From contig NC_134839.1 in the NCBI RefSeq assembly GCF_965363235.1, positions 77,091,410-77,155,409 of the forward strand: a stretch of 64,000 nucleotides of DNA. Reading direction: 5' to 3'. Under the pieces are notes generated by a model that was not told the DNA's origin, searched no databases, and saw nothing but the letters and a program-made list of their open reading frames with translations. The position numbers were made by a program, and so were the translations under genes. Numbering within the stretch: position 1 is the stretch's first letter; every line of letters starts with the position of its first letter. The DNA is from Mytilus galloprovincialis (lineage: Eukaryota > Mollusca > Bivalvia > Mytilida > Mytilidae). Below are positions 1 through 64,000 of this stretch, piece by piece.

Positions 1-1591
1 TCTATTTATTTTTCATTAATATTTCTAGTATGAAGTATCTTTAGAATGTATAGAGATGTATCCTTTTTTACAAAGCATGATTTTCTCCGAAATGGTTATA
101 CTTAACTGAGAAATACATACTCAAAGGATACTCATATAATCTATTAATTTTTTCTTAAATATGTCTTGTATGAAGTATCTTTAGAATGCAAAGAGATGTA
201 TTCTTTTTTACAACGCATGATTTACTACGAAATGGTGTAGTAAATTAAGATATTTTTTAATTAAAAAAATGTAGAGCTGTCATTGTCTTTTTATTGTGAG
301 AAAATACATGGGCTAACTTATTTTAAAAGTCTTTTTCTCTTAATTTAGAGTGAAGAGTACTTTATAACGGTTTTATTAGTAAGATATTTAAAACAATTAG
401 TGCACGAGGAGAGGGATTTCGTTTGTATTTACATTGTGCTCCGCTTCATTTTCATGCAGAACAGTTTTTTGAATTTATCCACTTGAATTCTCAATAGAGA
501 AGGTATTCCTTCAAAAAGTGTTTAGCACGATTTTGAAGATCAAGATTGGTGTGTTTTGTAAAAATTACCATACGATTTTTAGTCAAAAGAACGATAACTG
601 TCACTATTTCTGTACTTCCTTACCATATATATCAAACTATGTGTACTTCCCTTGAAGTGACCATTGGTATATAAAACTATTGGTACCTCAATTGATATAT
701 AACGCTAAGAGCCATTTTTCCTAAATGATCGATTGGTACTTTAAATATCAAATAGTAATACACATGTCGAAAGAAATGATCAGATCCGCGTGTTAAAACG
801 TTTAAACCCGCTGCATTGTATATACATCTGTCCGCAGTCAGGCTCCTGTTGTTCAGAAGTTTTCGTTTTATTATGTGATTCATGAATGTTTCTAGTTTCT
901 CGTTTTTTGTATAGATTAGACTGTTAGTTTCCTGATTAAACCAATACAAAAACTGTGCGGTAAAAATATCCCCAGTAAAGGCGTTATCCCTTTTTTAAAT
1001 GAGTGTTAGGACTTAATTAATAAAGTATCTCTCTTTTCTCCAAGTGAGGCAGCATTTAATTGATTTACATGCTACAGTGAACAAACACCTTTACGCAAGG
1101 ACATTGTAAAACGTGATGGGAAAATTAAATTTAAATCCTTAAAAAACTTTGTGTTTTTAATTAATATGTGTTTTGCGCTATTGGTTGTTAACAAATACCC
1201 TAAAAGGTTCAACTAACCCAAGTAGGTTTTAAAACCTTATGACCTGCATACTTAGAAACTATTTCAATTAATGTGTTTGTATACGCCATTCCCTTGCACC
1301 ATTTGAACTCCAATATAAGTCATGCTGACGTGTTTTGCATTCGATAATAACTGATTTACAAATTTATAATTATTCGAATTAATTTTGGACATGTCATTAT
1401 CAAACTTTTATTATATAAGCAACTTTTTGTTCAATATGATAGAAAAATTAATCCGTTGAGGTTTAATTACGTGTATATGGTATGCTGTGCTTGATCAGTT
1501 CTGTGGTTAAAACAGACACATAAGTATCATTTGCAGAGTTTGTTTTGAAATACAAATAAAGAGTATTGGAAACGATAGTGAACGATACAAT
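1..1591. repeat. Upstream flank of pseudogene A, half of a segmental duplication
   Basis: No gene is seen here. The block is colinear with about 22640-24486, including the 60 bases just before each ATG, which are nearly identical. The first 240 bases hold two tandem copies (about 1-120 and 146-240) of a unit containing the string gtatgaagtatctttagaatg. The second copy of the segment carries an extra fold-back insertion (23070-23199) that is missing here, so the inserted element is younger than the duplication or was lost on this side. Bases 740-950 also resemble a common mussel interspersed repeat. Confidence 0.75.
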
Positions 1592-1718
1592 ATGATATCC
1601 GCCGGACTTTTTCTGGTTATAAATGTGCTGGTCAGTCTACAACTTGCAGATGGCCACAGCGAAAGTATTTATATACGTATTGTAAAGTTTATGCATAAAA
1701 GATGTATATATATATATA

Positions 1719-2060
1719 TAATTATTTTCTGTGACTGTATATTACATTAAATTGTAGGATCCTTTACTATAGATAATTTAGCTGATCTGTAATAATAACA
1801 TCTTCATGCCTTATATATCATGTACTGTAGTACGCCACTAGATTAAAACTGACGAGGAAAGGTAACACACGGCCAGCGAAAGCTCTTTTTTTGAAAGCCC
1901 AGGTGGTCGTGTGGTCTAGCGGGACGGCTGCAGTGCAGGCGATTTGGTGTCACGATATCACAGTAGCATGGGTTCGAATCCCGGCGAGGGAAGAACCAAA
2001 AATTTGCGAAAGCAAATTTACAGATCTAACATTGTTGGGTTGATGTTTAGACGAGTTGTG
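1719..2060 (+). mobile_element. tRNA-derived SINE copy in the intron of pseudogene A
   Basis: From about 1900 the sequence has a tRNA-like head: a box-A-like stretch (ggtggtcgtgtggtctagcg) followed about 60 bases later by the box-B-like ggttcgaatccc at about 1971-1983. The body matches the tandem units at 48479-49530, including the upstream stretch ending ggccagcgaaagct. The equivalent place in A' is a plain (TA)n run at about 24601-24622, so the element inserted into the microsatellite of this copy or was lost from the other. Confidence 0.75.
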
Positions 2061-2439
2061 TATATATACTGTGACACAGAAATACAACTTTATGTCACCG
2101 TAAGGTCTTCTTTAATGTGCAAATTCAATACCGCATAGTCAGCTTTAAAATGCTCCAAAATGGCAATTGTAAAACAGTTCAAACGAAGGCTATGTGTTCA
2201 GCCGAAATATTTGTCAACACGATTTTATAATATCCTCTTCGAATATTACTGTCTTCTTATATACATTTGTAAGTGCCGTTGCGCAAATCTGAATTCAATA
2301 TTTTTTCTAGCCTAGATGATCCTATACATATAAAAATTTGCAATGTTTTCCTTAATATAGACTTCAATATAGTACATGTAAGTCTTGTGTGGACGAAAAA
2401 GCACTTCTGGCGTGTTAAATTTTAAACCTGGTGCCTTTT

Positions 2440-2730
2440 GTAAGTTATTATTCGTGTGTTTCTTTGTCCAATATGTTTTGCTATTCATTTGTATTGTTGT
2501 CCTGTAATGTTATATTGTCATTTTAATGTTATATTTGACATTGTCATTAAAGCGGGAGGTTTGGCATGCCCACCATTTTTTTTACTTTAAAAAATGTCCT
2601 GTGCCAAGTCAGGAATATAGCCATTTTTTTTTTATCATAGTTTGTTTCTGTGTGTGTTACATGTTTAAAACGTTGTGTTTCTGTTGTGTCGTTTGTTTCC
2701 TCTTATATTTGAGTGGGAATTTGATTTGAT
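2440..2730 (+). repeat. Interspersed repeat, family beta (partial)
   Basis: A mussel-type repeat with the strings cctgtgccaagtcaggaata and gttgtgtcgtttgtttcctc. Related copies lie at 3075-3480 (reverse), 25030-25580, 51940-52260 (reverse) and 55085-55660 (reverse). In A' the full element runs up to the splice acceptor of exon 2. Here it is cut at about 2724, exactly where the gene remnant begins, so a deletion joined the inside of the repeat to the inside of the exon. Confidence 0.6.
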
Positions 2731-2819
2731 CAAAGTTCTGCTATCCCGTTTCACCTGGCCAGAAAACGTATATTGGGACTCTGACACAGAACAATGTGAA
2801 AGTAATGAAAGGGTTCAGA

Positions 2820-5800
2820 TTGATTGAATAACAAAAGGTACATGAATCAAAGCGTAATTATCTTCAGAACAGCCACTTACCTCAATTATATATATATATA
2901 CCCTTACATGCGAAACAATTATACAAGAAATAAAAACAATGCTAGTAGTTTCTGAAAACTAGATCAAAGTATTTGTTTTTGGGAAAAAAACGAATATTTG
3001 ACATCTAGTATTCAATTTTCCTCCGATTTACTTCTAAATCATTTTAAGGAATGTAGTAATGTAATCAAATAAAGGCAACAATAGTATACCGCTGTACGAA
3101 CTTCATAAATCTCTTGAGAAAAAAAAACAATCCGGGTTACGAATTAAAACTGAGGGAAACATCAAATATAAGATGAGAACAACGACACAACAGAAACACT
3201 AAAATGCAACATGCACAGACATGAACTCTAATATGACAATGGCCATTTTCCTGACTTTGTACAGGACATTTTAAGAAAAAAATGGTGGATTGAAACTGGT
3301 TTTGTCTCTAGCCAAACCTCCCTTCTTTTGTTAATTATAACATTAAAATGATAACGATACATGACAGGACTACAATACAAATGAAAAGGAGAACATACAG
3401 GACAGAGAAACACAAATAAACAATACTATATAACATTACGACAACTTTATATTTATCAAAGATACCAGGCTTGTAATTTAATACGTCAGACGCGTGTTTT
3501 GTCTACATAAGACTTATCAGTGACGCTCAGGTCAAAATAGCAAAGAAAGCAAAACAAAGATGAACGCATTGATGACCAAAACATTTCTAAAAGTAGTGCC
3601 AAATACGGCTGAGGTTATCAGCCTCGGATAAGACAGTATTTAGAATAATGCATACTTTTGCAAACAGTTAATTTATACGAAATTACTATATAATAGATAT
3701 ACAGTGATATTGTTTGCCTCAAATTACAGCCGAAATTCGGCCTTTTCCCCTAGAGAAAATTCCCAATAACTAAAAAAAATGGCTTTAAATTCCTCCCAAA
3801 AAGTTATACATTTTCCCAAAACAGTGATGGCATTGGTAGTAATGCTTGTAAATTTCGTATTCATGTTATTATTTTGATATTAGAAAGCACTTTTGAGATC
3901 TGGTTTTCTGATCAGAATCATCATGGTGTTTGTAACACATGTGGTTTTCAATGCATTAAGTACCATCATTGTTTCTGTGTCTTTCCCCTCTCCAAAAAAG
4001 TACCTTTCAGGTTGAAAATGTCTGACAACCAAAATATACATGAAAAAAACAGTGCAGAAAAGACAGCAAAGGTCAGCAAAAAATCGGAGATGTGTTTAAA
4101 ATGAAATATACAAATTTCCCAATTTCAATAAAAATATGCATTTTTCCCAATAAAAAACGGTAGAGGTAGTTTTGAAAAAAGACAACAATATCACTGATAT
4201 ACATGTTAACACCGTAGTGATGGTGGCTTACTACTGAATAAAAACGAATACGTAACACGGTTATGCTGTGGACAAAGTCGGATTATTAAATATATAATTT
4301 CAATGCTTACAAAGAAACATTTAATCATGAACAATGTGTTTCAAACTGAAAATAAGCAAATAAATATTCATCCGTATAATACATCACATCTCACTACAAT
4401 TAAGTATCTGTATTGTGTGAGTTGGTTTCCAATTATTTAACAGTTTTTAATGTTCTACTTATGTGTTTATTGTATGCGGGACTTATACATGTTATATACG
4501 AAAACTTAAAGTACCACGTTGCTTTGTTTACCAAGTTGTGTAAATGATAATCCATGTGGTACTAATTACTTTCTGTTGTGACAATCAAAAACCTTACGAA
4601 TATAAGACACATGCTGCAAATAAATTAATATGTGATTGACATTGTACAATGACCCTTGAAACATCATCATAATAAAACATCTACTCGAATCAATAATGCA
4701 TGTATTTTAATTATGCAAGACAGAAGTCGGAATGTGGCAACTAAAATCCATTGATATATATAATACAGACAATTTCATAAGCAATAGACATAATTTGCAA
4801 GCCAGGTATGCCATTACGGTCAACAAAAACATGATGCCGTCCACCAAAAAGTCTTAGAAAAGACATTAAACATGTTCAATAACGTCCTTGCACGTATAAG
4901 CCGAAACAAATGACATACACCGAATGCACGGCATTCCACGATGAGTAAACCCTATACCAAATAGTCAGCTACTAAAAATCCCAAACTAATAAAGTAAACC
5001 CTACAAACGAAAAAACTGCAGGTAAATTAATACATATTCTAGTATACATATTCTAGTATGTGGTTTGTTGATGTGGTTCATAAGTGACCCTCGTTTCTCG
5101 TTTTCACATGTATATAGATTAGACCGTTGGTTTTCCCATTTGAATAACTTTACACTGGTAATTCTGGGGCCCTTTATAGCTTGCTGTTCGATGTTAGCCC
5201 AAGCTCCGTGTTGTAGATCGTACTTTGATCTATAATGTTTACTTTTACAAATTGTGATTTAGATGGAGAGTTGGCTCATTGGCACTCATTCGACATCTTC
5301 TTATATCTGTATATGAAGTGAAATAGAAACGAGCGGCTTTTGTCATATAAAGATATCCTATTCTCCTTGTGTGTTCATTCCTTTTGTACTGTTTTCTGAC
5401 CAGCGTATTCTTACTGATAATATTTGTTTATTTCTAATTCTTCAACTGAATTCTTATATGAAATGTCATCAATATCCCAATACTTTCATTCCATACATTG
5501 GGGTGGGCTGTGCTGGAAATCTACACTTTAAATGAAAAGCATTTACTATTATCAAGGCCTTTCACTAACAATACTAGTTGTATATAGAACATGCACCTCT
5601 ATATAACTAAGAAGATCTTCATATATTTAAAAGTGCTAATAAAAAATTCGCAGAATTTAATCACCACATTACTACTATGCATAATGACAGTCATTATGTG
5701 TTTTTGTGTTATATATGGTAACTGGACTTATGATAATCCAACATTTCTCAGGAAATCTCACACTTAAGAAGACAGTCACGCTTGCTTTATGTTGCCTACA

Positions 5801-6180
5801 TGTCTAACCCTGTAATTAATTTTGGTAATATCAATTTTCTTCAAATGTATAAAAGGTTTCTAAATAACATATTTTTACACCCACACAAAGACTTATACAA
5901 CAAGGAAGTAAAAAAAATATATTTCAAACATGTTACAATTTGAAATTGTATAAAAAAAATATATACATGATATTGATTTTAAGAGGGATTCATTAGGTAC
6001 ATGCATTTGTTCATTATGTTTTATTCTTAAATTTCTAGTCACCATAACTTGATATAATTATATCTGAATACATTTTGAACTTGATTAGAATTTACTTGCA
6101 TATATGCGCATCGCCTCCGTTCTGCATGAATTATTTGTAGTTATCACTAGCAAAGTATTGACAGAAAGAGGACAGTGAAT
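2820..6180. repeat. Upstream flank of gene B, duplicated before pseudogene C
   Basis: Colinear with about 11598-13689, starting with ttgattgaataa and continuing to the signal exon. Inside it, about 3060-4300 is extra compared with the second copy and contains a reverse beta repeat (about 3075-3480) and an alpha repeat (about 3461-3660, with the string acgcgtgttttgtctacata). Bases 5050-5310 resemble a common repeat ending in ttggcactcatt. No exon of the local gene family is visible in this stretch. Confidence 0.65.
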
Positions 6181-9100
6181 ATGAACAGCAGTTTAGTTCA
6201 AGTATTGTTCATGTTTGTGTTTTTACATATCAGTCAAAATGTAGATGGTATGTATTTTTATATTAAAGCATATAATAACAAGGCTTTGGAATATAGAAAA
6301 TATTTAAAAGATACTTTGTATTTTAATCATCTAAAGAGATAACTTGTTAATATTTCAACCCTAATCGATTTGATTTATCTTGATCGTGTTTTGATCATGA
6401 GACAAAAAATGTTGTGAACACTAAAGACATTAAGGTTTGCCTTATTTTGTGCGTTTTGAAAAACAGAATCGAAACACCAATATGAAATATTTTAACTATA
6501 AATCTTAATTTGTGTTCAGAAAAAAAAAAAGAAATGTTTTAGTGCACATTCTAAACATGATAACATCTAATTCAGACTTGACGTTTTACGTGATCTCTTG
6601 TTTGTTCAGTTATACGTTTATCTAGTTGCTTTTGATTTGTCACGCTTGTGTTTTATCCTATGCACATCTTTTAACAATGGTGCATGTTTTGCCCATTTAG
6701 CATTTCACATGCAATAAATCAGATTTTAGATAAAAAAAAAAAAAAAAAAAAGCATTTGACATTCTAGCCTATTTAACGTTTTGAAGTTAATGTTGGTCAT
6801 TCATTATCATAAATAAAGAAAAACATAGATCATGTCACGTGTCAAACAATTCTCATTTTAATAAATGATTTTCGGTATATCAAAGGTATAAAATAACAGA
6901 ACAACTTTCAATATCATTTCGAACAACTGTTGTAATAGTTGTAAAGAATAAGAACAGCAACATATATGTTTTATAGCTAGATTTAACTTAAAATAAATTA
7001 ATACACGTACAAAATAAGAAGTCTGATACTAAATGAGATTTCTATGGTTATACTGAAATTGAAAAGATTTCGTTTACCTTGAGTATGGGAGACAACTCTT
7101 TTGAAGGAATCGAAAGTCATTTGTGAGTTTTAACCTAGTAGTAATTGCAACAGCGTTCAAACATTTCTGTTGTTAACGTTCGGTTACGAAAATTACACAG
7201 AAGTATCTAAGACATTTATCGCCGCGATATAGCCTTTTTGTGATAATGCGGCGTAAAGCAACCAACAATCAATCAATCTAAGACATTTAGGAAGATTTTT
7301 GAAAAATTAAATTGAAAATATTAGATTGAATAATAAGGATTTAGTCCTAAGCTATTGGTTGATAGGCCTTACACTTACTTGTGTGTCTTTGGTTTTCAAT
7401 ATTATAGAAGGTATGGTCTGATCATCCACCCTAGTACAATCTAATGTTAACATATAGGCTTTATTAGCACACAGAGTGTACTAAGATCGTGACAGAAAGT
7501 ACAAAATTATAAGCCTGGTACTAAATGAGATTTCTATAATTTCACAGAAATTTTTGTTGTTTACATTGGTTATTGGAATGATACAGAAGGTTCTAAGATA
7601 TCTAGAAAGATTTTGGAAAAAATAAATCGGACATATTGGATTGAATCATAACGTTTTAAGGATGTAGCACTAATCTATTGGTTGATAGGCCTTACTTAAC
7701 TGTGTGTCAAATGCAAACGGCAATATTATAGTAGGTGTGGTCTGATTATCCACCTTAGTACAATTTAATGTTAACAGATTGCCTATATTAGCACACATAG
7801 TGTACTTAGATAGTGACAGACTGTCAAAACATTCATTTAAGCGTCAACTCGTTTGATAAAAAGGGAACTAGTAGCCTAGAATATTACGTATTTTAATGTA
7901 GATATGTCAATTCCACCGTGTAGAACGCCACATGCGGGGTGTCGGCTATGTTTGACATGGGGTGGCAATTTTGAAGCGACGAAAAAGTAAGAAGGTAAGT
8001 TCAAGCATCAAAATTTCTTATTTCTAGAACTCTCAGTACCATATAATGTATTGCACGGAAGGAACCGCAACATAATCTATTTCCCGAAAGCAGAAGCAGT
8101 CGTTTTCAGTGCTCAGTTTTCTCAAACACCTCGCCCTAGTTTTCCGTGTTGCAGATTTTGAGGCTTTATATGCAAATTTCGGTATAAAAAACTACTTTAA
8201 ACAGCCAACCCCGTATCATTTATATAGAATTGTATTCCTCTCATTGACTTATACCAAATACCAGTTTCTTAGTTAAAACTAATTGGTTTTAAAACTGTTA
8301 TTCATCAAAATACAAAGTGTGGCTCGGTGTGTCGGATTTTGCGTCGCAAGGGGTAGAGGCTTGTCATAAAGGAATACATATTTGCTTGTAAATTAGTCTT
8401 CATATGATACATTTTATTTCAAGCACATCTACTTTACCATGACAAAACAAGGATTTTTCATTTTGCCTGTTTTTGGTCTTATAAAATATATTCTTTTGAT
8501 TTCATTCACATCTACTTTACCATGACAAACAAAATAAGGGTTTTTCATTTTGCCTGTTTTTGGTCTTATAAAACATGTGCTTTTGATTTCATTCATAGTA
8601 AAAAAAAACTGGCTTAAAATATTTAGTTTTCAAGCTGGTAAACGATTTCTTTTCCTTTTCAGTCACTATCATGGTAAAAAAAAGTCAAGGCTATGGCTCA
8701 ATAAACCAAAACATCACAAAATAGTCCTCAATATAAGATGTGCTTGAAGCCTCCACCAGCCAAAATGCATCATTAACTGCTAGTAGTCTGTTGTTATTTA
8801 TGTATTATTGTCATTTTGTTTATTTTCTTTGGTTACATCTTCTGACATCAGACTCGGACTTCTCTTGAACGGAATTTTAATGTGCGTTTTGTTATGCGTT
8901 TACTTTTCTACATTGGCTAGAGGTATAGGGGGAGGGTTGAGATCTCACAAACATGTTTAACCCCGCCGCATTTTTGCGCCTGTCCCAAGTCAGGAGCCTC
9001 TGGCCTTTGTTAGTCTTGTATTATTTTAATTTTAGTTTCTTGTGTACAATTTGGAAATTAGTATGGCGTTCATTATCACTGAACTAGTATATATTTGTTT

Positions 9101-10909
9101 AGGGGCCAGTTGAAGGACGCCTCCGGGTGCGGGAATTTCTCGCTACATTGAAGACCTGTTGGTGACCTTCTGCTGTTGTTTTTTTCTATGGTCGGGTTGT
9201 TGTCTCTCTGGCACATTCCCCATTTCCATTCTCAATTCTATCATAGTTCATCACCAGGTTCATCTAAAAAGCACTCGTGCACGCCGCAAAAATCCATTAC
9301 TCCTAAGGAATTAGAACACTCCATCCAATGAAACACTCACCGGCATCTTTTTCAGCGAATGACAACACAACTTCAAGTAATCCTGAAGACGATGATACTA
9401 CAATTGTCAATGAGAAAACAACGACTTGTACACAATATACAACGGAACAGGTTTACAAGAAAAAATTATTCAAGACAGTTATTTCGTTCGTAATCGCCCA
9501 GCTAGAACTATCCGTTTTCTGTTACACATCTATCATATCATATCTACTTTGAAGGTCTACTCTGACTATATACATATCTCTAAACGAACCGGAATTGAAT
9601 AAAATTTGAAGAATTTGATGTAACCTGTGTTTTTCTAGGTTGAATTTCTGTTACATTTATGTTCCTATTTGTGTAGGTGTGTTTGAATTAAAAAGTATCA
9701 GATAGAGATCGATTTATAAGAAAATGTATTCTTTTTTTTATGACAAGCCTCTACCCCTTGCGACGCAAAATCTGACACCCCGGGCGACACTTTATATTTT
9801 GATGAATAACAGTTTTAAAACCAATTAATTTTAACTAAGAAACTGGTATTTGGTATAAGTCAATGAGAGGAATAGAATTCTATATAAATGATACGGAGGG
9901 TAGCTGTGTAAAGTAGTTTTTTATACCGAAATTTGCATATAAAGCCTCAAAATCTGCAACACGGAAAACCAGGGCTAGGTGTTTGAGAAAACTGAGCACT
10001 GAAAACGACTGCTTCTGCTTTCAGGAAATAGATTATGTTGCGGTTCCTTCCGTGCAATGCATTATATGGTACTGAGAGTTCTAGAAATAAGAAATGTTGA
10101 TGCTTGAACTTACCTTCTTACTTTTTCGTCGCTTCAAAATTGCCACCCCATGTCAAACATAGCCGACACCCCGCAAGTGGCGTTCTACACGGTGAATTCG
10201 TTCTAAGGGTAATCTACCCATACTGAATATTTCTGATTTTCCTTATAAAATGAAATGCCATTATGTTTGGATCCTTACCATTTCACTTATAAAAATAATA
10301 TAAAAAGAGACTATATAAGTGTTGTTTAACTTACAAGAAATACATTTTTTTATGTATAGGTTTATGCCCACCAAATTCTCAATTTGATTCAACGGAAGAG
10401 AAGTGTGTGTGTAAAGAAGGATACTCATGGGTCGAGGTTACAGAAACATGTGATCAAAGTAAGTTTATTAATTGATACACATTTCGTCTATCAACAATAT
10501 TCATAAATGATATTTACTTTTAATTTAGATAAGTTGTAACTAGCTCTGCATGTAAATACTTTAATGAAATTTTAAAAGAGGCATATGCATTGGACTGCAT
10601 TAGGTTAATGACATAAACAATAACAAACAATGACTAAGAAAAACAACAGCTACTAGTATTTTGTTGTATTTCTGCAAACGAAGTGAGTCGCATTTAGTTT
10701 CTAAAAATTAAACAATAATAATTCATATTAGAAAATTCCAAGAATTCAAACCATTTTGTTTGTTGGCAATTAGGCAATGGTGTAGCTTTGTGGTAATATT
10801 ATTGAAAATATCTTCAGAAAAATGCAATTGATGATATCTATTTATTATTGCAGTGAAGGGTGTCACTGTGTATGGTAATCCAGGTAGTCCAGGTGATGGT
10901 AGAAGGTAG
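6181..10909 (+). CDS. Gene B: small secreted peptide with two C-x12-C hairpins and a Gly-Pro-rich tail (3 exons)
   Basis: Exons 6181-6247, 10360-10458 and 10854-10909 join at phase 1 with GT-AG introns (donors gtatgt and gtaagt) into a 73-residue product. Exon 1 is a signal peptide of 22 residues with a strongly hydrophobic core and an N-V-D-G end. Exon 2 (33 codons) holds all four mature cysteines in the order C-x12-C-V-C-x12-C, beginning LCPPNSQFDSTEEKC, with the E-G-Y-S-W motif after the third. Exon 3 gives a tail with G-N-P-G-S-P-G-D and ends G-R-R before TAG, a pattern that can direct cleavage and amidation. AATAAA follows at 10939-10944. Intron 1 is 4.1 kb because it carries a 2.3 kb transposon. 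The module resembles short EGF-like or EB-like hairpins, but I cannot assign a named family. Secretion is a firm inference; function is unknown. Confidence 0.72.
7320..7810 (+). repeat. Tandem duplication inside intron 1 of gene B
   Basis: A block around 7330-7490 with the strings ttggttgataggccttac and ccaccctagtacaatc recurs in diverged form at about 7645-7810. Pseudogene C has one copy at about 15000-15190. The extra copy therefore arose in B after the B/C duplication, or was lost from C. Confidence 0.6.
7914..10194. mobile_element. 2.28 kb non-autonomous DNA transposon with about 470-base terminal inverted repeats
   Basis: The left arm (7914 to about 8383) is the reverse complement of the right arm (about 9722-10194), starting caccgtgtagaacgccac and ending gtggcgttctacacggtg. 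The direct repeat aattc flanks the element (7909-7913 and 10195-10199). Pseudogene C keeps the uninterrupted site gtcaattcgttcc at 15258-15270, which fixes both ends and a 5-base target duplication. The interior has a tandem duplication of about 90 bases (about 8425-8600), a common mussel repeat (about 8920-9230) and no convincing transposase. A frame at 9328-9552 has no recognisable domain. Confidence 0.85.
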
Positions 10910-10938
10910 TTCTTGGAACAGAGCAAAATATAGCCAAC

Positions 10939-10944
10939 AATAAA
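10939..10944 (+). promoter_or_regulatory. Poly(A) signal of gene B
   Basis: AATAAA lies 30 bases after the stop codon of gene B. Pseudogene C has an AATAAA in the matching place (16990-16995). Confidence 0.6.
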
Positions 10945-10954
10945 TATACATAGA

Positions 10955-11597
10955 TCAATTGTTTAGTCGTTTTGTCCCAAAGCACATATGTTGATTTGAG
11001 ATATCGACTTCCTGTTTAAACGTTTTAGTGTCAGAAGAAATCAAATTCCTAAAATTTGAATATTTATTCGTGACAAAACTATATTTTCGTGAAAAATGCA
11101 TACACAAATTAGCACGTATTCTATCAGAAGATACTTTATATTTGAACAAATTGGAATGAAATAGAAATTATCTCATTTTTTCTAACATTTGATTAAAGTT
11201 AAAGAGCTTTTCAAACAATCTTTTAACCTTCAATATTCGTATTTTAATATCTAACAGTATTACAAGAGTTCACTTGCTACATAATCAATTTAAATTTTAG
11301 TATTTGAATTCTTACAATTGTTACCTTACAGGAAGGAAAGACAAATTTCCAACATTTATTTGCGTCAGATTTGTTACGTTTTTTTATACTCTCTCCCATA
11401 TTGTATCTTATGAAAAACAAATCGAAAAAATACTGAACTCCGAGGAAAATTCAAAACGGAAAGTCCCTAATAAAATGGCAAAAGCTCAAACACAACAATT
11501 GAATGAACAATTGTCATATTCCTGAGTTGATACAGGCATTTTCTTATTTAGAAAATGGTGGATTAACCCTGGCTTTATAGCTAGCTAAAGCTGTCAC
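10955..11597. repeat. Gene-free stretch ending in a delta repeat
   Basis: No exon is visible. From about 11436 the sequence is a mussel-type repeat (family delta) with the strings gaggaaaattcaaaacgg and atggtggattaa. Other copies are at 17160-17330, 36275-36480 and, reversed, 19960-20140, 27830-27970, 47240-47370, 57110-57310 and 58790-58985. The frame at 11304-11525 is partly a translation of this repeat. Confidence 0.55.
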
Positions 11598-13689
11598 TTG
11601 ATTGAATAATAAAAGGTACATAAATCAAAGCGTATTTATCACACTTCAGAACTGCCACTTACCTCAATTATATATATACCCTTACATGCGAAAAAATACT
11701 ACAAGAAATAAAAACAATGTTTGTAATTACTGAGAACTAGATCAAAGTATTTATTAAAAGAAAAAATTCAACACAATACTTGACATCTAGTATTCAAAAC
11801 TCCAACGATTTACTTTCAAACCATTTAAAGGGATGTAGGTCACAAGATAATGCTGTTAACAAAGAAGAATAATTTAAGATAGAATGTCAATGCATAAAAG
11901 GTAAAAAACATTAAAAACGTGTTTCAAATTGCAAATAAGCGAATCAATATTCATCCGCATTATACATCACATTATGATCTCACTACAATTACGTAGCTGC
12001 ATGTGTGATATTGGTTTCCTATCATTAACAGTTTTTTAATGTTTACTTTTGTTTATTGTGTGTATTGTATGCGGGACTCTTATATGAAAGTTTTAAACTA
12101 CCACGGTGATTTGTTTACCAATCCGTGTAAATTATACATCAATGTGGTACTAATTACTTTCTGTTGTGACAATCAAAAACCTCAAGAATAAAAAAACACA
12201 TGCTACAACTAAATTAAAACCCTTGAAGCATCGTCATAATAAAACATCTGGTCGAATCAATAATGCATGTATTCTAATTATGCAAGAAAGAAGTCAGCAT
12301 GTGTCAACCAAAATCCATTGATATAAATCACACAGATAATACCATAAACAATAGACATATAATTTGCTAGACAGGTATTTCATTACGGTCAACAAAAACA
12401 TGATGCCGTCCACCAACAACTCGTAGAAAAGACATCAAATATGGTTAGTAACGTCCTTGCACATATAAGCCGAAAAAAATTACTTTAACTGAATGTACGG
12501 TATTCCACAATGAGCAAACCCATTACCAAAATAGTCAGCTACTAAAGACCCTAAATTAAAAACGTAAACTTCTACAAACGAGAAAACTACAAGCTAAGTA
12601 ATACATATACTAGTATACATATATGTCGTTTGTTGATGTGGTTCATAAGTGTTCATTGTTTCTAGTTTTTTATATAGATTAGAATGTAGGTTTTCCCGTT
12701 TGAATGACTTTACATTCTGGTAGCCCTTTATAACTTTCTGTTCGATCGGAGCCAAGGCTCCGGGTTGTAGAACGTTCTTTGACCTATAATGTTTACTTTT
12801 ACAAATTACGATTTGGATGGAAAGTTGTCTCATTGGCACTCATACCACATCTGCTTTATCTATATATGAAGGGAAATAGAAACGAGCGGTTTTTGTCATA
12901 TCAAGATATCCTATTCTCCTGGTGTGTTCATTCCTTTTGTACTGTTTCTGACCAACGTATTCTTACTGATGATATTTTTTTTTATTTCTAATTTCTTCAA
13001 CTGAATTCGTATATCAAATGTAATCAATATCCCAATACTTTCATTTAATACATTGTGGTAGGCTGTGCCGAAAATCTACACTTTAAATGAAAAGCATTTA
13101 CTATTATCAAGCGCTTTGACTTATAAATTGCAGATCTTACAATACTATTTGTATATAGAACAGGTACCTCTATATAACTAAGAAGATCTTTATATATTTA
13201 AAAGCGCTCAATAAATAATCGCATAATTTCATCACATTACTCCTATGCATAATGACAGTCATTCGATGTTTTTGTGTGATATATGGTAACTGGATTTCTC
13301 CAACATTTCTCAGGAAACCTCACATTTAAGACAGTCACGCTTGATTTTTGTTGCCTAAACGTCTGCTCCTTTGTTGTTAATTTTAATATTATAAATTTTC
13401 TTCAAATCTATAAGATACAACACATGTCTATAAACACAAGTACTTATACAACAGGAATGTAAGGGGGAAAAGTATTTCAAACATGTTACCCTTTGAAAGT
13501 ATATAAAGATAAATACATGATATTGATTTTAAGAATGATGCATTGGATACATATATTTGTTCATTATGTTAAATGCTAAACATCCCAGTCACAATAACTG
13601 GAGATAAATGTCACTGAATACATATTGAATTGGATTACAATTTGTTGTATATTCGCATCACATCAGTTCTGTACGAATAATTTTAAGTT
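11598..13689. repeat. Upstream flank of pseudogene C, second copy of segment B
   Basis: Colinear with the 2820-6180 flank of gene B but shorter, since it lacks the insertions at 3060-4300. It includes the common repeat at about 12620-12860. The two copies differ by many substitutions and small indels, so this duplication looks older than the A/A' one, in which the 130 bases around the signal exon differ at only a few places. Confidence 0.7.
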
Positions 13690-14214
13690 ATGAACAGCAG
13701 TTTGTTTCAAGTATTGTTCATGTTTGTTTCTACATATTAGTCAGAATGTAGATGGTAGGGTTTTTTTTATATTAAAGCATATAACAACAAGGCTTTGGAA
13801 TAGAGAAAATATTTAAAAGATAATTAGTGTTTTAATTATTTAAAGAGAGAACTTGTAATTTTCCAACCCTTCTTAATTTGATTTATCTGTATCGTGTTTT
13901 GATCATGAGACAAAAAAAAATGTGAACACTAAACACATTAAAATTTGCCCTTTTTGCGTTTTGAAAAACACAATTGGAACACCAATATGAAATATCTAAA
14001 CTGTAAATCTAAATCTGTGTTTAGAAAAAAACAATAAGAAATGTTTTAATGCACTTTCTAAATATGATAACCACTGATTCGGCTTTTATGTGATCTCTTG
14101 TTTGTTCAGTTATACTTTTATCAAGTTGCTTGTGTGTATTGACATATGAACATCTTTCAACCATGTTGCATGTTTTTCTATAAATGAACTTTATTAATAC
14201 TTAAAAGAAAAAGA

Positions 14215-14570
14215 AAATTTTTAAAAAATGGGGTCACCGTTATTTACTCTCACATATTTTTTGGTAAAAGTACTTTTTTCTGTTGAACTAATAGGAGAAA
14301 AAGAGGTAATATCGAAATAAAAAAAGAACTAAATTACAGAAATCGCTAAAATTTTACAGTAGTTTAGTTTAAGTACAGCTTCTTTGAAAATAACAATAAA
14401 AATATAGGTCACCGATGATTTAAAAAAGATATTTCAATTTTAATGCCAAGAAATTGCAATTTTGCACACAAGAGAGATAATTTGGAGCTTTTTCAGTTAT
14501 ACAAATCTTTTAAAAGTCATCTGGGACCAAAACGGATTGATTTATTTGAACGATTGTACCATATGATAAA
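14215..14570. repeat. Interspersed repeat copy, inverted relative to 38160-38640
   Basis: The stretch from ggggtcaccgttatttactc to atatgataaagtaacaac is a diverged reverse complement of about 38202-38620, which lies inside the palindromic element at 37984-38989. It sits in intron 1 of pseudogene C and is missing from gene B. Confidence 0.6.
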
Positions 14571-14582
14571 GTAACAACTAAT

Positions 14583-14652
14583 AAAGTAATAAATAAATTT
14601 TGTAATGAAAAAAAAATGTTTATTTTTCATTACAAAATTTATTTATTACTTT
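14583..14652. repeat. AT-rich perfect-arm hairpin
   Basis: Arms of about 29 bases pair around a loop of about 11 bases: aaagtaataaataaatttt at 14583 and its reverse complement ending at 14652. It directly follows the repeat at 14215-14570 and may be that element's end. Confidence 0.7.
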
Positions 14653-14717
14653 ATTTTTTATGATTTAACTAATCGATTAAAACATTTTAATGATTGCTAA
14701 ATAATTTCCTTTATTTA

Positions 14718-14867
14718 GGGACAGAACAAAATAGCTACACTATGAAAAATTGTCCCTTGTGACATATTTTTGTAAAACATCCATGAAATTATATCCAAGT
14801 ACTAGGGACAATTTTTCACTAAGGGAGACACTATTTTATAGTTTACAAATGTGATATTCTGTCCCGT
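14718..14867. mobile_element. Short fold-back element (MITE-like)
   Basis: It begins gggacagaacaaaatag and ends gatattctgtccc, so the ends are short inverted repeats. Inside, attgtccct and agggacaat form a second inverted pair. It has no coding capacity and lies in intron 1 of pseudogene C. Confidence 0.5.
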
Positions 14868-15587
14868 GAACGAAAATTCACAGACGAACTGAAAAATATA
14901 GTTCAAGAAGACACAATTTCATTGGACACTTTTTTGGCTTACATTATAACTAGATTAAACTTAAAATAAATGAATACACGTACACACTTATAAGCCTTGT
15001 ATCCTATTTAGGATTTAGTACTAAGCTGTTGGTTGATAAGCCTTACTTAACTATGGTCTTTGGATTTCAAATACAAACGGCAATTTTATAGCCTGATTAT
15101 CCACCCTAGTACAATCTAATATTAACAGATATACTATATTAGCACACAGAGTGTACTTAGATACTGACAGACTGTCAAAACATTCATTTTAGCAGCAGCT
15201 CATCTGATGATAAAGGAACGAGTAGCCTACGGAATTACGTATTGTAAGGAAGATGTGTCAATTCGTTCCAATGGGTAATCCTCCCATACTGAATATTTCT
15301 GACATGAACTGCCATTATGTTTGGAACCTTACTTTTTTCACTTAATATGAAAATAATGTGAAAAGAGACTATATAGGTTTTGTTGGGAAAAAACGAATTT
15401 TGTCCAGATATTTTCTTTTCTTCTTACGACAGTCAGCAAATTGTTTCAAACCGTCAAATGCAAGAATGGTTCATGATAAATAAACTATAATTGATATGTT
15501 CATAATTTTAAAACAACTGTTTACGAAATTTTGAATTTTTGACATATTAAGGCTTTTCTATCCGCGAATTGATTACCTTAGCTGCAT

Positions 15588-15840
15588 ATACCAGGATTAT
15601 AAGTTAACACACCAGACGCGCGTTTCGCATACATAAGACTTATCAGTGACGCTCATGTCAAAATAGTTAGCCAAACTAGTACAAAGTTGAAGAACATTGA
15701 GGACAAAATTTTGCAGGCACAGTTGACTTCAGAAGCAATGCTATTTTTGGTTCCTTTTTGGGCATACTTCTGTTATCGTGCTCAAGGTCTTATAATTTAT
15801 AGGCATGCACATTTTTTTTTAAGTTTGAGCGGTACTAAGG
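15588..15840 (+). repeat. Interspersed repeat, family alpha
   Basis: It carries the hallmark ccagacgcgcgtttcgcata followed by agacttatcagtgacgctca. Other copies are at 3461-3660, 16430-16790, 18393-18930, 37397-37740 and, reversed, 56600-56735. I recognise this as a very common mussel repeat. No coding capacity is seen. Confidence 0.7.
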
Positions 15841-16429
15841 AAGGGTAATCCAAGAACATCTTCTTCGACTCACGAAATTAATAAAGAAAAAAATGGCATT
15901 AGTTCAAAATGTAAAAAATTGGAAATTGAATTGAGAAAGAATATATTTTTTTCATTTATAGGTTCATGCCCACCAAATTCTGAATTTGATTCAACGGAAG
16001 AAAAGTGTGTGTGTGAAGAAGGATTCTCATGGGTCGAGGCTTTCCAAATATGTTTTCCGGGTAAGTTTATTACTTGATAGAAACTTTCAGTTTTGATCAA
16101 TATTCTAAATGACATTTACTTTAAGTTTAGATATGTTGCCAGTATCTCTGCATGAATACTTTTTATAAATTTTTTAAAGAGACATGTGAATTGGACTTTC
16201 TTTATTAGGTAAATTCCACAAAACAAGAACAAACCATCACTTTAAAAAAAACACAACAGCCAATTAACTATAGTAATAAATCGGGGAATGTCGTAGATTT
16301 ATAGTCATTGGTAGCATTAGTTCTTGCAAATGAAGTTAGCCCCATTAACTTTCTAAACAAAATATAATAAATCATTGTTGGAAACTGCACATATTCGAAT
16401 TATTTTGGTTGTAGGAAATAAACTCACCA

Positions 16430-16790
16430 TAGATACCAGGATTGAAATTTTATATTTGCGCCAGACGCGCGTTTCGTCTGTAAAAGACAATTCAGTGACG
16501 CTCTAATCAAACATAAGTAAAAAGGCCGAATACAATACGAAGTTGAAGAGCATTGAGGAACAAACTTCCGAATAGTTTGCCAAATGCAGCTGAGGTAATC
16601 AATTCCTCGGTAGAAAAGCCTTTATATGTCAAAAATTCAAAATTTTGTAAACAGTTATTTAAAAATTATGACCATATCAATGATAATTCATTGTCAAGGC
16701 AGAATTGCTGATTACATGGCTGGTGATATCCTCGGTCAAAAAAAAACTCCACCAGCAGTGGCAGCGACCCAGTGATTTTAAATAAGCTCA
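16430..16790 (+). repeat. Interspersed repeat, family alpha (near complete)
   Basis: It runs from taccaggattgaaattt through cagacgcgcgtttcgtctg to ccaccagcagtggcagcgac, the two characteristic ends of the family. It lies in the last intron of pseudogene C, before the terminal exon relic. Confidence 0.7.
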
Positions 16791-16995
16791 CCATAGAAAT
16801 TATGCAATGATGTAACTTTGTGGTAATGAAATGACAAATATTCTACAAAAAAGGCAATTGATGGAAACTAATTTAGTGACCCGATATCTTAATAACGTAT
16901 ATTTATAATTTCAGACATGGTGTATTTGATAACCCATTTTAAGATGATGGTAAAAGATAATACTTTGAACAGAGCGAAAGACAGACACAAATAAA

Positions 16996-18392
16996 TGTAC
17001 AATTTAAAATTAATTGTTTAATCTTTCTACCCTAAATGCCGGTTGAAATTTTAAGATTTTTGTTTTAGAAGAAATCAAATTCCAAAAATCTGAATATTTG
17101 TTAGTTACAAAAAGACACATACAGTTTACTCTAAACAACTGCCTATGTCAAAAGTTTCACAAAAATACAGATCTCTAAGGCAAATTCAAAAACGGAACTC
17201 CCGAACAACTGACAAAACAAACGAACTAGTGAAAAAACTGTCATATTTCTGACATCGTACAGGCATTTTCCGGACAAATGATGGTTTCAACCTGGTTTTA
17301 TAGATAGCTATACATCACACTTGTATGACAATTGTTTGTTGTTCCGTTAAATTGACAATTTGGGTGAGCAACCTTAACAGTCTGTGTAAATAAGTTAATG
17401 TGACAATAATTGGGACGCAGCAGTCAAATCTGTGTGAACATACATCATATGCATACAAAATGTCTGATTAAAAAATTCAAACAAACATAAACAAAAATAA
17501 TCAGAGAAGCCAACAAAATCGGTTGGGTAGATCTTTTAATTTGACGTCAACAAACAGTTTTTGTCGTTTTTTATTTACCTATATAGTTTATATACATGCT
17601 CCGCATAGTCCAAATTAAGTGTATATTAATACAAAGGTAAACACAAATAGGCAAACACAACTGATACGTTATCTTACACTTATATAAAAATAATTGGTTT
17701 CTATATTATTTGGTTTAAATTAGGTAGATTATATGATAATTATGTTTACATAATGTTATTTACTTGATAGGCTACTTAAATATATGGTTCCTAGCTACGT
17801 CATATTGAATAACTGTTAGAATCATAACCTGTTGGTACTTATTCGATGTCATGAGTGTAAGGGTGAGGGTTGGCGCCTGTTAAAAGGTTTAAACCGCTGC
17901 ATTTGTTTGCACCTGTCCTACGCTAGGAAAATGTTGTTCAGTTGGTGTCGTTTGTTGATGGTATTCATAAGTGTTTCTCGTTGTTTCTTGTGGTGTTTTT
18001 TTCATATTTATCAAACTGTTGTTTTTTTGTTTTAATAGATTTGCAATAGTCATTTTATAGCTTGTTAATAAGTGTAAGACAAGTCTCTGCGTTAAAGGGC
18101 GTACTTTTACATTTAATCGATTTCTTACATTTTATGACTTGGATGAAGAATTATCTCATTTGCATTCATACCACATATTCTCTTTAACTAAATTTGTTCT
18201 AAGTCGATTTATCATAGAAGAAGAAAATACTAAATTGTGTACTTTATCCAGTTTCGTATGCCAACGCATGAGTCTGAATCACAAAGAATGGCAGATTAAC
18301 AAAACATAAAAAGCAATTGTTATAAAAGCTGTTAGCTAATTGTTACAAAGATAAGCGGTCGTTTAAACAAGGTGTGATTCAAATAGTTATCA
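16996..18392. repeat. Gene-free stretch with delta and gamma repeats
   Basis: About 17160-17330 is a delta repeat. About 17830-18190 is a gamma-type mussel repeat with gtttaaaccgctgcat and the downstream stretch ending in tttgcattcataccacat. Between them is AT-rich sequence in which I see no exon of the local family. Confidence 0.5.
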
Positions 18393-19150
18393 AAGTTACC
18401 AGTATTATAATTTAGTACGCCAGACGTGCGTTTCGTCTACAAAAGACTCATCAGTGACACTCATATCAAAATAGTTATAAAGCCAAACAAATACAAAGTT
18501 GAAGAGCTTTGATGATCCAAAATTCCAAAACGTTGTGCCAAATACGGCTAATGTTATCTATGCCTGGGATAAGAAAATCCTAAGTTTTTCGAAAATTCAA
18601 AGTTTTGTAAACAGGAAATTTATAAAAATGACCACATAATTGATATTCATGTCAACACCGAAGTGCTGGCTACTTGGCTGGTGAAACCCTCGGGGACGAA
18701 ACGTCAACCAGCAGAGGCATCGACTCAGTGGTGTAAATAGTTATCAAAGTTACCAGAATTATAATTTAGTACGCCAGACGCGCGTTTCGTCTACATAAGA
18801 CTCATCAGTGACGCTCATAGCATAATAGTTATAAAGCCAAACAAATACAAACTTGAAGAGCATTGAGGATCCAAAATTTCAAAAAGTTGTGCCAAATGCG
18901 GCTAAGGTAATCTATGCCTGGGATAATTTTAGACATAATATATTGGAGACGTTTAATCTCTTTTTGGTACCTTCTAACGCACCTAGCCTAGTTTTTGTTT
19001 TTTGTCTTTATTTGGCTCGTCGTTATCGATGCACGATGTTCAAACAACTGTTGACTTCATTAGTCATATCGCTCCGTAAATTTTCAAGCACGATCCAATA
19101 CTGGATTTTTATGATTTTTTTTTTTGTTCGAGCGCTACTGATTCCGGTTA
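18393..19150 (+). repeat. Two tandem alpha repeats
   Basis: A complete copy (18393-18735) is followed at once by a second (18742 to about 19150). Both start taccagtattataatttagt or taccagaattataatttagt. The first ends in the gggacgaaacgtcaaccagc block. The second diverges after about 18930 and extends into a pyrimidine-rich tail with cgagcgctactgattccgg. The 154-codon frame at 18853-19317 starts inside the second copy and is a repeat translation. Confidence 0.7.
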
Positions 19151-20384
19151 ATCCGGAAAAGGTTTTTAAACATACCAACTTGATGAAGTGCTATTTCATT
19201 TTATATGACCACATCGATACTGCGTTGCTAGTTTACGATGGTTGCAACAGTTCAGAAGTCTATGTTTTAGCTCACACCAGGTGTGTACCGATGATTTGTC
19301 AGATATGTTTAATCTGAGAAATAGAAAATTTGACAATAGAAACGCTGAAATCTTCATTTTAAAAATAAAGGAGATATTGTATAATTGACAATGAGACAAC
19401 TTTTCACATAGTTCAAAATTCCAACGATATAAGCAATCAAAGGTCATAATATGGCTTTCAACAATGATAAAAAAAAAAAACCTTACCGTATAGTATAAAT
19501 AGTAACTATAAAAGGCGACAAAACTGACAATTGATACCTCTAGCCCCAAATAAAATAGTAGATCTCTCCATTATTTGCTGAAGGAGGTAGCAAAAATGGT
19601 TCAACGATGAAAACAATTGCAGTGTTTGATGAAGCTCCTGAAAAATTTGATTCAATTCTGAACAGGGATTAAATAGAAATATGTACTGTAGATACGAAAG
19701 TAGGTCAGAAAATTATAATTGCAGTTTGGATTTTTAGAAATGGTTCCTTTCCTAGTATTATACGAGTTTATGCCCCTGTTATTTAATGGATTTGTCTACA
19801 TATGATATTATCAACTTATTTTACCACATCATTTTAAAACATACTACAAATGAAATACAAAAAAAAAATTAAAAAATTAAAACAGTTACTTTTTTTCCCT
19901 CAATGTTGACTTCTGCACCCCAATTTTTGACATTTGTACCTACTATATCAATTTGTTTTGCTCATGCATTGTTGTTAATATAATGGAATTTTATATGTCT
20001 GTCATACACGTGCGAGGTTTAGTTAGATATAAAAATATAATTAATCAATTATTTTTCGAGACAGGAAATACCAGTACCAAAATCAGGAATATGAACGTTG
20101 TTTTCCATTCTTTTGATGTGTTTGAGCTTTTGATTTCATGAAATAATAAAAGTAAAACGCATACAAAAATGATCAAGAAATTCTTTAAAATATACTGTAT
20201 GTTTGAACAAATAGATTGCAAATAGTAACTCTCTTATTTTTTCTTACATTAAATAAAGTTATTGAGATTTTGAAACAATCTGTAAGACTGAAATAAACCG
20301 ATTGTGTCCAGTCAATATTTGAAAACACATATGATTATCTTCACTTATATCTATACATTGACATTGAGGGTCGGTTGAAAACAT
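19151..20384. repeat. Gene-free stretch with repeat fragments
   Basis: About 19370-19450 is a fragment of the repeat family containing caatgagacaact. About 19960-20140 is a reversed delta repeat with ccagtaccaaaatcaggaat. The 117-codon minus-strand frame at 19196-19549 covers the first fragment. No signal exon or cysteine module is found. Confidence 0.45.
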
Positions 20385-20995
20385 AATTTTACGACAAAAG
20401 AGATGATTATAGCTTCCCAATTGTGAACTTTCTACTTCTATGAAGCAACATTCAAGCAGCGCCTGCATACGGAGTATATATATCTCCCAATTGATACGAT
20501 ATTCCCGGGCTTAATTTCCTTGAGAGAGGGCTGCTTCTCACAAAGAAGCTATTAAACCAAGATGTCCAAATGGTGAGGTTGAACTTATCCCTTCGTAAAT
20601 TTTACGGACGCCATCACGAGTTGGTTGAACGTTACTGAATATCCGTTTCACAGATGTCGAAACTACAATCCCGTTCCCTTTTCACGAACGTGACCTACCG
20701 AATTAGACTTTTTACCTGGTTTTTATAACACGAGCAGTACGAACAGTGTCACATGTGGAGCAATATATGTTTACCCTTCCGGAGCATCTGAGATCACCCG
20801 GCCTTTTTGGTTGGGTTCGTGTTGCTTAGTCTTTTGTTTCCTTTGTTGTGTCGTGTATAATTTTATTTTTCTGTTTGTCTTTTTCTTTTTTAACCATCGC
20901 GTTGTCAGTTGATTTTCGATGTATTACTCTGAATGTCCATCTGATATTTTTAGCCGCTTTTTTTGGTATAGAACCAAATTTAATTTCAGTACTAA
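20385..20995 (+). mobile_element. Penelope-like retroelement, 3' fragment
   Basis: Interrupted translation of about 20390-20640 gives the C-terminal part of a Penelope-like reverse transcriptase, including a stretch with ISQLIRYSRA and the trace of a R-x-H-E-L-V segment. Stops break it several times. It continues into a 3' tail (about 20690-20995) shared with the copies at 34720-35030 and 43160-43400, with the strings ccttccggagcatctgagat and gttgcttagtctt. The frame at 20826-21173 is a translation of that tail. Confidence 0.7.
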
Positions 20996-22639
20996 ATTCA
21001 CAACTATTACCTTCAAAAACGAAATACAAATTTCCCAAATTTACACTTGCTTGTGTCATATTTATAATTAGTTTTACAAATCTTACTTCCTTAGTGTATC
21101 TTGTTAGTTGAATGACAAACTTTACATATAATACAGCATTAAGACAATAGTTTAGAACAGCCAGTAAACTCAACTATATATATATATCAACACAGTACAC
21201 TTACATACAAAATAAAACTTAAAGAAAAGAAAAATGGTTAGAGTTTCTGCGAAATGTCTCAAAGATAAAAAAAAAAAAAAGGGATAACAAATTCTAGTAC
21301 TCAATACTCGTCCGTTGAACTTCAAACTGTTTAAATGGAATGAGACAATCCAGTTTAAACAATGGACAAAGTAAAATAATTAAAGATAGAATTACAATAC
21401 TAACTAACGGTCTAACTCGTAACAATTGTTTTAAGGAAAGCATAAACCGCACCAACCACTGCACTAGCTGACCCTGAATGCGGACAATCACATAAAGAAT
21501 GTTGCGGTGTTAATCATGTTTGTGAACGCCCAACACTCTCCATAACTTAGGACAGTGGAGTAAAAATACAAATTAAGAACAAACTGTAATATCAGTTGAA
21601 AAAGGCTTAAGTCATCAGATGGATATAATGCAGAGTGAATGCGGACAGGTACTTCTAAACAACACAAATACAATAAGTACTACAATAAATACTCAGAGAG
21701 TACTCACAGTTACTGACAGCTAGTTGACAGCCAATAACAATTATAAAAAATCAGGTATATAAGACCAAATATATCATATTGTGATCTCACTTCAATTACG
21801 CAACTGTTAAGTACGATTTGGGTTCTAATAGTTAAACAGGTTTTTTTATGTTTTTCTTTTTATTTTTGTCTGTATGGTATGCGGCAAAGCTTATAGTTCC
21901 ACGGTAATGTTTTGTTAAACTGTCTTTATAATACACCCATATGATACAAGTTATTTTCTGACAAACAATAGCCTTGGGAATAAAAGATAAGGCGAATTAT
22001 TAAACTAAATCATATGTGTTTGACGTTGTATGAATAATTGGTCAATGTACAATGGATCAGTTATTTCTACTGTGAACCGACCCTTGAAACATCGCTCATA
22101 AAAAAAAAAACATCTGCTTGAATTGATAACGCATGCATCTTATTCATGTAAGCAAGAAGTCACGGGACACCATGTGGCTATCAAAATCCATTAATATAAA
22201 TAACACAGACAACCTTATAAGCAATAGAAAAGAGATAAAAGTTATATCAGACCACAAAAATTACATTGAGCAACAACAGCTGCTAATAAGCTCATGGGTT
22301 TTATAAAGTGTTAACAGTTTCTGCTTGATCAGTGGTATTCTATGCCCTGTATATCACTAAAAATAACTTCGGTTATGTGTCACATTCGTTTACTTAATAA
22401 AACAGAAAATGAGGATGAGGTATTGGCAACAATAAATTGAATTTATGTGCGTTCGTCTGGAACACAGGTATGGTCATGTATTCCATAACGTCATCAATAT
22501 ATGATGCGGTCCGCATAACTGTCATAGAAATAAATATCAAATCCTTTCAACAACTTCCTTATATGTAAAAGACAGAAACTGTTACTAGTATTATTAGAAA
22601 TTGGAACAGAAAACGAACATATTGTTATATATATTCAAC
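20996..22639. other. Gene-free AT-rich stretch
   Basis: It contains a TA-rich run at about 21177-21190 and a sequence (about 21770-22210) that is a diverged relative of the flanks at 4315-4800 and 11900-12380, for example gttaaacaggtttttttatg and catcttattcatgtaagc. This shows a third, older copy of the segment B upstream flank. I find no matching signal exon. Confidence 0.4.
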
Positions 22640-24486
22640 TGAGAAATGCATACTCAAAGATTATTCCATTGGTTTTTATTAAATATCTCTGGTATGAAGT
22701 ATCTTTAGAATGCATAGAGATGAATTCATTTTTACAACGCATGATTTTCTCCGAAATTATGGTGTAGTAAATTAAGATAATTCTTTATCTAAAACATGTA
22801 TAGCTGTCATTATCTTTTTATCGAGAAAAATAAGTTTCTTTCTCTGGATATAGAATGAAGAATACTAATACTTTATAATGGTTGTATTTCAGATATTTTA
22901 GACGATTGCACGAGGAGACGGATTTGGATTGTATTTACATTGTGCTCCGCTTGATTTATTTGTAGAAAAGTTTGTGATTTATCTCACTTATATTTTCAAT
23001 ACAGAAGATAGTCCTTCAAAGAGTGTTAAGCATCAGTTTGAAAATCAAGATTGTTATTTTGAACAGATGTATCATGTTAAGGAGGAGTATTTGCGAAAAA
23101 TACCAGTCGAGAGAATGTTAAATTTCACGAGCCGTAAGGCGAGGGAAATTCATTCTCAAGACTGGTATTTTTCGCAAATACCCCTCAATAACATGATATA
23201 TCTGTTTAATTACACCGAATGTTAATGTACTAAAACGCATTGATGATCATGACGTTACAAGCGTCCAGTCGGATAGAGTATTTTTTGGCAAATACCACGG
23301 CAGAGAGGGTAAAAAAGGCATATCCTTTTAGCAAATACCCCGGCGGCGTTAAAAATGAACGATATTCATTTGATAACAGTAAATTGGTGAAAAATACACT
23401 GGCTATTAACCAATCAAAACCCCGGATTCTTACATAAGGTGTAATTATGATTTAAATTGACATAAGATTTTTGGTAAAAAGAACGATAACTGTAACTGTT
23501 TCTGACCTTCCTTATCGTAGATTTTAAACTAGGGATACTTCCCTTTTATTTTCAATTGGTATATAAAACCAATGTTACTTGCCCTATAGGGTCAATTGAT
23601 ATATAACGCTAATATCAACTTTCCTGAATGATCGATGCTTTCATTTTTAATTCTAATAATAATAAACATAACGTAACATTATCCTGTTAAAACGTTTAAT
23701 CCTGCTGCATTGTTATACATTTGTCCAAAGTCAGGAGCCTGTTGTTCAGTGGTTGTCAATTGTTTGTGGTATTCATGAGTGTTTCTAGTTTTTCGTTTTT
23801 TTCATAGATTAGACGGGTAGTTTTCTGATTAAACCAATACACAAACTATGCGGTAAAAATATTCCCAGTAAAGGCGTTATCCCTTTTTTTAATTGAGTGC
23901 TAGTACTTAATTAAAAAGTAGATCTCCTTTCTCCAAGTGATGTAGCATTTAATTGCTTTACATGCTACAATGAATAAAAACCTAAAATTATGTAAGGACG
24001 TGATGGGAAAATAAAATTTAATTCCTTAAAAAACTTTGTTTTTAATTAATAAGTGTTTTGCACTATTGGTTGTTAACAAATGCCTAAAAGGTTCAACTAA
24101 CCCATTGGTAAGTAGGTTTTAAAACCTTATGACATGCATACTTAGAAATTATTTCAATTAATGTGTTTGTATACGCCATTCCCTTGATTTGCACCATTTG
24201 AACTCCAATATAAGTCATGCTGACGTGTTTTGCATTCGATAATAACTGATTTATAAATTTAAAATTATTCGAATTAATTTTGAACATGTCATTATCAAAC
24301 TTTTATTATATAAGCAACTTTTTGTTCAATATGATAGAAAAATTAATCCGTTGAGGTTTAATTACATGTATATGGTATGCTGTGCTTGATCAGATCTGTG
24401 GTTAAAACAGACACATAAGTATCATTTGCAGAGTTTGTTTTGGCATACAAATAAAGAGTATTGGAAACGATAGTGAACGATACAAT
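22640..24486. repeat. Upstream flank of gene A', second copy of segment A
   Basis: Colinear with bases 130-1591. The last 200 bases before the ATG are nearly identical between the copies and may include the promoter: tatataagc at about 24306 and atacaaataaagag at about 24446 are the TATA-like strings, neither decisive. The copy differs from the first by the fold-back insertion at about 23060-23440. Confidence 0.7.
23070..23199. mobile_element. Fold-back element with arms of about 50 bases
   Basis: The left arm tatcatgttaaggaggagta and following bases pair with the right arm ending caataacatgata. Both arms carry the motif gtatttgcgaaaaatacca or its complement. The element is absent at the matching place in segment A. 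The frame at 22929-23225 reads through it and is not a gene. Confidence 0.7.
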
Positions 24487-26497
24487 ATGATATCCGCCGG
24501 ACTTTTTCTGGTTATAAATGTGCTGGTCAGTCTACAACTTGCAGATGGCCACAGTGAAAGTATGTATATACGTATTGTAAAGTTTATGCATTAAAGATGT
24601 GTATATATATATATATATATATGGACACTTGTGAATATAAACAAAGATGTGGTATGATTTCAAATGAGACAACTCTTCAAAAGTGTTTAAATGACACAGA
24701 AATAAACAACTGTATGTCACCGTAAGGTCTTCTTTAATGTGAAAAGTCAATACCGCATAGTCAGCTTTAAAATGCTCCAAAATGGCAATTGTAAAACAGT
24801 TCAAACGAAGGCTATGCGTTCAGCCGAAATATTTGTTAACATGATTTTATATACTGTCTTCTTATATACATTTGTAAGTACCGTTGCGCAAATCTGAATT
24901 CAATATTTTTTTCTAGCCTTGATGATCTAATACATATAAAAATTTGCAATGTTTTCCTTAATATAGACTTCAATATAGTACATGTAAGTCTTGTGTGGAC
25001 GAAAAGCACTTCTGGCGTATTAAATTTTAAACCTGGTGCCTTTTTTTAGCTATTATTCGTGTGTTTCTTTGTCCAATATGTTCTCCTATTTATTTGTATT
25101 GTTGTCCTGTAATGTTATGTTTTCATTTTAATGTTATATTTAACATTGCCATTAACGCGGGGGGTTTGGCATGCCCACCATTTTTTTTACTTTAAAAAAA
25201 TGTCCTGTGCCAAGTCAGGAATATAGCCATTTTTTTAGTATAGTTTGTTTCTGTGTGTGTTATATGTTAACGTTGTGTTTCTGTTGTGTCGTTTGTTTCC
25301 ACTTATATTTGAGTGGGAATTCACATTACTATAAAACGTGTCATAGTACTTTTCTATCCAAATTTATGTATTTAGTTTTTTATGTTATATTTGTTATTCT
25401 CATCGGATTTTGTCTAATGCTTAGTTAGTTTTTGTGTGTGTTACATATCAATGTTGTGTTGTTGTTCTTCTCTTATATTTAATTCGTTTCTCCCAGTTTA
25501 AGTTTGTAACCCGGATTTGTTTTTTTTTCTATCGATTTATGAGTTTCGAACAGCGGTATACTACTGTTGCCTTAATTTTTTGTGATAGATAAGAAGATGG
25601 GAGAAAATATAAAAGACGGAAGATATTTACGTTTGATCAAAGTTCTGCTATCCCGTTTTACCTGTCCAGAAAACGCATATTGGGACTCTGACACAGAACA
25701 ATGTGAAAGTAATGAAAGGGTTCAGAAGCAGTTGCTGCAAACGTCTGCTTCCTGCCCGCCAAATGAACAGTGTCAGTGTGGTGAAGGTTATTCCTATGAC
25801 CCGATTAAAGGAATGTGTATACCTGGTAAGTCCTTTATTACATTTACTTTATACATGTATGTCGTTTATGTATAGCACGGTAGTATTTCCTTTCTTTATA
25901 ATATTCAGATGTATCATGACCGTTTGCTTATTTTTCTATTTTTATAAACCTAAGGCCACTAGTGCTTTAAGGTTTTTATTATGCAGTGTATACAAAATTT
26001 TAAAAATTCCTCAAAAATTGTATGCAGTCCTACATAAATACGGTATAAAAAAAGAGGAATGGACTGCACGCTTATACAACAGAAACCCAACGACATAAAT
26101 TACAAAACAAAACACAGTCTTCTCTAGAAAACAGATGCTATACACAATTATAATTTTCAGAGTGTAAAACGTTGTGTATAAATTTAAAATTAACTTTCAC
26201 ATACTATAATATACCAGCAACGAATTTTGCAAAACCAATATTGAGATATGAAATAAGACAACTAAAACAAGTATCCAGATTACGGAAAGACACATGCCCT
26301 AGTGGCGGAGTTGAACTATTTTTAACAAATATACGATTGATAGATTTCTTTTGCCCTTCGTACCTATTTTTAAATGTTATTGACAGTAAAATGAAAAAAA
26401 ATCTTTTTTTCGGTTTGTGTTCTTTTCCGAAAGAACTAACTATTAACTCACTTTTTTTTCTGTAGAATCAGGTTGCTGTAATGGACACGTACCTTGA
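24487..26497 (+). CDS. Gene A': secreted eight-cysteine peptide (3 exons)
   Basis: Exons 24487-24559, 25589-25825 and 26466-26497 join in phase 1 (donors gtatgt and gtaagt, acceptors ending gatag and tgtag) to encode 113 residues. Exon 1 is a signal peptide ending L-A-D-G. Exon 2 (79 residues) has a basic start, then CPENAYWDSDTEQC (C-x12-C), a linker, and CPPNEQCQC followed by G-E-G-Y-S-Y and another C-x12-C hairpin. Exon 3 is only ESGCCNGHVP and a stop, adding a CC pair, for eight mature cysteines (C-x12-C-x16-C-x5-C-x-C-x12-C-x5-CC). AATAAA follows at 26548-26553. The acceptor of exon 2 directly follows a beta repeat. A start at GTG 25582 would be wrong, because AG at 25587-25588 is the splice site. 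Pseudogene A is the broken twin. Function is unknown. Confidence 0.75.
25030..25580 (+). repeat. Full beta repeat abutting exon 2 of gene A'
   Basis: It runs from about cctggtgccttttttt to gcggtatactactgttgcct, the usual end of this family, and the exon acceptor lies 8 bases further on. The pyrimidine-rich tract before the splice site is therefore partly repeat-derived. Related copies are reversed at 3075-3480, 51940-52260 and 55085-55660. Confidence 0.65.
26164..26465 (+). other. Long open frame in the last intron of gene A', possible cassette or relic exon
   Basis: After a fair acceptor (attttcag, ending 26160) the frame stays open to the terminal exon. It includes E-C-K-T-L-C and later RQLKQVSRLRKDTCPSGG, which distantly recalls the basic stretch and first C-P of exon 2. 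I see no phase-1 donor of good quality, so a constitutive exon is unlikely. It may be a decayed module or an intron-retention product. The open frame alone proves little in DNA this AT-rich. Confidence 0.2.
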
Positions 26498-26547
26498 TGA
26501 AGTACGTTGGCATGTGATAAACAGATATGTTATGTTATATTATGTTC

Positions 26548-26553
26548 AATAAA
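26548..26553 (+). promoter_or_regulatory. Poly(A) signal of gene A'
   Basis: AATAAA lies 51 bases after the stop codon of A', before an AT-rich stretch. Confidence 0.6.
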
Positions 26554-26569
26554 TCTGCGAGCATCAAAT

Positions 26570-28260
26570 TGCTTGTAATAGAAAAGCAGTAGAAAAGAGT
26601 GTATTGAATTTATTTTATTGTATATTGTACTAATGTTACATGATAAAAAACGAAAGAAAATGCTATTCTGAAAAGGGATTTGAGTTTCATTTGGATGTTG
26701 TTGGGGTTTGTTTTTTTTTTTTTTTGTAAGTGGTAGTGATGTTGGACTTTGAATTACCTATTACTATCCTGCTTATGTTTTTCAACATTGAAAATGTATG
26801 AGCTTTCAAAATATGTTGTTTGTCTAACCAAACCGGAAATTTTTAAATCGCTAAATTGTCAACACACATGTAACACACCTGTTAACTTCAGCTTCTACTT
26901 CCCATATCAAATTTTGTTTCCAAGTTAATTAGTTGGGGTTTTTTTTCTCTAGAATTTCAAATCCATGAAATATTTTAAATTGAACTGGAGTCTTTAAAGG
27001 GTCGTCTTGTCCCCCATTTCCAACATCAATGTATCTACTTGTTTTGCAGACACAACCAGCAAAATACTTATCTAACATGAAACAATGTTATTAAGCTAAT
27101 TGTGTCATGTTCGGATTGTATCTATAGCGTTGGTGTAAAATATTGAAATTTGACGCTATTGTCAATGAGACAACTATTCAATAGAGTAAAAATCACGTGG
27201 ATTTAAGCAAAAATATCGGACAAAAAGCAAAACGAACAAAAAGCAACGGACTAATAGCAAAGGTGTCGGACAAAAAGCAAATTGCGGAATAAAATCACCA
27301 TTTCAACAAAACACAAAACAAAGGCCTAATTAATGAAAAGAACAGTAAACGAAAAATAAATGAGACGACAACTACATAATAGCATGCGCTTCGATGCAAA
27401 CAAGGGCATATAGATGGCGGAGATAACCATGTGTGTGTGCGCTTCTCTAACCTGAGACAATGGTGTAACAACACAACATAAGAACAAACAGTAAAACAGT
27501 TTTAAAAGGCTTGACTCGTCAGATTGTCATGAAACATAACAAAACTCACATGAAGACAAAAGACAACATCACAATTTGTGAGACATACTATTTTGCAATG
27601 TCAACAATCTGCATACTTATATTAACAGTTTGAAGGACCATATGTTTCATTAGGTATCGCATTTATGTTAAATTTTCCATAATCAAATCAATTTTAGTAC
27701 CTATTAGACAATATAAAAACGATCTTACCACGGATGTCGATGAATGGCTGGTTATTGGCTAGTGGCAAATGTAATTTATACTCAGAACAAGTTTTTTTTA
27801 CCATTTTCTACATAATATTCTGCTTGTTGAATGTCTGTAAGTACCTATCAGCCACGTACCAAGTCAGGAATATAAAAGTTGTTATCCATTCGTTTGATTG
27901 GTGTGTTGGAACTTTTGATTTTGCTATTTGCTTAGGGACTTTCCGCTTAGAATTTTCCTCGGAGTTAATTATTTTTGTTATTCTACTTTTTTATAAGAAT
28001 TTTGCTGCATATATAATAAGAAGATGTGGTATAATTGTCAATGAGACAACTCTCCAAACAGACCAAATGACACATAATTAACAACTAAATGTCGCCGTGC
28101 AGTTTATTTTATGATTTTGTTAATCTGTAAATACACCAGAATTCAAAAATCATAAAGAAGATTCTCTCTTTTATTATTAAGAGATGGAGATTGCAGATCT
28201 AATATACACATTCCCCGGTAGAAGAAATATGTATTTATACGTTTTTGCCGTAAACATTAA
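26570..28260. repeat. Gene-free stretch with short repeats
   Basis: A T-run lies at 26711-26725. About 27220-27290 has a small tandem of the unit cggacaaaaagcaaa or close variants. About 27830-27970 is a reversed delta repeat, and 28015-28110 is the repeat with caatgagacaactctccaaa. The 115-codon frame at 27734-28081 lies on these repeats. No exon of the local family is seen. Confidence 0.5.
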
Positions 28261-30227
28261 TGCCCGCGTCACACTGTCCCGATTTTTATATACGATGGAC
28301 ACCCGAATGCGAAAGTTGTAAGTTCGTACGAAGTTGGTACCGATCTCGTTAAAATACCAAAAAGTGACCGAAGCAAGTACGATGAATAACGAAGTCTATA
28401 CGATGGTGCCGAAATTATATACGATAGCAAAAGATGGACATACGAAAGTTAACCGAAGACGGGTATTTAAGCTTCATATCTCAGCCGAAGCCTACACGAT
28501 GGATCACGAAGGTTACACGATGGATTACGAAGGCTACACGATGGATTACGATGATGGCTCGATGGCCATACGATGTCTAAGAGATACGAACAGAATTTCG
28601 ACAACATATCGTTTCTGTACAAGTCTGCCATGCATGGCGGGAAATCGATCTTTTTGTCTAATTCTTATAAAACTTAGTTTATTATCCCCTCGCCTACTAC
28701 ATGTAAGTTGCGTGTAGATAAAATTGTTATGGACACTCTAGAACCAAAATTCTCAAAACTTGGTATGGTGTTACTCGTTAAGAATACCTTAAGCGCTATT
28801 GACTTTAAAGTTCAAAGGTCAAGGTCACAGTGGCAGTTGTAATACAAGGCAATATCACCCTTGTGGACACTCTAAAACCAATATGCTTCAAAAGATTTTA
28901 ACCACATTTGGTATATTGTTCCTCCTTGTAATGATCTGACATTTTTTACGTTCAAGGCCAAAGGTCAAGGTCATGCAGATGGACTTGTTTTTTCTCCTTG
29001 AAATAGCATAATACACAGGAAATTGGTTGCTCATTTTTTTACCTGCTGGTTCTAAAGACAATATTAAAGGTTTTTCCAGTTACTGAATGTTTTGGTTGAT
29101 TTCTAAAAAAATAGTTTATGTATCAAATATGCATTTTCAATTTACCATGTTCTGCATGTGTCATATACAAATATAGTGTCCATATTTGTCCCCAATATGT
29201 TACATACGAGGGGATGCCAGGCTCGGCATTGCTAACTGTAAAATGTGTGCACTAGTCTGAATAATCACCCATAATTATGCCCATGTTTACTGATCTATCT
29301 TAAAGATAAGGTAATGGGTTCGTTGATCCCTTTTATTCTAAAAGAGCTCTTTCCAGGAAAATATCATAATAATATGGACAAAAGGAAGGATGTGGGGAAA
29401 GCAACAACTCAGACGATACATAAAAAATCAGAATAATGAAGAAAAAGTTGGTTTCCCTATATACGTGTACCTGCAGTGTTGGTGTACGAGGCGCGGTTAT
29501 GATTTTCATTATGTTACTTGATATGAAAAATTGACAAAAAATAACCTGAGCCTGTAATAGCTGCTCTTCTTGTTCCATTTAAATTAATAGAAACAACGCT
29601 GTCGCCGTTCTTGTTCTCATAGAATCATATGATATGAGCTCCATGTTTTGTGAACGTCTTTCTTAACTGTCGTATTAGCCTGACCAGTGCATATCGCGCA
29701 TGGCACTTTAAATGTATTTTAGCGCGAAAATTAACTTACATTTAGCTGGATTTATTGCCTTCGTAGTTCCATCTTGTCGCCTTCGTACTTTTATTCGATG
29801 GCAACACGACGGGATTACGAGGTCTTCACGAAGTCGTGTTGCCATCGTAAGACCTTCGGGTATCTTCGTGATTCATTCGTGTAGACATCGTAATGTCAAA
29901 ACTGCCCGATGGAAACGATGGAAACACGAATGCAATACGATGTGCAAAGATGCATTCCCGGTGACATTACGATGGTGAGGATGGTGATACGAACTCAATA
30001 CGAATCCTCAACATCGGACGCACCTTCGGGGATTTTTTAACATGTTAAAAAATTTAGAACCCTTCCCGAAGTTGTCCCCGAAGGCTAGAAAAAGTGGTCG
30101 ATGGTTCTACGATGGTTAAAGATGGCACTACGAATAGCCCGATCTGGATACGAATAGGCCCCGATTTTGAAAATTTCCATTATCGTGTTGCCATCGGCGT
30201 AAAAATCGGGACAGTATGACGCGGGCA
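28261..30227. mobile_element. 1.97 kb TIR transposon with arrays of a short subterminal motif
   Basis: The ends are near-perfect inverted repeats of about 28 bases: TGCCCGCGTCACACTGTCCC on the left and its complement on the right, with one mismatch. The direct repeat taa flanks both ends, which suits the TWA target of PIF/Harbinger elements. About 250-400 bases inside each end are filled with degenerate copies of tacgatgg and tacgaagg, in opposite orientation at the two ends, as expected for transposase-binding arrays. No transposase is visible. The 127-codon frame at 28334-28717, with its EGYTMDY repeats, is a translation of the array. Confidence 0.75.
28729..28990 (+). repeat. Two tandem units with AGGTCAAGGTCA
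   Basis: Two units of about 135-145 bases each carry tggacactctaraacca near the start and AGGTCAAGGTCA near the end (28816-28827 and 28962-28973). They lie inside the TIR element. I recall similar repeats from other bivalves. The core looks like a direct repeat of a nuclear-receptor half site. Confidence 0.6.
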
Positions 30228-30229
30228 TA

Positions 30230-31412
30230 AATGTTATCAATTTTTGAAATTGCATGCATGTTGTCGTAAGTTGTTTTACCAAAACAAAACCTGATTATAA
30301 CGAATTATACCTTGATGAAAGTTGGGAAAACTTTACTTTTATTAAAAAAAATATAGTATTTTGGGTGGATAAAGTCATCTAACGAAACTTGAAATGTCTA
30401 GGGATCAAAATATTTCTTTATCCTGCAATTGGGTGTTCTACTATACAGATACAGCCCTACAGATATCGCTATGATGTATCTGTATACTATACAGATATCG
30501 CTTTAAAGCTCCGCCCACTGCCGGACTGAGTATTGTATGAACCTGCGTGACCTCAGAATGTGTATTGCAATCGCATTCCAATGACGTATTAATTGCGAAT
30601 TAACGATTTCTTTTATACGTTCTGTTTGTTTTCAAACTTTTCTTTAGAGCAATAAGAATCACACCAAGTTTCTGATAACATATTACAAATTACGCTAAGA
30701 AACATTGATAATTAGTAATTCACAAGTGAATGAGTCGACCTCTTTAATCCGTATTCATATGAACTTCAATTCAACCCCTAGCTAGAGATTGACAACGCAT
30801 GCATTGTACGTGTACTGGTTATTTAAAGAAAAAGAATGTCAACAATGAAAGTGAAACTACGGTAAATCATTTGATTACTATTTCGATGCACATAAAATCA
30901 TTCTTATACGGTTAAAAACAATGAGAAACATGCATATATTTTTAATCTATAAAATAAAATCAAACAGACCTATAAAAATCCAATTGTACGTGTTGAATTA
31001 ATCTATTCATGTCTTTATTTATGTTTACATCGCTTATATGGTCATGTGAGGTCAGTTAATTAGTTAATTAGATGGCGTCTGGACTAAAATACACACGAAA
31101 CGAACCTATATATTATCTACCCCATACTCTGTAAACTGTTTATTTTAGACTTTTGATAGTTTGGATAAATGTTTTACATTGTTATAAATCAAATATGAGA
31201 ATTTGAGTCAAATCGGTGACCATGAATTTGACAGCTAGTGCCCCTTTAAATATCAGCTGTATTTGTATTCGACTCGAAACAGGTGTAGTAGCTCACTAAA
31301 AGCTCGCATACACCTTGTTTCCTAGCCTCGTACAAATACAGCTGACATTTAAAGACACTTAACAGTTATTGTCTATATATCCAGTCAACCCTCAAGAAAA
31401 ATATCGTTAACT
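30230..31412. other. Gene-free stretch with one fold-back
   Basis: I see no exon here. A fold-back lies at 31244-31354: ctttaaatatcagctgtatt pairs with the complement ending acagctgacatttaaag, with aacaggtgt and acaccttgtt also paired. Confidence 0.5.
31244..31354. mobile_element. Short fold-back element
   Basis: Arms of about 45 bases with a short central loop around gctcactaaaagctc. No coding capacity. It is probably a MITE. Confidence 0.6.
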
Positions 31413-31860
31413 TAAAGTCATATGAAACGAGTGACCAGTGAAAAATAATGATATTCCAATTCTTGAACCAATGCATACAAACATCATAAACTTAGTCTTC
31501 TGTGCACGGTTTTATCATTTTTTTTTTTTTTTTTTTGCATAAATTTCGTATATTATTAATCGTCAATTTTGTTTTAACACGTACAATCAGATAAAAGTTT
31601 ATTTTAAGGACATCAGTGCGTATTGCGATCACCGGATTTTTACGAGATGGGTCCCACTGAGGTCACTTTGCATACGGAAAATATGTCGGGGAATCGCTTC
31701 CTGGAAGGAAGCATTCACAAATAAAGTAAACTTCTTCTAAAAAGGAAAAAAATTAAAGAATTTTCTTCAGAAAAAAGTATATGTACATAAGTTTTATAAT
31801 GAAAAATATCCATTGAGTTATAAAAAAAATATGCATTTTTTTTTTATTTGAGGTTTCATC
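31413..31860 (+). mobile_element. Epsilon MITE, older copy
   Basis: A diverged copy of the element at 35427-35998. Shared strings include attgcgatcaccggattttt and catacggaaaatatgtcgg. The right end is degraded, because the terminal gtttcatatgactttaaag is replaced by gtttcatcctgag. Confidence 0.65.
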
Positions 31861-32379
31861 CTGAGATTGTAATCGTATGCCAATTTTGTTATAGGAGATA
31901 ACATCGAATTTCTACCGTTTACCACTCATTAATTGACCTGACGATCATAACCTTTTCTTACATTGTCTGTTGATATGTTAAGCAATTAAGGTTTCAATTC
32001 CTCAGGAAAAGTTTATTTTGATTATGCTATTTTAAGGGTCTTTTTAAGTCATTATGCTCTTCATGGCTTAATGTACTTAAACGTCCTTGCCTTTGAAATT
32101 GTTTTTTTTTTTTGGGTGAAGGGAAGTCAGGAAAATCTCTTCATACAAAAAAAGGAATGGTCTGTTAAAGTTGCAAAGCAGTCCATGAAGATCGGACGAC
32201 GACCTGCTTTTATGTTACATCCACACCATTTAATCTCTTGTTTATCGTGGTCTCATTGGCTATCAAACCATACTGACATATATTAATAAATGAAGCAGTG
32301 GTTAATGTCTGTCTAATTTCTAACGAGGACTACCTTGTATAGTTTATTCTAGGTTATATTACATCTATTATACTAAAAT

Positions 32380-32935
32380 AACAAGGTCCAATTTGTCAGC
32401 CGTCATGGGGAAAAACGACCAATCAAAGAATTCAACTTTATATAGCTACTATAGGACAACGGTGTTGATTAAAAATTACACCACTCCATACCCTTTTGTT
32501 TTCCAGATAATCAATATTGCCATTAATTAACCTGATCCGGGTCGAATCCGATACCGATGCCAATAGTATAGTCACTTGTTACCTATTACCTTATCTGTAC
32601 GTTCCGCATCTGACAGGCGCACCACCAAACGGTGTATTTATGATTTTGCTATATACACGGGTCATAATCACAGGTTTGACACCACTAATTTCAATCATTG
32701 TTCCCTATTATGACTTTCTAAGATGACAATATGAATACTAAAAATCAGGACTTAAAATAAGGCGTTTTTGTACAGTTTTCAATTCGTTAGCCGGCATGAC
32801 GTAAAACAGCGAATTAAATAATTCAACTTTCTTTATAACTATTATAGGACAATGCTGTTAATTAAAAAATACTCCATTCCAGGCCCTTTTGTTTTCCAAA
32901 AAAAAAATATTACCAATAATTGATGGTTCATGGTC
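32380..32935 (+). repeat. Two diverged direct repeats of about 170 bases
   Basis: Copies at about 32380-32560 and 32770-32935 share aattcaactt, tataggacaa and cccttttgttttcca. The first continues with cctgatccgggtcgaatcc, a common mussel repeat. No gene is seen. Confidence 0.55.
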
Positions 32936-34348
32936 GACGGGTTCAAACAGAAAGATTTGAAAGCAGAGAAAACTGTGCATCTTATAATCGGCATGACTTT
33001 ATCAGATGAAAATATCAATACTAAAAAAAGGCTTACGCATAGTTACATACTTAAATTCAGTAACGGACCCGCGATATCACGGGTGTGTTCTAGTAACTTA
33101 TAAAGAATTTTACATATATTTTATAAATCTGTTTGATGTTCCATGTATGTCAATGCGTAATGAGACAAGAAAAATTAACAATAGTGAACATGTTATATCT
33201 ATATTTTTATCATAGAGCGAATATACATTTTTAAAAGTATAACAAGGTGCAAATGAACTCGTGAAAATAGCCTGGATTATTTTTGTTCATGAATGATATA
33301 TGTAAACTCTTGTTTTCAGTTGATAGGATGAGTTATAAATTCAAAGTTCATGTCACACACACAATATCAGTCAGTGCTTTGATTATGGATTTTTTATGAG
33401 TAGGAGGAATATGTAGGTAGAGAATGTATCATGCATAGCATTTCCCAGGGAGATTAACTTCCCTCTTTATTGTCCTTCTATTCTACGTGACATTAATTAA
33501 ATTATTTTACTCATAAAAGCAATATTTTCATTTGTATGTCAACTTTAGATATGTACCTATATTGTGTTAATCCAAATGTTAATCTGGTTGATCTTTTTGT
33601 AAAGATAAAATCTCCTAAATTTCGTACAAGTAAACCATTTATAAATAATACTGACAAGACATATAAGTATCAATGTTTTTAAATAAAGCACAATTCCATT
33701 GCCAACGAAGGAAGGTCTCCATCAGAGACCAAAATAGAGTTAACATCATACCGTGAACTTTATCAATACATGTATATGGAGTAAATATCCTTTCTTCTCG
33801 TTCATACGATATTTCGAAATTGGTTGACATTTATTGAACAACTGTGTCATAGAGCATCACACATATGTTCAAATAATCTTAACCACAATGTCATCATGTC
33901 ATGACGAGACTCAGCATAGAACTTGTACTTAGTAATACCACGAGCACCAAGACGGTGCCACATGTGAGGACGATCCGCTTGCTCTTCCGTAAAATATGAT
34001 ATCATCCATGTTTTTATTGGGTTCTAAAAGTGTGTTGTTTCCATAGAGTAGATGACCGAACATACATTTCAATGTTTCTCTTCAAAATAATATGGTATTC
34101 AAAGCATGAAAACGAACGATTTTTAAAAGTTTTGAAGAATGCACTATTTTATTCTTTGTTTTTAAAATGTCTTGCTGCATTTCGACATGTCATATGTGTT
34201 CGATTAAGCATATTGGACAGGTCATGAACTATAGATGAACCTGTTTTTAAAATAATATAAGGTATTATTATGTTAGAAAGAAGACAAGAAGAAAGTTGCT
34301 GATATGTCTATTGTATTGACTACAAACAGAAAATTGGTTTTTCAGCCT
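32936..34348. other. Gene-free stretch
   Basis: Nothing with coding support is visible. A fragment at about 33945-33995 (agacggtgccacatgtgagg) matches the 3' tail of the Penelope-like copies. Confidence 0.4.
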
Positions 34349-34386
34349 CTAACGTCCTGGAGTACCATTATTACAACATCCATTTC
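34349..34386 (-). CDS. Terminal exon T3 of the gene E family (orphan)
   Basis: On the minus strand an acceptor ending tagtag is followed by codons for RNGCCNNGTPGR and TAG. This matches T1 (RNGCCNSGQGG) in its first six residues and uses the same phase-1 entry. The last residues, G-R, are again a possible amidation signal. The nearest upstream module is d, 2.6 kb away. I see no AATAAA soon after the stop, unlike T1 and T2. It may be usable, or a relic. Confidence 0.5.
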
Positions 34387-34469
34387 CTACTAAAATATTA
34401 AACAATTCTTAGTTTAAACAACATAAATAGAAAAATATATTCATATATAAAGTATTTCTAAATTCATTG

Positions 34470-35030
34470 GTAGGATTATTTGTATATATCTCCCAATTGA
34501 TACGATATTCCCGTGCTGGCATTTCCTATCATGATATTCTTGATAGAGGGTTGCTGCTCACAAGGAAGCTAATAAACCTAAAGTTCCAATTGGTGAAGTT
34601 GGAATCATCACTTCGTAAATTTTACGGACGACATCACGAGTTGGTTGACCGTTATGGAATAACCGTTTCACAAATGATATCGGATATGTTTCTTACGTCG
34701 TAACTACAATCCCTTTCCCTTTCATAAATGTGACCTACCGAATTAGACTATTTACCGGATTTGTTATAATATAAGCAACTAGACGGGTGCCACATGTGGA
34801 ACAGAATCTGCTTACCCTTCTGGAGCACCTGAGATCACCCCGAGTTTTTTTTTATGGGGTTCGTGTTGCTTATTCTTTAGTTTTCTATGTTGTGTGTGCT
34901 ATTGTTGTCTGTTTGTCGTTTTCATTTTTGGCTATGCCGTTGTCAGTTTATTTTCGATTTATGAGTTTGACTGTCCATTTGGTATCTTTCGTCCCTCTTT
35001 TGTACTTTGTACAAAAAATGTCTTGACAAA
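34470..35030 (+). mobile_element. Penelope-like retroelement, 3' fragment
   Basis: The frame 34467-34703 encodes the C-terminal end of a Penelope-like reverse transcriptase: ISQLIRYSRAGISYHDILD, then a KFYGRHHELVDRYGI segment. The usual 3' tail with cacctgagatcacccc follows. The 5' part is missing, the usual sign of 5' truncation. Confidence 0.8.
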
Positions 35031-35426
35031 ATGAAAACAACAAGTTATAAACATGCGTCCTTAGCGCTTCTTTGTTTACTTGACTTCTTCAGAAACGCTC
35101 AAATCCGATTAAAAGCCAATGATGTAGTGTACCGTAAACCAAACCAAACTGAGTTCATTTTCAAATTGTAAAAAATTATTGAAATATAGCAGGGAATAAA
35201 TAGGGTTTTTTTATTACATGGTGATTGTATCATGATAAAATCGGGAGTGATCAGGTATTCCAGAGGGAGTTTCAAGTTGAAAGCCTGTGTCAAGATTATC
35301 GTTGATAAAACCACAATCCCGTCCCCTTTTCTCGATCTGACATTCCCTAATGAGACTGATTACCAGATTTGTATTTACATGAGCAACTCAAAAGATAGTG
35401 TTCATTTCCTTTGCTTTCACTTCTTT

Positions 35427-35998
35427 TTAAAGTCATATGAAACGAGTGACTGGTGAAATATAATGTTTATCCAATTTTGAACCAATGCATGTATATATCA
35501 TAAACTTAGTCTGTGCATGATTTTATCATTTTTACGCAAATATATCGTATAATCGTCATTTTTTTCTCTCTCTATATGTTATGATTTAACAAATATGGCA
35601 GATCCTTAAATGCCGTATTTTGACTCCAAAGTTTACTGATTGCGACCTTATAGTAAACAATCAACAAAAAAGCATGGATATTGAGCACGTGTTTAACATA
35701 TACAATCAGATAACTGTTTATTTTTATGACAGATCCATGCGTATTGCGATCACCGGATTTTTATGAGAAGGTTCACGCTAAGGTCACTCTGCATACGGAA
35801 AATATGTCGGCGAATTACTACATGGAAGCAAACAAATAAAAAAAGTAAACTTCTTCTAAATGTGGACAAATTAGAGAATTTTCTTCAGAAAAAAGTATAT
35901 GTACATCAGTTTAATAATGAAAACTATCCATTTTGTTATAAAAAAAAACATATGCATAATTTTTTTTTTAATTTGAGGTTTCATATGACTTTAAAGTC
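35427..35998 (+). mobile_element. Epsilon MITE with 18-base terminal inverted repeats
   Basis: The left end tttaaagtcatatgaaac is the exact reverse complement of the right end gtttcatatgactttaaa. The 570-base interior matches 31413-31860. It has no transposase. The 104-codon frame at 35763-36077 is a translation of it. Confidence 0.75.
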
Positions 35999-36274
35999 AA
36001 ATTTTTATTACCTAAGAGATTACGTTCAAATAAAAACTTGTATTGAATCGTCAGATACTGTTAATTTTTATGACTAAGCAATACAATACTTTTTAATGAC
36101 CGTAATAAAAATGTGCAATAATATTTTAGTAAAAACAGACGTTAATACTTTAATTTGGTAACATTGTAAATGTTTTTTAAAACATTTTGCTTCATTGTTG
36201 TATTATATATTGTTGTCATTATTAATAATGTTGTGACACTATATTGCAATGAATTTTCAAAAGTAAAATCACTC

Positions 36275-36480
36275 CGAGGAAAATTCAAAAGGAAAAGTCT
36301 CTAACCAAACGCCAAAATAAAAAGCTCAATTCATCAATCGAATGGATAACAAATGTCATATTCCTGACTTGGTACACTTTCTTATGAAGAAAATGGTGGA
36401 CTAAACCTTATTTTAAAGCTAGCTAAACTTCTCACTTGTATGACAGTTGCATAAAATTCCATTATATTAACAACGATGTG
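36275..36480 (+). repeat. Delta repeat
   Basis: It contains gaggaaaattcaaaag, cctgacttggtacac and atggtggactaaacctt, then aaagctagctaaac. It lies between modules d and T3. Confidence 0.6.
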
Positions 36481-36976
36481 TGAACCAAAAAAACAGGCAT
36501 AAAAGACAAAAATGTCAAAAATAGAGGCACAGCAGTCAACATGTATTATAATCTTAATCACTATAATATTGTGATCAATATCTGTCCAGAAAGTTAATTA
36601 TTGGAATTATTTGAACCATCCCACATGATGCTCGTATTACATAAACAAAGACATTTTTTAAATAAACTGAAACTGAAATGACGTCCTTTGCCTTTGATGT
36701 AAATATTTCCAATAGAGGTTTTGTGTGTTGAATTGATACACTATATTCCGCCTGTTCAGTGTTCAGTGTTATAAACTATTGCAATGGCTTTTATTTTTGT
36801 GTTTATTTTGGCAGTTCATGCAACATTATTATTTCCTTCCTTAGCAGTTAATTTATATAAATAAATATAGAGTTGCATTTCAAAAAGTTATTAACGTTGA
36901 TACAAATACATAGCAGCATTCAATCTCGAGCATTCAATATAGAAACAATTTTAATTTAAAACCGTTAAAAACATAC

Positions 36977-37123
36977 CTTAATAAGGAATGTGCAGATCTT
37001 TATTATTTTCACATTTGTCTGTCAGTTTATTGTACGAATGTCCTTCTTTACACGGTTTTTCTTTTCTAACTTCCAATAACAGGTTGCGAAGGTCGATCAA
37101 GTTCTCACCTGACTTGTCTGGTC
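36977..37123 (-). pseudogene. Module exon d of the gene E family, with a stop just before its donor
   Basis: On the minus strand the exon follows acceptor ttttag and is 147 bases, exactly the length of exon b. It encodes a leucine-rich start (ENLIDLRNLLLEV), then CKEGHSYNKLTDKC, the C-x12-C hairpin. Codon 49 is TAA (36978-36980), followed by one base and an intact gtatgt donor. In exons b and c this codon is GAA, so a single G to T change explains it. The phase and donor of the ancestral exon are still visible. Its N-terminal part is closer to module a (LRNLLLE) than to b or c. It could act as a true final exon if a signal exon exists; the only candidate is the relic near 39640-39690. Confidence 0.6.
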
Positions 37124-37396
37124 CTAAAAGAAACATTTAAAAACTAACATAAGGATTATGTACCCTTGTGTTGATTCAATACTAAACATATGGAAATTTT
37201 ATAGAAAATCCACAGCCGTTATCCTGATACTCTCATATTTGGCAACTCGGTTACTGATAGATAGAGGATAATTGCATGCAGTGCTAGCATTGAAAAAAGT
37301 TGATCAATGAAGTTTGTGTTTAAAACAAATATAAATATGGACAAAATCAAGTACACCTTTTAGGGTGCGCTGAACTATAGTGAGTTTATATAGTCA

Positions 37397-37740
37397 TCAA
37401 AGATACCAGGATTATAATTAAGTACGCCAGTCGCGCGTTTCGTTTACATAAGACTCACCAGTGACGCTCATATCAAAATATTTATAAAGCCAAACAAGTA
37501 CAAAGTTGAAGAGCATTGAAGATTCAAAATTCCAGAATGTTGTGCCAAATACGACTAAGGTAATCTATGCCTGGGATAAGAAAGTACTTAGTTTTTTCGA
37601 AATATTCAGTTTTGTTAACAATTTATAAAAACGACCACATTAATGATATTCATGTCAACACCAAAGTGTTGACTACTGGGCTGGTGATACCCTCGGGGAC
37701 GAAACGTCCACCAGCAGTGGCATCGACCCAAGATAGTGAC
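37397..37740 (+). repeat. Alpha repeat, near complete
   Basis: It runs from taccaggattataattaagt and cgcgcgtttcgtttacataa to ggacgaaacgtccaccagca. The frame at 37567-37803 is its translation. Confidence 0.75.
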
Positions 37741-37983
37741 TCAACACGAGGTGTTTTGGAATTTACAGGTTGCTTAGAACTTTTTGTAAACAATAATCGC
37801 TAGCACATCATAGAAAAGCATGTGAGTAATATATGTTTAAAATTTTATAACAAAAATCTCTGTATTAAAGGCTGTGGATTTTTTTTATAAAAATCTTGGT
37901 TTATTTGCAACAAAATCTTCTTTTTCTATTAAATTCAATAAAACAGTAAATAACAATGCTTTGCATCAAGTTTCCCCTTGGTA

Positions 37984-38989
37984 TAGAATGAAATTCAAAA
38001 CAGTGTGGCTGTGGCCATTGATTGACACATTAAAAATCATCCATTGACTGGGACAATTTACGTGAACGTTTGTCTGTAACGACCACTGTTCACGACGTAC
38101 CTACGATAGACATTTAAACTGTGGGGTCACCAAAGGTTTCTTAACGCCTTTAAGGAGGCTCGAGGGTATAAAAATTTCAGAAAAAAATCAAACATTTGTT
38201 TTTCATTAGAAATTTTATTTATTTCCTTTTGTAATTGTTACTTTATCATATGGTACAAAAATCTTTCAAAACAATCAATTCATGTTGGCCCCAGATGACT
38301 TTTAAAATGTATACATCATTGAAAAAGTTCTAAATTATCTCCCTTTGGTGGAAAAATGCCATTTTCTGGCTTTAAAATTGAAATATCTTTTTCAACTCAT
38401 CGGTGACCTATCTTTTTTAATATAATTTCCATATAAGCTGTACTTAAACTAAATTATTGTAAAATTTGAGCGATTTCTGTAATAAATTTCTTTTTTTATT
38501 TCGATATTACCTTTATTTCTCCTATTACTTCAACAGAAAAAAAACACCTTTACAAAAATGTATGCTTCTTTCGAAGGCAGATTGTGAGCGCAAATGAACG
38601 GTGACCCCACTTTTTTATTTTATTTTTCTATTAACTATAAGATAAAGTTTATTTATAGAAAAATATAGAGAAATCCTATATAAATGATTTAGACCCGCGA
38701 ACCCCCTTAATTATAAAATAATTCGAAAAATTAATCAGGAATAACCTTTATGTTTTGATTTATATAATTGATATAAATCAAAACATCGTGTTATTTCTGA
38801 TTAATTTTTTCGAATTACTTTATTAAGGTGTTGAGAACCTTTGGTGACCCCATAGTTTAAGTGTCTTTAAAAAGTACACAGTGAGCAATGGTCGTTACAT
38901 ACAAACGTTCACCTAAATTGTCCCAGTCAATGGATGAATTTAATGTGTCAATCAATGGCCACAGCCACACTGTTTTGAATTTCATTCTA
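37984..38989. mobile_element. 1.0 kb palindromic element with nested inverted repeats
   Basis: Outer arms of about 170 bases (tagaatgaaattcaaaacag at 37984 and its complement ending at 38989) include ggccattgattgacacatta and gtggggtcaccaaaggttt on both sides. The middle holds about 38160-38640, related in reverse to 14215-14570, and a second hairpin at about 38712-38815 (attcgaaaaattaatcagga and complement). It has no coding capacity. Confidence 0.8.
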
Positions 38990-39635
38990 TGTACAAAATG
39001 GTCTATTTCTATTATTCATTATATTTGTTGTTTTGATACTAATACAGTTTGAAAAGTTCGTACAAAAACAGCTACAGAAGGGGTCATAAACCTTAATTTA
39101 TCTACATGTTATACAGAAAAAAAAACGTTAGAGATTATCACATACGTGTGGCTAATATCAGTTTTGTAAATAAATGTTGAAATACTTAAACTAAACTGTT
39201 TGGTATTTATACACGTATATTTATGAAATACATAAAGTACAGTTTATATAATTGTATCTCGAAAACGATATTATTTTTGAGAATTTTCATCTTTTCTGCA
39301 TGAATCAGAAGAAATTGTATGGGTTTCGACCTCATAAACCCCATCAGAAGTTTCTTGTTACAAATACACTCACTACCTTGAGAAAGGATGTCGTCGAAGG
39401 ATATTGGTTTGCCGACCGCAAAAAAAAACTATTCATTCGATCTAATTTATTAGCACATCTTCTAAAATCGATTTTTTGCATCCTTAGCTCATCCTTCAGG
39501 TTATTCACCAGAGAACATCCACAAATTTAAAAACAAAAACCAAAATTTAAAATCAGTTAAAACAAAGAGTTTTAAACAATATGTGCAAAACTTTAGAAGA
39601 AATATGTGACAAACTTTGTTGGAGGGCGATTTTTT

Positions 39636-39690
39636 ACCTACATACATCAGAGGATATAAGGACAAAAAATATTATTAACACTACACGTGT
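39636..39690 (-). pseudogene. Possible relic signal-peptide exon for the d-T3 unit
   Basis: On the minus strand a T-rich stretch (atattttttgtccttatatc and following) ends in tgtag before gtaaaa. By eye, 20 of 27 bases match the core of the gene E signal exon around ttatttttggtgtgtatatg. No ATG is in frame. Its place is plausible because the sequence just upstream of it (39850-40330) resembles the gene E upstream region. Confidence 0.25.
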
Positions 39691-39849
39691 AATATAAATG
39701 TTTTTCCCAGCAAAATAGTTCTTTTCAAAAACGTATTTTGAGTTTGACTTTGAAATATACTTGAGAAATTAAAAGTATTGGTAAATCTGTATGCGACATA
39801 TTTTATTTAATATTAATTTCATTTAATTTTGGTATGATGACTTAATTGA

Positions 39850-40330
39850 AAGTTAAAAAGCGTTACAATTAATCTCTGGAGTGGTTTAGATTGATGAAAA
39901 ATTGGACCAAACATTTCCAATCAAATCATCTTTTTTAATTAAAACATCATAATGTTACTATATATGAATTTTATCTTATATGTGTTACTACATTGTCGTT
40001 GGTCAACAAAATTTCAATTTTAACATATATATTTTTCACTTAATTACTTGAATGAACTCTGATTTATAATTTGTCATCCGGACCTAACATATATTATAAT
40101 GTTATAAGTTTATGTCTATATTCACATGAATAGGTAATGCACCTGGTCAATGAAAAAAATAATATATAAGTCATTAAATACGGTTAAATTCATTATTAAT
40201 CCTATAAGGATTAAGCTTCTTTTAACGGCGATTATTCCCTTTTCATAATATTTACTTTAACTTCATTCAAAACCTTTTCTAAACATTAGTACAAAGCAAT
40301 TTTATTTCAGATATGAACTCGAGTATTAAT
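39850..40330 (-). promoter_or_regulatory. Duplicate of the gene E upstream region
   Basis: It is colinear with 53760-54170. Clear matches are gattgatgaaaaattggacc against gattgacgaaaaccttggac, then atgaactctgatttataatt against atgaactttgatttataatt, and the ending caaaaccttttctaaaca against taaaaccttttcatacaca. This places a former promoter above exon d. No clean TATA box is left. Confidence 0.5.
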
Positions 40331-42129
40331 TTTCATTCTATTTTAATTCAAATATGTTTTAAAATGTATATTACCAATACAATTTATTTAAATCTTTGAG
40401 TCAAACCTGAAACCTCAACAAACAAATTCAATAAGACAAATGCAATTAATGTCGAAATGGTACTTATGGAATCGGTGATCTTTCGCATCTTGAATTGTCA
40501 AATAGCAGGAGTCACTCGTCTAAATATAACCGTTTAACCTCCGAGGGTATCATCAGCCCAGTAGTTCACACTTTTGTTTTGTCAAATCAATGAAACGTTC
40601 ATTTACATTAAATGTTTTATTTTTTATGAAAAAAATGGTTCCTAATACCTTGATCGAATGCAAGGCAATTTTAATATTGCATTCCATGCAGTTACTTAAA
40701 CTAAAAAAGTATGGACTGTTAATCCTTGTAAAGAAAATATATTATAAAAGTTCTTAAGGAACCTTGTTCCTATTGTCATGAATCGGAAAACTATGATAAT
40801 ATCCGAAGGGAATGTACAATCTACATAAATATTTTGTTTACTTTGAAATTAAAAACAAATCCAAAATGTAATCTTACAATTGATTTATTGTTACCTGTTT
40901 GTTAATATCTGTTCGTGCGATTATCTATGGGCCAAGTACATTTATATTTTCCTAAATCATCAAAATCATCATAGCTGAAATTTTCTCTCGATCTAATTTA
41001 AATATTTTCTATTCTAAATTTTATTGGTGATGAACAAGGTTAATTAAAAAAAGGATCAGTTGCTCCTTTGTTCTTATGATACCATTTTTATTTTTTATTA
41101 ATGAACAGACTTATGTCCACTTGTATTTTTGTCTATCTGATGAGTTAAGCCTTTTTCAACTGATTTTTATAGCTCGTTCTTATGTTGTACTGTTATACCA
41201 CTGTCCCAGGTTAGGGGGAGGGTTGGGATCCCGCTAACATGTTTAACCCCGCCAGATTATTTACGTATGTGCCTGTCCCAAGTCAGGAGCCTGTAATTCA
41301 GTGGTTGTCGTTTGTTTATGTGTTACATATTTGTTTTTCGTTCATTTTTTACCGTTAATTTTCTCGTTTGAATTGTTTTACATTGTCTTATCGGGGCCTT
41401 TTATAGCTCACTATGCGGTATGGGCTTTGCTCATTGCTGAAGGCAGTACGGTGACCTATAATTGTTAATGTCTGTATCATTTTGGTCTTTTGTGGATAGT
41501 TGTCTCATTGGCAGTCATACCACTTCTTCTTTTTTATATTATGTCATTCAAAAACATATAAATGCATGTTATAACTTATCTATGTACTAACGCGACGAAC
41601 GTGGAAATAACTGCGAGCACCTATGTTCTAATACGCAAAAATTTCAAATTAATCCACTTTATTAAACTATAAAACCCAATCAGTATAAACCGTCAAACTG
41701 TGTTCGTGTAATTTATATTTTCATCTTGCCATGTAAAGAATCAGACATATCTACATCTTAATAAACATACTAATACCAGAGCATCATGTGCCTTTTAAAA
41801 TCAGCAGTTTTTATGTTTAATTGCCACATCAACTGTAAAATTCCAAATTCGTGATTATCTTCTTATATATATTTATAATTTTGTTTAACATTTAAGGATT
41901 TCAGCAATCATCATGGCGATTCATTCCATGACAACTGTTGATTTGACGGTAAATAGTAGCCAATGAGAAAAAATGTTTGGATTGAGTATTATAAGAATGA
42001 AACATATTGTCTTTCTAAATGTCATTTAAGAAATAATGGAAACAGGATATATACACCTTTTTCAAAATTATTAACACCAATTTATCAGCAATCTTACCTG
42101 GGCTTCATAGATATTGTGAAACTGCATAT
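40331..42129. repeat. Gene-free stretch with a gamma repeat
   Basis: About 41210-41530 is a gamma repeat (ggttagggggagggttggga, ccaagtcaggagcctgtaat and gagttg-like tail tcattggcagtcataccact). About 40520-40570 is a short fragment of the alpha family in reverse. I see no exon. Confidence 0.5.
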
Positions 42130-43400
42130 TCTTGATGTGACGTGAATCAGATATGGATACTAAAAACATCCCAAAGATCTTTTAGAGTACATACAATCTA
42201 CGACTCTTTCATCTTGCCTATATATATAGTATTAAAGCATTTGACTTTTCTACACTTTATACAAGTATTCCCCATTCCAAACTAAGAGACAATTTGACAG
42301 AGTTGGTATTGCTTTGTTTCATAAAAAAGAATTTCCAACGTATCTTGTCTTGGGGAGGGATAAAGCCTACTTTGTAAAGAATCACTCTGATTCAAACAAA
42401 AAATTCTTTGAAACTGACATAATCAAGATGCCTGATTTCTTGATTGACAACATATTTGTTACGTTTGACGGACTTGTTTAAAAAAAATACTATCGGCATT
42501 CCCATGGGAACAAATTGTGCCTCCTTCTTGCCGATGTGTTCTTTTATTCCTATTAGGCTGACTTTGTACAACAACATTTTAGGAAGAAAGACAAGAAGTT
42601 CGCAATATCCTTTAACTTTACTGTCCCCTATATAGATGATGTTCTGTCACTAAATAATACAAAATTCGGTGACAAGGTTGAATGCATCTATGCCATCGAA
42701 CTAGAGATAAAAGATACAACAGATACAGTTAAGATTGCCTAGTATCTTGACTTACAGCTTGAAATTAACAATGAGTGTCGCGATCTGTTGAAATCAAAAC
42801 TTTACGAAAAAACGAGATGATTTCAGCTCCTTATTGTGAACTTTCCGTTTCTATCAAGCAACATTCCATCAGTGCCTGCATACAGAGTATATATCTCAAA
42901 ATTGATTCCATATTCCCGGGCTTGAATTTTCTATAATGATTTCCTTGATAGAGGGTTGATGCTCATAAGAAAGCTATTAAACCAAGAGTTCCAAATTGGG
43001 AAGTTGAAATCTTCTTTTTGTCAATTTTACGGACGCCACAATAAGTTCGTTTACCGCTACGGAATATCCGTTTCACAGCTGATATCGGATATGTTCCTTA
43101 TGTCGTAACTATAGTATCGTTCCCTTTTAACAAATATGACCTACCGTTTTACCGATTTACCGGGTTTGAAATACTTTGAGCAACATGACTGGTGACACAT
43201 GTGGAGCAGGATCTACTCAACCTTCAGGAGGACTTGACATCACCCACAGTTTGTGGTTGGGTTCGTGTTGCTTAGTCTTTAGTTTTATATGTTGTGTTTT
43301 GGGTACCATTTGTTTGTTTTGTCTTTTTTGTAGCCATGTCTTTGTCAGTTTGTTTTCGATCTATTAGTTTGAATGTCCCTCTGGTATCTTTCGCCCCTTT
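42130..43400 (+). mobile_element. Penelope-like retroelement with an interrupted reverse transcriptase
   Basis: This is the longest of the three copies. Reading across frameshifts gives a fragment with FSTLYTSIP, then GRDKAYFVKNHSDS, the palm region IPMGTNC at about 42493-42513, the catalytic Y-I-D-D at 42629-42640 followed by VLSLNN, and the C-terminal RKFYGRHN-type end near 43020. Several stops and at least two frameshifts break it (for example TAG after KIA, about 42740). The shared 3' tail runs to about 43400. No endonuclease part is seen. It is inactive. Confidence 0.8.
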
Positions 43401-43649
43401 TCTATAGATAATTACAAATGTTTATAATATTCTTACAGGGGTAACATATAACTGTAACACTCGGTCATATGCACTTTTTTCAAATACACTGTTTCGATAC
43501 CTTAAAATTATTTTCCTATTTAACCGCGTACAGGTGAAATTTGATCTTTATCAAGTCATTTAGTTTATCTGTGGCTAAACGTTGGTAAGCAATTGACATA
43601 TCAAATTCCTATAGGAGCATTAGGAGCATTGATTACCATTTCAAAGTTA

Positions 43650-44363
43650 ATCACACCTTCATCGCAGAGTTTTACAACGTTATGTTGACACAGGAACTGT
43701 AAATAATAGACCAAGGTCCGGAAATCCCCGTTTAACTCCTTGTCGTGATGACAGACTGATAATTCGTCGTGCTGAAGCCAGCCCATCTACTCCTGCCCCA
43801 CACCTTAGAATCACAATCGAAAAGCACATCGATTTGTCAATAGACATGCCATTCAAACCAGGCACCGTTTAATCAGTTTTAAATGCGCTAACGAGCATCG
43901 ACGCTGGAACATGAGAAACAGGCAAAAATATCTTTGGTCAGATGAGAACCGGTTTCTGTTACGACCAGCAGATGGCAGAATACGAGTTTTGCGGGAAACT
44001 ATAACTGCATATGACCAAAAGAACCTCTCCTCAACAACTGCATTGGATGCAGGTGGTTCTACAGTATGGAGTTGCTATTCATACCGTTGTAAGCTTGGTA
44101 TGCATATTCTGCAGGGTAACATGAACGAACAGTCATTTATAGATTTTGTGCTAAGAAACATTGAACTCGCTCATTTTAATAATCATCCACTTGCGTTAAA
44201 ACCCTTGTACATGAACCCTATCGAACATAATTGGGATGTCATTGGCAGAAATCTCAATCGCAGAGATCCACCGAAGCAAAATCTTGACGATTTAAGAGTG
44301 GCAATTGCTGTTAAATTGAATAGATTTTCTCAAATAAGTTCAGAAGGCTTGTACAGAGTATGA
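43650..44363 (+). mobile_element. Tc1/mariner-type transposase remnant with an internal deletion
   Basis: The frame 43911-44363 encodes the DDE catalytic half: KYLWSDENRFLLRPADGRIR at the start, then a G-N-M-N-E-Q-S-F-I-D segment and M-N-P-I-E-H-N-W-D near the end. The central part, where the second catalytic Asp (D-N-A-x-P-H type) normally sits, is missing: HFNNHPLALKPLYMNPIEHN joins its two sides in frame. The upstream DNA-binding half (about 43690-43900) is recognisable as RPRSGNPRLTPCRDDRL but is in another frame with stops. It is a dead copy. Confidence 0.8.
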
Positions 44364-45222
44364 GACGTTGTGTTGTGGAACTGTACCGGAAGAGTAGTGG
44401 CTAAACATCATATCGATTCCAATATTGACCTAAAATTTGCCGAACATACTAACAAATTTCTGTATTTATATTTTATAATTCATTGTCTGCAATTTACCGG
44501 TAAAGTCCCTTCTTTTGGCGTTGATAAATTCATTCGTGTGAAGCACAGTTCATAATTATATGTGACTATTGAACAGCGGTTTACTACTGTTGCCTTAATC
44601 TACGAAGAAGAGACAGATATATAATTATTCGTTTGCTGTCTTACCTTTATATAAGGCTTTGTGTTTGAGAAGGAAAATGTGTTGATTATTCATATCTGGT
44701 ATACAAATACGTAACATTTAATGCTCTTTAACTTGGTAGTTAGCTTTCCAACTGTTTTAATTTGAGCGCCACTGATAAGTTTCCAGTTCACGAACGCGCG
44801 TCTGTAAGCCTGTTGACTTTGGTGAGTTTTTAATAACACGTACAGTGTTGGTGCTGCTGCAGGTTGATATTTTGTTCCCGCGGATATCACCAACCTATAA
44901 GTCAGCACTCTGATTTCAGTTGGGTTCATTTGTCGTTGTAAGCTTTTTGAATATTTGGAAATATTAAGGTTTATCTACCCCTGTCAAAATTACCATTTAT
45001 AAGTATTTTTTTTACAAAAAGCTGTGAAGTATTTGACTTTAGGAATATATATTTGGGGGTATATAGGTCATCGTTCTGTCTTCAATTAATCAATATAATA
45101 TTGTTTATTGACAAAATAAAACAGAGCATATATATGTATATTTTATAAAAAAAAAAATAGTTAAACAAAGAACGATGCATCTATATATTTATTTATAACA
45201 ATAATAATATGTCCCTGCTGTT
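44364..45222. other. Gene-free stretch
   Basis: A beta-repeat tail lies at about 44568-44605 (gaacagcggtttactactgt). On the minus strand, 44643-44697 reads MNNQHIFLLKHKALYK and then a phase-1 gtaaga donor. It is only weakly hydrophobic, so I do not call it a signal exon. Confidence 0.35.
45188..45193 (-). promoter_or_regulatory. Poly(A) signal after T2
   Basis: TTTATT on the plus strand, that is AATAAA on the minus strand, 30 bases beyond the T2 stop. T1 has the same arrangement. Confidence 0.55.
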
Positions 45223-45257
45223 TTAACCACCTGCGCCGCTAGTACAACATCCATGTT
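45223..45257 (-). CDS. Terminal exon T2 of the gene E family
   Basis: On the minus strand, after acceptor ttttgtag, the exon encodes KHGCCTSGAGG and TAA, including the base carried over from the upstream exon. It has the same length (35 bases) and CC-x-S-G frame as T1. AATAAA in minus orientation is at 45188-45193, 30 bases below the stop. The flanks match those of T1 over about 350 bases. The upstream module is c. No signal exon is seen between T1 and c, so use depends on splicing from the gene E signal exon. Confidence 0.6.
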
Positions 45258-47540
45258 CTACAAAAGTATGAAGCAAAAGCCTTAATAAAGAAAACAAAAC
45301 ATATTCAATAAAACTCGGAATCCATATGATACGATCGCAATAGTTTTGTAATAGTTAAGATTATTATTATGGGTATATGTCACAAATTAAAAGTCGACCG
45401 AAATGGATGAACAAATTTGGAAAAGTAAAGTGTGACAACTATGAAATATGTAATCCCTCGTACGCACTTCATCAAATTATTTTAATTCCAAACTGAAATA
45501 TGACTTCATATATTTGACGCGTTCATTTCTTGCTTTTTTATTTACCATCACTAAGATAAGCTGCTTTATTGTTGAAGGCCGTACGGTGACCTATAGTTGT
45601 TAATTTCCATGTCATTTGGTCTCTTGTGGAGAGTTGTCTAATAGAAATTCTAATATGACGTGCTTCTTTCGCTTTGTAAACAACACCGTGATAAAATTCT
45701 CGATATATCTATACTTAGCGCAGACTCCAAGATGTACACAAATGGCTGTTTAAATATGCCTCCCACGTAAATCCACATGTATCGTAACCTATGTGTAAAC
45801 GGTTGTGGATTTCGCTGTGTCAACAATTACAATTGAATAAAACCCTACAGAACATTTATTCTGATTCTGACGCATAACAAAAAGAATTTACACATTAGAG
45901 AACGGAAAAATGGACAAAAACAAAATAAATTAAAATTCCGCGAAATTCCAGTAATGATTTTGGCGCATTAACGTCATTTCAAAACATGACGTCATACGAA
46001 TGAAAACGTCAAAGCTGAAGGTTTTTCTATTGCGTTTACCTTCTAAACTCGGATACAATTGCATTAAAATAAAGTATTGAGGTAGGTGTTGCTTGTTTTC
46101 TGTTCTATTGCATTATTCGCACATTTACTAATTTCAGCAAGTCAACATGGCGGCTCCTTGGTTACAATATGTCAACAGTGAATTTAACGGTAGCTTACGA
46201 TAAAAAATGTAAATTTAAAATTGCAAATGTTGGGTTTACTGAGAAGTAAAAAAAGTAATCACATTTTTTTTTCAAGCGGTTAGTTAAGAAATCATTCATG
46301 CAGGTTTATTAGATTTGTTTTACATTTATCGAACAGTGGGTAAAATAGAACAGCCACACACACGGTATACCCATCATCGCTTCAGTTTTTAATGATCGTA
46401 TTTGTCCTATTAGAATCGAAATAATTCATGGAAGCCATAGATTTGTTGGAAATTTACACATGGCCTGGGCCGTGATATTCGTTAATTTTATCCCTCGCTA
46501 ACGCTCAGGATAAAATTCGAGTATCACGGCCCAGGCCATGTGTACATTTCCAACAAATCTATGGCTTCCATGAATTATTTCTTAATCTTACAACATCTTT
46601 TATATCTATATTACTGATAAATTATTACATCAGGATTTTTGATAGCACAAACTAGTCAAACCAGTTACTGAATTTTATCATCGGTACAAGGACATTATTC
46701 GTAATTCTAATATAACGTGCTTCTTTCGCTTTGTGAATAGAACCATGCTTTAAATCCAATAAAATTTGTTTGCATATGCGTATATTGACTACTGCAAAAT
46801 AATGAATATTGTCAAATTGTTACGCATTTAATATATTTCATTAACTTAAAACACTTCCAAACTCTTAAATGATGCACATGTTATACTAATTCATCAACAT
46901 GTAGGCATTATATTCGTGTTATTAAATATTTACGAATATAATGCCTAACCATGTTAAAACTACAATAAAGTATAGCTTGCATCAATTATTTCTTAAATAT
47001 AAATCTACATGCAGACACCTTGATATCTTTTAGAGACTATGTTTTGCAATGTGACTGAGATATTGTAATATGAGACATGTATCAAAACGTGACCTCAACC
47101 TATCTTATATGTTGTGTGTAGAATATAGTTTGTCTTATTCATGTTATAAAAAAGGCAAACATCTTTATTTTTGGTTACTTTTATGGTTGACAAAAGAAAT
47201 AAATTTCAACCAGATGTAATTGTCTACATAAGAAAATGCCTGTAACAAGTCAGGAATTTGACAGTTGTTATCCATCTGTTTGATGTGTTTGAGTTTTTTT
47301 TATTTTGACATTTAATTAGTGACTTTCCGTTTTAAATTTTCCTCGTAGTTCATCGTTTTTGATATTTTACTTTTGAGTTTGTATCTACATGAAGAAAAAA
47401 GAAAACAAATGTAATATCTAGAAATGATGTAAATGGTAAAGTGGATATAACGCAAATTTCAGATGAAACTTATGACAAAAAGTGGAAGATACAGCGTTAA
47501 TTAAAGAATATCAATATATTTTAACTTTTGATAAACTTAC
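45258..47540. repeat. Intron between c and T2, with repeats
   Basis: About 45560-45670 is a repeat with acggtgacctatagttgtta. A fold-back lies at 46419-46580 and a reversed delta repeat at 47240-47370. About 46600-46715 again matches the c-T1 type intron at 49890-49990 (tattacatcaggatttttga against tattacaccagggttttcga). The extra 45500-46600 is therefore inserted relative to the other unit. Confidence 0.55.
46419..46580. mobile_element. Fold-back element with nearly perfect 70-base arms
   Basis: aaataattcatggaagccat pairs with the complement ending atggcttccatgaattattt, and tggcctgggccgtgatattc pairs around a short loop with cctcgctaacgctcagg. The arms are almost identical, which suggests recent insertion. 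Confidence 0.8.
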
Positions 47541-47690
47541 TTTCCAAACTATTGAATCTTTCATCAGCATCTTCACATTTTCCTGTCATTCTATTGTAAG
47601 AAAAACCTTCTTTGATGCACTGGATTTGCCCTCTATCTCCCAACAAAAGTTTACGGAGGACATTCACAGGGTCAATTGGTTTTGCTGGTT
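47541..47690 (-). CDS. Module exon c of the gene E family (orphan cassette)
   Basis: On the minus strand the exon lies between acceptor tatttag and donor gtaagt, is 150 bases, and is open in phase 1. It encodes PVNVLRKLLLGDRGQIQC, then IKEGFSYNRMTGKC, with a C-x13-C hairpin (one residue longer than in b), followed by an acidic linker E-D-A-D-E-R. It is the closest relative of exon b, and about 650 bases of flank (47520-48240 against 50450-51190) are shared, so a b-T1 unit was duplicated to give c-T2. That duplication did not include a signal exon. Whether it is spliced is unknown, but it shows no disabling change. Confidence 0.6.
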
Positions 47691-48478
47691 CTAAATAAAA
47701 CCATTTAATTTACTTTTAATAACGGAATATAGATGTGCAAAAATATAGATAGGAAATAAAACAAACTCCGGTAATCAAATATAGATTTCACAAGGTTTTA
47801 TGCAAATTCACTCTGCTTATAAATGATAGAGTTTATTTTCATTAATGACGTAGCTTTCATTAATGCATTATTTTTTCGATGGACAAAAATAACGAATTTT
47901 GGATAAAAAAAAACATATTCCGATCAAACATATATTTTATAGATGTTAACTAGGTTTTATTTCGATGTTACAATGGATAACAGTCATTAATGCTTTCTTC
48001 TCAAGTTTCCAGACATAATATTGAGCTCAAACAAACAGCATCCCATTCGTCCTGTATGTCCTATGGGATGTGTTGAGAATATAAATACAACAATGGTTCT
48101 TTTATTTATCTATATTATGGGTGTATCATTGTTCACAACATTAAACTAATATGACCTTTTGGGAATATCATCAAACAGGGAAAATAATAATGATATAAAA
48201 CCAAGAAGATGTAATTATAAAAGCGCTAACTCGCCCACAAAGACCAAAAGACTTAGACGTTGACGACCAAAGGTTACCGTTCAGCATTCAACATTGATAA
48301 ATACTGATACCACAAAGTAAGTTATAAAAGGGACGAAAAGACTAATGCTGAACAATTCAAACAGCCATATTTATGTACAAATCAATGAATGAAAAAAGAA
48401 TATGAATTATATGAACATACAACCACTACTTAATGCATCACTCCTGAATAAAGAAATGACAATTATGATTGTGAAGCA

Positions 48479-49530
48479 CAGGTGGTCGTGTGCTCTAGCG
48501 GGACGGCTACAGTGCAGGCGATTGGGTGTCACGATATCTCAGTAGCATGGGTTCGAATCCCGGCGAGGGAAGAACAAAAAATTGTGAAAGCAAATTTACA
48601 GATCTAACATTGTTGGGTTGATGTTTAGACGAGTTGTATATACATAGTGTACACAGCCATGTATCACCATCATTGCTGGTGATCCGATGGATAAATCTGT
48701 TGTAGAGGTGTCACTGACTCAGACGTACTTATTAATATAATTATTTTCTGTGACTGTATCTTGCATTAATTTGTAGGATCCTTTACTATAGATAACTGAG
48801 CTGATCTGTAACAATAACATCTCCATGCCTTATATATCATGTACTGTAGTACCGCCGCTAGATTAAAACTGACGAGGAAAGGTAACACACGGCCACCGAA
48901 AGCTTTATTATTGTGAGGCCCAGGTGGTCGTGTGGTCTAGCGGGACGGCTACAGTGCATGCGATTGGGTGTCACGATATCTCAGTAGCTTGGGTTCGAAT
49001 CCCGGCGAGGGAAAAACAAAAAAATTGTGAAAGCAAATTTACAGATCTAACATTTGCTGGGTTGATGTTTAGACGAGTTGTATATACATAATGTACACAG
49101 CCATGTATCACCATCATTGCTGGTGATCCGATGGATAAATCTGTTGTAGAGTTGTCATTGACTCAGACGTACTTATTAATATAATTATTTTCTGTGACTG
49201 TATTGCATTAATTTGTAGGATCCTTTACTATAGATATTCGAGCTGATCTGTAACAATAACATCTCCATGCCTTATATATCATGTACTGTAGTACGCCGCT
49301 AGATTAAAACTGGCGAGGATAGGTAACACACGGCCACCGAAAGCTTTATTATTGTGAAGTTCAGGTGGTCGTGTGGTCTAGCGGGACGGCTACAGTCTAG
49401 GCGATTGGGTGCCACGATATCTCAGTAGCATGTGTTCGAATCCCGGCGAGGGAAGAACAAACAAATTGAGAAAGCAAATTTACAGATCTAACATTGTTGA
49501 ATTGATGTTTAGACGAGTTACATATATATA
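48479..49530 (+). mobile_element. Tandem array of three tRNA-headed SINE units
   Basis: The heads start at 48479, 48921 and 49362, a spacing of 442 and 441 bases. Each has caggtggtcgtgtg and ggttcgaatcccggcgaggg (box-B-like at about 48549 in the first). The units share body strings such as tcaccatcattgctggtgat and ggatcctttactatagata. The third unit is cut at about 49530, where the shared 3' flank of T1 begins. The single copy at 1719-2060 has the same body in front of the head. Confidence 0.8.
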
Positions 49531-49536
49531 TTTATT
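49531..49536 (-). promoter_or_regulatory. Poly(A) signal of gene E (T1)
   Basis: AATAAA in minus orientation, 30 bases after the T1 stop, right at the border of the SINE array. Confidence 0.6.
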
Positions 49537-49565
49537 TATAACAATAATCAACTTTTCCTTCTGTT

Positions 49566-52500
49566 TTAACCACCTTGGCCACTATTACAACATCCATTTC
49601 CTACAAAAATATAAAGCAAAAGTCTTAATTAAGAAAATAAAACATATTCCATAAAACTCGGAATCCGTATGCATGATATTTATTGCAAGCGTTTGATAAT
49701 GGTTATAAGTTAATTTTGATTGATATACATGTCTTAAATATTTATTCACAAAACTAAGTTTATTTGAAAAATCGATCGAAATGGATTCACATCTTTTGAC
49801 AAGAAAAGTATGGCAACAATAAAAATATGTAAGCCCCGCAAACACTTCGTCAAATTTTCTCAATAACAAACCAATTTTTTTATTTAAAAACGCTTTATTA
49901 CTGAAAAATTATTACACCAGGGTTTTCGATATCGCAAATTAGGCAAATCATTTATCAAATTCTATCATCGGTAAAAGGACATCATTCGTAAAAAAAAATC
50001 AACATGAAGACACCTAAAACTCTCGTCTTTATTTATCAGAAAAAAAAACATACAAATAAAAAGGAACAAATCATCCCAAAAACAGAACTAATTTTGTTGA
50101 ATGTGAAAAAAATGTCTTTGAAACCGTTTGATGTTGATCGAGTTTCTTTTAGAGACTGTGTTAGTGTTTTGCAATTTGACTGAGATCTTGTCATATTAGA
50201 CATGTATCAAAACGTGTCTGTTTTTTTCTATATATTGACCTTTACCTATTTTAAATGATGTGTGTGCAATATATTTCTCCTTGTCCGTGTTATAAAAAAG
50301 CAAACGCCTTAAATTTTGGTCACTTTGTCGGTTAATAAATAAATTAGTTTGTAGTATATAGAAATAATGTAAATGGTAAAAAAGATATAAACACAAATTT
50401 CAGAAGACATCTATGCCAAAAAAGGGGTAGATACAGCGTTAATTGTAAGATTATCTATATATTTTCAACCTTTGATATACTTACTTTCAGAAAGATTGGA
50501 TCTTTCATCATCATCTTCACATTTTCCTGTCAATCTATTGTAAGAAAAACCTTCGTTGCACTTGTATTGCCCTTTATCTCCCAACAAAATTTTACGAAGG
50601 ACATTCACGGGGCTAGTTAGCTTTTCTGGTCCTAAATAAAACCATTTAGTGTACTTTTAATATCGAGATATAAATGAGCAAAAATATTGGTAGGAAATAA
50701 AACACACCGGTAATGAAAGACAGATCCCATATGGTTTTATGTAAATTCACTCTGCTAATTAGAAGCTGAATTAATGTTTTAAACGCTTGAGTTTTTTCGT
50801 CATTGTCGTATTATTTCATGTAATGAACAAAAATAACGTGTATTCAGCATTATGGATTGAAAAATATTCCGATCAAACATATATTTCCTGACGTTTACCA
50901 AGGTTTTATTCCGAGGTTACACCGAAATATCGTTGTCATTGATGCTTTCTTCTCAAATATCAAGACATACAATTGATCTCAAACAAACAGCTTTCAATTT
51001 TTCCTGCATGTGCTGTGGGATGTGTTGAGAATATAAAGACAGCTATGGTTCAATTATTCACCTATATTATGGGTTTATCATTGTCCACAAAAGTGAATTG
51101 ATATGACCTTTTGGGAATATCATCAAACAAGGAAAATAATAATTCATAAAACCAAGAAGATGTAATTATAAAAGCACTTTCGCCAATAGACAGAAGTGTA
51201 TCACTACACTATTAAAATCAGTAGATAAAAGCTTTACCCATCAGATCATCAGATCAATACAAAGCAAAAATAACTACCAAAAAACTGATAAGACACAAAG
51301 TACAGATATGATAGTATAATGCACTCGTAGTAGCAGACAAAAAAATGTGGTTTTTTTTTTTTTTTGGTTTTTTTTTTTTTTTGGGGGGGGGGGGTTGTAG
51401 GAGACAAAGTTCTTTATTATAATATAATATATTCATATAACAAGTGTTTTTTCAGTATAAATCTTCTGGCATTCAAGAAAAGTGGTAGATACAGTTTTAA
51501 ATATTATATTATGTCTACATGTTCATCCCTTTATATACTTACTTCCAGAAAGATTGGATTTATCATCATCATTTTCACATTCCTCTGTCAGTACATTGTA
51601 AGAGAACCCTTCGTTACATTCTTTAATTTCATCTTCCAATAACAGGTTACGAAGGGCATCAATTTGTTCATTTGTCTTGTCTCTTCCTAAATAAGACCAA
51701 ATAGTATAGTTTTGATGACGAAATAGAAATAACACAACATAGCAATAGCACAAAAAAAAAACACACCTGTAAAGAATATAATAAGTCTGTACATTGTTTT
51801 CTACAGATTCTGCAATAGAACAAATTGTTTGCTGTTTCTTCCGTAGATTTTTTTAATTGTGCAGCTTCGGTTGATGGGGCTATTTTTTTTTAAAGAGAAT
51901 TAAAAAGAAAAAAAGAAATTCATAATGTATTTTCTATAAAGGCAACAGCAGTTAATCGCTGTTCAAAAGTCATAAATCGATTGAGACAAATCCGGGTTGC
52001 ATACTAAAACAAAGGGAAACACATCATCTATAAGAGGAAAACAACGGAACAACTGACACACTGAAGTGCAACAAATTACAAACGACAATATAACATACAT
52101 AGAAACGAACTTTTAGATAAGGATTGCCATATTCCTGACATGTAAAATTTAAGAAAAATATGGTTGAACCTGGTTTTGTGGATAGCCAAACCTCACACTT
52201 TATGGCAATCTTTAATGTACCGCTCAAATGACAGGAATACAGTACGAATTAATGCAAGACCACTTGGGACAGAGAAATTCTTCAAGAAATAATATAATGG
52301 AACATTTCGACATGTTAACCACAGAATGACAACGAATATCTAAAAAAAATTAGGACAGTACACAAAAACAGCATAATAGAATTACGAACTGTCCATTACA
52401 TGAATGAAATAACGCCACAAAAGCGACGTCACATTTAAATTTCTAAAAAATGGATCTAATTTGTAATTAGGTTTGTTATTATGTTATTTGATATATTTTA

Positions 52501-53604
52501 TAACAATAAGAAGAATATCAAATATATAGATGTGTAAGTAATTGTAAATTATAGGCTGAAACACATCTTTTGATATCCCAGTGACAAAGGTGAAACTAAA
52601 ATGAATGAGATATAACTAAGGAAGAACTATTCCTTGATAACAAATGAATTATTACAAGAAACAATATGTCGATGTCAATTTTTATTTATCAGCCATTGTA
52701 GTTTCAACCAAGAAATGACCGAAATTAAACATATAAATTTGTTATTTTCACATTCCCTTGAATCAAGAACAGGAAAGATATAAAGCTGTTTTTGTACTGT
52801 TTGTATACTATTTATATATTGAGAAAAGGTTAGTTTTGCCTCCTTGCATGTTAAGATGACAATATAAATTGACTGAATATGCACAGATAAATATGTGCCT
52901 ATTAAGACATTCACTTTGATTTCACTGTGGGACTATTGACGTTATGTATATTTCATATGGGATAAGTAGATATGTTATTTTTAGCTAGGGAAATGGCGAC
53001 ATATTTCTTGCTTAATTAAGACGTACACTGATTCATTAGTTCATTACTGGAAGAATTCTAACCATACCCTAGGACAGATAAAGTCTAGGTAGATATGCAT
53101 GCTTCCATTATCTTAAATTATGCTAATTATTTCAATACAATATGATCATGAAAAAATACAGACTTTTCTTATTTATTATGTATAGGTCTCAACTTTTATT
53201 GTTTTTCAATATATAAATAGTATAAAAGCAGCTACCATTTTTTATGGCATGTAATAATATGTTTTATATTCAAACACTTTATGGTATTAAGAAAACATTT
53301 CACAATCTAGAGTAAATTATTGTAGAATTTGTAGAGGTTATAAATAATCTACGATATAATCGGCCGTTTGGTTACTTATTTATTTTTATCGAACATTCAC
53401 AAATAAAATGAAATCATAAACATAGTGTAGGAATAAAAAAAATATAGAATAAAAACAGAAACACAAAGCTACATTTTCGATAAATAAATAAAAGTAAAGT
53501 CATGGGTTCCCATTTACATACATACCTCTAACGTGTCGGGTGAGTGCGATATCAAAGCATATACACACCAAAAATAACGTCAATACTGAACGTGGAATAT
53601 TCAT
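49566..53604 (-). CDS. Gene E: secreted peptide with two leucine-rich plus cysteine-hairpin modules and a CC tail (4 exons)
   Basis: Minus-strand exons 53604-53526 (signal), 51686-51543 (a), 50631-50485 (b) and 49600-49566 (T1) join in phase 1 with GT-AG introns into 134 residues. The signal exon has the hydrophobic core VLTLFLVCICFDIAL. Modules a (48 residues) and b (49) share a pattern: a leucine-rich helix-like part (LRNLLLED or LRKILLGD), then C-N-E-G-F-S-Y-N-x-L-T-x-x-C (C-x12-C), then an acidic linker (ENDDDKSNLSG, EDDDERSNLSE). T1 encodes RNGCCNSGQGG and a stop. The mature protein has six cysteines and ends in G-G. A TATA box lies at 53698-53707. The same exon types recur downstream (c, T2, d, T3), so alternative 3' cassettes are possible. 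The family is not one I can name. Confidence 0.75.
51349..51395. repeat. T-run followed by a G-run
   Basis: Two T runs separated by gg, then ten or so G. It lies in intron a-b of gene E. Run length is uncertain, as such tracts often assemble poorly. Confidence 0.8.
51940..52260 (-). repeat. Beta repeat, reversed
   Basis: The family end ggcaacagcagttaatcgct and the segment atagccaaacctcacacttt are both present. It lies in intron 1 of gene E. Confidence 0.6.
52261..53525. other. Intron 1 of gene E, remainder
   Basis: AT-rich sequence in which I see no further module exon. The frames here are short and uninformative. Confidence 0.4.
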
Positions 53605-53697
53605 GTCTAACTTTCTTGGTAAATATTTTTTCCGTTCTTTTTCGTATCAATTATGTCTGTAACGGAATTTTACAGTGATTTTTTTTACGTTTCAACC

Positions 53698-53707
53698 TAT
53701 TTTTATA
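53698..53707 (-). promoter_or_regulatory. TATA box of gene E
   Basis: TATAAAAATA on the minus strand, about 94 bases before the ATG. Transcription would start near 53670, giving a 5' leader of about 65-70 bases. Confidence 0.5.
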
Positions 53708-53759
53708 CGACGTACCTTGACATAAATTCAATTACGTGAATGGTAGGTAAGATGAGTTA

Positions 53760-54170
53760 GTTCAAAATTAATATGGCGTTACATCTAATCTCCTGGTTTG
53801 ATTGACGAAAACCTTGGACCAAACCTTTTTATTCAAATCACCTTCTTTAATAAAAAATATTTGCAATGTTTCCATTTATGAAGATTAATTCAAACTAACA
53901 AATGTAAGTGTCAACCTTTACTAGCATGAACTTTGATTTATAATTAGTACATCGGTCTAGTTGACAAGTCAATAAACTACAAAATCGTGTTTAATCCTCT
54001 AAAAGAATTTGCGTAGTTCTGTGTTGATGCAAACGCACCAATAACACATGCGTCATTAAAATCATAATTCAGTAAATTTAAATTAATTTTATTATTATAT
54101 GTAGATTAATCTTTTGTTATAATCTATATTTAAAACCTTTTCATACACATGTTTTGAAAATATATATGCT
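53760..54170 (-). promoter_or_regulatory. Upstream region of gene E, duplicated at 39850-40330
   Basis: This block, just above the TATA box, is colinear with 39850-40330. The retained matches are scattered over 400 bases, so the two copies are old. The region may hold control sites, but none can be named. Confidence 0.45.
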
Positions 54171-54239
54171 GGGATTTAATTTAATTTACGAGTTTAAAAA
54201 GCTTGCAGAATACATTTTAAAGTTCTTGCACACTATGTT

Positions 54240-55084
54240 ATTGTACTAATGTAGTACCGAGGCTTTCTGTTAAAGGCCGTAATTTGACCTATAATTGTTT
54301 AGTTTTTACAAATTGCAACTTGGATGGATAGTGTCTCATTGGCATATACATGTAGTATAAATAGATAGTGACCACGAGCAAGAATGATTTTGTGAATCAA
54401 ATCAGTTTCACCAATTGTTGAATCGTGTTTCCAATTCAATGTTGAAATTAATTTCTCTTTTATAACTGAATACATGAGTAAACCATCCCAAGCTAAGGAA
54501 TTAAATTGAAGGTCAAATGAATATGCATTCAATGATGTCGTATTATTCCCTTGCAAATTAGTATTTCCCTATTCTACTTTCATAAATGATGAACAAAGTC
54601 AATATATTTATATCTCGTAGATAAAGTGCCTTTAAAACGACGTTATTGAATGGATTAAATCCAAAGAGTTTCTAATTGCAACCCCTGATTTTAGTATGGA
54701 TGTAGTAGTTCAAACTTTTATCAAAGTGTTTCCAAATTTTAAATCTACAACATAAGGAAAGTTTTTGGTTGTTAAAATTAACATAATCAACAATTTGTAA
54801 TTACTGTATGCAAGATTATATTATTTTGCATTTGAAGTTCATGCTCAATTGTTTTATGTTCCTTGCTTGTGTGCCTGTCACCGGTAACAATAAGTATTTG
54901 TCAAATACGTAAATACACAACACTTCTGTTAGTCTGAGGTATAATTTCAAATAGGAAATCACAATTACAAACGCGTGTTCGTCTCTTTTATCCATTGCAT
55001 GACCATAGTGCTGCAACTGTATTGAGGACAGACAAATAAATGAGGAGATATGGTATGAGTAACAGTGGGACAACTCTCTGTCTA
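54240..55084. other. Gene-free stretch
   Basis: About 54240-54350 is a gamma-type fragment (gtaatttgacctataattgt, gtctcattggcatatac). The rest shows no exon. The minus-strand frames 54299-54556 and 54816-55130 have no recognisable domain. Confidence 0.4.
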
Positions 55085-55660
55085 CGTCACAATGTATAAA
55101 TAAAGACAACAGTAGTATACCGCTGTTCAAAACTCATAAATCTATGGACAAAAAACAAAATCGGGGTAACAAACTAAAACTGAGGGAAACGCATTAAATA
55201 TTAGAGGAGAACAACGACACAACATTAAAATGTAACACACACAGCAACGGACTAAGCATTAGACAACATCCGATGAGAATAACCAATATAACATCAAAAC
55301 CAAATACATGAATTTGGGATAGAAAAGTACCGTGACACGTCTTATAGTAATGTGAATTCACAATCAAAAATAGGAGAAAACAAACGACACAACGGAAACA
55401 CAACGTAAAAATGTTACACACACAGAAACGAACTATGATATGACAAAGGCCGTTTTCCTGACTTGGTACAGGACATTTTTAAAGAAAAAAATGGTGGGTT
55501 GAACCTGGTTTTGTGGCATGCCAAACCTCGCACTTTGATGGAATTGTTAAATATAACATTAAAATGACAACATAATAATACAGGACTACAATACAAATAA
55601 ATAGCAGAACGTATTAGGCATAGAAACACATGAATAATAGATAACAAAAGGCATCAGGTT
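55085..55660 (-). repeat. Beta repeat, reversed, near complete
   Basis: It includes acaacagtagtataccgctg, agacaacatccgatgagaat, cctgacttggtacaggacat and ttgtggcatgccaaacct. The frames at 55194-55421 and 55414-55647 are its translations. Confidence 0.7.
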
Positions 55661-55924
55661 TAAAATAAAAGTTAACATTTATATGTCAATGTACGGTTTT
55701 TCACACCGAGTCTTGGCTCACATCGAAGAAAAAGATATAAAGGGCATCACAATGATTAGTGAAAAAAAATCCAAATTAGAAATACAGTCTAATCTATATA
55801 ATAAACAAGAAACACCTAAGCTTTTTTTTTCCTATTTCCTATTTAGTTTTCTGATATTTAACTCTTGGATGTCGTGGGCTCATTCAGCTTTAAGTAAAAA
55901 CTGTTTCTCATTTTGACTTTATTT

Positions 55925-57400
55925 TGTAGGCTAGCTTTTTATCAGAAGAGTTAAATCAAGAACATTTACATGTTACATTTTGTGATATTATCTCCCCTGT
56001 TGTTTAAATAATTTTGATCGTTGTTTTTAATAAATGACAATTTGATTGGAATCTTTCTCCCTGTTACTAATTCGCCTCGAAAAAACGACCAATGTCTGAC
56101 CTGACATGAGTGTTCATGCACTCATATATTTAGTCATAGGGTGGGTTCTATATTTGGTATCCTTAGCTTTTATATATATATCTATTACGCTGATCACATT
56201 AGACATAAAAACTTATCTATTTTATAAATTCATTTATGTCTATGTGGAAAAATTCTGTTTGAACTAAACAGTCAATTTGGACTGAGTGTGAATGGCATAA
56301 TTATTTTCATCTGTTTTTAACTAACCAATCAGATCACAGATATATTTTATCGTAAAAATATATCAGCGACAAGAAATATCCTCCATTTTTTATGGATATT
56401 TTTCTTTCGCACCCTCACCCGAATTACTTGCCACCTTGTATATTTAAATATGATGTGGGTTTTGTGATTTATTTTTTTATGATTTTTCCATTATGTTGTT
56501 AATGGCTTTTTTATGATATGTTACTTTTTGTAAGTGGTCTTTTTATACGACACCTTTTTTGTAGGCTGGCCTTTTATTGGCAAAACTTTTAGGAATTTTT
56601 GCTCTTTTTACTTCGTACTGTATTTGGCCCGTTAAACATTTTTTGATTCGAGCGTCACATTAACTGTCTTTTGTAGACGAAATGCGCGTCTAGCGTAAGT
56701 GTAAAATTGTATTCCTGGTATCTATGATGAGTTTATTTATGGTACGCCACTTTTTGTAAGTAGCCTTTTTGTACGACACCTTTTTCGTAGGCTGGCCTTT
56801 TGTTAGGGGAGTTAAATCAGGGGCATTTAAATGTTACCCTTTATAAGATTATCTCCCCTGTTGTTGTAAATAATTATGATCGTCGTTTTCAATAAATGAC
56901 ATTTTGATTGGAATGTTTTTCCTTGTTAATGATTCGCCTCCAAATACAGAGCAAGGTGTATCCGGACATAAGTGTTAATGCTCTCATATATTTATTCATA
57001 GGGTGGGTGCTAAGATTGTAACAAAATCATGACTGCTGTACCCATAGTTTGATTATTTTATTTTTTTATGTCTGTTTTGTTCACGCATCGTTGTAAATAT
57101 AACGAAATTTGATGAAACTGTCGTAAAACTGAGAGGTTTAGCGCTATAGAACCAGGTTTGATCCACCATTTTCTACATTTGAAAATGCCTGTACCAAGTT
57201 AGGAACATGACAGTTGTTGTCCATTCGTTTGATGTGTTTTGTCATTTGATTTTGCCATGTGATTAGGGACTTTCCGATTGAATTTTCCTCGGAGTTCAGT
57301 ATTTTTGTGATTTTACATTCTACATATATTTGGTATCCTCAGCTTTGATATGCATATCTTATGCTGATCACATTATACATAAAGTTAGTTTTCTGATTTT
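55925..57400 (+). repeat. Tandem duplication of about 0.85 kb with an alpha repeat between the copies
   Basis: ttatctcccctgttgt, ttgattggaat, ctcatatattta and catagggtgggt occur in the same order at about 55930-56160 and 56790-57010. The continuation with atgctgatcacatta occurs at about 56190 and 57360. A reversed alpha repeat (about 56600-56735) and a reversed delta repeat (57110-57310) lie within. No gene is seen. Confidence 0.65.
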
Positions 57401-58103
57401 TTCCCATATTGGTCATCATTGATTTTTTTTTTACTTTTTTTTTATAGAAATCAGCATATACTTGTGTACCTCGGGCGTGATTTCAAACTCGGTAGTGAGG
57501 TAAATATCAATTTGAGTAGTTTACTGATGTTCGAATCTTATAATTCGATTGAAGGGACAAACCCAAAGTAAGAATAGGACAGAGGGAATCGCATAAAACC
57601 AAGTTATGGTCTCCTGCTATGCATTTATATCCCGTCACGTGAATCCACACTAAATAAAACATTGAAAATTTGGAATAGGACACAAACGGAAAAATTACAT
57701 TTAAGACTTTGGTATCTAAAGATTTTAGACTACAGTGACATGTAATTATTTCTCACTATAGAAGCTGAATACATGAAGACGATATTGATAAGTATGCTAA
57801 ACAAATATTTCAAAAGTTTACTTAAATAGCAAAATAGCTGATAAGAGGATAAAACACATACATTATGTTCACATTTAATGTCACAATAACTAATTTGAAG
57901 TATACTTATTATAAGAGAAAAAGCCTACTCTTCCCTAAAAATTATATTCGAAGCTTGTACAACCAAAAAATGCATTTCCAACAATTTTTTTTAGTTAAAT
58001 AATTTTAAATGGAATTACTTTTTTGTTTTTCTATTTGATATTTTTTTTAAATGTTGGTTATTTTCTAATCAAAAAGGTAGATAGGATGCTGACAATTCAT
58101 TCC
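57401..58103. other. Gene-free stretch
   Basis: AT-rich sequence below the stop of gene F. I see no clear AATAAA close to that stop on the minus strand; aaaataac near 58060 is the nearest weak candidate. Confidence 0.35.
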
Positions 58104-61100
58104 TTATTTTCCCCCAATTCCTCCTCCACCAAAAGCTCCAATACCTGCAAAAACAAATTTGCATATAAATTTATAGTATATATTTACTTCGGTGGCCATA
58201 AATATTATTCCAACAAGATTTATTGATACTAATATATATATCACATTAGTTGTTATCTATCAATAGTGGCTCTTTTTTACTATTCCTTGTCATTTTATTG
58301 CATTGCGTATTATGTTTTAGAAGGATTAAGACTTCAATAAGATATGCTTTGTTGTTGAAATTGGATGTACCAGAAATCAATCAAAAGAAATCACTTTCAG
58401 TTGCAACTCGTGGCCAGAGACAATGTGTTCAATCATAATACGCTAACTATCCTACAACTGAACTAATTGATAGTAAATATCATGTAATGAAGTTTAATAA
58501 CTATCCAGGCAAAAATTTATTAAAAATATGATTATAATTAGACAAATGAATATCAATTTCATTTGTCTAATTATAATCGGTGAAATTTTCATCGAGGAGT
58601 CGCCCGTTAGACACTGGCCAGCTACCGCGGGTCTCTCAACCATCGAGGCCGGCAAACTATACCCTCGGTAAAAAAATTTACGTGGGTGAAATTTTCATCG
58701 AGGAGTCGACATGCAGTTTAGTTTCCAGTTTTCGATATTCAATTATGCGTTTTGAAAGTGAATCCCAAGGCTTATGTTGTTTTTTTTAATGTAATGGAAT
58801 TTATGCGACTGTCAAAAACGTTAGAGGTTTAGCAAGCTATAAAATCAGGTTTAATTCCCCATTTCTACATAAAAAATGTCTTTACCAAGTCAGGAATATG
58901 ACGGTCGCTATCCATTTGTTTGGTGTTTGAGCTTTTTATTTTGCCATTTGATAACGGACTTTCAGTTCTAATTTTCCTCGGAGTACGTATTTTTTTTTTT
59001 TTTTTTTTTTTTATTTTTTTTTATTTTTTGTGTATTTCAAGTGATATCAAGACATGTACCTTGCCTACCCATATAATTTCGAATATGACAAAATTGTAAT
59101 TTGAATTCGTATCTCTTTTTCTATTCTTAAAACCCTCTTTTCCTGCAATGTTTAGTAGTTATTTAGTTCTAGTAAACACTCAAAATAGCAAAATTATTCT
59201 TTTATCAGTCTGTACACATCTGTTAAGTTGTATCATTGGCAAAAACACAATTACTCATTATGTTAATATATAAACAGAGGGGTGATAAGATTAAATTATT
59301 GAAACTAACAATATATGTCGAACAAAAGCTGCCGAAACCATGATTGAATGATAAAGCACGATTATAGCAACGGTAGCCATCTGATAATGATTGGAACTGA
59401 TAGCCCTGAGATAGTGTATTAACACTTTATGCAAGCGCTGTTGGCTGTTGCTAATGACACTATACATGTTTTCGAGTTTTCAGAAGGAAAGTTTATAATC
59501 ATACTTTTTTCAATGAGTTTAGGTCAAAGCAGATCTTTAATCTCAAATATTTTATGCAAATATAATTGGATCAGTATTCATAATTTCGAGCGGAAATATG
59601 CGATCAATAATTATCAAAAATATTCAGTGAAAAATATATCACCATATTCACAAAAAGTGAAGTTCAATAACTAGAAATTTAAGTCTAATTAATTAAAATT
59701 TTTACTTACCGTTTACTATACAACTTCGAGTTTCTTTGCGAAAGATTTCGCCATCCCTACATTCTATTAAAAAGAAAGAAGTTAATTGTACAATGTATGC
59801 GTCACAGCATTTAGGCCATGAAACCAACTATTTGTTAAATCAATTAGGTGTAATTATTCCACAATAAAATTAAAAATGAAAAAAATAAGAAAATAAACAT
59901 TAAATTTGCAATATCTTTAAATTTGCGAAAATATGTAACCTTGTTGTTTGATATTGTAGATTAAACAAGGTTCGTGAATTCATGCTTTTAAAGTAGTATT
60001 CTTTGTAATTAGAAAAATGTTCTGCAAACCGCTATATTCTTATTACAGAATATGTTCATGCATTTTAAATCTTTTATATAAAATGCTGCATATATAGTGA
60101 ACTATTTGTCATAGTGTATAAATAAAAATTAAATTAAATTGCATATCTCTAAACAGCTTTGTGCCTTTCACTAGGAACAATTCTGACAGAGAAGAAAATC
60201 GTACTTTTGCATTTTCCTGTAGTTGCATTGTACACTTTATCCTTCTTAGCACACTTAGCAGCATTCATTATTCTTCTCGTTTCGAGAAGATTCAAATCGG
60301 AACGCTCCATTGTATTCAGGTTGTTCAGGACTCGCAATATTCCATATTCCTTTCTTTCTGAAAAAAAATATTTATTTTAGAACCATGTGAACTTGAAATT
60401 TAGTTTAATATCCGTAAGGAAAAATCTGCTACAGTTCTTTTCTGTGATAATAGCACAGCAGGGCGGCTTAAAACTACAGTATATGTTAAACGTGATGATG
60501 AAAACTGTCGAATTGTCAATTTTCCTTTTCTCAGTAGTAAATATATATACAGTAATCGTGGCAATCCCAGGTAGCCCGGATACTGGTGACATCCATGAAA
60601 ATCTGTCAACTGAACTTTTATACATCTAGCTAATTAACGTTTAAAAAACGTTGGAACATATATTTTCATATAAAACAACCAAATTTATAATGGATTTTAT
60701 ATATATTTGAGCGTATACTAATCCATTCTTGTTTATCGAATATCTTACTAGCGAAAATCACGATATGACTATAAAAGCTGACACGAGGATCCCAAAACAT
60801 CATACGCCCGGTTTTGATGCGAATTTCATTAACAGGGGTGTGCTTCTTGCTCCAAACAATTGCTCCACTAGAGTTATGAGGAAGAAAACAAAAATTACAA
60901 AGAGCTTGCAATTGTATCCAACAACCATAAATTAACGAGTTACATCAACCATTTTATATATTTTTTTCTATTCATTTGTTTAACATTGTTATGAAGAGCA
61001 CGTGCAGTCATATATGTTGCATTTGTTAGTGGGAATATTTAAAAGTAAAGAATGCATTCTGCTTCATGTATCATGCACGTTTCTCGCCAAAATCATATAA

Positions 61101-62821
61101 AATCGTATGAAACCTCTTTGTATTGTTTTTTAATTGTGTAAAAGCATATTAATCAACTACATCCCGGTAAATATATAAACAAACTATCGTTTGATAGAAC
61201 CACTAATTCGGGCTTGGTAGGTAAGAACAAAAAATAACTGCTTTACATGTTTAAACAAAATAGTTTGTACGCATAGTTATACATAAGTAAATGTGTAAAA
61301 ATATTTAGTTAGTTTTGGTATCAAATTAAACCATAAAGAGACATAACTCTTTTGTTTGTATTGAATGTTTCCGTAAGTTAATGAATGTTTTTGATAATCG
61401 TAAATATGTTATAACTGTCAACTATTCTTATAGATAAAATAATTTCTATTACATAATTTTGCTCTCTTATACTTTTCAAACATTGACGTATATATACGCC
61501 GGTATAATGGACATATTATGGTACACCGTTGTCCGTCCATCTATCTGTTCATTCGTCTGTCGTCAACATTGAAACTTTGGTAAATTGTTTATATCTCTTG
61601 ACGTTTGTTTGTTCTGTTTTGTTTTGTTTTTTTTTTGTTTTTTTTTTTTTTCTTTTGTTCGGTTTTTTTCGATTTTGCGTTTCCGAGTTATGGATTTTTT
61701 TTCGATAAAAAGGGTGATTTTCAAGTTTTCTGACCATTACTCACACACTATTTCAAATTTCCAAGAAGCTTTGGTGACTGGTTTATATCTATTAAGATAG
61801 CCTCCTTTAGTTTTTCATAAATTTCTGATATGACATTGAGAAGTTATGGATCTTTATTCTATGAAAAAAAAGTGACGGGCGCATCATGCTCTCATGGTGC
61901 AGCTATGTACACATCAAAGGGACTTTACATATTTTAAAGACATCATCAACATAAAGTTTATTTAAACTTAAGATAGAATAGCTGGCCTCTTAAAATCGCC
62001 GAATTCACCATCGAAAACGAAGGGGCCAAGATTAGGTATTTTATTACATCAAAAACTCTAATACCTCTTAATTCGAAGAATGCAAAAATTAAAACATTAA
62101 ATGATAGGTATATTTAATTATACCAAGTGATCATACAAAATGTAATTTTTGGCAGGAAAAAAAAACATTTTTTCTTTTTCCTACAGTTCTTTTTCCTACA
62201 GTTGCAAAATAGACAATAACGTGGCTAACGATAAATGGCACAATTCGCGACGTCAAATGTGAAATATAAGGGAAGGATGTCTGTTTCATTTGAATTTAAA
62301 TATTTCCTAGAAAACCAGTACATGAACTCTTGTTTTTTGTCTTTATGTTTTGTTTACTTTTTATTTGGAAAAAATCCACGATTTATTTTTTGAAGGAGTA
62401 TACTGGATTCAATACTAATAATATCACAAAAATGATGTTCATTACCGATTAATACAAAAAAAAAGAGGTTTGTTATAAAAGCGTTATATCGAATTGATAT
62501 ATCGCTATTAGCAGTCACTCTGGTTCAATTTATTCAGAAAGGATTTTAAGAAAAAACCATCATCCCTGAGCTCAACTAAGTATAAATAACGAGATTCAGT
62601 AGAAGCTTCGGAATCTAGGAGACACTATCAACACAATAATTCTGAAAATGGCAAACAATTAAAACCCATTGGCAATCAGACCACAAGTCCTGTTCTTATT
62701 ACTAAATAAAACAAACTGAAAGTTTAAAAAAAAAATCAACTTAACTTTCTCACCTACTTTCAAAACCCATCGTTGTAGAGATGACTAAAATGAAAAGCAG
62801 ACCTTTTACGAAATAAAACAT
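58104..62821 (-). CDS. Gene F: secreted four-cysteine peptide with a Gly-rich tail (4 exons)
   Basis: Minus-strand exons 62821-62758 (signal), 60357-60205, 59763-59710 and 58144-58104 join in phase 1 into 103 residues. The signal exon encodes MFYFVKGLLFILVISTTMG and then F-E. The junction gives K-R-K-E-Y-G, a dibasic site right after the signal peptide. Exon 2 has a leucine-rich start (GILRVLNNLN) like the gene E modules and ends CAKKDKVYNATTGKCK. Exon 3 adds K-CRDGEIFRKETRSC. Together these give C-x13-C-x2-C-x12-C, the gene B pattern split by an intron. Exon 4 encodes GIGAFGGGGIGGK and TAA. Exon 2 uses a weak donor (gtacga); read-through would reach a stop at 60149. A TATA-like TATAAAAATT (62877-62886) lies about 60 bases above the ATG. 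Function is unknown; the product is inferred to be secreted. Confidence 0.72.
58530..58578. repeat. Perfect 21-base hairpin
   Basis: gattataattagacaaatga plus one base pairs perfectly with 58558-58578 around a 7-base loop, in intron 3 of gene F. It is followed by two direct copies of gtgaaattttcatcgaggag (from about 58581 and 58685) with GC-richer sequence between, a small unexplained unit. Confidence 0.75.
58790..59030 (-). repeat. Delta repeat, reversed, ending in a T-run
   Basis: ttaccaagtcaggaatatga, ccatttgtttggtgtttgag and ttttcctcggagt mark the family. A T-run at 58990-59012 follows the family's end. It lies in intron 3 of gene F. Confidence 0.65.
60495..60629 (+). other. Plus-strand frame with a signal-peptide-like start inside intron 1 of gene F
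   Basis: A 44-codon frame starts MMKTVELSIFLFSVVNIY, a good signal-peptide shape, and continues IPGSPDTGD, which recalls the G-N-P-G-S-P-G-D tail of gene B. The gtagcc after ATCCCAG at 60570 could be a phase-1 donor, as in all signal exons here, or the frame could be read to TAG at 60627. No downstream plus-strand module is seen before the window ends. It may be a chance frame or the fused remains of a gene B-like copy. Confidence 0.25.
61495..61930 (+). repeat. Interspersed repeat with simple T-runs
   Basis: It begins cgccggtataatggacatat and ends acgggcgcatcatgctctca, both familiar to me from mussel DNA. T-rich runs between (61618-61652) give the low-complexity frames seen on both strands. 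It lies in intron 1 of gene F. Confidence 0.55.
61931..62757. other. Intron 1 of gene F, remainder
   Basis: AT-rich sequence, no exon seen. Confidence 0.35.
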
Positions 62822-62876
62822 CCTCACGTACTGACGGTGTTTGGTTTAATGTCCTATTTAAGAGTAACTGATTTCA

Positions 62877-62886
62877 ATTTTTATAG
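62877..62886 (-). promoter_or_regulatory. TATA-like element of gene F
   Basis: TATAAAAATT on the minus strand, about 56-65 bases before the ATG. Position suits a short 5' leader. The same core string (TATAAAAAT) is found above gene E. Confidence 0.4.
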
Positions 62887-62889
62887 TAT

Positions 62890-63670
62890 TTGACCATTTA
62901 AAATATAATGGGTTTAAAGTAAAAGAAAATAAATATTTTTATTTTTATTTTATTTGCTACAGGCGTATTTTTATTAATGATTACGTATTTTAAGTGATAA
63001 AGTAACATCAATGTGTGAACTAACTATTATGTATTTATTTGGTTAAATTTGAATTGACCCCCAGTAGCAAATTAATGCCGTTTATAGATTTTTGAATAAC
63101 AACTTTTACACTTCTAAGTGTCTAAACTTTCCTTGATTTTTTATTACCGTTGTAAAGAAAATTAAAATGAATTAAAATAAGATTATAACTCTTTGAAAAC
63201 AAATAAATATATGTTCACGCCATTTCTATTCTATTTTTGTTGATACATGTACTACTTTTCAAAATTAACCAACAAAGCAACAAGGTCCATTCTATATTTA
63301 AAAATAATACAAACAAATATGTGAGGTAGATTCTTAATTGATAATATTTTTAATTGAAAAAAGTCCATTCACCATAACAAGACATTTCTGTACGAGATGT
63401 CTACAGGGGGACCTTAGCTATACTTAAACGTCATTACGTACGTGTACAGGTGGAAACCCGGTTGAAATAGAACAAAAGAATCGAAGCTCTTTGTTAGAGA
63501 AGGAGATAAATGCTTACTGTAATGTTTACTATAGTGACAAAAATTTTAAAAGTTAATAGCAACAAATGAAATGACAATTTTTTTCTCAATAACGAAGTGT
63601 TTTATTTTAAAAACACCATTTTCACAAGTTTTCAATTTATCTAGTATATAGTTAAACAGAACAATTAGAT
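62890..63670. other. Gene-free AT-rich stretch above gene F
   Basis: No exon or clear repeat is recognised. Confidence 0.35.
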
Positions 63671-63679
63671 ATCAATTCG

Positions 63680-63980
63680 ACGCCATGGGTATCTGTCAAG
63701 TTGGATGTAGAAAATGCACAACCTCCGATTTTTAAAAAAAAAAATACCACGGACGGAAAACATATCAATCTAGTTCAGTAATTTTCGTGTCTGCCCTTCC
63801 ATTATGTGACCCCATTTTCGAGTATGGTCTCGAGGAAACGATGATAGTCCGTCGGTAGGGGACGATAAATGGCTGACCCGTGTTAAGAGAGAGCCATATC
63901 TCTTGCACGTTAAAGACGCCCTTGTAGATTTCGAAAAAGAGCAGGCTAATGCCGCTACAAGGTAGCACTAGCACCCGCAA
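63680..63980 (+). repeat. Interspersed repeat at the window end
   Basis: It carries catatctcttgcacgttaaa, cttgtagatttcgaaaaaga and aaagtggaaagggattaat, strings I know from many mussel sequences. The frame at 63765-63980 is its translation, not a gene. Confidence 0.6.
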
Positions 63981-64000
63981 AGTGGAAAGGGATTAATATA

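Follow-up and report, generated by a model that had tools for sequence, protein, structure and literature searches.

This locus raises the question of whether the short exons scattered along it belong to working genes of a single peptide family and, if they do, from which fold the cysteine-bearing modules descend and what the encoded peptides are likely to do. The window, which is the whole 64,000-nucleotide stretch that was analysed, is chromosome sequence of Mytilus galloprovincialis, and the cluster continues past both of its edges. An earlier note on this DNA had described a gene cluster, built from phase-1 exons, for an "apparently undescribed" family of small secreted peptides with cysteine hairpins, and the existence of this mussel family is supported by the exons and by annotated proteins. 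The view of the locus as a real, uncharacterised cluster of small secreted peptides made of repeated disulfide hairpins, with some copies broken, is largely right. The word "undescribed" holds only narrowly: our literature search on mussel peptides found no description of this family or peptide type, but databases already list the gene products, under the labels uncharacterised or hypothetical. There are nine database matches to the family, and the seven that carry a name are all from Mytilus.

Gene structure of the cluster

An intact gene consists of a signal exon, one or two hairpin exons (mostly with the spacing C-x12-C) and a tiny tail exon. This exon plan is established from the sequence and, for units E, B and A', from independent annotation as well. 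All introns are in phase 1, so duplication or exchange of a module leaves the reading frame intact. The exons of these three units are as follows.

53526..53604, minus strand: unit E (LOC143062419), signal exon ending in phase 1
51543..51686, minus strand: unit E, constant hairpin exon E1, phase 1-1
50485..50631, minus strand: unit E, alternative hairpin exon E2 of isoform X2, phase 1-1
49566..49600, minus strand: unit E, terminal exon T1 of isoform X2, Gly-Cys-Cys tail ending in Gly-Gly
47541..47690, minus strand: unit E, alternative hairpin exon E3 of isoform X1, phase 1-1, the sole C-x13-C
45223..45257, minus strand: unit E, terminal exon T2 of isoform X1, Gly-Cys-Cys tail ending in Gly-Gly
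6181..6247, plus strand: unit B, signal exon ending in phase 1
10360..10458, plus strand: unit B, double-hairpin exon, phase 1-1, C-x12-C-V-C-x12-C
10854..10909, plus strand: unit B, terminal exon ending in Gly-Arg-Arg-stop
24487..24559, plus strand: unit A', signal exon ending in phase 1
25589..25825, plus strand: unit A', hairpin exon, phase 1-1, with an L-R-x-L stretch, C-x12-C, then C-x5-C-x-C-x12-C; half-match to CBM_14
26466..26497, plus strand: unit A', terminal exon, Gly-Cys-Cys tail agreeing with the end of database protein P0001

The predicted joins of unit E are identical, letter for letter and over all 134 and 135 residues, to NCBI isoforms X2 and X1 of LOC143062419, and they exactly match database proteins P0003 and P0004. 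Unit E is one intact gene with two alternative splice forms, in which a constant hairpin exon is spliced to alternative hairpin-plus-tail cassettes. In the annotated isoforms, the choice of downstream cassette yields two peptides with a common first hairpin and a different second hairpin and tail. The product of unit B is identical at 72 of 73 residues to the mussel "Hypothetical predicted protein" P0008. A database protein search identifies P0001 as the orthologue of A', and the annotated M. trossulus protein LOC134705109 is 87% identical to A' over the query, with 14 of the 113 A' residues differing and one additional residue in the M. trossulus protein.

The remaining exons belong to units that are broken, predicted or without a signal exon of their own.

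1592..1664, plus strand: unit A, signal exon ending in phase 1, a copy of the A' signal exon; the surrounding 1.2 kb has 86.9% DNA identity to A'
2725..2827, plus strand: unit A, hairpin-exon remnant of a broken copy, 5' part and acceptor gone, Trp for the first Cys
13690..13755, plus strand: unit C, broken signal-exon copy, out of frame with an early stop
15962..16060, plus strand: unit C, double-hairpin exon, itself open, phase 1-1; together with its flanks it shares 92.5% identity with a sister copy beyond the left edge of the window
16915..16960, plus strand: unit C, terminal-exon remnant whose phase-1 reading frame differs from that of the sister copy's tail
62758..62821, minus strand: unit F, signal exon ending in phase 1
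59710..59763, minus strand: unit F, single-hairpin exon C-x12-C, phase 1-1
58104..58144, minus strand: putative terminal exon of unit F, rich in Gly and with a Gly-Lys end
36978..37123, minus strand: fourth E-type hairpin exon, an orphan with an in-frame stop just 5' of its donor, absent from the isoforms found
34349..34386, minus strand: E-type terminal exon T3, an orphan whose Gly-Cys-Cys tail ends in Gly-Arg

Of the six gene units originally proposed (A, B, C, A', E and F), three have independent annotation (E, B and A'). A has lost part of its hairpin exon and its first cysteine, C has an out-of-frame signal exon with an early stop and a terminal exon in another frame than its sister copy, and F is plausible but predicted only. 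The hairpin exon of C is about as diverged from the sister copy as the C flanks are. Two exons that have no signal exon of their own (47541..47690 and 45223..45257) are the X1 cassette of unit E, whereas the fourth E-type exon and T3 still stand alone. The terminal exon of F is a weak candidate because it was chosen with a filter for Gly(-basic) or Cys-Cys ends. An L-R-x-L stretch ahead of the first cysteine, which E and F had been said to share, is instead common to E and A': the sole exon candidate found in the F region begins at the cysteine.

The broken state of A and C, the early stop in the fourth E-type exon and the unexceptional divergence of the C exon might together suggest a mostly dead cluster whose relics are open by chance. 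This is very unlikely, given that the reading frames of E, B and A' are uninterrupted and that these units are annotated in other assemblies or species.

The hairpin module and its descent

The module had been described as having either C-x12-C or C-x13-C. The first spacing predominates (17 of 22 loops counted across the cluster, including both hairpins flanking C-V-C in B and in C), but the second occurs only once, in E3. The fourth loop position is Gly or Asn and the seventh is aromatic in all 14 aligned C-x12-C hairpins, and likewise in the other three of the 17 loops. Such exons exceed chance expectation: under strict splice criteria the window contains six C-x12-C hairpin exons, all of them family exons, while 25 order-2 Markov control sequences judged by the same criteria have a mean of 0.08. 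The six sequences counted contain 4 to 8 cysteines each, and the F model contains 2; the mature parts of the same six are acidic, with a net charge of -3 to -8, in which they differ from classic antimicrobials. The AlphaFold models are of low quality (mean pLDDT 46.5 and 49.8), and in that of P0001 the second cysteine of the first loop is spanned by a helix instead of a hairpin.

The earlier failure to match the peptides to any named family is partly wrong, because A' passes the curated Pfam cut-off for CBM_14 (PF01607; 22.1 bits), although the rest of the family gives weak matches or none. The A' hairpin exon scores 27.8 bits (E 2.9e-6; also 27.3) and P0001 scores 25.1 bits (E 2e-5); among the database records of A' type, two are already labelled PF01607 by precomputed annotation. 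The matches span only profile positions of about 25-51 of 53, which is the C-terminal half, and none contains a complete domain with all cysteines. The cut-off is not reached by B, C, the E forms, P0003-P0005, P0007-P0009, G1, F or H. Three of these nevertheless match CBM_14 better than any shuffled sequence matches a profile (P0003, E 0.00087; B, 0.0016; P0007, 0.0031), whereas the matches of C (0.061), exon E2 (0.047) and G1 (0.02) lie near the level that shuffles attain with unrelated families (E 0.025-0.22). No match to CBM_14 is seen in P0004, P0005, P0009, the fourth E-type exon, H or F (E up to 1), nor in the signal-plus-E1 piece (E up to 10). None of ten shuffles with fixed cysteines matches CBM_14, in which hairpin position 4 is also Gly or Asn and position 7 aromatic. 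The hairpins resemble half a chitin-binding domain, and most likely they descend, as a free-standing derivative, from the C-terminal hairpin of the CBM_14 (peritrophin-A/tachycitin) fold, although curated cut-off support for this putative descent comes from A' only.

Two other origins compete with this one. The end of A' (C-x-C-x-x-G-Y ... C-I-P ... C) could be a shortened TIL domain (PF01826), in which case the peptides would be degenerate protease inhibitors. Residues 50-107 of P0001 align with the entire TIL profile (1-55 of 55; E 0.0031), and its best PDB match is IMPI, a TIL-type metalloproteinase inhibitor (E 0.45). This best TIL score, 18.1 bits, is below the cut-off of 24.5, P0003, P0004, P0005, F and H have no TIL match at E up to 1, and the family has fewer cysteines than the ten of a TIL domain, so that we consider such inhibitors decidedly unlikely. 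Alternatively, the hairpin could derive from a TNF-receptor- or EGF-like repeat or be convergent, and chitin binding would then not be expected. For G1 (21.0 bits) and P0009 (19.2), Pfam gives the TNF-receptor repeat RANK_CRD_2 (PF18278) as the top match, and in the PDB a profile of the 14 hairpins ranks LDL receptor chains first and EDAR fourth. However, the Pfam scores are below the cut-off of 26.8, and nothing in the PDB search is significant (best E 0.08 for LDL receptor, with EDAR at 0.49 and a dust mite allergen at 0.78), whereas CBM_14 reaches its cut-off for A'; there is little probability in this origin.

Tails, divergence and possible function

Most of the family tails end in Gly followed by up to two basic residues. 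This pattern, G[KR]{0,2}, is found in eight of nine tails and its stricter form, G[KR]{1,2}, in six of nine, with the broken C left out; if the filter-picked F is also removed, the counts are seven of eight and five of eight. Among all candidate terminal exons of phase 1 in the window, a set that contains the family's own, the corresponding figures are 37/805 and 5/805. The family tails are not independent counts because they are partly related. A' is the exception among the counted tails, and the uncounted tail of C likewise has no Gly end. Such ends resemble those of amidated precursors, which suggests that most of the peptides may be amidated.

Amidation could also point to regulatory, hormone- or toxin-like peptides that act on receptors rather than glycans, and the exchange of tail and second hairpin by alternative splicing, together with an internal Lys-Arg in unit H, would be consistent with this. 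Conserved hormones, however, do not usually lie in tandem arrays with broken members and strongly diverged paralogues, and named homologues occur in Mytilus only; a regulatory role is accordingly unlikely, if still worth weighing.

Fast evolution of the modules, as proposed earlier, is suggested rather than demonstrated. Over nine hairpin-exon pairs dN/dS ranges from 0.23 to 1.31, with only 18-29 synonymous sites per pair; it exceeds 1 in three pairs (1.13 for B-C, 1.30 for B against the sister copy m9 and 1.31 for E2-E3) but is 0.69 in the closest pair, C with m9. By analogy, tandem duplication, secretion and named matches in one genus would also suit rapidly evolving reproductive or gamete-surface peptides, but the sequence has no gamete-specific features, and we regard this role as improbable.

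We tentatively prefer, at less than even confidence, a Mytilus birth-and-death cluster of secreted, mostly amidated peptides with CBM_14-derived hairpins and a glycan-binding effector or matrix role. The peptides would enter the secretory pathway and fold through their disulfides; for most of them the motif predicts trimming and alpha-amidation at the C-terminal Gly(-basic) end. The weakest step is their function, most likely that of extracellular effectors or matrix peptides whose aromatic hairpins would bind chitin-like or other glycans, either to defend barriers or haemolymph or as part of a secreted matrix. A bolder form of the same proposal is rather doubtful: the half-CBM_14 hairpin would be an independent minimal glycan-binding unit, E a constant-plus-variable system in which an invariant signal and first hairpin receive exchangeable cassettes of second hairpin and amidated Cys-Cys tail, and the whole a set of amidated hairpin peptides confined to one genus and subject to rapid turnover. 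If the cluster is as proposed, a distinct cysteine-hairpin family joins the mussel peptide repertoire and illustrates a route by which half a chitin-binding domain can come to stand on its own as a module that is shuffled and alternatively spliced. LOC143062419 and its neighbours are defined genes, in which this can be tested directly.

Comparison with known systems

The family shares with CBM_14 the C-x12-C hairpin, and A'-type proteins exceed the Pfam cut-off, but only the C-terminal half is present here, hairpins are single or paired through C-x-C, and most tails contain Cys-Cys. Mytichitin, a mussel antimicrobial peptide, has a full chitin-binding domain from a chitinase. TIL and IMPI resemble the end of A' over the TIL length, but family scores are below the cut-off and P0003-P0005, F and H are unmatched. 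The resemblance of G1 and P0009 to RANK_CRD_2 is confined to the second hairpin, where it spans about 18 residues, and these small peptides, with signal exon and tail, have no receptor body.

Like the CRP-I knottins of Mytilus, as presented in PMC10138031, the family is multigenic, secreted and cysteine-rich, with broken copies. None of the 14 sequences (five models and nine database proteins) contains the CRP-I array given there, C(X3-6)C(X1-7)CC(X3-4)C(X3-5)C, and whereas the last exon of CRP-I genes encodes the cysteine-rich mature peptide, no family model has all its cysteines there. The molluscan I84 protease inhibitors, according to PMC9198434, are also secreted and acidic, lie in tandem clusters and have three exons, as B and A' do; type 1 introns are mentioned for them as well. 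They have 12 conserved cysteines in motifs of the type C-X5-C-X4-C-H-C, in contrast to the C-x12-C hairpins here. Membership of I84 was considered and rejected at 4 to 8 cysteines in six sequences and 2 in the F model, against 12 per mature peptide. The myticalins are free of cysteine and are described as linear and cationic, but they too are mussel multigene peptides, and PMC12294457 already proposes amidation at their Gly-basic C-termini.

Exon models and their agreement with annotated proteins

Six-frame and splice-site scans of the window recover the signal and hairpin exons that had been proposed from the sequence, every one of them in phase 1. Hairpin exons that satisfy strict criteria number six in the window, all belonging to the family; the average over 25 Markov control sequences is 0.08. 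Protein models were built by joining exons under the phase rule, and were then compared with the matches from a protein-database search that is sensitive only to relatives with short exact words in common. The search returned nine proteins, seven of which carry names, each from Mytilus; the two nameless ones (P0002 and P0006) run into intron sequence and are excluded from statements about full-length proteins.

The exon joins made here hold exactly for unit E, whose models are identical to isoforms X2 (P0003) and X1 (P0004) of LOC143062419, and they recur in near-identical database proteins for units B and A'. The unit B model differs from P0008 (“Hypothetical predicted protein”) solely in its last residue, and the unit A' model shows 14 differences over its 113 residues from the M. 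trossulus protein P0001 (LOC134705109), which is one residue longer. M. edulis also has a close protein, P0005. The predicted joins of E, B and A' are backed by annotations made independently of the sequence reading used here. The claim of six units survives in part: E, B and A' match annotations, but A and C are broken, and in F a signal exon and a single hairpin are followed by a terminal exon that is a candidate only.

Broken units, duplicated exons and the extent of the cluster

The hairpin exon of unit A has lost its start and its first cysteine. In unit C the signal exon is out of frame and meets an early stop, the tail is in a different frame from that of the sister copy m9 to the left of the window, and the module with its flanks is 92.5% identical to m9, the exon itself being no better conserved. 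A dispersed repeat occurs in both orientations (25024-25578, 55098-55666, 2419-2721 and 3058-3414; about 80-87% identity in the listed pairs), with copies adjoining the hairpin exons of A and A', and it may be the reason why the unit A exon lacks its start.

The two isoforms of unit E join a constant signal exon and hairpin exon E1 to one of two alternative pairs, a hairpin exon and a tail exon, which are either E2 with T1 or E3 with T2. The two pairs are products of a duplication, with an identity of 80.5% around the hairpin exons (50350-51175 versus 47410-48224) and of 86.8% around the tail exons (49521-49671 versus 45178-45328). Tandem copies of a 442-base repeat unit, which resembles a tRNA-derived SINE with A- and B-box motifs, lie between E3 and T1 at 48463-49530; dispersed copies are also present, including one at 1700-2079, and ARAGORN finds no tRNA in the repeat. 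Further family exons are found both inside and outside the window.

Additional family exons and units, by window position (negative values and values above 64000 lie outside the window)
36978-37123: a fourth hairpin exon of E type, which contains an early stop
34349-34386: orphan E-type tail exon (T3)
about 66294-67836, minus strand, right of the window: unit H, a predicted family gene made up of a signal exon, a hairpin exon of spacing C-x12-C, and a tail that contains Gly-Cys-Cys and ends in Gly-Lys-Lys
about -16083 to -16003, plus strand: L006, a B-type module with an open frame and a shortened first hairpin (C-x7-C)
about -89163 to -89053 and -63950 to -63840, left of the window, minus strand: a pair of almost identical exons whose C-x11-C hairpin belongs to a different type, neither with an assigned signal exon

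Unit H contains Lys-Arg inside its C-x12-C exon and has no confirming annotation; the plan of L006 is similar to that of the second module of A', and one of the two C-x11-C exons was searched against Pfam with no match. Across 264 kb, eight B-type signal exons are readable in frame, in addition to the broken one of unit C. Searches of the whole 1.38 Gb genome score the best candidates only, so that their match counts are lower bounds: at least six for the C module, all on the contig of the window at 77.05-77.11 Mb, at least two for the A' exon, both inside the window, and at least four for E1, all inside the window. P0009 corresponds to the gene of unit G1 (about -46415 to -39080) in an older assembly, and its C-terminus, which continues past the usual tail end, is an allelic or annotation difference. 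The dN/dS values that the earlier note proposed for the modules were computed, but the 9 hairpin-exon pairs, with 28 signal-exon pairs, are too small a basis for a test of selection.

Among the other elements of the window, a 184-codon open frame at 43809-44363 on the plus strand, which resembles a Tc1/mariner transposase, matches nothing in Pfam up to an E of 1, and scans for Rfam families (at the gathering threshold) and tRNAs were empty.

The hairpin pattern and its descent

Fifteen open exons of the cluster contain 22 hairpin loops, not counting the longer linker of A'. A spacing of C-x12-C or C-x13-C had been claimed; the former accounts for 17 loops and the latter is confined to E3, the others being C-x11-C (two) or shortened (two). 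Fourteen C-x12-C hairpins were aligned, a set that leaves out the second loop of C, L006, the C-x12-C loop L005, E3, the two C-x11-C exons and the two shortened loops. Position 4 is Gly or Asn and position 7 is aromatic in 14/14, and position 8 is Asp or Asn in 11/14; the three unaligned C-x12-C loops (second of C, L006 and L005) also have Gly at 4 and Trp at 7.

The earlier note could match the peptides to no named mussel peptide family. The A' exon (27.8 bits) and P0001 (25.1 bits) pass the 22.1-bit cut-off of the chitin-binding domain CBM_14 (PF01607); the remaining members have weak matches to it or none. Only the last half of the profile is spanned, and a full CBM_14 domain is therefore rejected. 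Shuffles with fixed cysteines (six of A', four of B) match neither CBM_14 nor TIL in any of ten cases, and three of the ten match other families at E 0.025-0.22, so that member matches at E 0.02-0.06 mean little.

Descent from a TIL domain is a weaker rival: P0001 scores 18.1 bits across the whole TIL profile and its best PDB match is the TIL-type inhibitor IMPI (E 0.45), but the TIL matches fall below the cut-off and membership is rejected. The TNF-receptor repeat RANK_CRD_2 is the best Pfam match of G1 and P0009, also below cut-off, so that membership is again rejected; a TNF-receptor or EGF type of descent, which this fit suggests, is improbable. Membership of CRP-I and of I84 is rejected too, since their defining features are absent. 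The hairpin profile finds nothing significant in the PDB, and the C module has six matches there at E 0.4-9.2 (thrombomodulin, LDL receptor, ephrin receptor). Structure predictions, with three sequences in the alignment for P0003 and two for P0001, are of too low a confidence for a fold search; the AlphaFold models would place strands in both loops of P0003 and in the second only of P0001.

The hairpin is most likely a derivative of the C-terminal half of CBM_14. The reading as a whole, a cluster of secreted, amidated, glycan-binding hairpin peptides, is tentative, possible rather than probable, because the weak CBM_14 matches of some members are of about the same quality as the best matches of shuffles to other families and because G1 fits RANK_CRD_2 better.

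Tail ends and predicted function

The tail count starts from nine sequences (those of B, m9, G1, A', T1, T2, T3, H and F) and excludes the tail of the broken unit C, which does not end in Gly plus 0-2 basic residues. The candidate F tail, chosen with a filter for Gly(-basic) ends or Cys-Cys, was set aside; the H tail came from the same filter, but carries Cys-Cys too. Gly plus 0-2 basic residues ends 7/8 of the remaining tails, A' being the exception, and Gly plus 1-2 basic residues ends 5/8, against 37/805 and 5/805 among the candidate phase-1 terminal exons of the window (family included), counts that do not amount to a probability because the tails are partly related. Such ends occur within the family tail in six of the seven full-length database proteins (P0001, P0003, P0004, P0005, P0007 and P0008); the tail of P0009 is extended, and the extension also ends in Gly.

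Literature searches on locus names and two peptide strings found no paper, and searches by topic over titles and abstract openings found no description of the hairpin family, subscription journals and supplements being outside the scope of both. A classic membrane-killing antimicrobial role is disfavoured because six family sequences are acidic (net charge -3 to -8). Glycan binding would be a guess, prompted by the likeness to CBM_14 and the conserved aromatic residue. We infer that the peptides would be secreted, would form disulfide hairpins and would be processed at the tail; the Gly-basic ends of mussel myticalins are read as amidation sites in PMC12294457.
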